A DNA stretch of 64,000 bases from Echinarachnius parma. Lineage: Eukaryota > Echinodermata > Echinoidea > Clypeasteroida > Echinarachniidae. This document shows positions 1-64,000 of this stretch, in pieces. The DNA is taken from assembly GCA_037951105.1 (NCBI GenBank), contig JBAMJV010009067.1, positions 1-64,000 on the forward strand, given 5' to 3'. A program made the translations under genes and the position numbers. The notes under the pieces were generated by a model. The model searched no databases, had not been told where the DNA came from, and was given only the letters and a program-made list of their open reading frames with translations. Each line of letters begins with the position of its first letter. Position 1 is the stretch's first letter.

Positions 1-850
1 AATAAACAAGTCCTTTCAATTCGATGAATAGGCCTACACGTCCTTTTCACTTGACCGTAGTATTGCACATGCGCATAACGTAACTGTGAACTGTGGCCGA
101 GAGCACGATCATGACCCAGGACCAGCCTAGTTCCACTGATCTCTAGATATATATTGACATGGATGAGTTAGAGCCAATTATGCTAATTACCATGGTAAAT
201 GTCACTGGTCCGTAATCGGGCCCCTGCCCTGTGTATACAGTATTGGTCTCTACATGCAGCTTGGATGCCAATACCACTGACCTCTATGTCAGTGGCCAAT
301 ACACACATAATTGCCCTTTGTCGGACTTTGTGAGGCGATTTGTTTTCACTCTACGTACATGACGTTGGGAAATGTGGAAGCTCCGCTTTTTAAAACATAA
401 CTTTTGCGAGTCGATTTTCAATATTCAGAGGCATCTGCAGGGTAATTTAACGAATGATATTTATATCCAATATGTATTCTGTAATCTGTAAGACATATTT
501 GTTAAGTTGCAAGAGGTTTTTGGTATAATCCCCAATTCATCGACGTGTATTTCGTCTTTTAAAACGGCCAAGGTAAAATGTTCAGAAGAAGGCCTGATAC
601 GGACCACTGATCCTTTTGTAATTGTCTCGCTTACCCCGCAGGTACCAATCTTAGACACGGTACTTCGCCACAAAATAGAAGCATCGCACAAACCCCAGGG
701 CCAAACTTTGGAGCGCAAAGGACTTCTTTTCCACCAGGTACAGCCCGGGAGACTCATATTGTTGGGTTTGTTACATTCTCCTCTAAATATTCATATGTTA
801 AACAATCAGTACGCTTTTCCGGTGCACAAAAGACCTCTGAGCTGCGGTCT
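1..850. other. Unassigned 5' edge
   Basis: I recognise no gene here. Between about 461 and 917 both strands stay open for roughly 100-136 codons, which could mark an exon of an unknown gene or be chance. Neither translation shows a motif I know, and no convincing splice-site pair picks one strand. Confidence 0.3.
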
Positions 851-1830
851 ATATGCAACCGATGCAAAATGTTGCTATTTTCAATACAAATATCCCTGTG
901 TTCGTGCATTGTCGTGAGCATTACTTCTATGGAATTAACATGCAAATTCACATACACATAATACGCGCAAACACATACAAACGTAGGCCTCCACACACAG
1001 TTACACACACTCACACACTTATTTAGTGGGATTTGCATCGCGATCAGAATTTCGAAGTTATTTGCGCACATTCGGTGCACATTCACACACAGAAACAAAT
1101 CGCGCTAGCTCAGACCCCATGCAGATCACCTAGTATGTATGACCAAAAATACTTTGCATGATGGGATATCTATAATGACAATATTTTTTTTCTGTTGACC
1201 ATTCACACGCAGAACTTAGCGATTTGCATCGCGATCCTCATCGCTATTATTTTCGAAGTTTTTATTCCACACGGCAAAAAATTTCGAAATTTGGATTGCG
1301 ATGCACAATTCTAAATTTGGATCGCGATACAAATTAGAAATTTGCACCGCGATTTATTGCGCCTGTGTGAACTGGACTAATGACGCACTCACATACACAC
1401 ATTCGCTCACACATGCACACACACACATACTTGTGGGCACCCGACTTGTGGGGTACTTGTGCAACTACAAGCTGGATGTGTGCTACTACAAACTGGCGCT
1501 ATTCACAAAATCTTTGCGACGAAAACAGGCAATTCCTTCCAAGTGTATGGGAGGGTAGGGGTGTGTCAGGAAAAAAAAAATCATCAAGTATCACTAATTT
1601 TATGGGGTACAGGATTTTGTCACATAACCCTTTGAAGCTTAATACGCCGATTTAAGGCTACTCCTTAGTAGGGTCTATGATGTATTCCCCACAAGAAAGA
1701 ATATCCCACAAGATTGTACCCACGAGAATGACGGCGTGAGAACACACACACACACACAATCACAAACAAATAGACATTCAAATAATATCTACCAAATAAA
1801 ACCCAACACTAACATAACAAACCCCTAAAC
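850..1830. repeat. Dispersed repeat R1, copy 1
   Basis: About 1 kb repeated nearly verbatim at 26036-27860 and in part at 27990-28370. It contains short alternations of GATTTGCATCGCGATC-like words and ends in a CA-rich stretch. This copy lacks the 875-bp insertion found in the 26-kb copy: the TCGCTCAC at 1403-1410 is the empty target site. I see no coding potential. Confidence 0.8.
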
Positions 1831-1855
1831 CCCCCCCCCCCCCCCCCCCCCCCCC
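1830..1855. repeat. Poly-C tract
   Basis: About 26 consecutive C, one of many G/C homopolymers in the window (also near 31.2, 31.5, 33.3, 33.85, 42.5, 45.65, 48.96, 51.05 and 63.6 kb). Several sit inside transposon ends. Their exact lengths are likely to be assembly-sensitive. Confidence 0.9.
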
Positions 1856-1859
1856 GTAT

Positions 1860-2180
1860 ATCCGCCACTGGTTCATAATCAATATCATGTACAGCGGCTG
1901 ATGATGCTGCGCCTACATTCACTTACCATATGTCGCCCACTAACCACGGTTACTATGGCTACCATATGGATGGTCGTAAAACAATTTAGAAGCATGTTTG
2001 CACATCGATCGACTTCTTTACAATGTCCATGTGTTTTAAAGTACATGCGTTTCGGAGAACTAAATTTCTAGTAGGAATAACGTCATAAATCGAGCAAGGA
2101 AGACAGTACCTACTTACCTGCACAATATAGATAGAAGGCGATAAAGAGATAATTATCGAGATTCCGATATTGCGCAGTTA
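1860..2180. repeat. Dispersed repeat R2, copy 1
   Basis: About 300 bp closely repeated at 43140-43440, both running up to a GTTCACCTATA-like end. A CTTACCTGCACAATATAG motif inside could be a splice donor on the minus strand, but I cannot attach an exon to it. Confidence 0.7.
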
Positions 2181-2319
2181 TGTTCACCTATATCAGTGTG
2201 GCCAGCGAAAAAAATACTATTATGCTAGGGAGCAGCGAAAATTATGCTAAATTAGCCAAAAATTATGCCAAACCCTCTTTCGGAGCCGAGAGTCATCTTT
2301 TAGACCGAGACCAGGAAAT

Positions 2320-2818
2320 GTTGAGGCCGATTGGTTGGACGAAGGATAATGAAAATATGATGAATAATGAAATGTTCACATTATCGAGAACATAATTTCT
2401 GGCAACCTAATTTCTCACACGTTTTGATGCATGAAAAGAAGAAAATGAAAACAAATTCACATACTGAAACATAATAGGCCTTATATTATAAAACAATTAT
2501 TTTGGGTGGTTAATTTATGCCAATTAACGGGAAAACCCACCACTGCGTTACTCACATTGATACCACATTCCGTTGTAAATAATAATGTTAAATACAACGC
2601 ATACTCAAAGCGCATCATTTATTTATAACAGGCCAATCCAGCTATACACAGAGAAATGGGAGCTATACAACCATCATCCTGCTATAACCAATTGAATGGT
2701 TGTGTATGCTACTTCATCTTCTGTCTTTTGGGAACAAATACAAGCGTATATTCTACCGTTATCAATTAAGAAATACAATTTGAAGCCTTATTCTAACAAC
2801 AACCGCTGATCTGAGAAC
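2320..2818 (+). promoter_or_regulatory. 5' flank / probable promoter of gene copy A
   Basis: This segment is shared with the sequence upstream of copies C (51080-51700), B (17260-17452) and D (63790-64000). Shared landmarks are a GGRAAAACCCACCACT block, a CCAGCTATA..CCAATTG block, a CTTTTGGGAA block and an AAGAAATACAATTTGAAGCC block within 60 bp of the ATG. In B, C and D a TTTTCCAG-AT motif precedes the last block and resembles a 3' splice site, so a non-coding upstream exon is possible. In A that AG is lost. Whether the blocks are promoter or 5'UTR cannot be told from sequence alone. Confidence 0.5.
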
Positions 2819-5800
2819 ATGAAGGTCCTGTTTGTGATGGCCGGTAAGAGTTTATCTTCAGAATTTTAGAGAAAAATAGTCGTATGTATTATCAAGCATT
2901 TATATTTGATATCATGATAGCAATATTGTCTGACTCAAATAAACAACTCTCAGTGGGGTTTTCTTTTAATTATATGAATATGACTTCCTTACTAGCTTAA
3001 AGGGTACCACCCACCCAAACATAATATTCTTATTAAAGAAAGGTAACATCTTTAGTATTCCATTCCATCAACAAGTTCACAAAAATATGTTTCCAGAAAA
3101 AAAAAATATAATTGGAAACGCATCACCATTATAAAGCATGCGTTCATGCGGTCTGAATTACGCAGACTGATATGTGTCGCGGTGAATTCTCGCTATAAGG
3201 GGAGGGCCAACATCGAAAAAGTGGCTTCCTTAAGGACTTAGGTTGCCAGATCTCCACAACAAGTTTAAACCAATTTTATTTGCAAGTATTTTTAGTGAGA
3301 CAAATTAATTCAGAGGTCTACCTCAAAAAATTTGTTGCGAACACCTCCAAATCCAAGATGGCGTCAAAAAAGTAGCCGTTTGACTTGCTATAGATTATTG
3401 GCAAGATTTCACAAACAACACCTGGAATAAGCATGATTTTGCAGTCATATTGAAAACAATCAAATTTCCTATAATCTGATACCAAACACAATGGGTTTCA
3501 GAATTTGTAACACGGTCATTTTTAGCCCCAAACTCAAATTTTAGGCATTTTTTCCCAAAAATATGAAATTATTGATTTACATAATTCGGCATATGTCGAT
3601 AATTGCATTAGCAGTTGAATAAATACTTTTCGAAAAACTGTCCAATTATATCAACAATACTCTCTAAAAATTTCAAGTGTATATTGTATCTGAACAAAAA
3701 GTTACAGTTCTTGGAACTCAGCATTTGATATCGACAAATACAGCAAATATGTACGATTTCGAACACTATACAGGGTGCCCCAATAAATGTAATTCTTGTT
3801 TACGGACTTTATTCAAGAATTTCTCCTAAATAATGACATATTGTTGATACCTTTTTTAGTAAAACCTTCAGTTTTCTTCTTTTATGTCATAAATATGCCG
3901 CCATCGGTTTGCAATAGTACACGAAAATAGTGTATCGGTAATTTCACTGCAATGATAAATCCATCATGAAAAGTGCATAGTCCAATATTCGAATGGGAGG
4001 CGCTCGTCATTTACAGTTATATTGACCATATCTAGATAATTATGTTTTTTAACATGATTATTATTCGGAACACCACAGTTAGCTATAATTTTCCAGGGTT
4101 CGGAAAACACTTTGAATAGGCTATTAGGTTTGACTTAGGGTAACTTGTTGTACCACCATGTACATTTGTAACCATAGTAACAACAACAATAGAAATAGAA
4201 TAAATCATATATCTGGCTACTACAAGCCGCATTATGCACACTTATTTTCGCGTGAACATGGAGGAAAACAAATCACATGTGAAATAACACCCTAAAGCTG
4301 CTATTTTTAAGTTTTTTAAAGTAAATATTGGTTGATTTGGTATTTTTTTGTCCTTAATCGGCTGTGTTACCATGGTTACACGAGTACAGTGTTGTGCAAA
4401 AAATGTAACATTCGGCTTGCTGAGGCTTTCGGTGTTGTGCATATTAGTTTAGCAAATGAGTTTGTTTTGTTTTATTTTAATACTGAGTCAGAACAAATTG
4501 TATAGACCTTTATGGTCTCCAGGTACATGTAATAAGATATGAAGGGCATGAAGGGTGCGTTCCTCGCGATCAAGATGGTGTTCGAAGCTAGATACGCTCT
4601 GCACATATTACAGTATGTCCCGAATATTGTGTACTATAGTAAGACACTTATTAAAGATAATGAGCATGATCTTGATACTGTTTTAAACACATCATGGACA
4701 CCCAGTATGATTCGAATTCGCAATACGCATGGCATGCGCGTCAGTATGCAGCTGACTGGAATGCTCCATGTGGAGTGGAATTAAGTTCATTTTTAGCGTT
4801 TGATTTATGATAAATGCAGTTAAACAAATACAGGACAGACACGACATCTACGCAGACTACATAATGATGGTGAAATATTCATCATATTACACAAAATGGT
4901 GTTTCTTTTTGTATTTTTTCATAACTGGAATTGAAGGTGTCCCGAGATTGACGAAATCATTTGGTATACAAGACCTCTTATTAAGATTACACATTTTTGA
5001 GACACCCTGTATACCATGAGAAATCATGCAAAACTACCCATTTTGTGGATAGCTAATGCTGACTTCAAAGTACTATAACTTTTTGTTCAGATACGGTATG
5101 CACTTGACATTTTCAGGGAGTATTATCGATATAATTGAACAGTTTCCTGAAAAGTATTAAATTGACTGCTAGTACAATTATCGATTTATACGTAATTATG
5201 TAAATCAATAATTTCATATTTTGGGGAAAAAATTCATACAATTTGAGTTTGGGGCTAAAAATGACCGTGATACATGAACTGAACCTCACGGTGTTTGGTA
5301 TCAGATTATAGGAAATGTTATTGTCTTTAAAATGATTGCAGAATAATGTTGATATAAGGTGTCGTTTGGGAAATCTCGCCAATTATCTATAACAATACAA
5401 AACGGCTGCCTTTTTGGACGCCATCTTGGATTTGGAGGTGTTCGCAACAAAATTTTAGAGGTAGACCTCTGAATTATGTTGTCTCATTAAAAATACTTGC
5501 AATTAGAATCGGTTTAAACTTGTTGTGGAGATATGGCAACCTAAAGTCACTTTTTTCGACATTGGCCCTCCCCTTACTACCTAGTTCCGACTGGAACGTT
5601 TTATACCGCGCGGAGCCCACTATAATGCATCCATTCCACTATCGCTACATGCCCACTAAACGCGCAATGCCCTCTGATCGCGCGACCCGGAAAAAAACTC
5701 CCATGAAGATTATTACGTACGTGCGTATATTGTCATATGCGCACGGGGGCCGGCCGAGAATGAACGCGCGGTGCGGGAGGAATCAGCATACGAACAACGC

Positions 5801-7415
5801 TAAGGCAGTTAGCTACTTACTACCCCAAATAGCGATTATCTCGAAATCCCGAAAACACGCATGGAATTGTGGGATAGCTTTTAGTCATACCAACCTCCTG
5901 ACTACTGCGTGGACGCGTCGTGTGCATGTGTGCGGCGCGCGGGAGGCGTTTATTTGTTCCGTAACCGGCCCGGGATCTGTATACATTTACTGCATACAAA
6001 CGCATTTGAGACGTGTGGTCGATATCTTTTAATTAATGCATTATATTTTGTTTGAGTTACGCTGATTGCATCCATTTCGAGCGTGTGCGAATGATGCGCA
6101 CGCGTGCCGTGCCGGAACCGGAAGTGGGAGTGACGACCCGCAAAGTGGAAAAAAAAGTCTCGTCTCGCGAATTTCGAGATTTTCGGACCTATTTAAGATA
6201 GCGAGAATGTGTGCATAGCGAACGAATCGCCCGGGAATCTGTTGTTTACAAACGTGCGCGTGAATAGCATTGGCGCACTCGCAAATTTCCGTATGGAAAT
6301 AGCAGTGGTTCCGTAAATGGTGGAAATGAATTGCTTTGATTATGAATTACACAACCCTTTGCAAAATGTTAGGTATCTATTTGATATCACACAACGGTAC
6401 CAAAACATATAATAATGTATTGTTCTTTGCCTCGTGGTCCCCTTTAATTGGCTTTTATACCAGGCCAGCGCTCATCATTATTCATCATCGTAATACGATC
6501 ATCATCATACTATCATCACATCATCATACTATGATGATAGTATGATGATGTGACGGTGACGGTGACGGATGTGATGGTAAAAATGACGATGATTAATTAT
6601 CATGATAATGATGGAGGAGAAAACCTCTTATTGTGATTAGAAAGTTTGAAAAAATGAAATGATTTACGCGTATTTTCGAGTTTTGTTATGTTCACTAGCA
6701 GTATTATGATTATAACTTTAATTAATAGTATTATTTGTCCTTTAATTATCATGATTAATTTTATTATTATTATTTTCATTATTACTATTATTATTACTTT
6801 TTGTTTTTATTTATATGACATTGTCATTATTTGTTATATTTCATGTGCTACAGATGTCCTGGTGTTGTTGCTGACGGTGTCTCAGCAGCTGCAAGGAGTG
6901 TCAGTGACACCGACATCGCAGCAACAAAATGCAACCAGGGATGCTGATGACGTAGCAATCGGAGCTTTAATCATAGGTACAGTAAACAAAATTGATGTAG
7001 GTTTTACCGGTCAAATTTGGCAAATTAGCAGTCAAATTCGTTTTTAAATCATTCAAATTCCTAATTACCTTAGAAATTACATGAATTTGCCCTTACATGA
7101 TTATATTTCCCTCTAAAATTACATGATATTTAGCCCATTCTTTACCAACTCTTTTTGCAACGGGGCCATTATCTTGCAGATTCCGATCGACATGACGACA
7201 TACCAACTGGCTCACCACCCGGCGCACCGACTCCGACGCCGCTGTTCCCATTCCACATACCGCCCTACGTGTACAAAGTCGTCCTGCCGTCCGTTGGGCT
7301 GCTGCTGTGCTGCTGCTGTTGCTGCTGTTGCTTCAAATGCAGTTGCTGTATATGTAATCACGGGCGTACCCATTCAACTGGGGGGATGATCTATTCATCC
7401 ATCCCCACCAGTTGA
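2819..7415 (+). CDS. Family copy A: small secreted-signal, single-pass, Cys-tailed membrane protein
   Basis: Three exons: 2819-2843, 6854-6976, 7180-7415. Both introns are GT..AG (gtaaga..ctacag, gtacag..ttgcag) and phase 1, giving 127 aa. Residues 1-26 form a signal peptide (MKVLFVMADVLVLLLTV core) interrupted by intron 1 after codon 8. A short ectodomain follows with one N-glycosylation sequon (NAT) and an acidic DADD patch, then a proline-rich hinge, FPFHIPPYVY, and a hydrophobic segment ending in eight consecutive Cys and FKCSCC. The last 18 residues are encoded by an 87-bp hAT-like insertion; the older stop (TGA 7454-7456) is displaced. The start is the only ATG in the conserved exon 1. 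Intron 1 is 4 kb because it holds a 2.4-kb foldback element. Predicted type I membrane protein, with palmitoylation of the Cys run likely by analogy. Function unknown. The exon model rests on agreement with copies B and C. Confidence 0.8.
3196..5576. mobile_element. 2.4-kb foldback DNA element in intron 1 of copy A
   Basis: Terminal inverted repeats of about 550 bp (3196-3780 and 5030-5576) begin TAAGGGGAGGGCC and end with its complement. The arms share a TTGGATTTGGAGGTGTTCGC-like segment in opposite orientation. The centre (3780-5030) has only weak open frames. The element is absent from the paralogous intron of copy C, so it arrived after the A/C duplication or was lost from C. Confidence 0.75.
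5590..6330. other. CpG-richer intronic segment
   Basis: This stretch of copy A intron 1 is clearly richer in CG dinucleotides than its surroundings (several GCGCG words) and is absent from copy C. A 170-codon open frame on the plus strand shows no recognisable domain and is probably a by-product of base composition. It could be a CpG island or an inserted fragment. Confidence 0.35.
6420..6600. repeat. Intronic hairpin conserved between copies A and C
   Basis: Around 6508-6553 the 17-base arm TCACATCATCATACTAT is followed by GATG and its exact complement, forming a stem-loop. The same hairpin occurs in copy C intron 1 (about 51956-51993). There the GACGGT/GATGAT repeat that follows has expanded to more than 200 bp. 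Confidence 0.7.
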
Positions 7416-7445
7416 ATAGGTATTACGTAAGTCGCTACGCCCGTG
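7359..7445. mobile_element. 87-bp hAT-like MITE at the stop codon of copy A
   Basis: Perfect 10-bp terminal inverted repeats (CACGGGCGTA / TACGCCCGTG), flanked by the 8-bp duplication TATGTAAT (7351-7358 and 7446-7453). The interior is a further imperfect palindrome. Copy C has the uninterrupted site followed directly by TGA. An 8-bp duplication and a CA-starting end are the hAT signature. The insertion adds 18 codons to the reading frame before a new TGA at 7413-7415. Confidence 0.9.
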
Positions 7446-7606
7446 TATGTAATTGAGCATGCATGCTAAAATGATGAGATATTGAATGTTGCAATCCTTA
7501 CTGTTGGCACGGTTGCTAACCGATGCAAAGAGTACCATAGTGATTATATCACATTATTTTATAAGAAACAGCCTTCCCTCTTCTCTGTCATTCAGGCATA
7601 GTTGAA
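7446..7606. other. 3' flank of copy A
   Basis: Matches the sequence after the copy C stop (53230-53450), including GAGCATGCATGCT and AATGTTGCAATCCTTACTG. It probably contains the 3'UTR. I see no clear AATAAA close to the stop. Confidence 0.5.
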
Positions 7607-8285
7607 TATACCCAGGGGGCAAACACCCATTTTTTTAGGTTTTCAGCTTTTGCCTGTTGTAAAAGGTTGGCCAGCAGAAATGACGTCTAGGACCTTCTAG
7701 GATCACAACCTAGGTGGACAACCTCGCGAACTAGCTACTGGAAGTCCACAGGATGAGTTTCAAGAAAACCACACCTAATGCACTAAATAGTGTGTTTTAG
7801 CCTTAGGGGTCATGAATACCCAGTCACACATCTTGCACAATTACACCACAATGCACAGCTTATTCCACATTCTTTTTTCATGAAGGTCTTCCCTAAAGTC
7901 CTGCGCATCGTTTGATACCAAATGTGAGCATATTGTATGTTTGGTTAATGTGTCACACGTCGTTACATTGTGATGCGTCACACATGGACGTGAAATTTCG
8001 AATACAGCGCTTATGTATGAAATGCAAATGACTATTTTAAGAGTTAATAATAGGCTATATCTTAATCTTTAAATACTTAATTCGCTTTTAAATACCTATT
8101 AAGAGCATTATACAAAGACCCCACTTATGTAAATTAATAATTCAATACAAAACAAAGCCAATAAAAAACAAACAAATACCTAAGCATATGAGTTGTTAAT
8201 GTATTAATTTGTTTAGATTGCGATAAAATGATACAAAATCCATCTGAAACATCATAACTTTTCATCATTTGAATCAGATACAGAG

Positions 8286-8293
8286 GTGTGTGC

Positions 8294-8339
<46 letters not shown>

Positions 8340-8340
8340 A
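8286..8340. repeat. (TG)n microsatellite
   Basis: About 25 TG dinucleotides with two GTGCG interruptions, followed by a G-run near 8349. Confidence 0.95.
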
Positions 8341-9199
8341 TTTATGTGGGGGGGGGGGGGAGGGGAGGAGGTCTAGGAGGTCACAAGACCATCAGTGGAC
8401 TCCAAAAATAATTATAAGCGAGGACTATATACTCACCCTGAATGGATGAAGTGTAAAGTGAAGGCTTTCATGACAAGTTTAAAGCAGAGTCTCTTACTAG
8501 ATCTTATAAAGTAGGTACATTATGAAGCTTGGAAGGGGGTACTGTTGTTAAGGATTGACCCTAGAAGTGGCTTATAGGGCCTTCTAGATAGGAACACAAA
8601 CTGTGTGCAAAACCTTGTTGACTATCTGCTGAAAGTCCACTTCAAGCTAAACTGAAAAAACACGTCTACACCAAACCACTCACTACACCAAACCACTCAT
8701 CTCTGCCGAGTTGAAATATATGCTGCACCTTCATTCATCAGTTTATCCAGCACACATTATGATTTATTTTGTGTCATGATGGATAAAGAGCTGTAGTCGA
8801 GGTCATGGCAGCACTGGAAACCAAACCGTACACAGCAACAGCACATTCCTTCAGGAATATATCAAATGTGCAGTGTTCCGGTAAAAACAAACCTCACCAG
8901 CGTGAAAAGGGGGTCTTTGAAGGCACTATAACAAGTTCCTTTTCCAGTGAGGAGAAGCAGACAAGGCTAATTATGATGCTCAACACCTTCTACTCCCTAA
9001 CAAGACAAATCTCAAGAAGAAAAGAGGAAAACAGCCGCAATGCAGGCAAGAGCAATGAAGTTCTGCGCATGACTATGATTTTTGCTACTGGTAGACAGCT
9101 TGACATGTATGACTTCATGGAAAAGCATGGGTTCAGTGATATATTTCACCTACTCTGTTCAAGGAACCCGGCAATATGTGAAGTGATAGGAAGACTGGT

Positions 9200-10020
9200 T
9201 TCCTCTTAGTGCCAAACCAAATTTTTCTGATTTTCCTTCGGATAACAGAAAGAACAGCAGCGGTCCTTTCACAAAGGTGAAACATTTTAAGCAATTCCAA
9301 AGTATGGAACCGCTTTCTTCATGTATAGGAACAGTTATTTTGGCACCCATCAACATGATTGTCTTGCCCAGGCTTGCTGTGTAGTTGACGCTAGAACTTC
9401 CATCAATGAGGGACTATCCAAACTCTATACCTGATGGAATGTTTAACTTGGAAATATGCGCATTCTTATCAATATGGCGTGAGAAGCTCGTTTGAGACAA
9501 GGGAGAAAGGCGTCCTCATTAGGAGGCAGTAGCTTCAAGAGAGCTGACTTGTTGTTCAAAAACTTTTAAGCTCTCAAATTTCCCAGATCAGAATCCTTAT
9601 ACTGGTCTGCTTTGGTAATGTACACATCCATTGCAAGTTCTTGTGTTCAAGTGATAATGTCATCTGTTAAAACATTGGCAGGTGTTTATTTTGTACCAGC
9701 AGTGTCGATATGTGCCGATTCTGGGCTGTCCTCACCCACAGCTCTGAAAGATCAGTGAGACGTGCTTGTGACATCCGTGTCATTGGCATGAATAACTACT
9801 CTGTCGACTCTGTGAACTATATTTTGTAGAATGTATAAAATAAGACCCTTGTAACAGCCTCTTCATGTCTGGTGTGTAGATCCAAGCCGACAGGAACCTC
9901 CATAGCAGACCCCAATGTGAGAACAATACTCTTTTCTTTCTATTCACCACCAATGTGCAGATGGCTTTGACCAAGCTAAGGTTCAAGCTGTCCTTAATCT
10001 CACTACCTTTCACAGGGTAA
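9200..10020 (-). pseudogene. Decayed gene of the HEEADTR/HANDTDV-type metazoan family, cargo of the transposon
   Basis: Translating the minus strand across several frames gives an ordered series of fragments: GLDLHTRHEEAVTR, then RVVIHANDTDV (coded near 9790), ARLTDLSELWVRTAQNRHIS, QELAMDVYITKADQYKDSD, KFLNNKSALLKLLPPNEDAF, and a C-rich end with QPAW-like remnants near 9380. The order and motifs match a large family of uncharacterised animal proteins with HEEADTR and HANDTDV boxes, often seen in echinoderms, cnidarians and amphioxus near mobile DNA. That recognition is from memory. At least two in-frame stops and two or more frameshifts make it a pseudogene. Confidence 0.65.
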
Positions 10021-11448
10021 GCTCAAAAGGTTTGTTTTGGTAGGTTGATATAGTGAAAAACTCTTGTGGATCAGGAGCTGCACGTTTCCCACTGACTTCA
10101 AAGACTTTGGCTCATTTTGTATAGGGTCCTCTGTTCCTGTTCAGCAGACTTCAGGCTGGCCTAACTGTACATGTATGTTAAACAAAGGTGTATGATATCA
10201 GTACCGACAGGAAATTCTTCCAGCAATAGATTTGCGTGCCATTTAGTGACTGCTGCAAATGCTTCACCTTTATGAGATGGCCAGTGACATATGGCACACA
10301 TTGCATTAACAACCACTGTCCTTTTACAGTTCGGTTGACTTTGACTACAACCTCTTTAATAATAATAATGAAACATTTCTATATATATAGCGCACTTTTA
10401 TGTGAGGCCAATCTTTAACATGAACCAACTTTCACGATATATCTCCTTTAGATCTAGAATTTAAATTGCACGCAAACGTGTCATGTAAGCCTACAGACAC
10501 ACTCCAGACACACCAAACTGGGTGGGTAGACCTCGATTATAATTATGTTTGGAGTCCATTGATGAAAGGCTGGTCTTTTGAACACCCCCTTCCCTCCTTC
10601 CCTCATTCACGGGATAAGCATTATGTAATTTTGTGGATATATTTTGTATAATTTGATTATAGTAATTTAACCACATCTAAACAAATTATAACATTAACAA
10701 CTCATATTCTTATGTATTTCATTGTTTTTTAAGCTTATGTGTTTGATTGTTTATTAATGTACATCCTTAGTTTCATTATAATGCTCTTAATATATATCTA
10801 AAATGCGAATTACATGTTTAATGATCGAAAAAATAGCCTATATTTCATTGTTAAGAATTTAGTTGTCTTTTATACATACGCGCTGTATACAAATTTCACG
10901 TCCGTATGTGATGTATCACGTTATAACAACGTGTGACGCAGTAACCACAGATGCAATATGCTGAAATTTGGTATCGAACGATGCGCAGGACTCTAGGAAA
11001 GTCCTCCATGAAACAACAATCTGGAATCAGCAGTGCATTGTGGTGTAATTGTGCAAGATGTGTGACTGGGTATTCATGACCCCTAAGGCTAAAACACACT
11101 ATTTAGTGTATAGGTGTGATTTTCTTGAAACTCATCCTGTGAACTTCCAGTAGCTAGTTCGCGAGGTTGTCCACCTAGGTTGTGATCCTAGAGGGTCCTA
11201 GAAGCCATTTCTAGTGGCCAACCTTTTACAACAGGCAAAAGCTGCTAAACCCCCTTTGCCCCCTGGGTAATAGAATCTATTATTTTTTAATGATAACGTA
11301 CTAGTTTTAGGTAGCTACTAAAATGCAGTTTGAACTAAACTACACTATCCCTTTAACTGTTGATGTACTGAACGAGCCTTATTAACCGATGAAGTCGTAG
11401 AAAATTAAAAATAACAATGACAAAGGGACATGGGGCTGAATAGTTTTA

Positions 11449-12305
11449 CAGGGTGGCCCAAAAACGGAATGGGGTACTTGCCATAATAAAGAAACATGAT
11501 GATTTGGTTCACGGGATAGGGTATCTTTTACAACAACAAAATTATACCAAGAACAATAATTTTGGTCGAGTAGTTTTTGTTGAAACCATGTCAGGTTCCC
11601 ATTTTTGTCAATTTTTACAAAATCAGTGCCTGATAAATCGCACTTCCTGCCCGTCATAAAATCGAACAACTACCCAGCTAGCCACCTGACGTCGGGCCGA
11701 TGTCGGAATTTGGTTGCCGGATGTCGGCATATCGCCGTTGGCTCGAGGTTAAAATGTCCGCCAGCCCAACATCGTCACGACGTCATTTTTGTGATATATT
11801 GGCATAACGTCATTTTCCGACAATGGCCCAACATCATGTCATGAGATGATGTTGGGCCATTGTCGGAAAATGACGTTATGCCAATATATCACAAAAATGA
11901 CGTCGTGACGATGTTGGGCTGGCGGACATTTTAACCTCGAGCCAACGGCGATATGCCGACATCCGGCAACCAAATTCCGACATCGGCCCGACGTCAGGTG
12001 GCTAGCTGGGATATGCCCCTTCTCTCGGCACACAGCTGAATGCACACTAAAAATGGTACACGTATTGGTCGTTGTTCGATGCTATGACGGGCAGTAAGTG
12101 TGATTTATCAAGCACTGACTTGATAATAATTGACACAAATAGGAACCTGACATGGTCTCACTTAAGACATCCTAAATCAAAAACTACTCGATCAAAACTA
12201 TTGTTCCTGGTATCATTTTTCCTTTGAAAAGATGGCCTATCGTGTGGACCATCATTTTTATTTATTATGGTAGGTACCCGGTTCCGTTTTTGGGGGGCCA
12301 CCCTG
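11449..12305. mobile_element. Mariner-like MITE (CAGGGTGGCCC ends), copy in A block
   Basis: Inverted ends CAGGGTGGCCCAAAAA / GGGGGGCCACCCTG with TA on each side, and arms of roughly 220 bp (GTTTTTGTTGAAACCATGTC region against its complement). A 338-bp palindrome has inserted into its centre. Paralogue at 53555-54372; a shorter relative at 24576-25086; an isolated end at 43585. TA target sites suggest a Tc1/mariner origin. No transposase. Confidence 0.85.
11673..12010. mobile_element. 338-bp near-perfect palindromic element, copy 1
   Basis: Two about 169-bp arms starting CCCAGCTAGCCACCTGACG are almost exact complements. The asymmetric centre reads GTCATGAGAT. The C block shows the empty site (AACTATGCTCC near 54070), consistent with a TA duplication. 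Full copy at 61992-62329 in the opposite orientation, half copy at 16257-16434. Open frames inside exist only because of the palindrome. Confidence 0.9.
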
Positions 12306-13170
12306 TATAGTGGTAAGCAAATGTCTTATTGCCAAATATAGCTGTAACCATACAATGGCAATTAAAACAATTACATTGTGCGATACACAGGGTATATAAT
12401 ATAGAACGTTATTATGTCAGTAGAATCGGGTCACTGCCATGCACATAGTTTTAGAATGTGGTATTGTCTATATTTCTGGATGTTTTATATTGGCAAATGT
12501 AGCTGTAACTAATGGCAATAAATGGTACGTTATTGTAGTGCAATTGGGTCGTGTCATGCACATAGTTTTTAGAATGTAGTATTGTCTACATTTCTGCATG
12601 TTTTATATTGCCAGCGTAGCTCATAAGCACTGGAAATAAAAACAAGGAGTTGCCTTTGTGTGCGGCACACAGGGTATATATCATTAAAGAACATAATCAT
12701 TTCAGTGAAATCGGGTCACTGCCATGCACATAATTGTAGGTATAAAGCAGACTGTCGATGTGTGTTTTTAACTGTGTTTTTAATAATTATGGTGTTTTTA
12801 TATATCGTAAAATTTGTAAATTTCTACTTTCACCTGCTGTTCCTCTCTAGTTTATTTAGTTTGTTTATTCTATATATAATATTTTGCCATGTAAATTTAT
12901 ATTATTTCAATGTGTCAGCCAGTGGAGGCAAAATAAAATAAATATATCTATCTATCTATTTATTTATTTATTTATTTATTTATGGATGTTTTATATTACC
13001 AAGGTAAGTGTAGCTCACAACCAATGGCAATACAAACAAGGGTTTCCCAGTTGATTGGGGGCTTAATAACCCTGTTAAATTGTACACAGATATATAGTTT
13101 GTTGTAGTGGAAGTGGGTCATAGCGCCATGCACGTAGTTTCAGACTGTGGTTGTATTTTTTGTTCATTTA
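12306..13170. repeat. Degenerate tandem array 3' of copy A
   Basis: Four to five diverged units share GGATGTTTTATATTGCCAA, TAGCTGTAACCAATGGCAAT, an ACACAGGGTATATA word and CCATGCACATAGTTTTAGA. The same array follows copy C (54375-55230), and one unit follows copy B (23215-23370), so it is part of the ancestral duplicated block. Includes a (TATC)n/(TTTA)n microsatellite at about 12945-12983. Confidence 0.7.
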
Positions 13171-13282
13171 TTTTTTAATTTTGTTAAGTGAAAGTGGGTC
13201 GATTGCCAGACTGACCATTAAAACAAATTATAGGGAGGGGGGTCTGGGGACCTTGCCTTTTCACGAGGGGGCACAGTTAAGG

Positions 13283-13505
13283 GGCCGGTCATATATTACC
13301 GGATAGAGTAAACGGATAGTAAAAATTAAATCCGTTCTTATGCGTTTCTTGTCGGTTCCTTGTCAGGCGATGTACGTTCTTCTATCCGGCTGAATGTTTT
13401 GTGCATGAAGCACTGGAGACGACTTCAACACCGGATAATTTTATTTCGCATTTTGTATTTTCGTCGAGCATCCGTTTACGCTATCCGGAGATATGTGACC
13501 GGGTC
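13283..13505. mobile_element. ~223-bp MITE with GGCCGGTCATAT ends
   Basis: Inverted termini of about 33 bp pair GGTCATATATTACCGGATAG with CTATCCGGAGATATGTGACC-like sequence and extend into AAACGGAT/ATCCGTTT. Paralogue at 55362-55585 in the C block. Superfamily not assigned. Confidence 0.8.
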
Positions 13506-13709
13506 TAAATTATGGAAATATATGTACCCTTTTCGGTGAGGTGGGATGGGGTTCGGGGGGTTACCGTAATTACCCCCACCCCTACCCCTATTGTTAATCA
13601 AAAAATCTACTTCATTTAGAAGAGTACTTGTCGTATTATTTTAAATTCCGGTTTTTAATTTATTTCTGCATTTTTCAATGTTGACAATGACAAAAACATT
13701 TTAGCAATA

Positions 13710-14665
13710 AAATAATACGTAATATAAGTAATAACTATAGGTATTCCCATCCATCAATCGTCAATCGAATTCATACAATGATAACTTTAATTTCGTCCCG
13801 AGAAGTCTGGAAACTGCAATTGCTACTTTCGATTTAGTCATTTACCATTCTAATTGATCAACGGTCATTCAAATTAAAAATTGGCCCAATTCTAATTCGT
13901 AATTTTGCAATGGAATTCGTCCCGACTGGTTAAAAACTTACGATGTGAACTTCAAATTCGTCATTGATCATTCAATTTCAATACTTAGTCGTTCAAATTC
14001 GTCATGTATAGTCTGGTGCCCTGGTTCATATGTATTTCCCTATTGTAGCTCATACAATTCATTTCAAAATTAATAACTTCAATAATAAGTGTTTCTAAAA
14101 CGATAAACTGATCACAAAACAATTAATTTCTATAATACAATTTAAAAAACGATAAATGACCAAAAGTTGAATCGATTGATTCATGCAATAAATTTGTGTA
14201 AGGAGACACATTCACATATCAAATGTTATTCAAAAAACTGTTGAATAGACGATAGACTCAAATTGTGTGAATTTCCAGGACACAAAACAAAAATAGACAT
14301 TGGGTTCAAATATACAAAGGATAATAATGAAAGAATTATTATCCTTAAGTATTAAATAGAGCTTTCCATATTCTTTGACGAATTTGAATGGGAAATAACG
14401 AAACTGAATGCACAATGACAAAATTGATCATCACATTGAACACCGGCAGGAGCGATCGGACGAAATTGAATAAGCTCTGACTAAAATGATCGGTATAGTG
14501 ACGAATTTGATTGCGAAAGAACGAAATTGTGTGTGCAATGACGAAATCAAACATTACATTTGACCGGCGAAAGACTTTCCGGACGAAATTAAAATTAACA
14601 ATTAATGAAATTGAATGACGATTGTTTAGAAATGGATAGGAAAACCTGTAATATAACGTTTTTAT
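13710..14665. mobile_element. Foldback element built from degenerate ATTCAAATTCG words, copy 1
   Basis: The left arm (13710-14050) is dominated by words such as TCATTCAAATTCGTC and the right arm (14350-14665) by GACGAATTTGAATGA. The arms pair as an inverted repeat, and inside each the 10-14-bp word recurs at irregular spacing. Near-identical copy at 55800-56730. The 32.7-34.5 kb palindrome uses the same word set. Confidence 0.75.
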
Positions 14666-14879
14666 TATATTTATGATAAGAACTATCATGTATAAATATT
14701 CTGAAGAATCTTTGTGAAATATAATCTTCATTAAATTAATTGGTTGATATACCGTACTAGAAAGTAATGTGTGCTCTTTAGTTTCATTTGACATTGGAAA
14801 TTTCCGTCGCTGTGTACGTCTTCTAATTTTAGCGTATCGACGATATGTGCGAAGTTTCAACAAAGAAGTGGGAGGACTC

Positions 14880-15190
14880 CCACCTCTTTGGTTACGCGCT
14901 GAAGTCGGCGTCCACGAACATTAACACCCGCGAATATGCAATTTGATTTTCATTCACTTAATAACATCATTTGTATGAGGATCTTACGATCGGCTGAGAA
15001 TTTAAAAACCCGCGAATGTGTTTTGCGTCGCTCAGCGCGAAATCTTAATCGCGCAAAAAAAAAAAAAACGTTTACAGTTACATGAAAATATCAAACAATC
15101 ATTTTGAGTAGTAAATTTATAAAAAATGCCAACCGTTGGGTAAAACCCACCACTACGTACATTATTGACAATTATTCCATATTCCGTTAT
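14880..15190. repeat. Relict 5' flank, part 1
   Basis: Matches 49480-49740 (GTCGGCGTCC, CGCTCAGCGCGAAAT and CCAACCGTTGGGTA blocks) and the AAACCCACCACT block of the gene family flanks. It is split from its continuation at 16180-16256 by the 985-bp element. No exon follows it, so it is probably the remains of a lost gene copy. Confidence 0.6.
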
Positions 15191-15193
15191 ATA

Positions 15194-16178
15194 CTCCGCA
15201 AAAAAAGAAACTGGACACTTGTATAAGTTGAAATATTTCATATTAATGTACGATAAAGTGTACATGATCATATATCAAATTAAAGGGAAATTAGTCCTCT
15301 ACATGCAGGGTATAACTTAAATGTGTAATCGTTCATGCATGAAATGCCATGGTCAATTAACACTAGCAAGGTCTGTTTTCAAAAATAGTAAAACAATGGA
15401 GGACCACACCATTCGACTGAAATGATAGTAAGCGTTTCACTTAAAACAAGATGATCGGGGCAAGTAAATTATGACATTATTCAACTTTATTGTTATGAAC
15501 AAACTCTGGAAATACAAATTTGTCAATAAAACAGGGCCAGGTTATGAGAACATTATCATACTGGTTTGTATTACAGGCATGAAGCTTGTCTATTTCATGT
15601 GTCCCCTGCAATTTTAACCATAATTACCTAGAGAAATGTCATGTTAAAGACTGCCCAAATGTTTGACCAAGGGTGACTTCATGTTTTGAAGATCTTTGGA
15701 CTACGGTATAATTCTATAGAAGAATTTATACCATTTTCATGCTGAAATAAGGGCACAAACTGTGGTTTTGACTAATAAAGCTTTGCCATGGAATTCCCCA
15801 TTTTGTTACTTTTGGATGAAAATAACACCTTTAACGTTCACAATTTGTCTTCATTTATACTCTTTATTGAGATGAAGATAGAAAAGGTCACATTTGTAAT
15901 GAAAAATTATGCCATCTCATGAATATAGCGTTTTAGATTATGCTTATCAACATTTATATGGTTGAGTGGATGTTCCATTTTTGCTATTTTTGAAAACAGA
16001 CCTTGGTGTGGTTAATTGACCGTGACAAGTTATGCATGAATGATTTCATCTGGATTTCATGCGAATATTGAAGAGGGTAATTGTATCTTTAATTTGATAT
16101 ACAATATCATATATTTTATTGTTAATGAATACGAAATATTTGGTCTCATACAAGTGTCCAGTTTCTTTTTTTGCGGAG
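15194..16178. mobile_element. 985-bp TA-flanked element with CTCCGCAAAAAAAGAAAC ends
   Basis: Terminal inverted repeats begin CTCCGCAAAAAAAGAAAC and end with its complement; pairing continues with interruptions for about 200 bp per side. TA lies on both sides. The relative flank at 49990-50060 is uninterrupted at this point. A 5' part of a second copy sits at 43941-44165. Likely a non-autonomous Tc1/mariner-type element. Confidence 0.85.
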
Positions 16179-16256
16179 TATATTTTAGTAAATACATCGC
16201 ATACTTTATAACTATTATGATAGAAGCGCAAATCCATGCTACTCCAGCTATAATCA

Positions 16257-16434
16257 CCCAGCTATCCACCTGACGTCGGGCCGATGTCGGAAGTTGGTTG
16301 CCGGATGTCGGCATATCGCCGTTGGCTCGAGGTTAAAATGTCCGCCAGCCCAACATCGTCACGACGTCATTTTTGTGATATATTGGCATAACGTCATTTT
16401 CCGACAATGGCCCAACATCATCTCATGACATGAT
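16257..16434. mobile_element. Half copy of the 338-bp palindromic element
   Basis: One complete arm beginning CCCAGCTATCCACCTGACG and ending nine bases past the dyad axis. The second arm is absent and unrelated sequence follows. Confidence 0.9.
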
Positions 16435-16439
16435 TCTCC

Positions 16440-16622
16440 GGTGTGAATAAGGGTCTCGTGATTGTGTGCGGTAAATTTAATTATTTCCTCAGAGTTACTG
16501 ACATTATACAAAATCTCTTAGAAATCAACCAAAGTGAGTCAAATCCTGAAAATATTCAAGCACATCCCTAGATGTATTTCCAATATACCGTTTTTTTTTT
16601 TTTATCGTCCGGAATTCTCCTT
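16440..16622. repeat. Dispersed repeat R3
   Basis: About 170 bp (CTCAGAGTTACTGACATTAT to AATTCTCCTTTAA) repeated at 41515-41680. In both places a miniature transposon begins directly at its TTTAA end, so that end is a favoured insertion site or belongs to a composite element. Confidence 0.65.
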
Positions 16623-16623
16623 T

Positions 16624-17165
16624 AAAGTGGTAGTTTAGTTTTGGTAAGGCTGAACTTTAGTAGCCAAAACCTGCACAGTAACATTATAAACTAATAGTTA
16701 TAACTCCACCATGCTCGAAAGGTATACAAAATTACAAACGACCAAGTAAAACGCCGGTTATCATTCAAAAAGAGCCATTAAAACACAAGAGGGCGCTTTT
16801 TTTTTAAAAGGCATTGGTTTCAACCATTTTCACCCAAAATTATGCATGTGATGTTTTGTTGATATAATGATTAAATAGCGAGATCATCAACAACCATTTA
16901 AAAAACGCTTTTAAAATTTTTTGAAAAAGTGCAAGCATTTTTTTAATTTTTTCAAAAAATCATCTAATTATTTGGGCCCCAAATAATTATAAGATCAGAT
17001 ATATTTATTGATATTTCAGCCGTTTCTGGGTCGATTTTGACCAAATAAAGTTTATTCTGCCATTAAAATTGCATGTTCTCTCAAATTCGACACTCAGTTT
17101 TTCATTACCTCACAAAAAAATTGCGATGTGCAGCGCCCTCTCTACCAAAACTAAACTACCCCTTT
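16624..17165. mobile_element. MITE family M1 (GGTAGTTTAGTTTTGGTA ends)
   Basis: Inverted ends GGTAGTTTAGTTTTGGTA and TACCAAAACTAAACTACCCC with recurring internal AGAGGGCGCTGCA and CTGAAATATCAATAAATATAT words. Relatives: 20950-21352, 29231-29764, 34775-35275, 45013-45602, and fragments at 48130-48204, 58240-58317 and 60886-61147. This is the most abundant family in the window. Confidence 0.85.
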
Positions 17166-17259
17166 AAGAAACCTTCGTATACTAACCTTGTCGACTTTTA
17201 CAGCTTTGCGCTACCTGTATCTGAACGTAAAGTGACCCCCAACAAATTGATATGCATTG

Positions 17260-17452
17260 AAATACAACACAACGCATTTATGCAAATAAACGGGGCAACC
17301 CACCATTAGCATAATTGAAATCCAAGTGCTACGCAAAGCATTTATCGGGGAAAACACACATTTACATTGAAATACAACCTTGTATTTTCCAGATATCAAC
17401 TAAGAAATGCAATTTGAAGTTTTCTTCTAACATCAACCGCTGATCTGATAAC
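17260..17452 (+). promoter_or_regulatory. 5' flank / probable promoter of gene copy B
   Basis: Carries the family landmarks: GCAAATAAACGGGGCAACCC, CTTGTATTTTCCAGATATCA, and AAGAAATGCAATTTGAAG ending about 30 bp before the ATG. The TTTTCCAG may be a 3' splice site of an upstream non-coding exon. Confidence 0.5.
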
Positions 17453-20400
17453 ATGAAGGACCTCTTTGTGATAGCAGGTAAGCGTTTTTCATCAGAATTT
17501 TAGACAAAGTAGTCGTATGTATTTTCAAGCCTTCATATGGATAATAATTATCTATCTATCTATCTATCTGTCCGTGTGAATTATGGGCACATGTGTGCCC
17601 AGGGAACAACGTTGCAGTGTAGTATAATGAAGTCGTATACTGAATATTATTGTTACCCCGATTTCATGTATTTATTTAGTAGAGCACTTTTACCATGGTG
17701 AATTGCACTACTAATACTATTGTTATTATATCTTCAAGGCATGCAAGGCATGATCATGCCTACAAGTACATTTGTTTGAATGTTTATAGAAATTGTTATA
17801 ATTGCAATGAAGTTCATTATTGTCATGATTGTTATTGCCTTCTTTTCCATTTGCCAGTGAATGACACATTTCTTTATAACATGTATGGTCATGTGTCATG
17901 AACTCGCCTCCAAATAGGGTGGCGCCGTTACATTTTGGGGTTTTTTGGTACCATCTTCTTAATTTTTTTCAAAACCTGAAAACCTTTCTTAACAAATTTG
18001 GTATCATTTTAAAGAGCTGTCAGAGTGCTATCTATCTGCAAAGTTGAGATACAGCTATGTGAAGGTTGGAGCAAGAGGGTGGCGCAGGAAGCGGCGCCCG
18101 TGTACAAAGTCTATGGGAAGATGTCTCTCAAAGTGCAACTTTTCCTAAAACGTTAATAACTTTGTCAAAACTAGATGCATAGCAACAATGTTGGTTTTAA
18201 ATGAAAGCTTAAACGTTGAATTATAATGTAAAATGATTGAAAAGTGTGTTTGCTTTATCAAATTTTAACTAAATTACCACAAACATAGAAAATTGGTGGT
18301 TGCCTGTACAAACTCTATATAGGGGCACAATCTTGACCGATACATTTTGTGAATTCTTTGTAAAAACGTTAATATCTTCCAAAAGAAAAGGTGTAAGACT
18401 GCAAATTTGGTACCAAATTAAAGGTTACTTATCAAATCGTATTATGTCCCAACATATTGAGGGCTTAACTTTATATTCCATTCCACTAGTGACTCCTACA
18501 TAGTGAAAATGATTAATTATTTCAACAGAAAAAAATCATGAAGTATGAATGAAAATATCTCCCGCAAAATAATAATTTACCCCATACAATATTATATTGC
18601 TGTAAAGGTCTAAGTCTGCCCTGCATGAAAATATTATCATAAGTTGTCTAGACCTACTTCAGAAAAAGTTATCAGGAAAATATTGACCTTCAAAACTGCA
18701 AACAAAATTTCAAGTTTTGGTTAATAAACAAACTTAACTGTACACCAAATGTGATTTTTGAGGGCATATTTGGGTTCCTTGGGAAATTTCCTTTCAGTAA
18801 ATGTATAGTTGTGATAGGATAGGGGGACTTCCTCAGAAAATATTAGCTATCCGATTGTAACAGTGTCCCGCAGAAGCCCAATCGGCATATAACGCAAAAG
18901 GAGGTGACCTCACGACGCATGACCGTATATGTTTGAAGACCTATACAAATATATATTATCTTATCTTATCTTCAAGCAACCATGGAACAAGTGGACTTTA
19001 AAACAGTCATTCGACCCAGAACATCCCAACCCCACGACACGAAGATTACATAACATGCCTAATCGAAAAGTCTGAGAAATTCATGAAGGCTATTAACTTT
19101 GTTGAGTGATTTTCTTCTTGAATTAATTACTTCATAATTCATATCCTAACATGATATGAAGAGTGGTCACATGTGTGCTCACAAAACAACGTTGTAGTGT
19201 AGAGCAATGAAGTCGTACTGAATATTGTTGTATATATATATATACATACATAATAATGCAAAGAATAATCATAAATGATTGAGAAGGAAGAATAATAGGC
19301 ATAGCTTAATAAGCATTATTCCTCCCTTTAATCCTTCCCCATGAATTAATTGAGTACAAAGGGCCGATAGATTGGCTTGCCAATGACCTGAATTTGGATC
19401 TGTCTTCAATCACACGGTCCCCGTGGCCTAGTGGTTAAGGCGTCAGCGTTCCAAGCTGGAAACCCGGGTTCGAGTCCTGGCGGAGACCAATTTTTCGACC
19501 AGTGCCTTTTTTCATTTGGAGGATTAAAGGGAGGAACAATGCTTATTAAGCTACGCCTATTATTCTTCCTTCTCAATCATATATGATTATTCTTTGCATT
19601 ATTTAAATATTGGAAGAAACCAAAGCTGTATGTATTAGTTCGCCTTTCGTTGATATATATGTTCTAACTAATACTTGAATCACTCCTTTGTGATCCAGCT
19701 GAAGTACAGGCGGCTTGCATTGTTCGTAACTCCTTCCCCATGAATTAATTGAGTACAAAGGGCAGAGAGATTGGCTTGCCAATGACCTGAATTTGGATCT
19801 GTCTTCAATCACACGGTCCCCGTGGCCTAGTGGTTAAGGCGTCAGTGTTCCAAGCTGGAGACCCGGGTTCGAGTCCTGGCGGAGACCAATTTTTCGACCA
19901 GTGCCTTTTTTCATTTGGAGTATTAAAGGGAGGAACAATGCTTATTAAGCTACGCCTATTATTCTTCGTTCTCAATCATTTATGATTATTCTTTGCATTA
20001 TTTAAATATTGGAAGAAACCAAAGCTGTATGTATTAGTTCGACTTTCGTTTATATATACATATATAGGTACACAAATATATCTAACCTATGTCTCTCCAC
20101 TGGAGAAGGAAGGCCTATAGCTGCAGATCTTCATCACCATTCTATTTTCTTCTTTCGTGTGCTTGTCGCATCAATGTAACACACCCAAATCCTCTGAACA
20201 TCTGATGTCATCCATTCAACGCCTACTCTGTCTGCCTCTTCGTCTGGTCTGAGTTGTTGGTGTCAAATTAGTTATATGCGTCCATCTGTTGTCCGTACGT
20301 CTTGCAAGGGTGGCCTTCCCATCTCCATTTCTTTGTTTTTTATTTCCGGTATGATATTCCTGGTATATGTTTTATTTCTTAAGTCCTCATTTCTGACCTT

Positions 20401-23070
20401 GTCTCTTCCTGGAACTCCTACCATTGCTCTTTCTGTGACCCTACATATCTTGTCAAATTTCTTAGTTGTTGCCCAAGTCCATTCCCCGTAAGATAGTACC
20501 AGAATTATACACTGATTAAAGATTTGTCTTTTGAGGGAGATTGGAAGATTCTCATCTCTGAACATGATGCTGAGTTTCCCAAATGTTGCCCTCTTGCCTT
20601 CCCTTCTTCTTCACACTTCTCCTATCGTTTTCATTTTTTTTTATTTTCAAGGGTGATGATGCTTTCACCGAGTTATATTTAGTCTTGTCAGAAGGCGCTA
20701 GCGTATGGCCATAATAACCTCACCCTCACCCCATTATTAATATTATTGTTGTTGTTATTATTTGTTTAATTACATATTACTGATTGTATATTTTTGTTAT
20801 TATGTATAACATTACATTTGCTACAGATGTCCTGATGTTGTTGCTGACAGTGTCGCAGCAGTTGCAAGGAGCGTCTGTGCCACCGACATTGCAGCAACAA
20901 GCTATTATGGGTATGTATTATTAGTTATCACTATTACGTAACATTAAATGGATAGTACAGTTTTGGTTTAGCGGGAGCTTCAGGAAATAATGTTTTCGTG
21001 AGGTACTGAAAAAAACAAGTGTAAAATCACAATGTTAAAGACAGAAAAAACTTTGTTTGATTTAAGTACCGCTTAAATATCCATACATATATCCATTTAG
21101 AATTACTGTTGGGCCCACATTTATTTAATAATTAAATATAAACATTTATAAACATTTATAATTTAACCAAACATCACATTTACATTGTTTAATTTAAGAA
21201 TTGGAGCAAATTACAAATGTGCCGTTAATGTGTTTTTGGTTTTCTACATTTTAAGCCCAGCTGCATGAATTATAATCAATATTATGATCAATATATTATT
21301 GATAACTTAGAGTTTGACTAAAATAAAATTTGACCAGAACTGTACTATCCCGATAATACTAAATTATAATTTGAAATCGAAATGAAACCTATGCAACTGG
21401 GATTTTAGCTGTACTACTGCTACTACTCCTAAAAATTATAGTACTTATTTCAATTAGTACAATTATGTCGTTTTCATGCTGGCAGACTTTTCATCGGATG
21501 CGTCCGGACGCATCCGATGAAACGGCCAGCATGAATGGTACAGAGGAGAAAAAGCCGATAGAATAGGCGATGAAAAGAAGAGAAATAGGCGATTAAATTC
21601 TCCTACTTTAGAGTAGGAGAAATTCTCTTTCTAACGGTGTCACTCCGATGAAACGGGCAGCATGAAATGGTTCGGGTGAAAAATACCGATGAAAACGGTC
21701 AAAGGTCGTTATCTTGTTCCGGCTAAAGCAGTGTAACGCGCGCTTTTTCGGAACACCGGCATGCGATAATATTATGCTGCGCCAGCATAGCTCGTGTAAG
21801 GTGAACCTCGAGTATCGTGCCCGTGTTTTTTGTTGACGTTTTGTTTACGTATAAATTTATTCGTTTTACTTGTATATTGTATGAATATAAAGGTTAAACA
21901 AAATAAAAATTCATGTACATCGTTATAATAATATATTTATTATAAAGCAATATATTTATAAAACCAAATGATGAACAGAACAATATTTAAAACGGATCAC
22001 TCTTTCCTTGGAATTTGCGCAGTCACGTTGCTACAATTGTTTGCAGCTGTAGTTTATACTAGTCGCCAAATCCACTATATCTGCCAGCTCGTGCAGCAAA
22101 CGATTGCGCAACAATTCTTCACTGCCGGCCGGTGAATGCAAAAGGCGATTAAATTCCCCTGCACTATGAACGCGACAGAGGGGAAGTGGCAATTTCACCG
22201 TTGTTTACATAAGAAATTCCATCGGTATTTTTCATCGGTAAGGGCAGCATGAAAATGTACCATCAATTATGATAACAACTACAGAGGGCGCTCTCTCCCT
22301 ACTCCAGTGATTAAAAAAAAGCATAGGGGGAAAGCTGTGCCGAAAAAATACAAAAATAAAAAAAGGGTGTGCCCCCAACCTCCCACCCCCTTGTACGAAT
22401 TTAGCATGGTAGTACCACGGTAAAACCATGGCACGGTACAAAACCATGGTCACACAGTTCTGTACCATACCGTGATTTTACTATGGGACGGGTACCATGG
22501 CATGACCGTGGATACTATACCGCGGTAATACCATGGGTGCCATGGTACTACCATGGAATCCATGGTATTACCATGGTACTACCATGAAAACCATGGTTTT
22601 ACCATGGTACTTTTTTTGTAATGGCCACCCCTTAATCAGTCTGACCACGCTACGCCACTCAGGACAACTTAACAAATGTTCTCATGGTTATATTATATAT
22701 TTATCATTTTGCAGATTCCACTCTTCGTGACGCCATAACAACAAACGGTGCAACAACCAGCGCACAAACCGGCACGACAACCAGCGCACAAGCCGGCACG
22801 ACAACCGGCACACCAACCGGCACGACAACCGGCACACCAACCGGCACACCACCCGGCGAACCAACCGGCACTACAACCGTCAAACCAACCGGCACACCAA
22901 CCGGCGCACCGACTCCGGCGCCGCTGCTCCCGTTCACCATACCACGCTACGTGTACATCATCATCCTCCCATGTGTTGCTGTGGTGGTGCTGCTTATCTG
23001 CTGCTGCTGCTGTTTGTGCAAGTGTAGACTCAGGGCTTGTTGCGGATGCGATTGTAAATCCAGATATTGA
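17453..23070 (+). CDS. Family copy B: signal-bearing membrane protein with mucin-like stalk
   Basis: Three exons: 17453-17477, 20827-20910, 22715-23070. Introns are GT..AG, phase 1, 3.3 and 1.8 kb; the product is 154 aa. The signal peptide (MKDLFVIADVLMLLLTV core) is followed by QQLQGASVPPT. Exon 2 is 39 nt shorter than in A and C and lacks the NATRDADD stretch and its glycosylation sequon. Exon 3 instead carries about 45 residues of TGTT/TGTP/TGEP repeats from a 12-bp coding minisatellite (22740-22915), a good substrate for mucin-type O-glycosylation. LPFTIPRYVY, a transmembrane segment (IIILPCVAVVVLLI), CCCCCLCKC and a basic Cys-rich tail ending CDCKSRY complete it. Longest and most divergent of the three copies. 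Role unknown; a surface-exposed glycoprotein is an inference. Confidence 0.8.
17896..18950. other. Copy B intron 1, unassigned part
   Basis: AT-rich DNA with no motif I can name, apart from short TATC and TTATC repeats near 17550 and 18955. Confidence 0.4.
19252..19602. mobile_element. Inverted-repeat element enclosing a tRNA-Gly-like gene, unit 1
   Basis: Arms of about 80 bp (19252-19334 and 19520-19602) pair across AATAATCATAAATGATTGAG, AATAATAGGC and AATAAGCATTATTCCTCCC. Between them lies a complete tRNA-like gene. The unit recurs 399 bp downstream without its left arm. Confidence 0.75.
19417..19488 (+). tRNA. tRNA-Gly(UCC)-like gene 1
   Basis: 72 nt that fold as a standard cloverleaf: acceptor GTCCCCG/CGGAGAC (one C-A mismatch), D stem GCCT/AGGC, anticodon stem TCAGC/GCTGG with loop GTTCCAA (anticodon TCC), 4-nt variable loop, T arm CCGGG-TTCGAGT-CCTGG. 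A and B box promoters are intact and a TTTTT terminator follows at about 19492. CCA is not encoded, as usual in eukaryotes. Its setting inside an inverted repeat within an intron suggests a tRNA captured by, or ancestral to, a mobile element; activity is uncertain. Confidence 0.7.
19729..20003. mobile_element. tRNA-bearing element, unit 2 (left arm missing)
   Basis: Repeats 19331-19602 with few changes, including the right arm (19918-20000) and the downstream AAACCAAAGCTGTATGTATT. The left arm is replaced by unrelated sequence, consistent with unequal exchange within the palindrome. Confidence 0.75.
19816..19887 (+). tRNA. tRNA-Gly(UCC)-like gene 2
   Basis: Identical to the first over all loops and stems except TCAGT for TCAGC in the anticodon stem (a G-U-compatible change) and one substitution in the variable loop. 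Anticodon TCC, T5 terminator directly downstream. Confidence 0.68.
20085..20640 (-). pseudogene. LINE (RTE-like) reverse transcriptase C-terminal fragment
   Basis: A 97-codon minus-strand frame (20272-20565) contains LPISLKRQIFNQCI, LSYGEWTWATTKK and VTERAMVGVPGRDKVRN, then GRPPLQDVR. This matches the thumb/C-terminal end of non-LTR reverse transcriptases (LK..I.NQCI.P.L.YG.ETW, TERAM.G...RDK.RN). The YG-x-E-TW motif is degraded, the frame breaks on both sides, and polymerase motifs are absent, so it is a 5'-truncated dead copy. Confidence 0.8.
20950..21352. mobile_element. MITE family M1 copy in copy B intron 2
   Basis: Ends GATAGTACAGTTTTGGTTTA and AGAACTGTACTATCC, short interior. Confidence 0.7.
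21470..22260. mobile_element. Probable element with TTTTCATGCTGGC ends
   Basis: Begins with TTTTCATGCTGGC and ends with GGGCAGCATGAAAAT. Near the left end a perfect stem-loop pairs TTTCATCGGATGCGTCC with its complement, and ATCGCCTATT/AAAGGCGATTAAATTC words repeat inside. It lies in intron 2 of copy B. Family unknown. Confidence 0.5.
22400..22615. repeat. CCATGG palindrome array in copy B intron 2
   Basis: Ten CCATGG hexamers in about 190 bp, mostly within TACCATGGTA-type words, plus related ACCACGGTA and ACCGCGGTA variants. No fixed period. Confidence 0.85.
22740..22915 (+). repeat. 12-bp coding minisatellite in exon 3 of copy B
   Basis: About 14 units of CCAACCGGCACA-like sequence in frame, encoding TGTP/TGTT repeats. 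Unit number is expected to vary between alleles. Confidence 0.9.
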
Positions 23071-23600
23071 ATGGTATATTATACAAATATACAATGACAC
23101 TCGAGGATCTAGCTAAAACTAGAACTATGCCCCGAGAAACGTCTTTTCTAGTCAAAACTATTCTTTTTCTTGTTGTGTACACTCCTAATGCAACAATCTT
23201 ACGATAAGGGATATAAATATTTAGACTGTGGTTTGTCTATATTTATGGATGTTTTATTTTGCCAAATGGGGCTGTAACCATGCAATGGCAATATTGAAAC
23301 AATGAGTTTCCCAGTTGAGGGCTTATAATAACCTGTTTATGTGGTATACACGTGGTATATATAGTTGGCCTACGTTAATATTTTGCCAAACTATGTTATG
23401 TCCGTGACGACGCATACACATTTCGTGACACAATGAGTGATACGTGAATGACACATGCATAACACATAATGACAATGAATGACACATATTGGAAAGTCAT
23501 GAAAATTCTCAATTACGTAGTGTCCGTGACGCTGGAATTGCCCGTCCAATTATGCACGTGCCACTCAACGATACGCCATTGTCCACGTCTACTTGAAGAG
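23071..23600. other. 3' flank of copy B
   Basis: Includes one unit of the tandem array seen behind copies A and C (GGATGTTTTATTTTGCCAAA at about 23250). Otherwise no feature. Confidence 0.5.
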
Positions 23601-23612
23601 TTTAGTAGTATC

Positions 23613-23845
23613 AAAAGGCGCTAAATCCATAATTCCATTCAAATTTAGTCAACGTACGATACATTTATAAGATAGGTATTAGGTATATTTATAGAACTCC
23701 AGATTTTAGGACGAATTACACAATCAAAATTAAAATATGGATCGTTGCATTGTCATAATTATTTCCACACGCATGTGTTCAAAGTTGGACAAAGAAACTT
23801 GCTTTTTCTTAAATACATAAAAAGTGTATTTAGCGCCTTTTGGAA
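23613..23845. mobile_element. Small MITE with CAAAAGGCGCTAAAT ends
   Basis: Inverted ends CAAAAGGCGCTAAAT / ATTTAGCGCCTTTTG about 230 bp apart, AT-rich interior. Confidence 0.65.
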
Positions 23846-23849
23846 TTAA

Positions 23850-24570
23850 ATAATTCGTAATAGGTATAATGGAGTCATTTGGTTACAGAATTGAATCATA
23901 ATAAGGTTAGAAATAAATATATTTACGAGAATAGACGCATGATACACCGGCTCTAATAATAAGATAATAATTGTATATTTATAAATTAAGTATTTATACT
24001 AATTATGACTGTTCCTCTCTGAGGGTCACTCCCAACATGACTGGCTACGCACCCGCGTCCAAAAAAGGCGTCGAAAGGGAATCATTCAGCTACACGGCGT
24101 CGTGGACGTTTTCCTGTTAAAGGGGTGGTTTTCAGCACTCATTAATTTAAAAAAAACACAAAAGGAGTACTTTTTCAGGTGCGCAAGCTCCATTTCAGAG
24201 GTTGATGGACACGGGTGGGTAGCACTTTCGTTTGAGAGTAACCCCCCCCCCCCCCACACCCCCCGGGGGTCTTCCTCTGTCATGTTTGTGCCTCGGAATT
24301 TACTGTGTACATTACATGTTCTTGGCCCCGTTACAGAACAAGATAACAATCGATTGTAAGTTACTATAATTGTAAGTCAGATCATGTGTTCTAAATGCGG
24401 AAATCTGATTGGTTGAAACGCGAAATTCTCGAATAATTTCTTATATTTTTCTTCCAATCAATTGTGGCGTTCTGGAACTGGGCCCTGCAGTTGTTTTTAT
24501 TTTGTCAGTTTAATAAATGTTATCATATTTCATGTATCTTGTATTCCCCTGCTGTATGACAGGGGGTTAC
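23850..24570. other. No gene seen
   Basis: AT-rich DNA with a C-run near 24242. Short open frames only. Confidence 0.4.
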
Positions 24571-24575
24571 CTATA

Positions 24576-25086
24576 CAGGGTGGCCCAAAAAAAACGGAAC
24601 GGGGCACTTCCCAAAATATAGTAACAAATGTATTATGTCCATCGGATAGAGTGTCTTTTCAAATGAACAACAATACCAAGTTCAGTCAATTTGGTCGAGT
24701 AGTTTTTGTTTTAGGGCGCTGTGAGTGACACCATGTCAGGTTCTCTTTTTTGTCAATTTGTATTGACGAACCGCCGTTCATAGCGTTGAGCTTCGCGCAC
24801 TGTTGTTAGTGTGCACTCAGCCGTGTGCCGAGAGAATGGGCATGCTCGCTGAATGGTATTACGGGCAAGGAGTGCGGTTAAACTGACATTGACTAGGTCG
24901 AAATCGACATAAATCGGCACCTGACATGGTCTCACTCACTGCGTCCTTAAACAAAAACGACCTGACCAAAATTACTGTTCTCGGTATCGTTTTTCATTGG
25001 AAAGGACACCCTCTCCGATGAACGTAAACATTGTGGTATTATATTTTGGGAAGTGCCCCGTTCCGTTTTTTTTTTGGGCCACCCTG
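24576..25086. mobile_element. Mariner-like MITE, short copy
   Basis: 511 bp, ends CAGGGTGGCCCAAAA / TTGGGCCACCCTG, TATA on the left and TATA on the right. Inverted GGAACGGGGCACTTCCC near each end. Diverged about equally from the A- and C-block copies. Confidence 0.9.
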
Positions 25087-25089
25087 TAT

Positions 25090-25600
25090 AGGATGATGTT
25101 TGTAAAAAAAATTTATGATTGAATAAATTATGTACAAAATCAAAATTAGAGTAAATGTGTATATAAAACCTCGAATTAGCAATACTGTATGATAACTACA
25201 TAATAAGTATTGTTCTATTTGTATTTTTATATTATTTTGTTTGAGTTTGTGAACTTTAATAAGCCGAGTGTCATCTTTAAAACTTTGCATGGGAAATGGA
25301 CCATTCTTTGTTGAAATGTATGTGGAATTTACATGTATGGCTTACCATAGATTGTTTTTGGAAATTTGGCTTGCCGTTTGATCTGTTTTTAACATGTTGT
25401 GAGTTATCCCAAAAAAGCAAGTTGTCGGTGCGTTTTTATTCGATGTTGGTGAGTCGTGATGTGTAGAAAAGACTGAACTCGTAACACTATATTAAGTTGT
25501 TATTCTTTGTTTGTTTCTTATCATGTTAATAACTTGTAAATATTGTGATTTGCCTTGATTTTTTCAATAAAACACACAAATATAAAAAAAAAAATATTTA
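25090..25600 (+). other. Possible retroposed 3' end
   Basis: AT-rich DNA ending in TTTTTTCAATAAAACACAC and then an A-run at about 25586, as expected for the 3' tail of a polyadenylated retrocopy or LINE. No coding similarity seen. Confidence 0.3.
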
Positions 25601-25829
25601 AACAAAAAGCTGTTATGGTTGGTGTGAGTTGTGTTTAGATTAGAATATAATGACTTTGAATGATGTGTATAGTCTTTTTTGCGGTTGCCTTTGAATAGAT
25701 CACGTTTTGTATGTGAAGTTCCACAATAAGGTTAAATGAAGCAGACTAGCTGTTTTCCAAAGTATAGGCATTTGGAGCTTTTCCCCAAAAAACACGATGG
25801 TATTTGTTTACTCATCCACCATAGTCCAA

Positions 25830-25998
25830 GGGGTGTATTCTGAAAACGATTTTAAGTTAAAAAATGATTGTATCCACGTCATTAAAATATTAAACTGTAC
25901 TTAAGGAATAGCGATTTGCGAAAATATATTTCAGTGACGTAGATATGACGTAGATACAATCAATTCTAACTTCAAATCGTTTTCAGATACACCCCCTG
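25830..25998. mobile_element. ~170-bp MITE with GGGTGTATTCTGAAAACGAT ends
   Basis: Ends GGTGTATTCTGAAAACGATT and its near-complement ending ATCGTTTTCAGATACACC. A right-hand part of another copy is at 38700-38805. Confidence 0.75.
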
Positions 25999-26035
25999 CT
26001 CACCTGGAGTCCAGATAGAAAAAGCTTCTAAAATA

Positions 26036-27860
26036 TATGCAACCGATGCAAAATGTTGCTATTTTCAATACAAATATCCCCGTGTTCGTGCATTGTCGTG
26101 AGCATTACTTCTATGGAATTAACATGCAAATTCACATACACATAATACGCGCAAACACATACAAACGTAGGCCTCCACACACAGTTACACACACTCACAC
26201 ACTTATTTAGTGGGATTTGCGCACATTCGGTGCACATTCACACACAGAAACAAATCGCGCTAGCTCAGACCCCATGCAGATCACCTAGTATACGACCAAA
26301 ATACTTTGCATGATGGGATATCTATAATGACAATATTTGTTTTCTGTTGACCATTCACACGCAGAACTTAGCGATTTGCATCGTGATCCTCATCGCGATT
26401 ATTTTCGAAGCTTTTATTTCCCCACGGCAAGAAATTTCGAAATTTGGATCGCGATGCACAATTCGAAATTTGGATCGCGATACAAATTTAGAAATTTGCA
26501 CCACGATTTCTTGCGCCTGTGTGAACTGGACTAATGACGCACTCACATACACACATTCGCTCACCAGTGGCGTACCCAGGATTTTTTTCAAGGGGGGGGG
26601 GTTATTTTGTAAAATTTTCGAACCCGAGACCAAGTACCTTCAAAATTTTCGAGACCGAGACCACGGTCCGTCAACATTTTTCGAGGCCGAGACCAAGACC
26701 ATTTGTTTCAATATAATTGTAAGGGTATATTCGTGTTATGATATTGCGCTTTGAAGGGTAATATAATATAAAGACCCGAGGTTGTAGAATATATAACAAT
26801 GCGAGCGAAGCGAGCTTGAAAATTTTAGCAATTTAACATCTAAAATTGCCATTTGTTTCAATATTATTGTAAGGGTATATTCGTGTTATGATATTGCGCT
26901 TTGAAGGGTAATATAATATAAAGACCCGAGGTTGTAGAATATATAACAATGCGAGCGAGGCGAGCTTGAAAATTTTTGCAATTTAACATCGGAAATTGCC
27001 ATTTGTTTCAATATTATTGTATGGGTATATTCGTGTTATGTTATTGCGTTTTGAAGGGTAATATATAAACACCCGAGGTTGTAGAATTTTATATATATAT
27101 ACGAATGCGAGCGCAGCGAGCTTGAAATTTTTAGCAATTTAACATCGGAAATTTCCATTTGTTCAATATTATCTCGTCGAAAATTTTCGAAGCCGAGACC
27201 AAGAAATTTCAACATTTTCGAGCCCGAGACCGGGTTTCTTCGCAAATTTTCGAGGCCGAGACCAGGTTAATGAGGGTCGAGAGCGTTTGTATGTGGTCTC
27301 GAGACCGCTTGTAAGTGGTCTCGAGACCGGCTTAAATTTGTAAAGGGGGGGTTCAAACCCCCCAAAACAGCCATTTGGGGGCCAAAGGGGGGGGGGGGGT
27401 TGAACCTCCCAAACCCCCCCCCCCCTGGGTACGCCTATGTCGCTCACACATCCACACACACACATACTTGTTGGCACCCGACTTGTGGGGGTACTTGTGC
27501 AACTACAAGCTGGAGGTGTGCTACTACAAACTGGCGCTATTCACAAAATCTTTGCGACGAAAACAGGCAATTCCTTCTAAGTGTATGGGAGGGTAGGGGT
27601 GTGTCAGAAAAAAAAAATCATCAAGTATCACTTATGGGGTACAGGATTTTGTCACATAACCCTTTGAAGCTTAATACGCCGATTTAAGGATACTCCTTAG
27701 TAGGGTCTGTGATTTATTCCCCACAAGAAAGAATATCCCACAAGATTGTACCCACGAGAATGACGGCGTGAGAACACACACACACACACACGCACAAACA
27801 AATAGACATTCAAATAATATCTACCAAATAAAACCCAACACTAACATAAAAATCAAATTA
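26036..27860. repeat. Dispersed repeat R1, copy 2 (interrupted)
   Basis: Same sequence as 850-1830, split by the 875-bp hAT-like element. A third, partial copy follows at 27990-28370. Confidence 0.85.
26565..27439. mobile_element. 875-bp non-autonomous hAT-like element
   Basis: Ends CAGTGGCGTACCCAGG and CCTGGGTACGCCTATG (14 of 16 pair), flanked by an exact 8-bp duplication TCGCTCAC (26557-26564 and 27440-27447). The empty site is in R1 copy 1 at 1403-1410. Inside are three to four tandem units containing GCGAGCGAAGCGAGCTTGAA and a GGTCTCGAGACCG-rich region. The same unit occurs inverted at 59950-60430. Confidence 0.9.
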
Positions 27861-27989
27861 AAAATCCTAGGAAATCGAACAAAACACTCGTCAACATACC
27901 AATATTCCATTTCTCGTTCGTTTACTACATTATATTGCGGGTATGAATATATGCAGTGTAAAGAACATTATACAAATTCAGTATTACTT

Positions 27990-28370
27990 ATTTAGTGGGA
28001 TTTGCATCGCGATCAGAATTTCGAAGTTATTTGCGCACATTCGGTGCACATTCACACACAGAAACAAATCGCGCTAGCTCAGACCCCATGCAGATCACCT
28101 AGTATGTATGACCAAAATACTTTGCATGATGGGATATCTATAATGACAATATTTTTTTTCTGTTGACCATTCACACGCAGAACTTAGCGATTTGCATCGC
28201 GATCCTCATCGCGATTATTTTCGAAGTTTTTATTTCCACACGGCAACAAATTTCGAAATTTGGATCGCGATGCACAATTCGAAATTTGGATCGCGATACA
28301 AATTTAGAAATTTGCACCGCGATTTCTTACGCCTGTGTGAACTGGACTAATGACGCACTCACTTGCATTA
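27990..28370. repeat. Dispersed repeat R1, partial copy 3
   Basis: Starts at TTATTTAGTGGGATTTGCATC and ends at GACGCACTCAC, matching 1018-1390. Confidence 0.85.
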
Positions 28371-29230
28371 AAAAATAAATCATGTTTATACACAGTACGT
28401 GAACAAATGATGATTCAACAAATAAAGATTGTTAACGAGCTTAAATTACAAAGTTGATGATCAGTCTAAATTAAAGTAAATAAGTAGTTCCACGATAGAA
28501 TCAAAAGTTACATTAAAGTCGTTACTAATTTTCTTTCCACCGCCTCCATTTTTGTATCGATTTTCACAAAATCTTTTCTTAAAAATTCCTTTTAACCTTT
28601 TTGCAAGCCAATTAAAATTTGACCCCGTTGGCCACTCTATCTTTCCATGGTAACCGTACATTGAAGAGCATGCTTTTTTTCTGTTTCTCTTTTTGTTATG
28701 AGTGGAGTTTATTTGTTTTTTTTTTGTATACTGAAATCAAATTTACCACTATAAGCATTAATTTGTTTATTTTGAAAAGCAGTGACAAAAACTAAAGATG
28801 ATAACAAACAATGTATATTTCTATAAAATGATGACTTTGCGATTAACATAATGGAAATCGGGGTTTAAATGAAATCTACATTCATCTTCATGAGCTACTT
28901 GTCACTTGGGCCCAGGATTGCGGGTTAAAATGTATGAAATTATACATACAATACCACGTTGTACAATATTAGGATCTAATGTTAGGACCTTTGGACGTTA
29001 TTAACATGATTAACGTGTACATTCACGAATGACTATATGCATGTAGCCTAGTGCATGGCTACAATGTTCTATAGTATAGCATTAATTTTGAAGATTTATA
29101 AGATTGGTTGTCATTTAACACGTTTGCTTTCTTAACACAATACATGTTAATACATCCAAAATCACTTTGCGCTGCCAGGAATTTTAATGTTACAGTATTT
29201 TCTATATAATCTTTATTTCTGTTCATGTGT
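28371..29230. other. No gene seen
   Basis: AT-rich DNA without recognisable repeat ends or coding frames. Confidence 0.4.
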
Positions 29231-29764
29231 GGATAGTTTAGTTTTCGTACTATAGAGGGCGCTTCAAAAAACTTTGTGTGGTAATGGAAATCTGAATGTC
29301 ACATGTTAATGAGTTCAATTTTAAAGACAGAATCAACTTTATTTGATCAAAATCGGTTGAGAAACAGCTGAAATATCAATAAATATATCCAATCGGAATA
29401 AATGCGGGACCCGTGATTTAAGAAAACAAAATAGAATGCTTCCCCTTTTTACAAATTTACAAAAAGAGGTTTTTAAATAGTTCTTGATTATCTCTCTAAT
29501 CTCTAACTAATCATTATTTAAACAAAAGATCACATGGCTGCACAATTTTTTATAAAAAATGGTTAAAACCAATGTGTTTTAATAGAGCGCCCTCTTGTGA
29601 TTTAACAGCTCTTTTTGAATGATAACAGGCTTTTTACTTAGTCGTTTGTTATTGTCTATGCCATTCGAGCATGGTGGAGTGTATGTTAGTTTGTTATGTT
29701 ATGGTGCAGGTTTTGGTTACTAAAATCAGTTTCTTACCATGTTGACCAAAACTCAACTATCCCT
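29231..29764. mobile_element. MITE family M1 copy
   Basis: Ends GGATAGTTTAGTTTTCGTAC and GACCAAAACTCAACTATCCC, with TAGAGGGCGCTTC inside the left end. Confidence 0.8.
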
Positions 29765-30079
29765 TTACTAGTGCTAATAATTGCGAGCAGTTATATGATT
29801 TATATATTTACATGCAGACATGTATCATAGGTTTTCCCGCTCAATTTTGCAATTGAGCGGTTATGCGTGAATGACCCTTAATGAATTCGATTGAAAAAAG
29901 TGTAAAATTTAGGGGGAAAACCTATATTTATTAAACATAATAATTAAATTACACATATCATACAAGAATTAGAGAAAGACTAACTTTATACACAACATAA
30001 CGTTCACATCACAATGCTAATGGCAATACTTTGAAATCCTCTAGTAATTTATTTCTCTGAACATATCTTTTAAAACAAT

Positions 30080-32317
30080 GGGTGATTTCAAGTATGGTGT
30101 TTAAACCTGGTGTTAGTGTTTATTAAACACTAAATCGGGCTTAAACACCATACTTGAAATGACTTAGTGTTAGGATGGTGTTAACATGATGACCTCTGAT
30201 TTCACCGTTGTACAAACTTCCGTTTCCGACAGGCGGTGTTTATTGATATGGCAATATACTATCGTAGATGGTGTTGAGCTAGTGTTAGTGTTTATTAAAC
30301 ACTAACTGCTGCCTTAACACCGTACTTGAAATGAGTTGGTGTTAGAGGTTTGACCTCGTACTTCCGGCAGTGCCACGTGGTTGCTGGTGTTTAGCGTCGT
30401 CTGCTAATCTGCCCAGTAGTGTTAGTGTTGAGCATGTATACGCAAAACTCCATAGAGATAACAACTTCCATAGGGATCGAAATGAAAGTCATTTCAAGTA
30501 CAGATCGAGCTGGTGTTAGTGTTACTGTTGCTAGGTGGGCATTAAAATCACAATTCTGAACTGAAATGGTGGTGTTTTCGTTTGTCTAAGCATGTAAAAA
30601 GGGTATCAACCTAGATAATTTGTGAAATTTTACTTAAGTGAAGTTTATGAAACGCAATGAAAATCTTATTTTTGTATGAATGTATTAATTTGAATATCTA
30701 TAGTAATTTACGCAAATAAGGTCATACAATTCATATTTTACCCATAAATCTGATATTCACATTTTTCACTACATAAATTATTTAGACCATTATTTTGGAA
30801 TAGAATCATAATTCATCAAAACAAATTGGAATAGCCAGTTTCTTCCTTATGTGTTTTATTGTTTTTATAATGAATTATTTTATGTACATAATTATTTCTT
30901 TGTTTTTATACTTCTGCATTTGTATTGTTTGTGTTGTTTGTTTCATTTATAACTATAATTTAACTTTTGGAACACCAAAACAAACACTACAAATGTAAAC
31001 CAGACCAAACCAACGATGTATCTATTTTGAACGAAAACTTATATTGGCCAGTTGTTTTGTACACACATCACGAAATTGAGCGATTTTCGGGATTTCGTAA
31101 CGTGATTTAGTAACGGTAGGTCCGAGCTTTACGGTTTGGAGCAATAAAACAAATCTCGGAGGTGGGGGGGGGGGGGGGGGGGAATAATGGCCCCCAGCCT
31201 TGTCGAGCCACATGTACACTATCATACAGAGGTGGTTAATTCCTGTGATTCTTGCAAAATTGTTACCCACTTTTCAGGCAGCTAATTATTTTCGAAACCA
31301 GAATGTTTTGAAAAATAGGCCTTATACGTTCTAGCTCCCATGTTTTAAAAAAGCCTATGAATGACTGCTACTTTCAAAATACTTAGTTTACACCTTTTCA
31401 GTTCGATGTTGAGAATGAGAAAGATCAGAATCTTGTTGTCATCAGTTTATATTTGAAACATCGTGATTCATGATGATTATTTGCCCCGCCCCCCCCCCCC
31501 CCCCCCAACACACACTCCTCTAGAGGACCCTGTACGTAATGTATACACTGACAATTGTTTGTACATCTTTGACATTTTATAAAAAAACTTGTAATTGAGT
31601 TCAAAGCTCTACGAGATTTGTTTTTAATAATAGCAACAAAAAAAAAAAAAAATTGCCACATCGGGGACTCGAACCCACTTCTAACAATTCATTTATTACG
31701 TGATACACGTGCGACCGGCCTTACCCACTCCGCCACAGAATCCCTAATGATCACGTGACAGATTTAATCAAACTATATAACATGTCACGTACTATCGGTA
31801 TTCACTAGGAACTTGGACCGTGCTGCCACTGCGAGTTATGCCTTCATCGTCGGTTATGCAAACCGCTAGCTAGCGCTAGCGATGTGTCTCTGCGGGCGGG
31901 CATTCAATTTTTTAAAGAGAGTCACGCACATTTCTTGCGAGTTTAGTTACGAATTCCACGAAAAATAGGGAATATCCACTAACATCGTATCGATCAAGTG
32001 AATGGTTTGAATATTTTCTTCTAAGTATGGTATTCAATGCATGCATGTGGTAAGTCTTTATTACGATTTGCTCTATAATTCGTAAGCATATGAAAGTTTT
32101 CGTCACCATTTTAAAGGGGTTCTGGTGATATTTGTCTGGTGTTGACTAACACTATCGATCCTGATATCGATATCAGGGTTTGTAGCGATATGGTATGATC
32201 GTTTTCGGAAAGTTCGTGACCTCCTCTTAATCTGGAAGCTGGTGTTTAGCTCAGATTATAGGCAGTTTTTCATCCTCAACACTAACACTAACCCCAACAC
32301 CATACTTGAAATCACCC
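30080..32317. mobile_element. 2.2-kb TIR element with AAT target duplication
   Basis: Termini GGGTGATTTCAAGTATGGTG and CACCATACTTGAAATCACCC are exact complements, flanked by AAT on each side. Both ends have subterminal repeats of TGGTGTTAGTGTTTATTAAA-type words. A 3-bp duplication fits PIF/Harbinger-type elements, but I find no transposase. The interior contains G/C homopolymers and a tRNA-derived sequence. Confidence 0.8.
31657..31743 (-). ncRNA. tRNA-derived SINE-like / tRNA pseudogene
   Basis: On the minus strand a good A box (TGGCGGAGTGGGTAAGGC) and B box (GGTTCGAGTCC) are spaced as in a tRNA with a long variable region, and a run of more than ten T follows directly. Acceptor and T stems pair poorly and no clean anticodon loop forms, so this is a tRNA-derived repeat or dead tRNA (Ser/Leu-like layout), not a working tRNA. 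Confidence 0.6.
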
Positions 32318-32664
32318 AATGAATCAATTGCGAAAATTTAAGCCAAGAAGTCTAAAGAAAAATAATTGTCTAACGTTATAAATAGAACATGTAAATATGT
32401 TTTTGTTTTCAGTTCACAAATTTCATCGAGTAGACCAAAGATTCGACAATCGTGATGTGTTTATTTACAGTTTTACTAATATCCTGCAATATACAATTGT
32501 ACATACACAAACTAGATTATATAAAATTGTATCAATTAAAATACGCAAGTGTTTGTGCTTTTAAAAAAGTAGTCCTACTTGTATATTCTTGGCCATGGTT
32601 TAAAAGAAAATAATGCTGTTTTCTTTATTTTTCTTTTAAACTTTCCTCTGGATTGTTTTCAAAT
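32318..32664. other. No gene seen
   Basis: AT-rich spacer between two inverted-repeat elements. Confidence 0.4.
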
Positions 32665-34520
32665 TTGTTTAATTACTATTATTATCATTTTTATAATTAG
32701 TATTAGTAGAGGATTTCTCGGTCAATTTCGTAAGTTGGCCACACAAATTCATTTTATGTTCATTCAATTTCGCCGATTCTGTCACCGCAGCTGTTATTTT
32801 CGTTCAAATTCGTTTATTAGCATTTGAATTCATAAAACGGTCATTCAAAAACATTTTGTTCATTCGAATTAAAACGTGTTTCTTTTTCGTAAAGTTTGCA
32901 TTCAATTTAAAGCGAGACGATTTGCTATTACGTAATAACGCCTTCCGTGAATTCAAATTCGTTTCTTTGCATACAATTTCACAAGTTTTGCAATCAAAAT
33001 AAACACGTTAATCATGTCAATCTCACCCAGTATAATCATATAACCCCGCTAGCTTAGTTCCATGCTAAATCCATTTCAAATTATACGGTTTAGTAAGCAA
33101 GAAAATTGTTTACTTGTCCTCACTAAATCAACACTATTTAGCAACTGAACGATCATGTGTTAAGTATATACCTAGCCACATCATCGATATAGAATTAGCA
33201 TGGAACTAAGCTACTGTCTTTTATGAATATGCCCTGATATAAGTGCATGTAATGCAAAGTATGTGTGTATTGTTGGAGTGGCGTATGCCATCCTGGGACA
33301 TCACGGGGGGGGGGGGGGGGGTCAATACTCTATGCATTGCTTTATTTTATTTTCATGTTTTTTATCATTTATTCGGTGGTCATGATCTCTTTTATGCCAT
33401 TTATATTTGTGTAAATTATATGTAGTCTTTATTTAAGATGTTAAGAACAAACTATGAGTATTAGCTCAATCACAATCATAATCTGAATCTGAATCACAAT
33501 CACAATCTGAATCATAATCACAAGCACATTTACGATCATGATCATTGTTACTGTATGTGATCGTGATCGTGATTGTAATTGAGATGGTGATTAAGATTGT
33601 GACTGAGATTGTAATTGTGATTGTGATCACGATCGTGATTGTGATTGTGATTCAGTGTGATGGTGATTCAGATTTTGATGTGATTATGATTGTGATTGAA
33701 CTTATACTCATAGATTGTTCTTAACATGTTCAATACAGAATAAATATAATTTACACAAATATAAATGGCTTCAAAGAGATTACGAACATCGAATAAATTA
33801 TCAAAAACAAAACCAAACATAACAATAAATGTATAGAGTATTGATAACCCCCCCCCCCCCCCCCCCCCCCCTCACCACCACCATAATGTCTCATTGTGGT
33901 ACGCCACTCCAATAAATACGACTGTAGTCTGTAAACGCACACTTTGCATGCACTTATATCATTGCATATTCATAAAAAGACACTCTTGCTTAGTTCCATG
34001 CTAATTCTATATCGATGATGTGGCTATAGGTTATATCTACTTAACACATGATCGTTCAGTTGCCCTAGTTAAAACAAATAAAATGTTTGTTGCTTACCAA
34101 ACCGTACAATTTGAAATGGATTTAGCATGGAACTAAGCTTGCGGGGTTCTATATATGATCATACTGGGTGAGATTTACATGTTTAATTTGTTTGCAAAAC
34201 GTGTGAAATTGTATGCAAAGAAACGAATTTGAATTCACGGAAGACGTTATTACGTAATCGCGAATCGTCTCGCTTTAAATTGAATGAAAATTTTACGAAA
34301 AAGAAACACGTTTTAATTCGAATGAAAACAAAATGATTTTGAATGACCGTTTTATGAATTAAAATGCTAAAAAACGAATTTGAACGAAAAATCACAGCTG
34401 CGGTGACAGAATCGGCGAAATTGAATGAACATAAAATGAATTTGTGTGGCCAACTTACGAAATTGACCGAGAAATCCTATATTATTATTAGTATCGTTAT
34501 TAGAAATATTATTATTATTA
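32665..34520. mobile_element. 1.85-kb palindromic element with nested inverted repeats
   Basis: The left arm (32665-33425) pairs with the right arm (33720-34520), including TCACCGCAGCTGT against ACAGCTGCGGTGA. Each arm contains its own smaller inverted repeat bounded by TAGCTTAGTTCCATGCTAA words, and a G- or C-run next to a GGAGTGGCGTA / TACGCCACTCC pair. The centre (33460-33710) is a GTGATT/AATCAC-rich repeat that is itself folded. Outer parts share ATTCAAATTCG words with the 13.7- and 55.8-kb elements. Confidence 0.8.
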
Positions 34521-34774
34521 TTGTATTATATCAATAAGGATTCAAAACAATTGCAAACAAATAAATCGCTTTGAAATTATGATGTACCGCCTCATATGAC
34601 AAAGCCTGTACAATAAAATTATCCAATGTGTTCTTCAAAATGTACAAGAGCGCATACTTAATACACTACAAACAATATCAGCAAGAAATGCCAGTGTAAC
34701 TATACAATTAAATTCATGAAAACTAATAAACAAGACATATTCCGTTCAGTACGAACATCATCATTATCAAATTT

Positions 34775-35275
34775 AAAGGGGTAGTTCAGTTTTGGTATAG
34801 AGGGCGCTGCACGAAAAGATTTGATGTGAGATAATGACAAATTGAGTGTGACATTTGAAAGAGCATACAATTTTAATGACAGAATAAACTTTATTTGATC
34901 AAAATCGGTTCAGAAACGGCTGAAATATCAATAAATATATCCGATCGGAATACATCTGGGCCACAGATTTATTCGATGATTTTTTTTTCATGAAAAATGC
35001 TTACACTTTTTAAATAGTTGCTGATGATCTCTTCACTTTATAATTAGTTCACCAAAACATTATGCATAATTTTGTCTGAAAAATGGTGAAAACAAATGGG
35101 TTATTCGAGAGCGCCCTCTTGTATTTAAATGGCTCTGTTTGAACGATAACAGGCTTTTTACTTAGTCGTTTGTAATTGTATATACCGTTCTAGTATAGTG
35201 GAGTTATAACTTTTAGAATGTAATGATATAGTGCACGTTTTGGTTACTAAAGCTCAGCCTTACCAAAACTGTTTA
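34775..35275. mobile_element. MITE family M1 copy
   Basis: Left end AAGGGGTAGTTCAGTTTTGG, right end CCTTACCAAAACTGTTTAA (decayed). Confidence 0.8.
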
Positions 35276-35514
35276 ACACTAATCCAATCAAATTTGATTA
35301 TACTGCTATATAGCATTATAAATAAGCAGAGCAATGAAAATAATGTTATAATACAATACATTTTAAAACCTACAACTATATTCTTCATTCAACTTTCAAT
35401 GAAAGTGTAAATAAAATAAGATTAATGCAACATTCAACATCCAATAGGTTATTCCGTACAGTACCGTGGGCACATCAGCATTATACAATGTGCACTTAAT
35501 GTGCAGGAATGATT

Positions 35515-35612
35515 GCAGTGTTTATCCGTTGACCGGGGTAATAATAATCGTGTAAAGCGCTTTGATCCCCACGGGAATAGCGCTATATAAATAAAAGTTA
35601 TTATTATTATTA
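35515..35612 (+). mobile_element. Retroposon 3' tail
   Basis: TGTAAAGCGCTTTGATCCCC ... GCGCTATATAAATAAAAG followed by (TTA)n is a 3' end motif common to many invertebrate LINE/SINE elements. Only the tail is visible. Confidence 0.6.
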
Positions 35613-35938
35613 TAAATAAGCAATGTCATCATGGTCATGTAAATATCATCCAATAAATAAAAATAAAAAATACGATAATTCTTACTCCATTCAGTACAAA
35701 AAATATCAGCTTGCTGTAACTATGATTAAATTAATATAAAATTATTCAATACCGTAGATCTTGTAACTCTGTACACTACTGCCATTATAAACAAACAAAG
35801 CCATGGACATCGAATCCAATCCTTTCGAGAAAGAAAATTAACATTGTTATGTCATACTCCGTACACTACGAACAATATATACTTGTAATGTCAATAATTA
35901 CTATGAGATTAATGTAAATTATTAATTAGATCTCACTC

Positions 35939-36051
35939 CAGTGGCGTAGCGTGGTCGGACTGATTTTTTTTGGGGGGAAGCACAATTTATTGGGGGCACA
36001 CCCTTATGTTTTGTATTGTTTTTTCCAAATAATTGGGGGCACGTGCCACTG
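35939..36051. mobile_element. 113-bp hAT-like MITE
   Basis: Ends CAGTGGCGTAGCGTG and CACGTGCCACTG, flanked by TCTCACTC / TCTTACTC (8 bp, one mismatch). Same end type as the 26.5-kb element. Confidence 0.8.
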
Positions 36052-36181
36052 TCTTACTCCATACACTATACTAGCATTATAAACAAGCAAACTCATGAAA
36101 TATATCATAGCCCTAATAAAATGTCTTCGAAAACATTAAGTATGTCATACTCCGTTCACTACGATATTACGAGTAATTTTA

Positions 36182-36378
36182 AAGCTGCGTTTCCATTAGA
36201 GCAAATATCCGCGGCGAATTTTTGTTCGCAGCGAATTATTGAAAAAAATTGCTCTGAGGATCGATTAAAAAAATTCGCTTGCGAGTATTCGCCATGTAAT
36301 ATGAATAATATATGAATAACACTAATTTGGTCCGTGCGAATGTCGCGGCGGAAATTCGCTCTAATGGAAACGTAGCTT
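36182..36378. mobile_element. ~197-bp MITE with AAGCTGCGTTTCCATTAGAG ends
   Basis: AAGCTGCGTTTCCATTAGAG is mirrored by CTCTAATGGAAACGTAGCTT; interior ATTCGC/GCGAAT words also pair. Inserted in the degenerate array. Confidence 0.8.
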
Positions 36379-37331
36379 AACTTGCAATGTCAATGTAATT
36401 CAAATAATATTTATGCGAAAGTGTGCATGCGATAGATCATACTCAGAACGCTACGAACAATTATCATTTTGCAATGTCGGTGTAACTAATGGTAACCGCA
36501 GTCACCGCATTACAAGTTTACAACTATAACTATAACTATGTTTAATTATTCAACGAGGACTTTAACTGTATTGCTATCTTCACTTAGTAACATTGTCCAA
36601 ATCCTCCAAATCCAATTATAATTCTAGCGGTTCCCTCATATCTTATTAATAAAATAAATTTCCCTTTTCGTTAAAAAAAGAAAACCGTGTACAAAGTGAG
36701 TGCAATGAGTTTGTGAACATCACTTTGCATTGTTGCTTATTACTCGGCCATAAAACGTCCATTTGACTTGAAATTGTCATACAATACCCTGTGTACATAT
36801 CATATAACAACGATATGCATTGTATCAACCATTCATCACTTTTTGCACATGTCAACAAAGTTACTAGATCCCTTTAAGGGTGAAAATATATCAATAAATT
36901 TAATTTCATTTCATTTCATTTAATTTCAACCCAATTAGTTAAAACAAATGTAATAGATCATACTCCGTACGCAACTAACATTATACGCATGCAATATCAG
37001 TGTCAATGTAATCATGAATGCAAAACATTGAATACATCACACTCCCTACTACGCTTTGTACATTAAACAAGTTATGTCATGTAATCACAATAATACAAAA
37101 GCATTCAATATAATACACACTCCATGCGTTATGTACATTATAAACATGAAATGTTATGCAATAATAATTAATGCCAATGCAAAACTTCAAAAAGCATATA
37201 CATGAACATTAATATAATCTTTTTATTACGAGCATCATCAATTTGTATTGTGAGTGTAAATATAATTTAATTAATGCGAGAAGATGAACAATAGATCAGC
37301 TCAGATCGTGGGGGATTATACATGTACATAA

Positions 37332-38606
37332 TGTTACGATTTTATAAATCGTTCGATTGTGCAAATTCCTATTCCATGTGATAATCTAAGTTATACTGTA
37401 CATGTGATTATAATGTGAACTGCAGCCCCCATTGTCATTGACCGCATGCGTAGTGTTCAACGAAAATTGCTTATGCTGCGAACGCATTTTGGGCCGACCT
37501 TGCTCAAAGACATTCCTTTGAGTTGATAAATTGATGCAAGCTTCGTCGTTCGTCGCGCTGTTTGAAAGATATTTCGTAGAGGTTATTTGCTAGCCCTCTT
37601 TGCTGTTTGAATGACGATAAGCGAAGGTCACTCGCTGGCCCCACATCTCGTACTTCAAGAGCGGAGTTTCGCAGTGTTATCATCTTTGCATTACGTAACT
37701 CCAAGGACGAACTCCTCGCTGTGCGAGGCTCGCCTTTGTAGTGCATAGTTCCAAGATGAAGTCCAAGCGCGGATTTGACTTTGTATACGTACAAGGACAA
37801 ACTCCCGCATAGCGACTTTGAAGATGTATAAGGACAAACTCTCGCATAGTGAATTGCTCTTTCCCGAGATACTTGCTCGTTCCGGTGTTACGTAACTTTA
37901 GGGATGAACTATCGCGGAAGCGGGTTCGTCTCTCGTAGTGCAAATTGCTAGCGAATATTTGTGTAGCGAGCTCGTCCTCGTGTTTGGCTTGAAGGACGGA
38001 GCGGTAGTTTGACTTTGTGGTAGAGTCGCGGTCAGCCTTTCTGACTGCACGTGCGCGCAAGACTGAGAGTTTTCTTCAACTCGAGGTCGTAGCTTTGTCC
38101 TTCGCTCAAAGTCATACTTCGGGATAGAACAAAGAACCCGGCCTATAAATAGCGCGGCGCGGCCAGACAGTAGAGAGTAGAGAGTCAGGAATTAGAATGA
38201 CGAGTCGGGAGTGAAGAGTTAGAATTACGAGCACAGAGGGGTCGGAGGACCACCTCTCTGGCTGGAGTTCAGTTCAGGAGTTCACGAAGTTAAGAGTTAG
38301 TCTTCCTGTTTCTATTCAGTCTGCGTTCCCCGCAGTTATACAGTTGATAGTTTACAGTTTAGTTCTTCACTTCCATTTAGTTGGAATTATTATTATACAC
38401 GTCGATATATTCATGTGTTGAATTCTCGTTAATAAACTTTAAGCACTTATATTTTACAACTGAATCGTCACCTATTATTATTTCGTCGCATTGATTGGAT
38501 TACTATGAGGCACGCTACCATGTTTGATTGCTGAGTGGAATGATATTAAGTTAAAGACAATTTACATCATCATCATCATCAACATCACCCCCCATAAATC
38601 GTGACA
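37332..38606 (+). mobile_element. Solo LTR of a retrotransposon
   Basis: 1275 bp starting TGTTACGATTT and ending AAATCGTGACA (short inverted termini TG..CA), flanked by the 4-bp duplication ATAA (37328-37331 and 38607-38610). Inside, in order: a G/C-richer U3-like region with repeated AAGGACAAACTC words, a TATA box (TATAAAT at 38144), a transcribed R-like region, an AATAAA signal at 38431, and a U5-like tail. No internal retroviral-type genes or second LTR are present, so this is a recombination product. Length and duplication fit Ty3/gypsy best. Confidence 0.85.
38144..38150 (+). promoter_or_regulatory. TATA box within the solo LTR
   Basis: TATAAAT about 290 bp before the LTR polyadenylation signal, in a locally G/C-rich setting. 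Transcription from it would run toward the 3' end of the convergent TRIM-like gene. Confidence 0.6.
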
Positions 38607-39089
38607 ATAACAAATATATAAACTATATTCACATCAGAACTATAATCGTTCTGTACAACTCAAGGATCTGTTCTGTCAAAGGTCGGTGTGGAATACGATC
38701 AATTTGGAATAGCGATTTGCTAGAAATATATTTTAGTGAAATAGATAATACGTCGATAATAAATTTAAACTTAAAATCGTTTTCAGAATACACTCCCGGT
38801 ATTGGTAAAAGTATGTCCTGGTTGATCTACTGGTGCCCGAAATTATGGTGCTTTTCTGCCCGAATATGGCCTTTTTCTAAACTCCAAGGGACCACACCAC
38901 ACTCCCGCCTCCTATACCCCTATGATTGTCAGGATGCGTGGAAGAGGGATTTTGATTGATTATGACGACAAAAGGTTAGTCAATTTTGAGAGGTCCGACA
39001 TGGTTTGGAAAATTACTGATAATGTCTGTCTTTTTAGCCCGGACCAAAAATGTGCCACTGATAAAAAGAACGGGCCGTAGTATTTGTTT

Positions 39090-40508
39090 TCACCCATATT
39101 TCCACCTGTCATGATTCTCATGCTCCCAGTAACCTGACAAAAAAGACCGACATCTGAAATGCTTCACGCAACGCAAGACCAACTCGAAAAGCATTAAGTG
39201 CACGAATGAAATCAGTCGGCCGATATCCCCTCCAGCGTCCTGAACCTCCAAAACCTTCAAACATGCGAGTGCAGACAACACAAAGACGAGGTTGAATAAC
39301 TGACAGAGAGCAAGTCCCTTAACTACTTGACACATTTTTATCCACATAAGTTTTATTCGCATTTTCACTGATACGTCATACTTAATGTCTATCGGAATGT
39401 TTAGCTTTGAGTAGTTTGTATGAAAACGGTTAGAAATAGGCAACACGATATTGGAAGAATGGAAAAGCAGTGCTCGCAGAAGGTGAACTGGCCAGCTGCA
39501 TGAAAGAACCTCGGTCGTCATAAGCCCGCCATAAGGTCTTAACAGTGGCATTTCTATCAGTATCACCAACATGAAAAACAGAGTGTCATAACTGAACCTT
39601 TGTCTTCTCTCGAATGTAGGTAACTCATCAAAGATCCGTGAACATGTCGTATCGACATCAGGGACCTCTTGTGTCAGGGCGCTGCTAGCACGACTAAGCA
39701 ACAGCTTTTCTGACGTTGACATGGGTATTTGACCACCATCTCGCTGGCGCGATTTTACATGCGATAGGATATCTTTTTGCGTGCTGTTGCAAAGATCCTC
39801 CGTGGTTTCCAGCTGTGTTTCCATCTTGTGGAAGATGTCGCTTGTGTGCAATTGTAACTGCTCCTGAGAACGCATAAACATTCGTCGTCTCTTGTCGATT
39901 ATCTCGATCTCACTAAGCGCGGTTTTAGCAACCTTCTTGCGCTTCTCGTGCCTCTTCATGAACAGTTCCACCATCCCATCAGCAAACTCCTGGTCAATAC
40001 CATCTGTCTCGCTCTCAAGTCGACGAGTTATTGACTCCTTTTCCTCGTTTACTGTGTCCATCATGTCAGCTGCAACTTTTGGGAACCATGCCTTTGCCTG
40101 GTTTTTGTAATTACGCAGTTGCTCTTTCAGTTTCGCCACTTCTTCTCTCTTCAGGCCAATCGGTCTCAACTTCTCCGTAAGCTCCTGACAAAGGTAGGCC
40201 ACCATGTCTTCCCACTCGATGATCTCATGTGACTTGTGTGCTTTGCCATGGCCACACTCCAAGCACGCCCCTAGATGACACGTTTTGCAATAGCACACCA
40301 CCTCAACGTCCGGATGCATGTGACACATCCACGACTCCTCGTTATGCGCAGACGCGTCGATTACGTCTGGATCTTGCGCACACGCCCTGCAGAGAGTCAG
40401 GCGAACTTGTCCGCGGTATGACAACATGTCGCTGCTTTCTCCGGTTGTATGGCACCTTTCGCATTTTATAGCATCTGTTGGCTCGTTCTGGGGGAATGCG
40501 GATGCCAT
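39090..40508 (-). CDS. TRIM-like B-box protein with multi-pass membrane C terminus
   Basis: 472 aa in one exon. The start is the first in-frame ATG, in good context (A at -3, G at +4). Residues 16-43 form a C2C2 zinc knuckle (C16, C19, C40, C43) where a B-box 1 would lie. Residues 62-94 are a B-box 2 with all ligands (C62, H65, C74, C77, C82, C85, H91, H94). A charged helical, probably coiled-coil region spans about 105-255. There is no RING finger, so E3 ligase activity is not supported. Instead of a SPRY, NHL or filamin domain, the C terminus has four hydrophobic stretches near 308-324, 339-358, 396-420 and 429-448. B-box plus coiled coil suggests an oligomeric membrane-anchored adaptor, possibly in innate immunity as for other expanded marine-invertebrate TRIM relatives. 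That role is inference. Intronless structure fits retroduplication. Confidence 0.88.
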   Translation of the reverse strand: MASAFPQNEPTDAIKCERCHTTGESSDMLSYRGQVRLTLCRACAQDPDVIDASAHNEESWMCHMHPDVEVVCYCKTCHLGACLECGHGKAHKSHEIIEWEDMVAYLCQELTEKLRPIGLKREEVAKLKEQLRNYKNQAKAWFPKVAADMMDTVNEEKESITRRLESETDGIDQEFADGMVELFMKRHEKRKKVAKTALSEIEIIDKRRRMFMRSQEQLQLHTSDIFHKMETQLETTEDLCNSTQKDILSHVKSRQRDGGQIPMSTSEKLLLSRASSALTQEVPDVDTTCSRIFDELPTFERRQRFSYDTLFFMLVILIEMPLLRPYGGLMTTEVLSCSWPVHLLRALLFHSSNIVLPISNRFHTNYSKLNIPIDIKYDVSVKMRIKLMWIKMCQVVKGLALCQLFNLVFVLSALACLKVLEVQDAGGDIGRLISFVHLMLFELVLRCVKHFRCRSFLSGYWEHENHDRWKYG

Positions 40509-41514
40509 TTTGCTTTACTAATAGTCAGACTTGTTTGGATTCTTTCGATGATCGGAATATTGATGTTAAGAATCTTGAGATCGAGGCTTAGTCCAAATTC
40601 ATTGTCTCTGCATGGACGATAAGAAATTTGAATATTACATCCTTTTTAATCTAAAAACAACGATTTCAATCAAAAATGTTAAGAAATTATTAAAGGGTTA
40701 GTAAATGTCTGGTTTACGAAGACGTGTTAACATATTGTCTGCAAGGTAAAGGCAAACGCGAATTTGTATGATGGAATCTCAAAATCACAATTGTTTTTAA
40801 AACAAAAAGCATGTTTGCCTGATTAGCTTTCATGTCCTTCCGCATAAACGAAGCATAGTTTGTTACAATATCTTTTTTCCAATGCAGTTTTAAAAACATC
40901 AACATTTTCAAAGAAGCTGAAAAAGACGGGTATAAACACGTGGTATACGAAATGCGATGTAGGCAGTGGCAATCGTTTTCCTTAAGTGGACTTCCACACG
41001 ATTTCAAGCTTCTAATGATTGAAAGACAGATATTCTAGGTCACTAAACACAATTTTGTGTGACAAAAGTATGATTGTGGGTTCTTATAATTGGCTTTGAA
41101 ATTCTTATGACACAAATTCGCGAGCGAGCTTGTTCTATCCCACAATGCACCAATTTGTGACGTGCGACCCTCAATATGCGCCTATCTATGTTTTTACACT
41201 GCAGCGAATGTGTTCTTTTGATCGGACCAATACAATGCTCGATCATGAATAGTTTAGTCCACGATGCGCCACTCAACCGTGCCTTTGAGCATTACTGCAT
41301 TGTTGAACCGTTTGAAAATACTTGCCTGCCCGAAATTGTAACACGTTTGGCTTTCATTGGAATTTGAATAGACACAAAGTCCTGTAAACGTGGTTATTGA
41401 ATTTCTTGGCTCTGCATGGCCGGCTATTATGAATGACACATGCAGTGATCACAATGCAGTGGCACCGGATTCAAGCCTACTCAAGAAATTGAGCAAAGTG
41501 AGGGTGCTACGTAA
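40509..41514. other. Upstream of the TRIM-like gene; no further gene seen
   Basis: The minus strand upstream of 40508 presumably contains its promoter and 5'UTR, but I see no TATA box. The open frames near 40714-41439 are short and show no domain. Confidence 0.4.
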
Positions 41515-41680
41515 GGATTGTGTGCAGTAAATTTAATTATTTCCTCAGAGTTAATGACATTAGAAAAATCTCTTAGAAATCAACCAAAGAGAGTCAAATC
41601 CTGAAAATATTCAAGCACATCCATAGATTTATTTCCAATATACTGTACTTTTTAAAAACTCGTCCGTAATTCTCCTTTAA

Positions 41681-42276
41681 AGGGTGACTAAATTAAAAAA
41701 TGTAAAGACTTTGGTTGATCTATAATAATGAAAACATCACATATCTGTTGACTATTTGATGTACATTTTTGTCATATTTTTAATATTATTTTGTCTATTA
41801 CTTTTTTCTACCTGCTCAGCTTCACCCCTAAAAAAAACCGGCCAGAAGCTATTGACTTCTGTGACATCATAATACCATTCAACCATCAGTCAGCTAGATG
41901 AACAAAAGATATTGGTATGTCCACTGATCACCTATTTACAATAGCATTGTATGTTTTATACAATGCCCACTCACCATGAAAAGAAGGGTTTCAATGAAAA
42001 CATCCAACGCTAATGCAATAAGGTACTTAGTGGGTGAGAACATATCTTTTGTTTATGTTTATCTAGCTGATCGAAGGTTGAATGATATTGTGATGTCACA
42101 GAAGTCAATAGCTTCTGGGTTTTTTAGGGGTGGATCTTAGCAGGTAGAATAAAAATAATATAAAAAATAATATACAAAATATGACAAAAATGTACATCAA
42201 ATAGTCAACAGATATGTGATGTATTCATTATTATAGATCAACCAAAGTCAACATGCGTTTTTAATTTAGTCACCCT
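41681..42276. mobile_element. piggyBac-like MITE with TTAA target sites
   Basis: 596 bp flanked by TTAA (41677-41680, 42277-42280). Ends AGGGTGACTAAATT / AATTTAGTCACCCT; arms of about 240 bp pair through TGACTTCTGTGACATCA and ACATCACATATCTGTTGAC. TTAA duplication is the piggyBac signature. No transposase. Confidence 0.85.
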
Positions 42277-42289
42277 TTAAAAGTGAGGG

Positions 42290-43130
42290 GCCCAGGGGCT
42301 TTTGATGCATTCATTGGTCCGAAACTCATCCCCTTTTCTGACATGAACAACAAGCATGTACAGTCACGGTGCTCCGGATTTTTACATAATATAAAACATG
42401 CATGATTTGTGCCGGTTTCTTTGCGACCCGTTTGTATTTGCCATGCTATCGGTAGGGTTGCCAACCGGAGACATTTTTTTGTTGTGGGGGGGGGGGGGGG
42501 GGGGGGGGGGGGGCATTGGTTAGCATATTGTGATCCGACTGATTTAGGGGGCACATGTGATACATCTCGAAAGCTGAAATCCAAAATATTCTGGGGCTCC
42601 GCCCCACTGGGTGTACTTCGGTTCATGTTTTAAAAAAAAAGATTAACAACGGAATAAACATAATATAATATTACAAAAACGTGATGCAACAATTGCTACA
42701 GTTAAAAAAAAAAATTATATCCTGCCCTGCCTTGCCCCCCACCCCGTTTTCAAATTTTGGGCGAGCCAATGTGGAGCTTTTATCTCTTTCACTGATCCCC
42801 CCCCCCACCCCCTACCCTCCAAATAATGGATCGACGCCTCTCGATACAACCATATGCATACACGTGCAAACCAGCGATATTTTACAAATTAATGCAAACA
42901 CCCACGTTCCTATAATCATGTTCCACATACACACAATGACATCTTTCATACATACACACAATTACATCTTTCATGTATACAAACATAAAAGGCCCTGCAA
43001 ATATACAATCAATATCTTTTTAGACACACACAAACATATTTAATTACATAAACGAATCCCGATTTAAAAAAAAAACGATGCACTGAAACAGATTCATCTG
43101 TATATGATATTCGCATACAGTATTCATGAG
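42290..43130. other. Homopolymer-rich repeat remnants
   Basis: Contains 28 consecutive G at 42486-42513, CCGACTGATTTAGGGGGCAC-type fragments resembling hAT-like element interiors, and CACACA/CATACA-rich DNA. No gene. Confidence 0.4.
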
Positions 43131-43139
43131 ATAGGCGAA

Positions 43140-43440
43140 TTACAGTTCGTAATAAATATAACAGTTGGTGATGCTGTGCTACATTCACTTACCATGTCGC
43201 CCAGTGAACCACGATAACTATGGCCACCATGGATGGTCGTAAAACAATTTAGAAGCATGTTTGCGCATCGATCGACTTCTTTACAATGTCCATGTGTTTT
43301 AAAGTACATGCGTTTCGGAGAACTAAATTTCTAGTGGGAATAACGTCAAGACAGTTCTTACCTGCACAATATAGATAGAAGGCGATAAAAAGATAATTTT
43401 CGAGATGCCGATATTGCGCAGTTATGTTCACCTATAGTGC
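43140..43440. repeat. Dispersed repeat R2, copy 2
   Basis: Matches 1870-2180 with small deletions. Confidence 0.75.
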
Positions 43441-43584
43441 AAAGTACACGTCTAACACGTCAGCATAACATTATTACCCATCAGTGCGTGAAATATTACC
43501 ACTCGGGGATACTTGATTTTACATGGCCGTACGTGCCATCGATATAAATTCAACAATAGGCCGTGTGTGTTATATATATATACA

Positions 43585-43640
43585 CAGGGTGGCCCAGAAA
43601 GGAAAAAAAAAAGAGAACGGCCGGGGTACGTACTTCCCAT
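43585..43640. mobile_element. Isolated mariner-like MITE end
   Basis: CAGGGTGGCCCAGAAAGG preceded by a TA-rich tract. The partner end is not found. Confidence 0.55.
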
Positions 43641-43940
43641 AGCAAATAAACAGAATGACTAATTTTACAGGATAATATAACAAGTATAACATATGTTTAT
43701 AAACAAATGTTGTACTTGCTATGTTACACTGGCATACCCAGGATGTTTATAATCAGGGGGCGCGGGGGATTCGTGGGCCAATATTTCCGAGGCCGAGGTC
43801 GAGACCACGGATCCCTTTAGAGACCCTCATTCCCTATTATGAATATCGACCCTTTTCTTCGATTATGAATAGTGGTCCTTACCCGGTCCTTATTAATAAT
43901 ATTACACTCTTTTCAAATTACGAATAGTGGTCCTAATATA

Positions 43941-44165
43941 CTCTGCAAAAAAAGAAACAGGACTATTTTCATATTCATGTACGATACAGTGTACATTGTT
44001 TTGATATATTATATCAAATTAAAGGGAAATTTGTCCTCTACAGGCAGGGTATTAATCAAAGGTGTAATCGTTCATGCATGATCTGCCATGGTCAGATAGC
44101 AAGGTCTGTTTTCAAAAATAGCAAAAACAATGGAGGACCGCACCATTCGACTGATATGATAGTAG
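43941..44165. mobile_element. 5' part of the 985-bp TA-flanked element
   Basis: CTGCAAAAAAAGAAACAGGA onward matches 15194-15425. The rest is missing. Confidence 0.75.
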
Positions 44166-44440
44166 GGGAGACTCAGGTTAGTTGAGCCACTTTTTACTCA
44201 AGGTCACCTGGGGCCCTTGGGTAATGTTTTGTAAGGCTGTTTGGGGGTGGGATTGAAAGAGCAGTATGTTAGGCATATTATATCTGTATGAAAAAACACT
44301 TTTGGTTTTAGAGCCAGGGGAGATTAAAAACAATTGGTCAAGTGGCTCAATTAACACCATCACGCAGGTTAGTTGAGCCAGGGTGTCGGGATAGTTGAGC
44401 CATAGATCAGTGGCATAGTTTGTGTACAAATGAGACACAC

Positions 44441-44505
<65 letters not shown>

Positions 44506-44618
44506 CGCACACATACACACATACACACACACACACACTACACACACATACACATACACACTACACAGACACACACACAAACACACCACATCACACAAAC
44601 ACAAACACACATCCATGC

Positions 44619-44650
<32 letters not shown>

Positions 44651-44945
44651 CACACTACACACACATACACACACACACTACACATACACAGACACACACA
44701 CAAACACATCACACAACTACACAAACACACATTCATGCCACACACACACACACACACAATTTCACACAAACACATACACACATACAAAGACATGCAAAGG
44801 GGCACACACATGCATTCAAATACATTTTATCATGAAAATTTTCAACATAATGTACCTCATTTTTAACCCAAAATATTGACCAAATAAGCATACAATTAAG
44901 CTGGCTCAACTACCACACACACACCGGCTCAACTAACACCACACT
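44166..44945. mobile_element. Element with GTTAGTTGAGCC ends enclosing a CA array
   Basis: GGTTAGTTGAGCC words occur at the left (44178 and again near 44366-44400) and their complement GGCTCAACTAAC at the right end. Between them lies the CA-rich block. Confidence 0.5.
44430..44805. repeat. Long interrupted (CA)n microsatellite
   Basis: About 375 bp of CA/CACACATA/CACACAAA with a higher-order repeat: two units containing CACATCCATGCCACAC-like words. Long open frames on both strands here are meaningless low-complexity translations. Confidence 0.95.
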
Positions 44946-45012
44946 CGCCATTTTGAATCATCGTGGTGAAAAGTGAAAGTCGTATACTAGACACAAATCA
45001 AATAATAAGGTT

Positions 45013-45602
45013 AAAGGGGTAGTTTAGTTTTGGTAGAGAGGGCGCTGCACATCACAATTTTTTTGTGAGATAATGAAAAACTGAGTGTCGAATTTGAGAG
45101 AACATGCAATTTTAATGGCAGAATTAAACTTTATTTGGTAAAAATCGGTCCAGAAACGGCTGAAATATCAATAAATATATTTGATCTTATAATTATTTGG
45201 GCCCCAAATAATTAGATGATTTTTCAAAAAATTAAAAAAATGCTTATACTTTTTCAAAATGTTCAAAAGCGTTTTTTAAATATGTTGTTGATGACCCGAC
45301 ATTAGCCAAATGTGTCTATATCATTCATTATTATCATGTTTTATTAAATGTGTGATGATAATGATGTTATCAACGATAATAAAGAAGAACATAACGGTCG
45401 TTCCCTAGTACTAGCAATAGCGCAGCAATAGCGCACCTATATCAGTTTGAAGAATCCTTCCAATAAAGCGCCTTATACAAATTTTCAGTCCCGTGCTCGA
45501 GGATCGACGCTCACCGCTTCAGAAGACATAGAGCGCGTATAGGCCGTAAGTTCAGCCGTAAGTTCGCGTAAGTTCAGCCTTACCAAAACTGTACTACCCC
45601 TT
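45013..45602. mobile_element. MITE family M1 copy with internal foreign segment
   Basis: Ends AAGGGGTAGTTTAGTTTTGG and CCAAAACTGTACTACCCC. Its centre (45290-45545) contains GACCCGACATTAGCCAAATG onward, identical to 45737-45985 just outside it, so the segment was duplicated or the M1 copy arose by a template switch. Confidence 0.75.
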
Positions 45603-45624
45603 TAAAATGATAAACAATGATACT

Positions 45625-46620
45625 CAGTGGCGTAGCTACGGGGGGGGGGGGGGGGGGGGGGGGGCACGTGCCCCCCCCCCCCCCCCCCCCCCCCCCAATC
45701 GTTTGCCCCCCCCCAAAAAAAAAAAAAAAAAAAAAATGATGACCCGACATTAGCCAAATGTGTCTATATCATTCATTATTATCATGTTTTATTAAATGTG
45801 TGATGATAATGATGTTATCAACGATAATAAAGAAGAACATAGCGGTCGTTCCCTAGTACTAGCAATAGCGCACCTATATCAGTTTGAAGAATCCTTCCAA
45901 TAAAGCGCCTTATACAAATTTTCAGTCCCGTGCTCGAGGATCGACGCTCACCGCTTCAGAAGACATAGAGCGCGTATAGGCCTAACAAACTTCCTAGCGC
46001 ATGGTAAATCGTCCATCATACCAGGGGCCTTTTTAGGATCTTGAATCTGCCTCCCGCTTTTATAGATAATTTTGACCATTTGACGCCTTCATGCAGGCTA
46101 TAAAGGCGCATAGCTGCACTACGTAGTCCTAAATGTCTAGGTAAAGACAAACTTCCTTTACTAATTTCTTCACTCCAAATGCACCCGTTCCATTAACTCT
46201 TGATGCATATCTAAGCATATTGTTGATGATCATGATTGAAGGAGCACCAGTCATCTTCCTCAGAGTCGACATCTGCATCAGTTGAACATAGGCCTACTGA
46301 AACTAACTCAAGGGACCCGTGTCATGGGTCTAGTCACGCGACAACAGGCAGGGGACTCTTCCATACATTTGAAAGTGGAGGTGATTGTTCCTCTCACTTT
46401 TTAATATACAGATACAAAATTTGCAAAAGCTCCCTAATATACAGTGGGAGGGGAACAACCCCTCCCATGGCGTCGATCCTGAGGGGCAGGGGTGCGGTCG
46501 CCCCCAATGAAAATATTGGGGGCGAGCATATCATTTCGCCCCCCCCCCCTCCAAATAATTTCTGAAAATGAGGAAGATAATGCCAAAGAGGGGAAAGACA
46601 CATTTATCAATAATTAATCT
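45625..46620. mobile_element. hAT-like element, forward copy (right boundary uncertain)
   Basis: Starts CAGTGGCGTAGCTACGGGGG. Its interior is repeated in inverse orientation at about 62840-63664, which ends CCCCGTAGCTACGCCACTG. Contains a 109-codon frame from 46236 (Ser/Thr-rich start) that I cannot identify. Confidence 0.65.
45640..45696. repeat. G-run / CACGTG / C-run palindrome
   Basis: 25 G, then CACGTG, then 26 C: a nearly pure G:C hairpin at the left end of a hAT-like element. A shorter version is at 63604-63650. Confidence 0.9.
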
Positions 46621-47040
46621 TCAAAATAGCTGTGTCTTTTTTAGTTTGAAAAGGACTGTAAATCTCGTTTTCTGCCGCGCGCTTCATATTGTAAGTTTCA
46701 TTTCGGTTTGCTTGAACTCACCTTTCGAACTGTGTTGGGCAGTGTAATTTCTCAAACGCACACCTCAAACGAAGTTTATTAAACCCTCATCTATAGCACA
46801 CCGTCACAGAAAATAATATAATCTGAAATAAAAATATCTTTCAGTAAATTCGGTCCATATGCGCTGAACGCAAATCATATTGGAATATTATTTCACCCCA
46901 CATTTGAAAGTGAAGAACAAAAAAAAGAAAGAAAGAAAGAAAAAGGAAAAGAAAATACTTGTTAATTCTAACGTTTAACAATTAAGTTATACATCCATTA
47001 AACGTTTTTGCTGCGCGCTTCGTGCGCAAACAAATTATCT
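46621..47040. other. No gene seen
   Basis: Includes an A-rich AAGAAAGAAAG tract near 46925 and a CTGCGCGCTTCGTGCGC hairpin-like word near 47010. Confidence 0.4.
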
Positions 47041-47044
47041 CAAT

Positions 47045-47960
47045 TTGTTGTGTAACTTGCGTGGAAGAGGGATACCCCCTCCCAAACCCTCCCCCTCTGG
47101 CTCTGCCCCAGCCCTCAGTCGCTTCGCTCCCTCGGGACTCATTTTGGGCTGTAAGCTATGTTGTTGGATCATACATAATGTGGCATATGGTTTATGTTTT
47201 TATGCACCAGATTGCACCATTTCAAGTATATAAATGCCAAATCTTCCCCGTGGGAAGGGATACCCCCTCCCAAACCCTCCCCCTCTGGCTCTGCCCCAGC
47301 CCTCGGTCGCTTCGCTCCCTCGGGACTCATTTTGGGCTGTAAGATATGTTGTTGGATCATACATAATGTGGCATATGGTTTATGTTTTTTATGCACCAGA
47401 TTGCACCATTTCAAGTATATAAATGCCAAATCTTCCCCGTGGGAGGGGATACCCCCTCCCAAACCCTCCCCCTCTGGCTCTGCCCCAGCCCTCGGTCGCT
47501 TCGCTCCCTCGGGACTCATTTTGGGCTGTAAGATATGTTGTTGGATCATACATAATGTGGCATATGGTTTATGTTTTTATGCACCAGATTGCACCATTTC
47601 AAGTATATAAATGCCCAATCTTCCCCGTGGGAGGGGGATACCCCCTCCCAAACCCTACCCCTCGGTCGCTACGCTCCCTCGGGACTCATTTCGGGCTGTA
47701 AGCTATGTTGTTGGATCATACATAATGTGGCAAATGGTTTATGTTTTTATGCACCAGATTGCACCATTTCAAGTATATAAACGCCAAATCTTCCCCGTGG
47801 GAGGGGGATACCCCCTCCCCAAACCCTCCCCCTCTGGCTCTGCCCCAGCCCTTGGTCGCTTCGCTCCCTCGGGACTCATTTTTGGCTGTAAGCTATATTG
47901 TTGGATCATGTTTTTATGCACAATTTCAAGTCAAAAAATGCAATAGCTCCCTACCGTGGG
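47045..47960. repeat. Tandem array, ~189-bp unit, five copies
   Basis: Units start near 47045, 47234, 47423, 47611 and 47781 (spacings about 189, 189, 188 and 170). Each contains CTCGGTCGCTTCGCTCCCTC, ATGTTGTTGGATCATACATA and CACCAGATTGCACCATTTCA. The 189 period is divisible by three, so long repeated translations appear on both strands; they are not genes. Related words flank the elements at 61.6 and 62.5 kb. Confidence 0.9.
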
Positions 47961-48388
47961 AGGAGGGACTCCGCTCAGTCACTTCGCTCCCTCTGGCTTG
48001 GTCGCTTTATCCTCGCAATGTCTCACTCGCACCTCTGGCTCAAAGTTGGCAACTCTGTGAGTGTGGTTGGGCATGAGCCCCTAAACACATAAACCGTGAG
48101 CCCCCTTAGGGTTTTGCCCCCCTTGCTTGAGAGAATGTTTTTCATTATCTCACAAACAAATTAGTTCGTGCAGCGCCCTCTTTACTAAAATTGAACTACC
48201 CCATGCCTTTTAATCTCTCACATTTGCTAGATCTACTACCAGCATGAACATCGACGTAGCATTTTCCACATTTTGAGACTTAATTTTGGGCCACTCAAAT
48301 CGTACGTAAGAATTCAAAGTTATCGTAAGAGTATTTTGCGATGTCCGCACGAGTCCCTTAAGACGTCCGTATGGATGCTAATATTATT

Positions 48389-48821
48389 AGCGTATTTTCG
48401 CACGGCGACGCATGTGCGGCGACGGGGGATTTAAATCCGCTGTGACCGTCCCCGTACTCTGGCTACCGTCGCGATCTATTTGCAGTTTTGCAATTCTGAA
48501 TACGCGGGAGTTTCCGCGCTTGTTGTACTAAAAGCATACGGTATAGGCAATACAATTCACAACATAGGCTACTGTGCATGCAGCGCATGTGTACGAATCA
48601 GTGCATGAAACACGTGAGGCAATGCATGCGAGCCTCGCCGTCACAGTTAACAAGCGCTCTGATTGGCTGATCACGTACCCGCGTAGTAGCTCTACGCCCG
48701 ACGTTAATTCGGTCAAATACCGTCGTCGGTTTGGAGGATATGCGGAAATTTTCTCTCTGAGTGCGACCCCCGCTAAGATTAACGTTCTAAACTAACATGC
48801 GTCGCCGTGCGAAAAGACGCT
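48389..48821. mobile_element. 433-bp TIR element with AGCGT..TTTTCGCACGGCGACG ends
   Basis: AGCGTATTTTCGCACGGCGA at the left mirrors the right end. The paralogous segment at 58500-58520 reads straight through (GCTAATATTGTGTG), giving an empty site; ATT appears duplicated. A related copy with diverged ends is at 50283-50633. Confidence 0.8.
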
Positions 48822-48989
48822 ATTGTGTGCACGGGAGCAGTGGGATTAACTTTTGCTTTCATTGTCATTCGCCGGCGAATATGTGACTGATACGCAAAGA
48901 TACCAAATACATCGTACGATATCTACATTTTCCCAAATCGTAGAAAATCGTTCGGCACCCCCCCCCCCCCCCCCCCCTCATAGCAGGGC

Positions 48990-49320
48990 AGACTGACGTC
49001 TTTAAGGCGTCATAAATTCGTTCGCCGACGACTTTATTATGACATATTTAAAAATATATTTTTGCCATTATTATTTGTGTCGTATACAGACGACGTTGTT
49101 ACGATGTCTTTATGAACATGATGAATATGACGTCTTTAAAAAAAAAATGTTGCCGTTATAGTTTTTGTCGTTTGGACGACCTTATTATGACGTCGTTATC
49201 ACGTCAAAATATGACGTCAACATGACATTAAACGCGGGTGCAAATTGTTGATGTTTTGACGTAAATTTACGACGCCTTTAAGACGACGTATACGACGTAA
49301 ATAAGACGTAATTTTTATCA
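48990..49320. repeat. GACGT-rich segment
   Basis: At least nine GACGT/ACGTC cores, several as full GACGTC palindromes, within 330 bp of AT-rich DNA. No fixed period. Confidence 0.7.
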
Positions 49321-49479
49321 GTTTTTGCTATGAGGGCGGGTGAATTTCGGACTTACATTATTGCGTCCCAACCCAAACAGACCGATCGACCACCCATCGC
49401 CGCTGGAAAGGACTAAATGACAACCTACACTTTCACGTACTGTAAACGTTAATGATAATATTCGCGGTGCTTTAATTTT

Positions 49480-50200
49480 CGTGGATTTCGCACTCAAGTC
49501 GGCGTCCGCGAACCCGCGAATATGCAATGTCAGCGATTTTCATTTACTTGATAATACCATCATAATGACGAGGGTCTTCCGATCGGCTGCGAATTCAAAA
49601 TCCGCGAATGTGTGTTTGCGTCGCTCAGCGCGAAATATCAGTCGCGCGAAGAAAAAAAAACGATTACAGTTAGCCTACATGAAAATATCAAAGAATCATT
49701 TCTAGTGATAAATCAATGCCAATGCCAACCGTTGGGTAGTTCGCTGCCCGAACTGCCTGCACATACATGTAGCTATAGCTCAGCTCAGCCGATAGCTGCC
49801 GTATGTAATATTGGAACCTGCAGTGCGTTTTGGAGCTAGGAAAGGGGAATTACGGACGTAACAATAGTAGCGCCCATTGAGCTCTGAGTCGCATAGCGTG
49901 GTATGCATGTAGGTGGTGTGTGTTCACAAATCACGTCCTGAATCTGGACTAACCGTTGGGTAAAACCCGCTACAACGTACATTATTCAGAATGATGCCAT
50001 ATTACATTGTATTCAATTTAATAAAAAAGCATACATTTGAACTATTATGATTGAAGCGCACATCCATCCAGGCCACTCCAGCTATAACCGTGCAATTTAA
50101 TGTAATGTAGGCCTATATTATATTGTGCTAGCTATTCTGCCTTTTGGAAACAAAATACTACAATCTTGTCTTTCCATGTTACACGTATCTGCTCAACTAA
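49480..50200 (+). repeat. Relict 5' flank of the gene family (no exon follows)
   Basis: Contains the CCAACCGTTGGGTA, AAAACCCGCTACAACGTACA, GAAGCGCACATCCATCC and CTATTCTGCCTTTTGGAAAC landmarks and a trace of AGAAATACAA near 50205. It then breaks off before the expected ATG. Confidence 0.6.
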
Positions 50201-50282
50201 TTTATCAGAAATACAAACAGAAAACAAAATAAGAGAGACACTTGCAAATATGATAGTGATGCCCCCTCCCCCTCAAAGCATT

Positions 50283-50633
50283 AGCGTCTTTTCGCTCGAC
50301 GGGGGACGGGGGATTTAAATCACCTGTGACCGTCTCCGTACTCTGGCTACCGTCGCGATTTGCAGTTTCGCAGTGAAGAACACGGGGAACGTGCATCGAT
50401 ACGATGGGAACGTGTCCTTGCACGAGAGAACAGGCGCGCTGATTGGCTGACCATGCACTGACCTCTGGCTGACCCATTGAAGTATGGACTGTCCCCGCCG
50501 CTCTACGCCGGACGCTAATTCAGCCGAATACCGTTGTAGGTTTGGACGCTACGCGGAAATTCTCGCTCTGAGTGCGACCCCCCGCTAAGATTAGCGTTCT
50601 AAAATAACCGCGTCGTCGTTGCGAAAACAGGCT
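50283..50633. mobile_element. Second copy of the AGCGT TIR element
   Basis: Starts AGCGTCTTTTCGCTCGACGG and ends TTGCGAAAACAGGCT; shares GGGGGATTTAAATC and CGTACTCTGGCTACCGTCGC with 48389-48821. ATT flanks both sides. Confidence 0.75.
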
Positions 50634-50639
50634 ATTAGC

Positions 50640-50910
50640 TATTCGTCTCACAGTGACTGGTAAAAAAATGCATGTATCGGTCTGCAGACATAGACTAGAA
50701 ATACAATGTTGCCATAGTTACGTACAGACGCCTCCTGTATGCGTGTCTTCAATACGAACACATAAATGGACAAAGGATAATGAAAGTATGATGGATAATT
50801 TTCACATTCTGATATACATAATAATTTCTGGCAACCTAGGACCAAAAATGAAATCAAATTCACATACTAAAACACTTCCACATTATATACAGTACATGTT
50901 ATAGTAAGGG
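50640..50910. repeat. Second relict upstream segment
   Basis: GTCTGCAGACATAGACTAGA through TCACATACTAAAACACTTCC matches 51110-51370 and 2330-2480, the distal 5' flanks of copies C and A, and 61305-61345. Confidence 0.6.
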
Positions 50911-51079
50911 GTAGTTTCCAGCAATGCACTCATGAAACAAACATACAAAAAGGGTACCTGTTTAGGTGCACTAGTGTTCGCCTTTAAGAGCATTAAAAGC
51001 ATTTGGGGTGTAAACTTTAAAAAGGTGCGAATGAACCCCCACCACCCCCCCCCCCCCCCTAGAGGGGGCTGACCCCTCC

Positions 51080-51700
51080 CCCTTCATTGGCATTATTCAT
51101 CTCACTGACTACATGGTAAAACAAAAATGCATGAAACATAGCCTAGAAATACAATGTTGCTATAGATACGTACAGACGCATCTTGTTTGTCGTCAATACA
51201 TTCAGCTTCCTGCATGAATGGACAAAGGACAAAGGAAAGTATGATGAATAATGAAGTGTTCAGATTTTCAAAAACATCATTTTATTAATACGGCGACCTA
51301 ATTTTCTCATACATTTTGATGGAATGGAACAGATGAAAACATATTCACATACTGAAATCACTTTCACATATGAAACAATCAATTTAGCTGATTCATTTGA
51401 TTTAATTTATGCAAAGAAACCCGGGTAAAACCCACCACTATAATTGATCACTGATACAGCATTCCAGTTGTTAATAACAACACCATACACAATGCGCATC
51501 AATCGTATCATCATGATCATGTATAGAATTTATAATTAACGGACCACGTACTTCATACAGCTATTATTGATTTGTTTAGTGCGCCAGTTCATCGTCTGCA
51601 TTTTACGCACAAATACAGCCTTGTACGTTATATTTTCCAGATTTCAACGAAGAAATACAATTCCAAGCCTTATTTTAACAACAACCGCAGATCTGGGAAC
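51080..51700 (+). promoter_or_regulatory. 5' flank / probable promoter of gene copy C
   Basis: Aligns along its length with 2320-2818. Proximal blocks GGGTAAAACCCACCACT, GGACCACGTACTTCATACAG, TATATTTTCCAGATTTCAAC and AAGAAATACAATTCCAAGCC precede the ATG by less than 300 bp. Confidence 0.5.
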
Positions 51701-53232
51701 ATGAAGGGCCTGTTTGTGATGGCGGGTAAGAGTTTATCGTCAGAATTTTAGAGAAAAATAGTCGTATAAATTAGCAAGCCTTTATATTAATTTTGATATC
51801 ATGATAGCAATATTGTCTGACTCAAATAAAAAACTCTCAGAGGGGTGTTCTTTTAAGTATATGAATATGACTTCCTTACTAGCTTAATTGGCTTTTATAC
51901 CAGGACAGCGCTCATCATTATTCATCATCGTAATACGATCATCATCATACTATCATCACATCATCATACTATGATGATAGTATGATGATGTGACGGTGAC
52001 GGTGACGGATGTGATGGTGATAATGATGACGTGACGGTGACGGTGACGGATGTGACGGTGATAATTATGATGTGACGGAGATGGTGACGGTGATAATGAT
52101 GTGACGGTGACGGTGACGGATGTGATGGTGATAATGATGATGTGACGGTGATGGTGACGGATGTTACCGTGATAATGATTATGTGACGGTGACGGATGTG
52201 ACGGTGATAATGATGATGTGACGGTGACGGATAATGACGATGATAATGATGATGATTAGTTATCAGGATGATGATGTAGGAGAAAACCTCTTATTGTGAT
52301 TAGAAAGTTTGAACAAATGAAATGATTTACGCGTATTTTCGAGTTTTGTTATGTCCACTAGCAGTATTATGACTATAAATTTAGTTAAAAGTAGTATTTG
52401 TAATATTCACTAGCAGTTTATTTATTTATTTATTTATTTGTTTTATTTATTTTATACTGCAGGGTAGGCCTGTTCACTTATGCAAAACTGCTTTACGAAG
52501 GCGCCCTGCAGTTTAACTTGCATATTGGCATACAACAAAATATAAACATATATACAATACATTATAACAATTCAAAACGAACTTTAATTAGTACCATTTT
52601 TTCTTTAATTATAATAATTAATTTTAGTATCATTATTATCATTATTAATATTAATATAAAATTTTGTTTTAATTTATATGACATTGTCATTATTTGTTAT
52701 ATTACATGTGCTACAGATGTTCTGGTGTTATTGCTGATGGTGTCGCAGCAGCTGCAAGGAGCGTCTGTGACACCGACATGGCAGCCAAAAAATGCAACCA
52801 GGGATGCTGATGACGTAGCAATTGGAGCTTTAATCATAGGTACAGTAAACAAAATTGATATAGGTTTTCCCGGTCAAGTTTGGCAGTCAAAATCGTTTTT
52901 AAATAATTCAAATTCCTAATTTTACCTTAGAAATTACATGAATTTGCCCTTACATGATTTATTTTCCTCTAAAATTGCATGATGTCTAGCCCATTCTTTA
53001 CCAACTCTTTCTGCAACGGGGCCATTATCTTGCAGATTCCGATCGACATGACGACATACCAACTGGCTCACCACCCTGCGCACCGACTCCGACGCCGCTG
53101 CTCCCATTCCACATACCGCCCTACGTGTACAAAGTCGTCTTGCCGTCCGTTGGCGCGGGGGTGCTGCTGCTGTGCTGTTGCTGTTGCTGTTGCGTCTGTT
53201 GCTTCAAATGCGGTTGCTGTATATCTAATTGA
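51701..53232 (+). CDS. Family copy C: small single-pass Cys-tailed membrane protein (most compact)
   Basis: Three exons: 51701-51725, 52717-52839, 53036-53232. Introns of 991 and 196 bp, GT..AG, phase 1; 114 aa. The signal peptide (MKGLFVMADVLVLLLMV core) is split by intron 1. The ectodomain has one NAT sequon and DADDVAIGALII as in A, then SDRHDDIPTGSPPCAPTPTP, with an extra Cys where A has Gly, then LLPFHIPPYVY. The transmembrane segment KVVLPSVGAGVLLL runs into seven Cys, then VCCFKCGCCISN and stop. It retains the original C terminus that copy A lost to a transposon. Exons 2 and 3 are close enough to A to prove a recent duplication, while the frame is intact in both, which argues for selection. 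Function unknown. Confidence 0.82.
51956..52262. repeat. GACGGT/GATGAT minisatellite in copy C intron 1
   Basis: Starts at the conserved hairpin. Higher-order units of GACGGTGACGGATGTGA plus GGTGATAATGATGAT repeat about seven times. Copy A has only the first unit. Confidence 0.9.
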
Positions 53233-53554
53233 GCATGCATGCTGAAATGATGAGATATTGAATGTTGCAATCCTTACTGTTGGCACGGTTGCTTACCGAT
53301 GCAAAGAGTACCATAGTGATTATATCACATTCTTTGGTAAGAACTGTTTAAATTTGTGGGGTCCCTAAATGGCGCTCTCTTGAATTAACGGCTGATATAC
53401 GAATACAAACAGCCTTTTCTCTGCCATTCAAGCATAGTTGAGCTAAATGTAGCTCCCTTTAATTGTAGATGTACTGAACAAGCCTTATTAACCGATGAAG
53501 TCCTAGAAAATTAAAAATAACAAAGACAAAGAGACATGGGGCTGAATAGTTATA
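53233..53554. other. 3' flank of copy C
   Basis: Homologous to 7454-7606 and 11290-11446 joined, i.e. the copy A flank without the 3.7-kb transposon. Confidence 0.6.
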
Positions 53555-54372
53555 CAGTGTGGCCTAAAGAAACGGAACTGGGTACCTGCCATAATAAAGA
53601 AACATGATGATTTGGTTTGCGGGATAGGGTATCTTTTACAACAACAAAAATATACCAACATTAGGTGAGTCTGTCGTTAGTTTGATTTCCACCATCGTGG
53701 TAATCAACTCGGTCACATTCTTATCACTTTCTGACAGTTTTATCACTACTGTCGACAATCCCACGCTGTGTTAACTGCCCCCCGAGGCCCAGTGTTATCA
53801 CAGAGAGAGGGGCTAGTGATAATTAGAAAGTGCCAACCCTGATAAAAAAAAATTCTACTGGATGCAGGCTTGAGAGTTCAGAAATCACACCGCAGTTCAG
53901 GCCCTCAAAGTTAGGTTTTCACCTAAATCACATGAATCACACGAAGAACAATAATTTATGTTGGTCAAGTAGTTTTTGTTGAAACCATGTCAGGTTCCCA
54001 TTTTTGTCATTTTTTACAAAATCAGTGCCTGGTAAATCGCACTTCCTGCCCGTCATAAAATCAAAACAACTATGCTCCTTCTCTCGGGACACAGCTGAAT
54101 GCACACTGACAATGGTACACGTATTGTTCGTATTTCGATGCTATGACGGGCAGTAAGTGTGATTTATCAAGCACTGACTTGATAATAATTGACACAAATA
54201 GGAACCTGACATGGTCTCACTTAACATATCCTAAATGGAAAAACTACTCGATCAAAATTATTGTTCTTGGTATCATTTTTTCTTTTGAAAAGATGGCCTA
54301 TCGCGTGGACCATCATGTTTATTTATTATGGTAGGTACCCGGTTCGGGTTTTTTTTTCGGGGGGCCAGTCTG
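53555..54372. mobile_element. Mariner-like MITE, copy in C block
   Basis: Decayed ends CAGTGTGGCCTAAAG and GGGGCCAGTCTG. Lacks the 338-bp palindrome of the A-block copy but has its own 290-bp insertion (about 53657-53944) of unknown type. Confidence 0.85.
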
Positions 54373-54374
54373 TA

Positions 54375-55230
54375 TAGTGGTAAGCCAATGTCTTATTGCC
54401 AAATGTAGCTGTAACCACACAATGGCAATTAAAACAATTAAGAGTTTTACAGTTTGGGATAACCCTTTTTTGTGCGATACACAGGGTGTATATATAGAAC
54501 GTTATTATGTCAGTAGAATCGGGACATTGCCATGCACATAGTTTTAGAATGTGGTATTGTCTATATTTCTGGATGTTTTATATTGGCAAATGTAGCTGTA
54601 ACTAATGGCAATAAATGGTACGTTATTGTAGTGCAATTGGGTCATGTCATGCACATAGTTTTTAGAATCTAAATTTCTGCATGTTTTATATTGCCAGTGC
54701 AGCTCATAAGCACTGGAAATAACAACAAGGACCGGAGTTACCTTTGTGTGCGGCACACAGGGTATAAATCATTAAAGAACATAATCATTTCAGTGAATTT
54801 GGGTCACTGCCATGCACATAATTTTAGGTTTAAAGCAGACTGTCGATGTGTGTTTTTGAATGTGTTTTTAATAATTATGGTGTTTTTATATATCGTAACA
54901 TTTGTAAATTTCTGCTTTCACCTGCTGTTCCTCTCTAGTTTATTTAGCTTGTTTATTCTATGTATAATATTTTGCCATGCAGATTTATATTATTTCAATG
55001 CGTCAGCCAGTGGAGGCAAAATCAAATATATCTATCTATCTATCTATTTATTTATTTATGGATGTTTTATATTGCCAGGTAAGTGTAGCTCATAACCAAT
55101 GTCAATACAGACAAGGGTTTTCCCAGTTGATTGGGGGCTTAATAACCCTTTTAAAATGGTACACAGATATATCGTTTGTTGTAGTGGAATTGGGTCATAG
55201 CGCCATGCACGTAGTTTCAGACTGTGGTTG
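54375..55230. repeat. Degenerate tandem array 3' of copy C
   Basis: Paralogue of 12306-13170, same unit order. Confidence 0.75.
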
Positions 55231-55361
55231 TAATTGTTTGTTCATTTATTTTTTTATTTTGTTAAGTGAAAGTGGGTCGATTGCCAGACTGACAATTAAA
55301 ACAAATTATAGGGAGGAGGGGTCTGGGGACCTTGCCTTTTCACGAGGGGGCACAGTTAAGG

Positions 55362-55585
55362 GGCCGGTCATATATTACCGGATAGAGTAAACGGATAGTA
55401 AAATTTAAATCCGTTCTAATGCGTTTCTTTTCGGTTCCTTGTCAGGCGATGTACGTTCTTCTATCCGGCGGAATGTTTTGTGCATGAAGCACTGGAGACG
55501 ACTTAACCACCGGATATTTTTATTTCGCATATTGTATTTTCGTCGAGCATCCGTTTACGCTATCCGGAGATATGTGACCGGGTCT
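55362..55585. mobile_element. GGCCGGTCATAT MITE, C-block copy
   Basis: Paralogue of 13283-13505, more than 90% alike by eye. Confidence 0.8.
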
Positions 55586-55799
55586 AAATTATGGAAATAT
55601 ATGTACCCTTTTCGGTGAGGTGGGATGGGGTTGGGGGGGTTATCGTGCTTGCCCCCAATCCCACCCTTATTGTTAATCAAAACAAATCTACTACATATAA
55701 AAGAGTATACTTGTCGTATTCGTTATCATTTTGAATTCCGGGTTTTAATTTATTTCTGCATTATTCAATGTTGACAATAGCAAAAACATTTTGGCAATA

Positions 55800-56730
55800 A
55801 AATAATACGTTATACAGTATAAGTAATAACTATAGGTATTCCTATCCATCCATCGTCAATCGAATTCATACAATGATTTGTTCAATTTCGTCCCGATAAG
55901 TCTGGAAACTGCAATCGCTACTTTCGATTTAGTAATTTACTAATTGGTTAATGGTCATTCCAATAAAAAATTGGTCCTTTCTAATTCGTACTTTTGCAAT
56001 GGACTTCGTCCCGACTGGTTAAAAACGTACAATGTGAACTTCAAATTCGTCTATGATCATTCAATTTCAATACTTAGTCGTTCAAATTTGTCATGTTTAG
56101 TCTGGTGCCCTGGTTCATATGTATTTCCCTATTGTAGCTCATATATTCATTTCAAAAATGAATAACTTCAATAATAAGTGTTTCTAAAACGATAAACTTA
56201 TCACAAAACAATTAATTTCGATAATACAATTAAAAAAATTGACCAAACGTTTAATTGATTTATTCATGCAATAAATGTGTGTAGGGAGACACATTCACAT
56301 ACCGTATTAACTGTTATTCAAAAACTGTTCAATAGACGATAGACTCAAAGTGTGTAATCAAACATAGACATTGGGTTCAAATATACAAAGGATAATAATT
56401 AAAGAATTATAAAAGTATCAAATACAGCTTTCTATATTGTTTGACGAATTTCAATGGGAAATTACGAAACTGAATGCACAATGACAAAATTGATCATCAC
56501 GTTGTACACCAGCAGGAGCGATCGGACGAAATTAAATAAGCTTCGACTAAAATGATCAGTACAGTGACGAATTTGATTGCGAAAGAACGAAATTGTGTGT
56601 GCAATGACGAAATCAAACATTACATTTGACCGGCGAAAGACTTTCGGACGAAATTAAAAATAACAATTAATGAAATTGAATGACGATTGTTTGAAAATGG
56701 ATGGGAAAACCTGTAATATAACGTATTTAT
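55800..56730. mobile_element. ATTCAAATTCG foldback element, C-block copy
   Basis: Paralogue of 13710-14665. The A/C homology ends near 56880 after GGAGGACTCCCACCTC. Confidence 0.75.
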
Positions 56731-56919
56731 TATAATTATGATGAGAACTATCATTGTATAAATATTCCGAAGAATCTTTATAACAAATATAATCTTCATT
56801 AAATTTATTGGTTGATATACCGTACTAGAAAGTAATGTGTGCTCTTTAGTTTCTTTCAACAAAGAAGTGGGAGGACTCCCACCTCTTTGTTTACAATAAG
56901 CGCGTAGTTACAATACCGT

Positions 56920-57102
56920 ATAACACCATCGTTAAGCACCCCCCAAGCACCTACACGCATCTTGCACGCATCTTGCTTTTAAAGAGCGCCCGCTCTCTGT
57001 CCAAAAGGGAAACGTTAATCAAGAATGCAAATAATGGTGAGGAATATATAAACGCCACCTAAGTGTAGGTGCTTGGGGGTGCTTGACGATGGTGTTCTAC
57101 GG
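56920..57102. mobile_element. ~180-bp MITE with ACACCATCG..AGCACCTACAC ends
   Basis: AACACCATCGTTAAGCACCC and AAGCACCTACAC at the left pair with GTGTAGGTGCTTGGGGGTGC and ACGATGGTGTT at the right. Confidence 0.8.
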
Positions 57103-58239
57103 TACTTGAAACAGTGTTTCTTTCCGGGTGGCATGGGGCCAGTATTTCACAGGGTGGACAGGAATCAAGTTTAACTTGTTACTGTTACTGGAGATGATTG
57201 AAGACATTGGTACAGTTTTGCGATTGAATATTGAGACCATAAAGAGTCTTTCCTAAAGGGATAACTGAAGTGTAGCAAAGGCTCGCATTATAATAATGTA
57301 AGTCATGTAATGCACCAAACGTTAATTGGCACAAAGTGGATTTCTATGTTTTGCAAACAAAAGATTAGTTGATTAATTGATTGATGGATCGATTGATTGA
57401 TTGATTGATGAATTTACTTTGAATGTTTAAATCGTACATATAAATTTAGATTCGAATCTATTTTTTCCATTTTCAAAAGGGATTGCGGTATTATACTTAT
57501 ATGAAACCCTCTGTATCTAGTTGTTGTGCCTAACTATAATGCATGACTAGTCGAGCGATAAAATAATGGAGCGACTTTTTGATATATCATTGCATATAAA
57601 TCTTTTCGATTTATCCCTGAACTGCCTGGGGTTACAATAAAATAACTCTTTTACTCGTTTAACTATTTCTGTCGTGAACGCCCATTTTTGGTATTTTTGT
57701 TGGCCTAGTAATAACAACTATGACCAATATCTGCCTAATTTATCAACATAAACTAGTTTTAAAAAGAACGAAATTAACCCGTTTTACACCTGTTGAATTT
57801 GATGGGAAGGGGGGGGGGGGAAACATATCGTTTTAAAACAAAAAAAAATAGCAATAAGTGAGAGCCAATTAGGATAAATCTCCAAACTGTTGATAACAAG
57901 AAGAATACAAGATATACAACAGGAAATAGTACGAAATCCATGCTCACAACACGAAAAATAACTGAAGTTCAAGAGAAAAATGAGTTACCAACACAGGTGA
58001 ACATGATGTATGGCCAAGTTGAGAAACCTTTAGAAAATAATAGAACCGAGCATATACTCTGATCAAAACGTTTTTAAATGCATATATTTGTATAATCGAA
58101 GAAAGATATACCACTCTCAAGTTTCTTGCTTTCATCGAGGCCTATAAAGAAGTTCAATTGTCGCAACCCGTGATAGATGCGAACCTGTACATCCTTCAAA
58201 CTTACTTCACTAATGTCAGTAAAGTGCATAACATAGCTT
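57103..58239. other. No gene seen
   Basis: AT-rich, with a (GATT)n tract near 57385 and a G-run near 57810. Confidence 0.4.
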
Positions 58240-58620
58240 GAGAGAACGTTTTTCATTATCTCACACACAAATTAGTTCGTGCAGCGCCCTCTTTACCAAA
58301 ACTGAACTACCCCTTTTAACCTCTCACATTTGCTAGATCTACTACCAGCATGAACATCGACGTAGCATTTTCCAAATAGCGTCAAATTTTGAGACTTAAT
58401 TTTGGGCCACTCAAATCGTACGGTAGTCGTAAGATTTCAAAGTTATCGTAAGAGTATCTTGCGATGTCCGCACGAGTCCCGTAAGACGTCCGTATGGACG
58501 CTAATATTGTGTGTACGGGAGCCGTAGGATTAACTTTTACTTTCACTCCCACAGTCATCGCAGGTACCCCGGCGAATATGTGACTGCTACGCAAAGATAC
58601 CGCAGACATCGTACGATATC
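58240..58620. repeat. M1 MITE end plus segment shared with 48130-48390
   Basis: GCAGCGCCCTCTTTACCAAA end of an M1 element followed by ATTTGCTAGATCTACTACCA onward; the same order occurs at 48170-48390. This copy lacks the 433-bp insertion. Confidence 0.75.
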
Positions 58621-58639
58621 TATACAGCTTGTCCCAAAA

Positions 58640-59400
58640 AAAATTACAACGGCACTTTCCGCAACGATAACTTTAAAGATAGTAGATCAATCAGAGTGAT
58701 ATTTCAGGGTATGAAACTATAACTTATTACCTACGTCTTGCAGAAAACCCTGTTCGATTTGCTTCAGTGGTCATGGAGAATTAGGATCTTTTGTCAATCG
58801 TGTCAGATGTCCCTTCCCGCCAGATTTTGTAAGGAGACGTGTTGTCCATTGACAACGGGACTTTCTGCAACGAGAACTTTAAAGATAGTGGATCAATCAG
58901 AATGATATTTCAGGGTATGAATCTATAACTTAATACGTACAACTTGCAGAAAGCCCTATTCGATTTGCTTCAGTGGTCATGGAGAATGAGGATCTTTTGT
59001 CAATCATGTCAGATGTCCCTTCCCTCCAGATTTTGTAAGGAGACGTGTTGTCCATTGATAACTTTCTGCAACGATAACTTTAAAAATAATAAATCAATCA
59101 GAATAATATTTCAGGGTATGAAACTATAACTTATTACGTACATCTTGCAAAAAACCCTATTCGATTCGCTTCAGTGGTCATGGAGAATGAGGTTCTTTTG
59201 TCAATCATGTCATGTGTCCATTTTCGTTATGTTCACGCGGAATGAACGAAAATGGACTTGTTCACGCGTTAAGAACGAAAATGGACACATGACATGATTG
59301 ACAAAAGATCCTCATTCTCCATGACCACTGAAGCAAATCGAATAGGGTTTTCTGCAAGATGTACGTAATAAGTTATAGTTTCATACCCTGAAAAAATATT
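58640..59400. repeat. Three direct ~200-bp repeats followed by one inverted unit
   Basis: Units near 58660, 58865 and 59060 share AACTTTAAAGATAGT, ATTTCAGGGTATGAAACTAT and GCTTCAGTGGTCATGGAGAA. At 59285-59400 the same sequence occurs in reverse orientation after TTCACGCG/CGCGTGAA-like words, so the last pair can form a hairpin. Confidence 0.8.
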
Positions 59401-60640
59401 CTCATTTCAGGTGGGGGGATGGCCTGTATTATCACCCCCCCCCCCCCAATATTTGGGGTTGAAAAATATATAATAACATTAAAATTAAGGAGCATTGCCC
59501 CCTCATGAATGGAAGTTGTTACTATAGTCTTCTTTAAACCACTTTTTGATAATGCTAAACTGCCCAAATCCAAAATCTTCCGGAGCTGCGCCCCTTGAAC
59601 CCCCATTAAGGTTATTTGACCCAGTACCAGCCATGTACTCATTAAATAGTCTTATTCAGGACTTCTCTCTTGGCAAACTTTCAGGCGATCCTGGCCCACT
59701 GTGCGTTTGCGCTTTGCTCACAAAAATTGAGGTAACTATTCAATACTTAATTGTATTTTTGGATATTACAAATCTCAAAGCTTCCGGGGGCTTCGCCCCC
59801 TGGACCCCCAATAAGCTTTCCAATGTGGGTATTCCTTGACTTATTCTATTCAGGGTTCCATCAGGATGATTGCAATCAACCGTATTTATCTATCAGGGTA
59901 AAATTCATCCATACTTGGACAGACAACATCTTTATATTTGGATATGACAAATTTCAAGCTCGCTCCGCTCGCTCGCATACGTATTTTAACAACCTCGGGT
60001 GTTTATATATTACCTTTAATAACGACAATAAAACGAGTATACCCATACAATATTGAACCAAATGGCAATTTTCCGCTGTGAAATCGCTAAAATTTCCAAG
60101 CTCGCTCCGCTCGCTCGCATATATTTCACAACCTCGGGTGTTTATATATTACCCTTCATAACGCCATATCATAAGTAATAAAAACGAATATACCCATACA
60201 ATTATAATGAAACAAATGGCAATTTTCCGCTGTGAAGTTGCTAAAATTTTCGAGCTCGCTCCGCTCGCTCGCATATATAATATTTCACAACCTCGGGTGT
60301 TTATCCTTTCATAACGCCATACAATTATATTGAAACAAATGGCAATTTTCCGCTGTTAAATTGCTAAAATTTTCAAGCTCGCTCCGCTCGCTCGCATATA
60401 TTTTAGAACCTCGGGTGTTTATACATTATATTGCCCTTCATAATATATCATACGTAATAAAGAATTTTATCAAGAAACTGCAAAATGATTGCCCATTGTA
60501 TTACCTTACAGCTAAAATGTAATATTTAAAGTTCGAAATCCTTAGACATGGGTCCAATTTTTTCACAAAAAGTCCTTAGACATGGGTATCCCTATTTACA
60601 ACAAAAGGACCCTTGGATGTGGGTATGGGTTCGGAGGTCT
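59400..60640. repeat. Element remnant with ~110-bp CTCGCTCCGCTCGCTCGCAT units
   Basis: Four units (59950-60430) containing GCTCGCTCCGCTCGCTCGCA and AACCTCGGGTGTTTATA. They are the inverse of the units inside the 26.5-kb hAT-like element, so this is probably a damaged relative. Confidence 0.7.
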
Positions 60641-60659
60641 CAGCCACACACCCGCGTCC

Positions 60660-61150
60660 GACTATAATCTGAGTAACCCCCCCCCCCCCCCGGGCCGGGC
60701 GCGATCGCGCGCGTGTGCGTAAATTATGTTGGGCTTGTGCTTGTGCTTGTGCTAGTATATGTAATGGCTATCGCCGATCATCCCCCCCGCCCCCCCCCCC
60801 CCCCCCCCACTCCTCGGTACGGATTTACGCCCCTGCCCCCAATGGCGAGAAGAAATCGACGCCCTTGGCCTTTTTCCATACAAAATTGTGCATTTAATGT
60901 TTGTTAAAATAATGATTCAATAGAGATATCATCAACGACTATTAAGAAACCTATTTTTTTTCTTTCTAAAAAGTCTAAATAATATCGCTCGGTGATTGCC
61001 GGTGAAGAACATTGTGAATAAAAATATATTTATGCATATTTCAGCCGTTTCTGAACCGATTTTTATCAAATAAAGTTTATTCTGTCATTAAAATTGTATG
61101 TTCTTTCGAATTTGACAGTCAGTTTTTCATTATCTCACAAAAAAATATCG
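60660..61150. other. C-runs and M1 MITE fragment
   Basis: C-runs near 60680 and 60795; 60886-61147 is an internal/right part of an M1 MITE (GCCGTTTCTGAACCGATTTT). Confidence 0.6.
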
Positions 61151-61199
61151 AGGGGCACTTCGGGAAATACCAATACTCAACACTACCTTTAAAAAGGTG

Positions 61200-61500
61200 T
61201 GAGTGACACCACCCCCCCCCCCCCCAGGAGGTGGCTGCCCCCTCCCCCTTCATTGGCATTGACTCCCACTGACTGCATGGTAAAACCAAAAAAACATGCA
61301 TGTAACGGTCTGCAGACATAGACTAGAAATTAAATGTTGCCGTATACATACGGCAACATTTAATTTCTAGTCTGTACACGTGTAATTAAACATACATGTA
61401 CATGTACATGTATGTTTACACGTGTACATACCATTATAATTATGACTCCAACACTGCCTCGGGGAAAACCCACCACTGCACATACAGCATTCCAGTTGTT
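61200..61500. repeat. Relict upstream segment with palindromes
   Basis: CCCCCTCCCCCTTCATTGGC, GGTCTGCAGACATAGACTAG and GGGGAAAACCCACCACTGCA match the copy C upstream region. Two snap-back palindromes lie within it (61321-61372 and 61376-61428). Confidence 0.65.
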
Positions 61501-61574
61501 AGTTAGGGGCCATCTACAAAGTACGTACGCAAATCCCTTCCCCCCCTGTACGCACTTTTTATACACGTGGTTCC

Positions 61575-61940
61575 AGTGGCGTAGCGAGGGTCAAGTGATT
61601 AGGGGGCACAGCTGCGAGGGAGCGGAGCGACCAAGCCCGAGGGCGCGTAGCGCCCGAGGGGGGGGGGGGGGGGGGGGAGGGTGTGGGAGGGGGGTGTCCC
61701 CCCTCCCACGGTAGGGAGCTTTTGCAAATTTGTACTTGAAATAATGCAATTTGGTGCATACCTTGGAAGGAAATTTGATAATACTGAATTAAAGAAATCA
61801 TTTCCCTCATGATAAAGTATACACACACAATCAAACCTACGTGTACACACACACCAGACTCAAATACTCTCACGCCGTATGCTTGTCTACATTTATTTGC
61901 GGGAGGGTGTGGGAGGGGGTTCACCCCCTCCCAATTTTTT
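61575..61940. mobile_element. hAT-like element remnant
   Basis: Begins CAGTGGCGTAGCGAGGGTC and contains GAGGGAGCGGAGCGACC and a GTGTGGGAGGGGG motif, inverse of words in the 47-kb tandem array. Confidence 0.55.
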
Positions 61941-61991
61941 TTAAATTTTTGAAATTGGTGTTTAAAATATCACTGTAGAAGTATGGTCATT

Positions 61992-62329
61992 CCCAGCTAG
62001 CCACCTGACGTTGGGCCGATGTCGGAATTTGGTTGCCGGATGTCGGCATATCGCCGTTGGCTCGAGGTTAAAATGTCCGCCAGCCCAACATCGTCACGAC
62101 GTCATTTTTGTGATATATTGGCATAACGTCATTTTCCGACAATGGCCCAACATCATCTCATGACATGATGTTGGGCCATTGTCGGAAAATGACCTTATGC
62201 CAATATATCACAAAAATGACGTCGTGACGATGTTGGGCTGGTGGACATTTTAACCACGAGCCAACGGCGATATGCCGACATCCGGCAACCAAATTCCGAC
62301 ATCGGCCCAACGTCAGGTGGCTAGCTGGG
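61992..62329. mobile_element. 338-bp palindromic element, copy 2
   Basis: Same length and arms as 11673-12010. The centre CTCATGACAT is the complement of copy 1's, so it is inserted in the opposite orientation. Confidence 0.9.
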
Positions 62330-62499
62330 TTATTGTCTTTATCATTGTCTTAATCATGGGTGTTAAATGGTATATAATAGTGAATCTACTCGTTACGTAT
62401 TTTAAAATGGTAATAGCGAGGAAAGATTAAGCCCGTGAGATGGATCCACGTGATCCTGTATACTATAGAGCCATCGATATAGTCTAGGGCATTGAGCTC

Positions 62500-63558
62500 C
62501 AATGGAACTAAGCAAAAGTGGAGGGGAGACATTGCGAGGAAGCGAAGCGACCGATTGGGGGAGGGTGTGGGAGGGGGTGTCCCCCTCCCACAGTAGGGAG
62601 CTTTCGTATTTTGGGGCCTGAAATTGTGCGATTTGGTGCACACCTGAGACAGAAATTTCACGTAATATAAAGTATATATATTAAGTATGGAACCAAACAT
62701 ACTTAATGACAAAGGAGGAGGACAATCTCCTCCCCTTTCTAATGTGGGGGACATAATATTCCAATTTTATTTGCATTCAGCGCATATGGACCGAATTTAC
62801 TAAAAGATATATTATCTCAAATTATTTTATTTTCCGATGATAGTGTGCTATTAGACATGATAGATGAGGGTCTAATAAATTTGGTATTATATCAGTATTT
62901 CAGAATATGCGCGCGAAGCGCGCGGCAAAAATTAAGATTTACAGTCCTTTTCAAACTAAAAAAAAACCCAGCTATGCTCGGGTCCCTTGAATTAGTTTCA
63001 GTAGGCCTATGCTCAACTGATGCAGATATCGACTCTGGAGAAGATGACTGGTGCTCCTTCAATCATGATCATCAACAATATGCCTAGATTATGCATCATG
63101 AATTAATGGAACGGGTGCATTTGGGGTGAAGAAATTAGTAAAAGAAGTTTGTCTTTACCTAGACATTTAGGACTACGTAGTGCAGCTATGCGCCTTTATA
63201 GCCTGCATGAAGGCGTCAAAGTTATCTATAAAAGCGGGAGGCAGATTCAAGATCCTAAAAGGGCCCTTGGTATGATAAACGATTTACCATGCTAGGAAGT
63301 TTGTTAGGCCTATACGCGCTCTATGTCTTCTGAAATGCGGTGAGCGTCGATCCTCGCGCACGGGACTGAAAATTTGCATAAGGCGCTATATTGGAAGGAT
63401 TCTTCAAACTGATATAGGTGCGCTATTGCTAGTACTAGGGAACGACTGTTATGTTATTGGTTATTATCGTTGATAATGATTATTATCACACATTAAATAA
63501 AACGTGATAATAATGAATGATATACATTGTAAACACATTTGGCTTCATGTCGGGTCGT

Positions 63559-63593
<35 letters not shown>

Positions 63594-63664
63594 CAAACGA
63601 TTGGGGGGGGGGGGGGGGCACGTGCCCCCCCGTGCCCCCCCCCCCCCCCGTAGCTACGCCACTG
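62500..63664. mobile_element. hAT-like element, inverted copy
   Basis: From 63664 leftward it mirrors 45625-46460, including the GTAGCTACGCCACTG end, CACGTG hairpin, T/A-run and GACCCGACATTAGCC-type interior. GAGGAAGCGAAGCGACCG near 62536 links it to the 47-kb array. Confidence 0.7.
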
Positions 63665-63789
63665 CGTGGTTCAATGGAGCATACGCATCAGATTTAACTC
63701 TCCCCTCCCCTCCCCCTCCCCTCCCCCTTGTGCATACTTTGTAGATGTCCCCTTACGCCATACATTTCCAATGCGCATCTAACCTACTA

Positions 63790-64000
63790 TATCCAGGCGC
63801 CGTGCGAAGGCCGTACTTCGTATGGCGCTGATCACAGTTAATGCGCATCATGTATTGTATAGATTTCTAATTAACGGACCACGTAATTCATCCAGCTATA
63901 ACCAATTGAATTGTTCAATTCAGTATAGTACGCTAGTTCATCGGCTGCCTTTTGGGAAGCATTGTATTTTTCAGATATCAACTAAGAAGTATAATTTGAA
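63790..64000 (+). promoter_or_regulatory. 5' flank of a fourth gene copy (D), cut by the window end
   Basis: GGACCACGTAATTCATCCAG, CTATAACCAATTGAATTG, CTGCCTTTTGGGAAGC, TATTTTTCAGATATCAACTA and AAGAAGTATAATTTGAA follow the same order and spacing as before copies A-C. By alignment the ATG should lie about 45-60 bp beyond base 64000. Confidence 0.65.

What the first reader, a model, noticed from the sequence alone, without database searches (positions are those of the whole stretch)
2819..64000. Tandem family of three-exon, signal-bearing, poly-Cys membrane proteins
Three intact genes and the flank of a fourth lie on the same strand with identical architecture: 25-nt first exon, phase-1 introns, signal peptide split by intron 1, Thr/Pro ectodomain, PF-x-IP-x-YVY, transmembrane segment grading into a Cys run, Cys-rich tail. 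All frames are open although the surrounding DNA is saturated with transposon damage, which suggests selection. I do not recognise the family. A locally expanding, variable-stalk surface protein family could belong to immune recognition, allorecognition, mucus or gamete biology; none of these is shown by the sequence.
Basis: partly seen in the sequence, partly recalled or inferred. Interest (0 to 1): 0.88.

Follow-up and report, generated by a model that had tools for sequence, protein, structure and literature searches.

The report
Sea-urchin poly-cysteine surface-protein gene cluster
A sea urchin carries a small, still-duplicating cluster of genes for short, probably cell-surface proteins with a repeat-built stalk and a run of cysteines at the membrane; no relative was found in the protein databases searched, and what they do is unknown.

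Summary
Three intact three-exon genes lie at 2819-7415, 17453-23070 and 51701-53232 (+), each with a 25-nt first exon and two phase-1 introns. The host is an echinoid (COX1). The family reaches beyond the window: 13 three-exon copies on six contigs, three subfamilies, 10 of 13 intact and 3 of 13 broken. "All frames open" holds only inside the window. The "fourth gene" is a first exon without a body of its own.

Coding parts are 68-85% identical between subfamilies. Sampled introns and 3' flanks are mostly at the level of unrelated sequence, except short stretches beside exons 1 and 2. Tree-wide dN/dS is 0.58 (p=0.005): about 0.45 on deeper branches and about 1.5 on recent ones (p=0.013). That is old constraint, then relaxed or diversifying copies.

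No Pfam match reaches a cut-off. No homologue at E<=1 in a 5.8-billion-protein set with nr and UniRef. Best reading: a lineage-restricted birth-and-death family of short type-I, mucin-like, probably S-acylated membrane proteins. Expression was not testable; any immune or surface-coat role is inference.

The parts
2736..2905 (+). g1 conserved first-exon block (about 84 bp 5' flank/UTR, exon 1, first 60 bp of intron 1)
   Evidence: 84% to g2 over this block and 88% to g3 over 159 bp of it
2819..2843 (+). g1 exon 1 (25 nt, ATG, phase-1 donor GTAAG)
6854..6976 (+). g1 exon 2 (123 nt; rest of signal peptide, start of ectodomain)
7180..7415 (+). g1 exon 3 (stalk, PFHIPPYVY, membrane segment, Cys run, stop)
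7359..7445 (+). 87-bp inserted repeat with the 8-bp direct repeat TATGTAAT on both sides; supplies the last 18 residues and stop of g1
   Evidence: ends; 1764 first-look candidates in the genome, 40 scored, 57 matches
17370..17538 (+). g2 conserved first-exon block
17453..17477 (+). g2 exon 1
20827..20910 (+). g2 exon 2 (84 nt)
22715..23070 (+). g2 exon 3 (long T/P/G stalk from 12-nt units, PFTIPRYVY, membrane segment, Cys-rich tail, stop)
   Evidence: tandem array 22753-22910
51625..51787 (+). g3 conserved first-exon block
51701..51725 (+). g3 exon 1
52717..52839 (+). g3 exon 2 (123 nt)
53036..53232 (+). g3 exon 3 (stalk, PFHIPPYVY, membrane segment, Cys run, stop)
51982..52254 (+). GAT/GTGACG-rich tandem array inside g3 intron 1; the sequence at its start (51884-52029) is 97% identical to 6444-6589 in g1 intron 1
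63962..64000 (+). start of the conserved block of an orphan first exon (ATG at contig position 64036, outside the window)

Best explanation
A sea-urchin (probably lineage-restricted), tandemly duplicating family of short (114-154 aa) type-I membrane proteins. Exon 1 and the start of exon 2 encode a cleaved signal peptide. The mature N-terminus is a short extracellular stalk; in types B and C it is built from Thr/Pro/Gly units whose copy number varies, and it should be O-glycosylated. A conserved membrane-proximal motif, PF-x-IP-x-YVY, leads into one transmembrane helix. The run of 4-8 consecutive cysteines at its inner end and the Cys-rich tail lie on the cytosolic face and are S-acylated, fixing the protein in ordered membrane patches. 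The most likely job is a dense, quickly varied glycoprotein coat or adhesion/decoy layer on an epithelial or immune (coelomocyte) surface. The cluster turns over by tandem and segmental duplication, first-exon gain, transposon insertion and loss. Shown: gene anatomy, homology, number of copies, broken copies, selection estimates. Inferred: splicing in vivo, topology, glycosylation, acylation, tissue and role.
For: Same three-exon order, phases and junction residue in 10 intact copies on five contigs (exon 1 is 25 nt in 9 of 10 and 28 in c64, exon 2 is 78-123 nt). Conservation is concentrated in coding exons while most intron and 3'-flank samples look unrelated (two A-B pairs). Tree-wide omega 0.58, p=0.005 on 96 core codons, and 0.65, p=0.014 on all codons. 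Under a simple neutral substitution model all nine reading frames stay open in 46 of 4000 and 33 of 4000 runs with two roots. Two hydropathy peaks, N-terminal and C-terminal, in the 4 proteins profiled. Basic residues follow the C-terminal hydrophobic segment in types B and C, as expected for N-out topology (positive-inside rule, established). Stalk length differs between intact copies: 72, 72, 56, 60 (type B), 39 (type C), 23 (type A). No homologue at E<=1 in a database that includes nr and UniRef, although the same tool returned echinoderm COX1.
Against: No transcript or peptide evidence could be consulted. Only some pairwise dN/dS tests reject neutrality (11 of 45 possible pairs tested: 3 at p<0.05 towards constraint, 1 towards excess replacement, 7 not significant). 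Tip branches show omega 1.46, compatible with relaxed constraint, i.e. loss of function in young copies. 3 of 13 three-exon copies are broken. Against introns, dN of recent copies is not clearly lower (see full report). Type A proteins have little Thr and a Lys inside the proposed membrane segment.
Confidence: 0.55

Rival explanations
1. Decaying family: the ancestral gene was functional, but most copies now in the cluster are unexpressed duplicates carried by segmental duplication and by unmerged haplotypes, drifting at the neutral rate.
For: Tip omega about 1.46. In recent type A pairs dN is about equal to intron divergence (g3-d39b dN 0.028, introns 0.038 and 0.015; g1-g5 dN 0.037, introns 0.032 and 0.025), and in g2-g8 it is no lower (0.009 against 0.006 and 0.005). 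3 of 13 copies broken and two first exons without a body. C7144 matches 10.2 kb of the contig at 99.2%, so it may be a second haplotype.
Against: 10 of 13 intact. Deeper branches omega about 0.45. No point-mutation stop was seen: the 10 intact copies, exon 3 of the 3 broken copies, and exon 2 of d13a and d24a are open; exon 2 of g7 is cut by its insert. In g8-d24b dN (0.037) is below both introns (0.076, 0.130).
Confidence: 0.25
2. A membrane-anchored immune family that works like SpTransformer: tandem cluster, repeats inside the coding exon and short tandem repeats around the genes drive rapid diversification of a pathogen-facing stalk.
For: Host is a sea urchin. Clustered genes, 12-nt coding repeats, segmental duplications of the cluster, GAT-type tandem array in intron 1. 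Elevated replacement rate on recent branches, p=0.013 against one omega.
Against: Not SpTransformer by structure (three exons, membrane segment, Cys run). Copy number is small (13 three-exon copies, some perhaps allelic). Tip omega above 1 was not itself tested against 1, and the tip/deep split was chosen after seeing the pairwise table. No expression or binding data.
Confidence: 0.2
3. The cysteine-rich end is extracytoplasmic: the proteins are secreted or luminal, and the Cys run forms disulfide-linked polymers (mucus, adhesive or cuticle) rather than an acylated anchor.
For: Very high Cys content, 11-13 Cys after YVY in the 10 intact copies; no recognised motif in the tail; low Thr content of type A fits a structural protein.
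Against: Hydropathy peak 2.5-3.2 over 19 residues at the Cys end in the 4 proteins profiled. K/R residues lie after it in types B and C, and conserved aromatics (YVY) before it, as in a membrane helix. Nearly no Cys in the ectodomain (0 in 8 of 10 intact copies, 1 in g3 and d71).
Confidence: 0.1

Closest known systems
SpTransformer (Sp185/333) family of sea urchins
   Same: Sea urchin; small genes in a cluster; first exon encoding a hydrophobic leader; repeats inside the main coding exon; segmental duplications and short tandem repeats around the genes (PMC5491942 passages; PMC10887614 abstract).
   Different: SpTrf genes have two exons and encode Gly-rich, RGD and His-rich regions (passages). 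Here there are three exons, a Thr/Pro stalk, a membrane segment and a Cys run; no RGD in the 10 intact proteins and 0-4 His each.
Small membrane mucin-like glycoproteins (general kind; recalled)
   Same: Signal peptide, Thr/Pro repeat stalk of variable length, one membrane segment, short tail.
   Different: Very small; conserved PF-x-IP-x-YVY; the membrane segment runs into a poly-Cys tract. No shared Pfam domain found.
Cysteine-string protein (DNAJC5) Cys string (recalled)
   Same: A dense run of cysteines that in CSP is palmitoylated.
   Different: CSP has a J domain and no signal peptide or membrane span; resemblance is compositional only.
Shisa / WBP1 / VOPP1-type adaptors and CYSTM proteins (recalled)
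   Same: Small single-pass proteins with clustered Cys near the membrane.
   Different: Shisa-type proteins carry a six-Cys ectodomain (recalled) and here the ectodomain has 0-1 Cys; no Pfam match to either.

Membership tests
SpTransformer (Sp185/333) | two exons, the second encoding the whole mature protein | tested here: not met
   three exons in all 10 intact copies (gene models, no transcripts); two-exon rule from PMC5491942 passages
SpTransformer (Sp185/333) | Gly-rich region, RGD motif, His-rich region | tested here: not met
   no RGD and 0-4 His in each of the 10 intact proteins; feature list
SpTransformer (Sp185/333) | clustered genes, coding repeats, flanking short tandem repeats, segmental duplication | tested here: met
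   a tandem array was seen in intron 1 of g3 rather than shown around every gene; shared organisation, not membership
SpTransformer (Sp185/333) | up-regulated in phagocytes on immune challenge (listing of PMC5940198) | not testable with these tools
   no expression data on hand
Mucin-like type-I membrane protein (kind, not a homology family) | signal peptide + T/P repeat stalk + single C-terminal membrane segment | tested here: met
   hydropathy and composition of 4 proteins; clear in types B and C, weak stalk in type A; no dedicated signal-peptide predictor was available
Mucin-like type-I membrane protein (kind, not a homology family) | O-glycosylation of the stalk | not testable with these tools
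   needs protein work
Shisa/WBP1/VOPP1-type adaptors (features recalled) | conserved six-Cys ectodomain | tested here: not met
   0 Cys before the membrane segment in 8 of 10 intact proteins, 1 in the other two
Any Pfam family, CYSTM included | profile match above the curated cut-off | tested here: not met
   only sub-threshold hits, best E 0.17, for types A, B and C
Cysteine-string protein | J domain | tested here: not met
   no Pfam J domain listed for g1, g2, g3 or c64
Sea-urchin P16 skeletogenic membrane proteins (recalled) | sequence similarity to P16 | not tested
   no P16 sequence was fetched; one paper search with p16rel1 found nothing

The most novel reading that the evidence does not exclude
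A second, membrane-anchored diversifying surface family in sea urchins, organised like SpTransformer but unrelated to it. Variable stalks come from 12-nt coding repeats, first exons are duplicated on their own to give new promoters, and new cytosolic tails are taken from an inserted high-copy repeat, all on an acylated poly-Cys anchor.
Probability: 0.15. Interest if true: 0.75.

Novelty: new variant of a known kind. Interest (0 to 1): 0.45.

Why it matters
If expressed, this is an orphan surface-protein family caught in early expansion. Three subfamilies, a divergent single-copy relative on another contig, broken and intact copies, and a repeat-donated C-terminus are all readable in one genome. 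It would let one test how small membrane proteins arise and diversify in echinoderms, and whether SpTransformer-like genomic instability is used by other sea-urchin families. The PF-x-IP-x-YVY plus poly-Cys membrane module has no match in Pfam at cut-off or in the protein set searched.

Tried and rejected
Rejected: (a) chance open frames: coding-confined conservation across three subfamilies and identical splice phases argue against it. (b) The open frames reading through the end of intron 1 (ORFs 6688-7047 and 52518-52919) as the real start of exon 2: the frame is not shared (46-81 aa in type B copies against 96-171 in uncut type A copies), while the TACAG acceptor is present in 14 of 14 exon-2 copies. 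(c) A known domain: Pfam and PDB sequences for the type C protein (one hit at E 0.13, aligned over one residue) gave nothing usable. (d) More distant family members: searches with a type A exon 3, a type C exon 3 and exon 2 close on the same set. The three best extra hits (E 0.0066-0.020; C4206, C5543, C1906) were fetched and translated: poly-Cys read from simple trinucleotide repeats or short Cys stretches in broken frames, not members. The extra hits (E 0.03 or worse, 31-38% identity over 32 residues) were not pursued.

Led nowhere: literature searches, seen as listings only. One search listed 11 of 11, none judged relevant; searches found 0; one search listed 3 of 3; one search listed 10 of 21; one search listed 10 of 86, from which two SpTransformer papers were opened (passages of PMC5491942; abstract and outline of PMC10887614). 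No sign of this family in these listings, but only openly licensed PMC papers are held. Species: COX1 places the genome in Echinoidea only; the species was not identified.

Rows dropped: d71 (coding sequence identical to g3) was left out of the tree fits. The three broken copies, d13b (contig ends before exon 3) and the two orphan first exons were left out of all selection tests. The repeat-derived last 18 residues of g1 and g5 were trimmed before alignment. In one search the stalk row printed for d24a is meaningless because its frame is broken. In one search IQ-TREE did not print omega; only the likelihoods are used. In one search a leading D was set before two cut pieces, so its invariant D1 is an artefact; that alignment was not used further.
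Full report
WHAT IS THERE. The window is bases 1-64000 of contig C9051 (114,864 bases) of a 1.2-Gb genome. The genome's COX1, read with the echinoderm mitochondrial code (tables 5, 13 and 14 also leave it open), is 95% identical to a protein cluster headed by Echinocrepis rostrata and to Cidaridae entries, against at most 92% for the named starfish and sea-cucumber entries. Both best matches are Echinoidea. The host is therefore an echinoid; the species was not identified.

GENES. Three genes lie on the + strand. g1 has exons 2819-2843, 6854-6976 and 7180-7415; g2 17453-17477, 20827-20910 and 22715-23070; g3 51701-51725, 52717-52839 and 53036-53232, stops included. Each has a 25-nt first exon and two phase-1 introns with GT-AG ends; the codon made at both junctions is GAT (Asp). 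The spliced products are 127, 154 and 114 residues. All start with an N-terminal hydrophobic stretch interrupted by the first junction Asp, followed by QLQG-A/V-S-V as a plausible cleavage region (by eye). Then come a T/P-containing stretch, PF-x-IP-x-YVY, a C-terminal hydrophobic segment that grades into cysteines, and a short Cys-rich tail.

THE FAMILY GENOME-WIDE. A 148-nt first-exon probe gave 17 matches, an exon-2 DNA probe 14, an exon-2 protein 15 pieces, and type A and type C exon-3 proteins closed on the same 13 exon-3 places. Put together there are 13 three-exon copies on six contigs: C9051 6 (g1, g2, g3, g5, g7, g8), C3985 2 (d39a, d39b), C2483 2 (d24a, d24b), C13030 1 (d13a), C7144 1 (d71), C6494 1 (c64). 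There is also one copy cut by a contig end (d13b, C13030), and two first exons without a body (ATG at C9051:64036; GTG at C9051:71985). Ten of the 13 are intact: g1, g2, g3, g5, g8, d24b, d39a, d39b, d71, c64. Three are broken: g7 has a 435-bp insert with inverted-repeat ends in exon 2; d24a has a 125-bp inverted-repeat insert at the end of exon 1; d13a has a frame-shifting deletion in exon 1. Exon 3 of all three, and exon 2 of d13a and d24a, are open in their own frames. Some copies may be alleles: C7144 matches 10.2 kb of the window's contig at 99.2%, and C2483 matches 6.2 kb at 99.2%. The number of separate loci is therefore uncertain and may be below 13. The searches score only their best candidates, so counts are lower bounds.

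SUBFAMILIES. Type A (g1, g3, g5, g7, d39b, d71) has a short stalk (23 residues from the exon-3 start to PF) and seven or eight consecutive cysteines in its intact members. Type B (g2, g8, d13a, d24a, d24b, d39a) has a long stalk built from 12-nt units (72, 72, 56 and 60 residues in g2, g8, d24b and d39a) and five consecutive cysteines. Type C (C6494, one copy) has a 39-residue stalk, four consecutive cysteines and its own tail. The stalk thus does vary by unit copy number. g1, g5 and g7 share an 87-bp insert just before the old stop codon, flanked in g1 by the 8-bp repeat TATGTAAT. It gives these copies a new 18-residue tail and stop, and it belongs to a repeat with 1764 first-look candidates in the genome; 40 were scored and 57 matches listed.

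IS IT MORE THAN CHANCE. Between one copy each of types A, B and C the first 75 bases of exon 2 are 76-85% identical, the common part of exon 3 77-82% and exon 1 68-84%. Most intron samples and the 3' flanks lie at 33-55%, the level of unrelated sequence under forced global alignment. Exceptions are about 84 bp before the ATG (59-74%), the first 60 bases of intron 1 between A and B (83%; 44-53% with C), and the last 35 bases of intron 1 (74-77%). Local alignment of two A-B pairs (g1-g2, g3-g8) finds no intron-2 or 3'-flank match. A neutral substitution simulation on the fitted tree kept all nine frames open in 46 of 4000 runs, and in 33 of 4000 with another root. It ignores indels, and the nine were chosen as intact; against that, no point-mutation stop was seen in the exons of the broken copies that could be read.

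SELECTION. A codon model written for this (MG94-type, nine sequences, fixed topology) gives one omega of 0.58, p=0.005 against 1 on 96 core codons, and 0.65, p=0.014 on all codons. IQ-TREE likelihoods agree in direction (MGK, core: -1003.19 free, -1008.66 with one parameter fixed at 1). Two omegas fit better: about 0.45 on deeper branches (between subfamilies and between the two type A pairs) and 1.46 on recent ones (p=0.013 core; 0.50 and 1.44, p=0.009 all). The split was chosen after seeing the pairwise table, and the tip value was not tested against 1. Pairwise tests are weak: of 11 pairs tested out of 45, g5-c64 (p=0.004), g3-c64 (0.040) and g1-g3 (0.040) show constraint, g3-d39b (0.036) shows excess replacement (7 replacements, no silent change), and the other seven are not significant.

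INTRON YARDSTICK. Against intron divergence the young copies give a mixed answer. Type A: g3-d39b dN 0.028 against introns 0.038 and 0.015; g1-g5 0.037 against 0.032 and 0.025; g1-g3 0.042 against 0.112 and 0.053. Type B: g8-d24b 0.037 against 0.076 and 0.130; g8-d39a 0.030 against 0.094 and 0.017; g2-g8 0.009 against 0.006 and 0.005. Divergence is patchy along the same pair (g8-d39a introns 0.094 and 0.017), which suggests recombination or conversion. Reading: an old constrained protein, with recent copies relaxed or diversifying.

RELATIVES. Pfam gave no match at a curated cut-off for any type; the best sub-threshold E was 0.17. Two searches of a 5.8-billion-protein set found nothing at E<=1: type B, 5503 word-sharing candidates, none; type A, 17 candidates, none. 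That set includes nr and UniRef records of echinoderms, since COX1 found them. The search needs shared five-residue words, and low-complexity sequence weakens it, so distant relatives are not excluded; type C was not searched there. Restriction to echinoids is therefore an inference from missing hits.

HOW IT MOST LIKELY WORKS. Shown: gene anatomy, conserved splice phases, two hydrophobic segments, Cys run, variable stalk, family turnover. Inferred from established rules: type-I topology (signal peptide; basic residues after the second segment in types B and C), O-glycosylation of Thr/Pro repeats, S-acylation of cysteines at the cytosolic membrane face. Speculative: a surface coat, adhesion or decoy layer in epithelium or coelomocytes. 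The SpTransformer cluster of sea urchins is the nearest organisational parallel: clustered small genes, leader exon, coding repeats, flanking short tandem repeats (PMC5491942 passages; PMC10887614 abstract). The present family is not a member of it: three exons instead of two, no Gly-rich/RGD/His-rich plan, and a membrane anchor.

VERDICT. A real gene family, undescribed in what could be searched, of a familiar general kind. Its claim of selection needs the qualification above, and its functional suggestions remain open.

Noticed in passing
window 19416-19489 and 19815-19888 (+), inside g2 intron 1: Two tRNA-Gly (anticodon TCC) genes, one in each copy of a 399-bp-spaced, 97%-identical tandem duplication.
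   Followed up: partly
window 39090-40508 (-): A 472-aa open frame with a sub-threshold B-box zinc finger (Pfam E 0.013) followed by what looks by eye like coiled coil and several hydrophobic segments; an 88%-identical copy of this stretch lies at C9051:101740-103808.
   Followed up: no
window 7359-7445; also C9051:66531-66617 and 79364-79450: A high-copy 87-bp inverted-repeat element inserted before the stop codon of three type A copies donates a shared new C-terminal tail.
   Followed up: yes
C9051:64036 and C9051:71985: First exons duplicated on their own upstream of further family genes; the first keeps ATG and a donor site and could act as an alternative promoter and first exon.
   Followed up: partly
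window 2736-2905, 17370-17538, 51625-51787: About 84 bp before the ATG is conserved in all three types, and the first 60 bp of intron 1 (83%) between types A and B, beyond coding needs; possible promoter or splicing element.
   Followed up: partly
window 51982-52254 and 6444-6589: GAT/GTGACG tandem array in intron 1 of g3 and similar sequence in g1, reminiscent of the short tandem repeats around SpTransformer genes.
   Followed up: no
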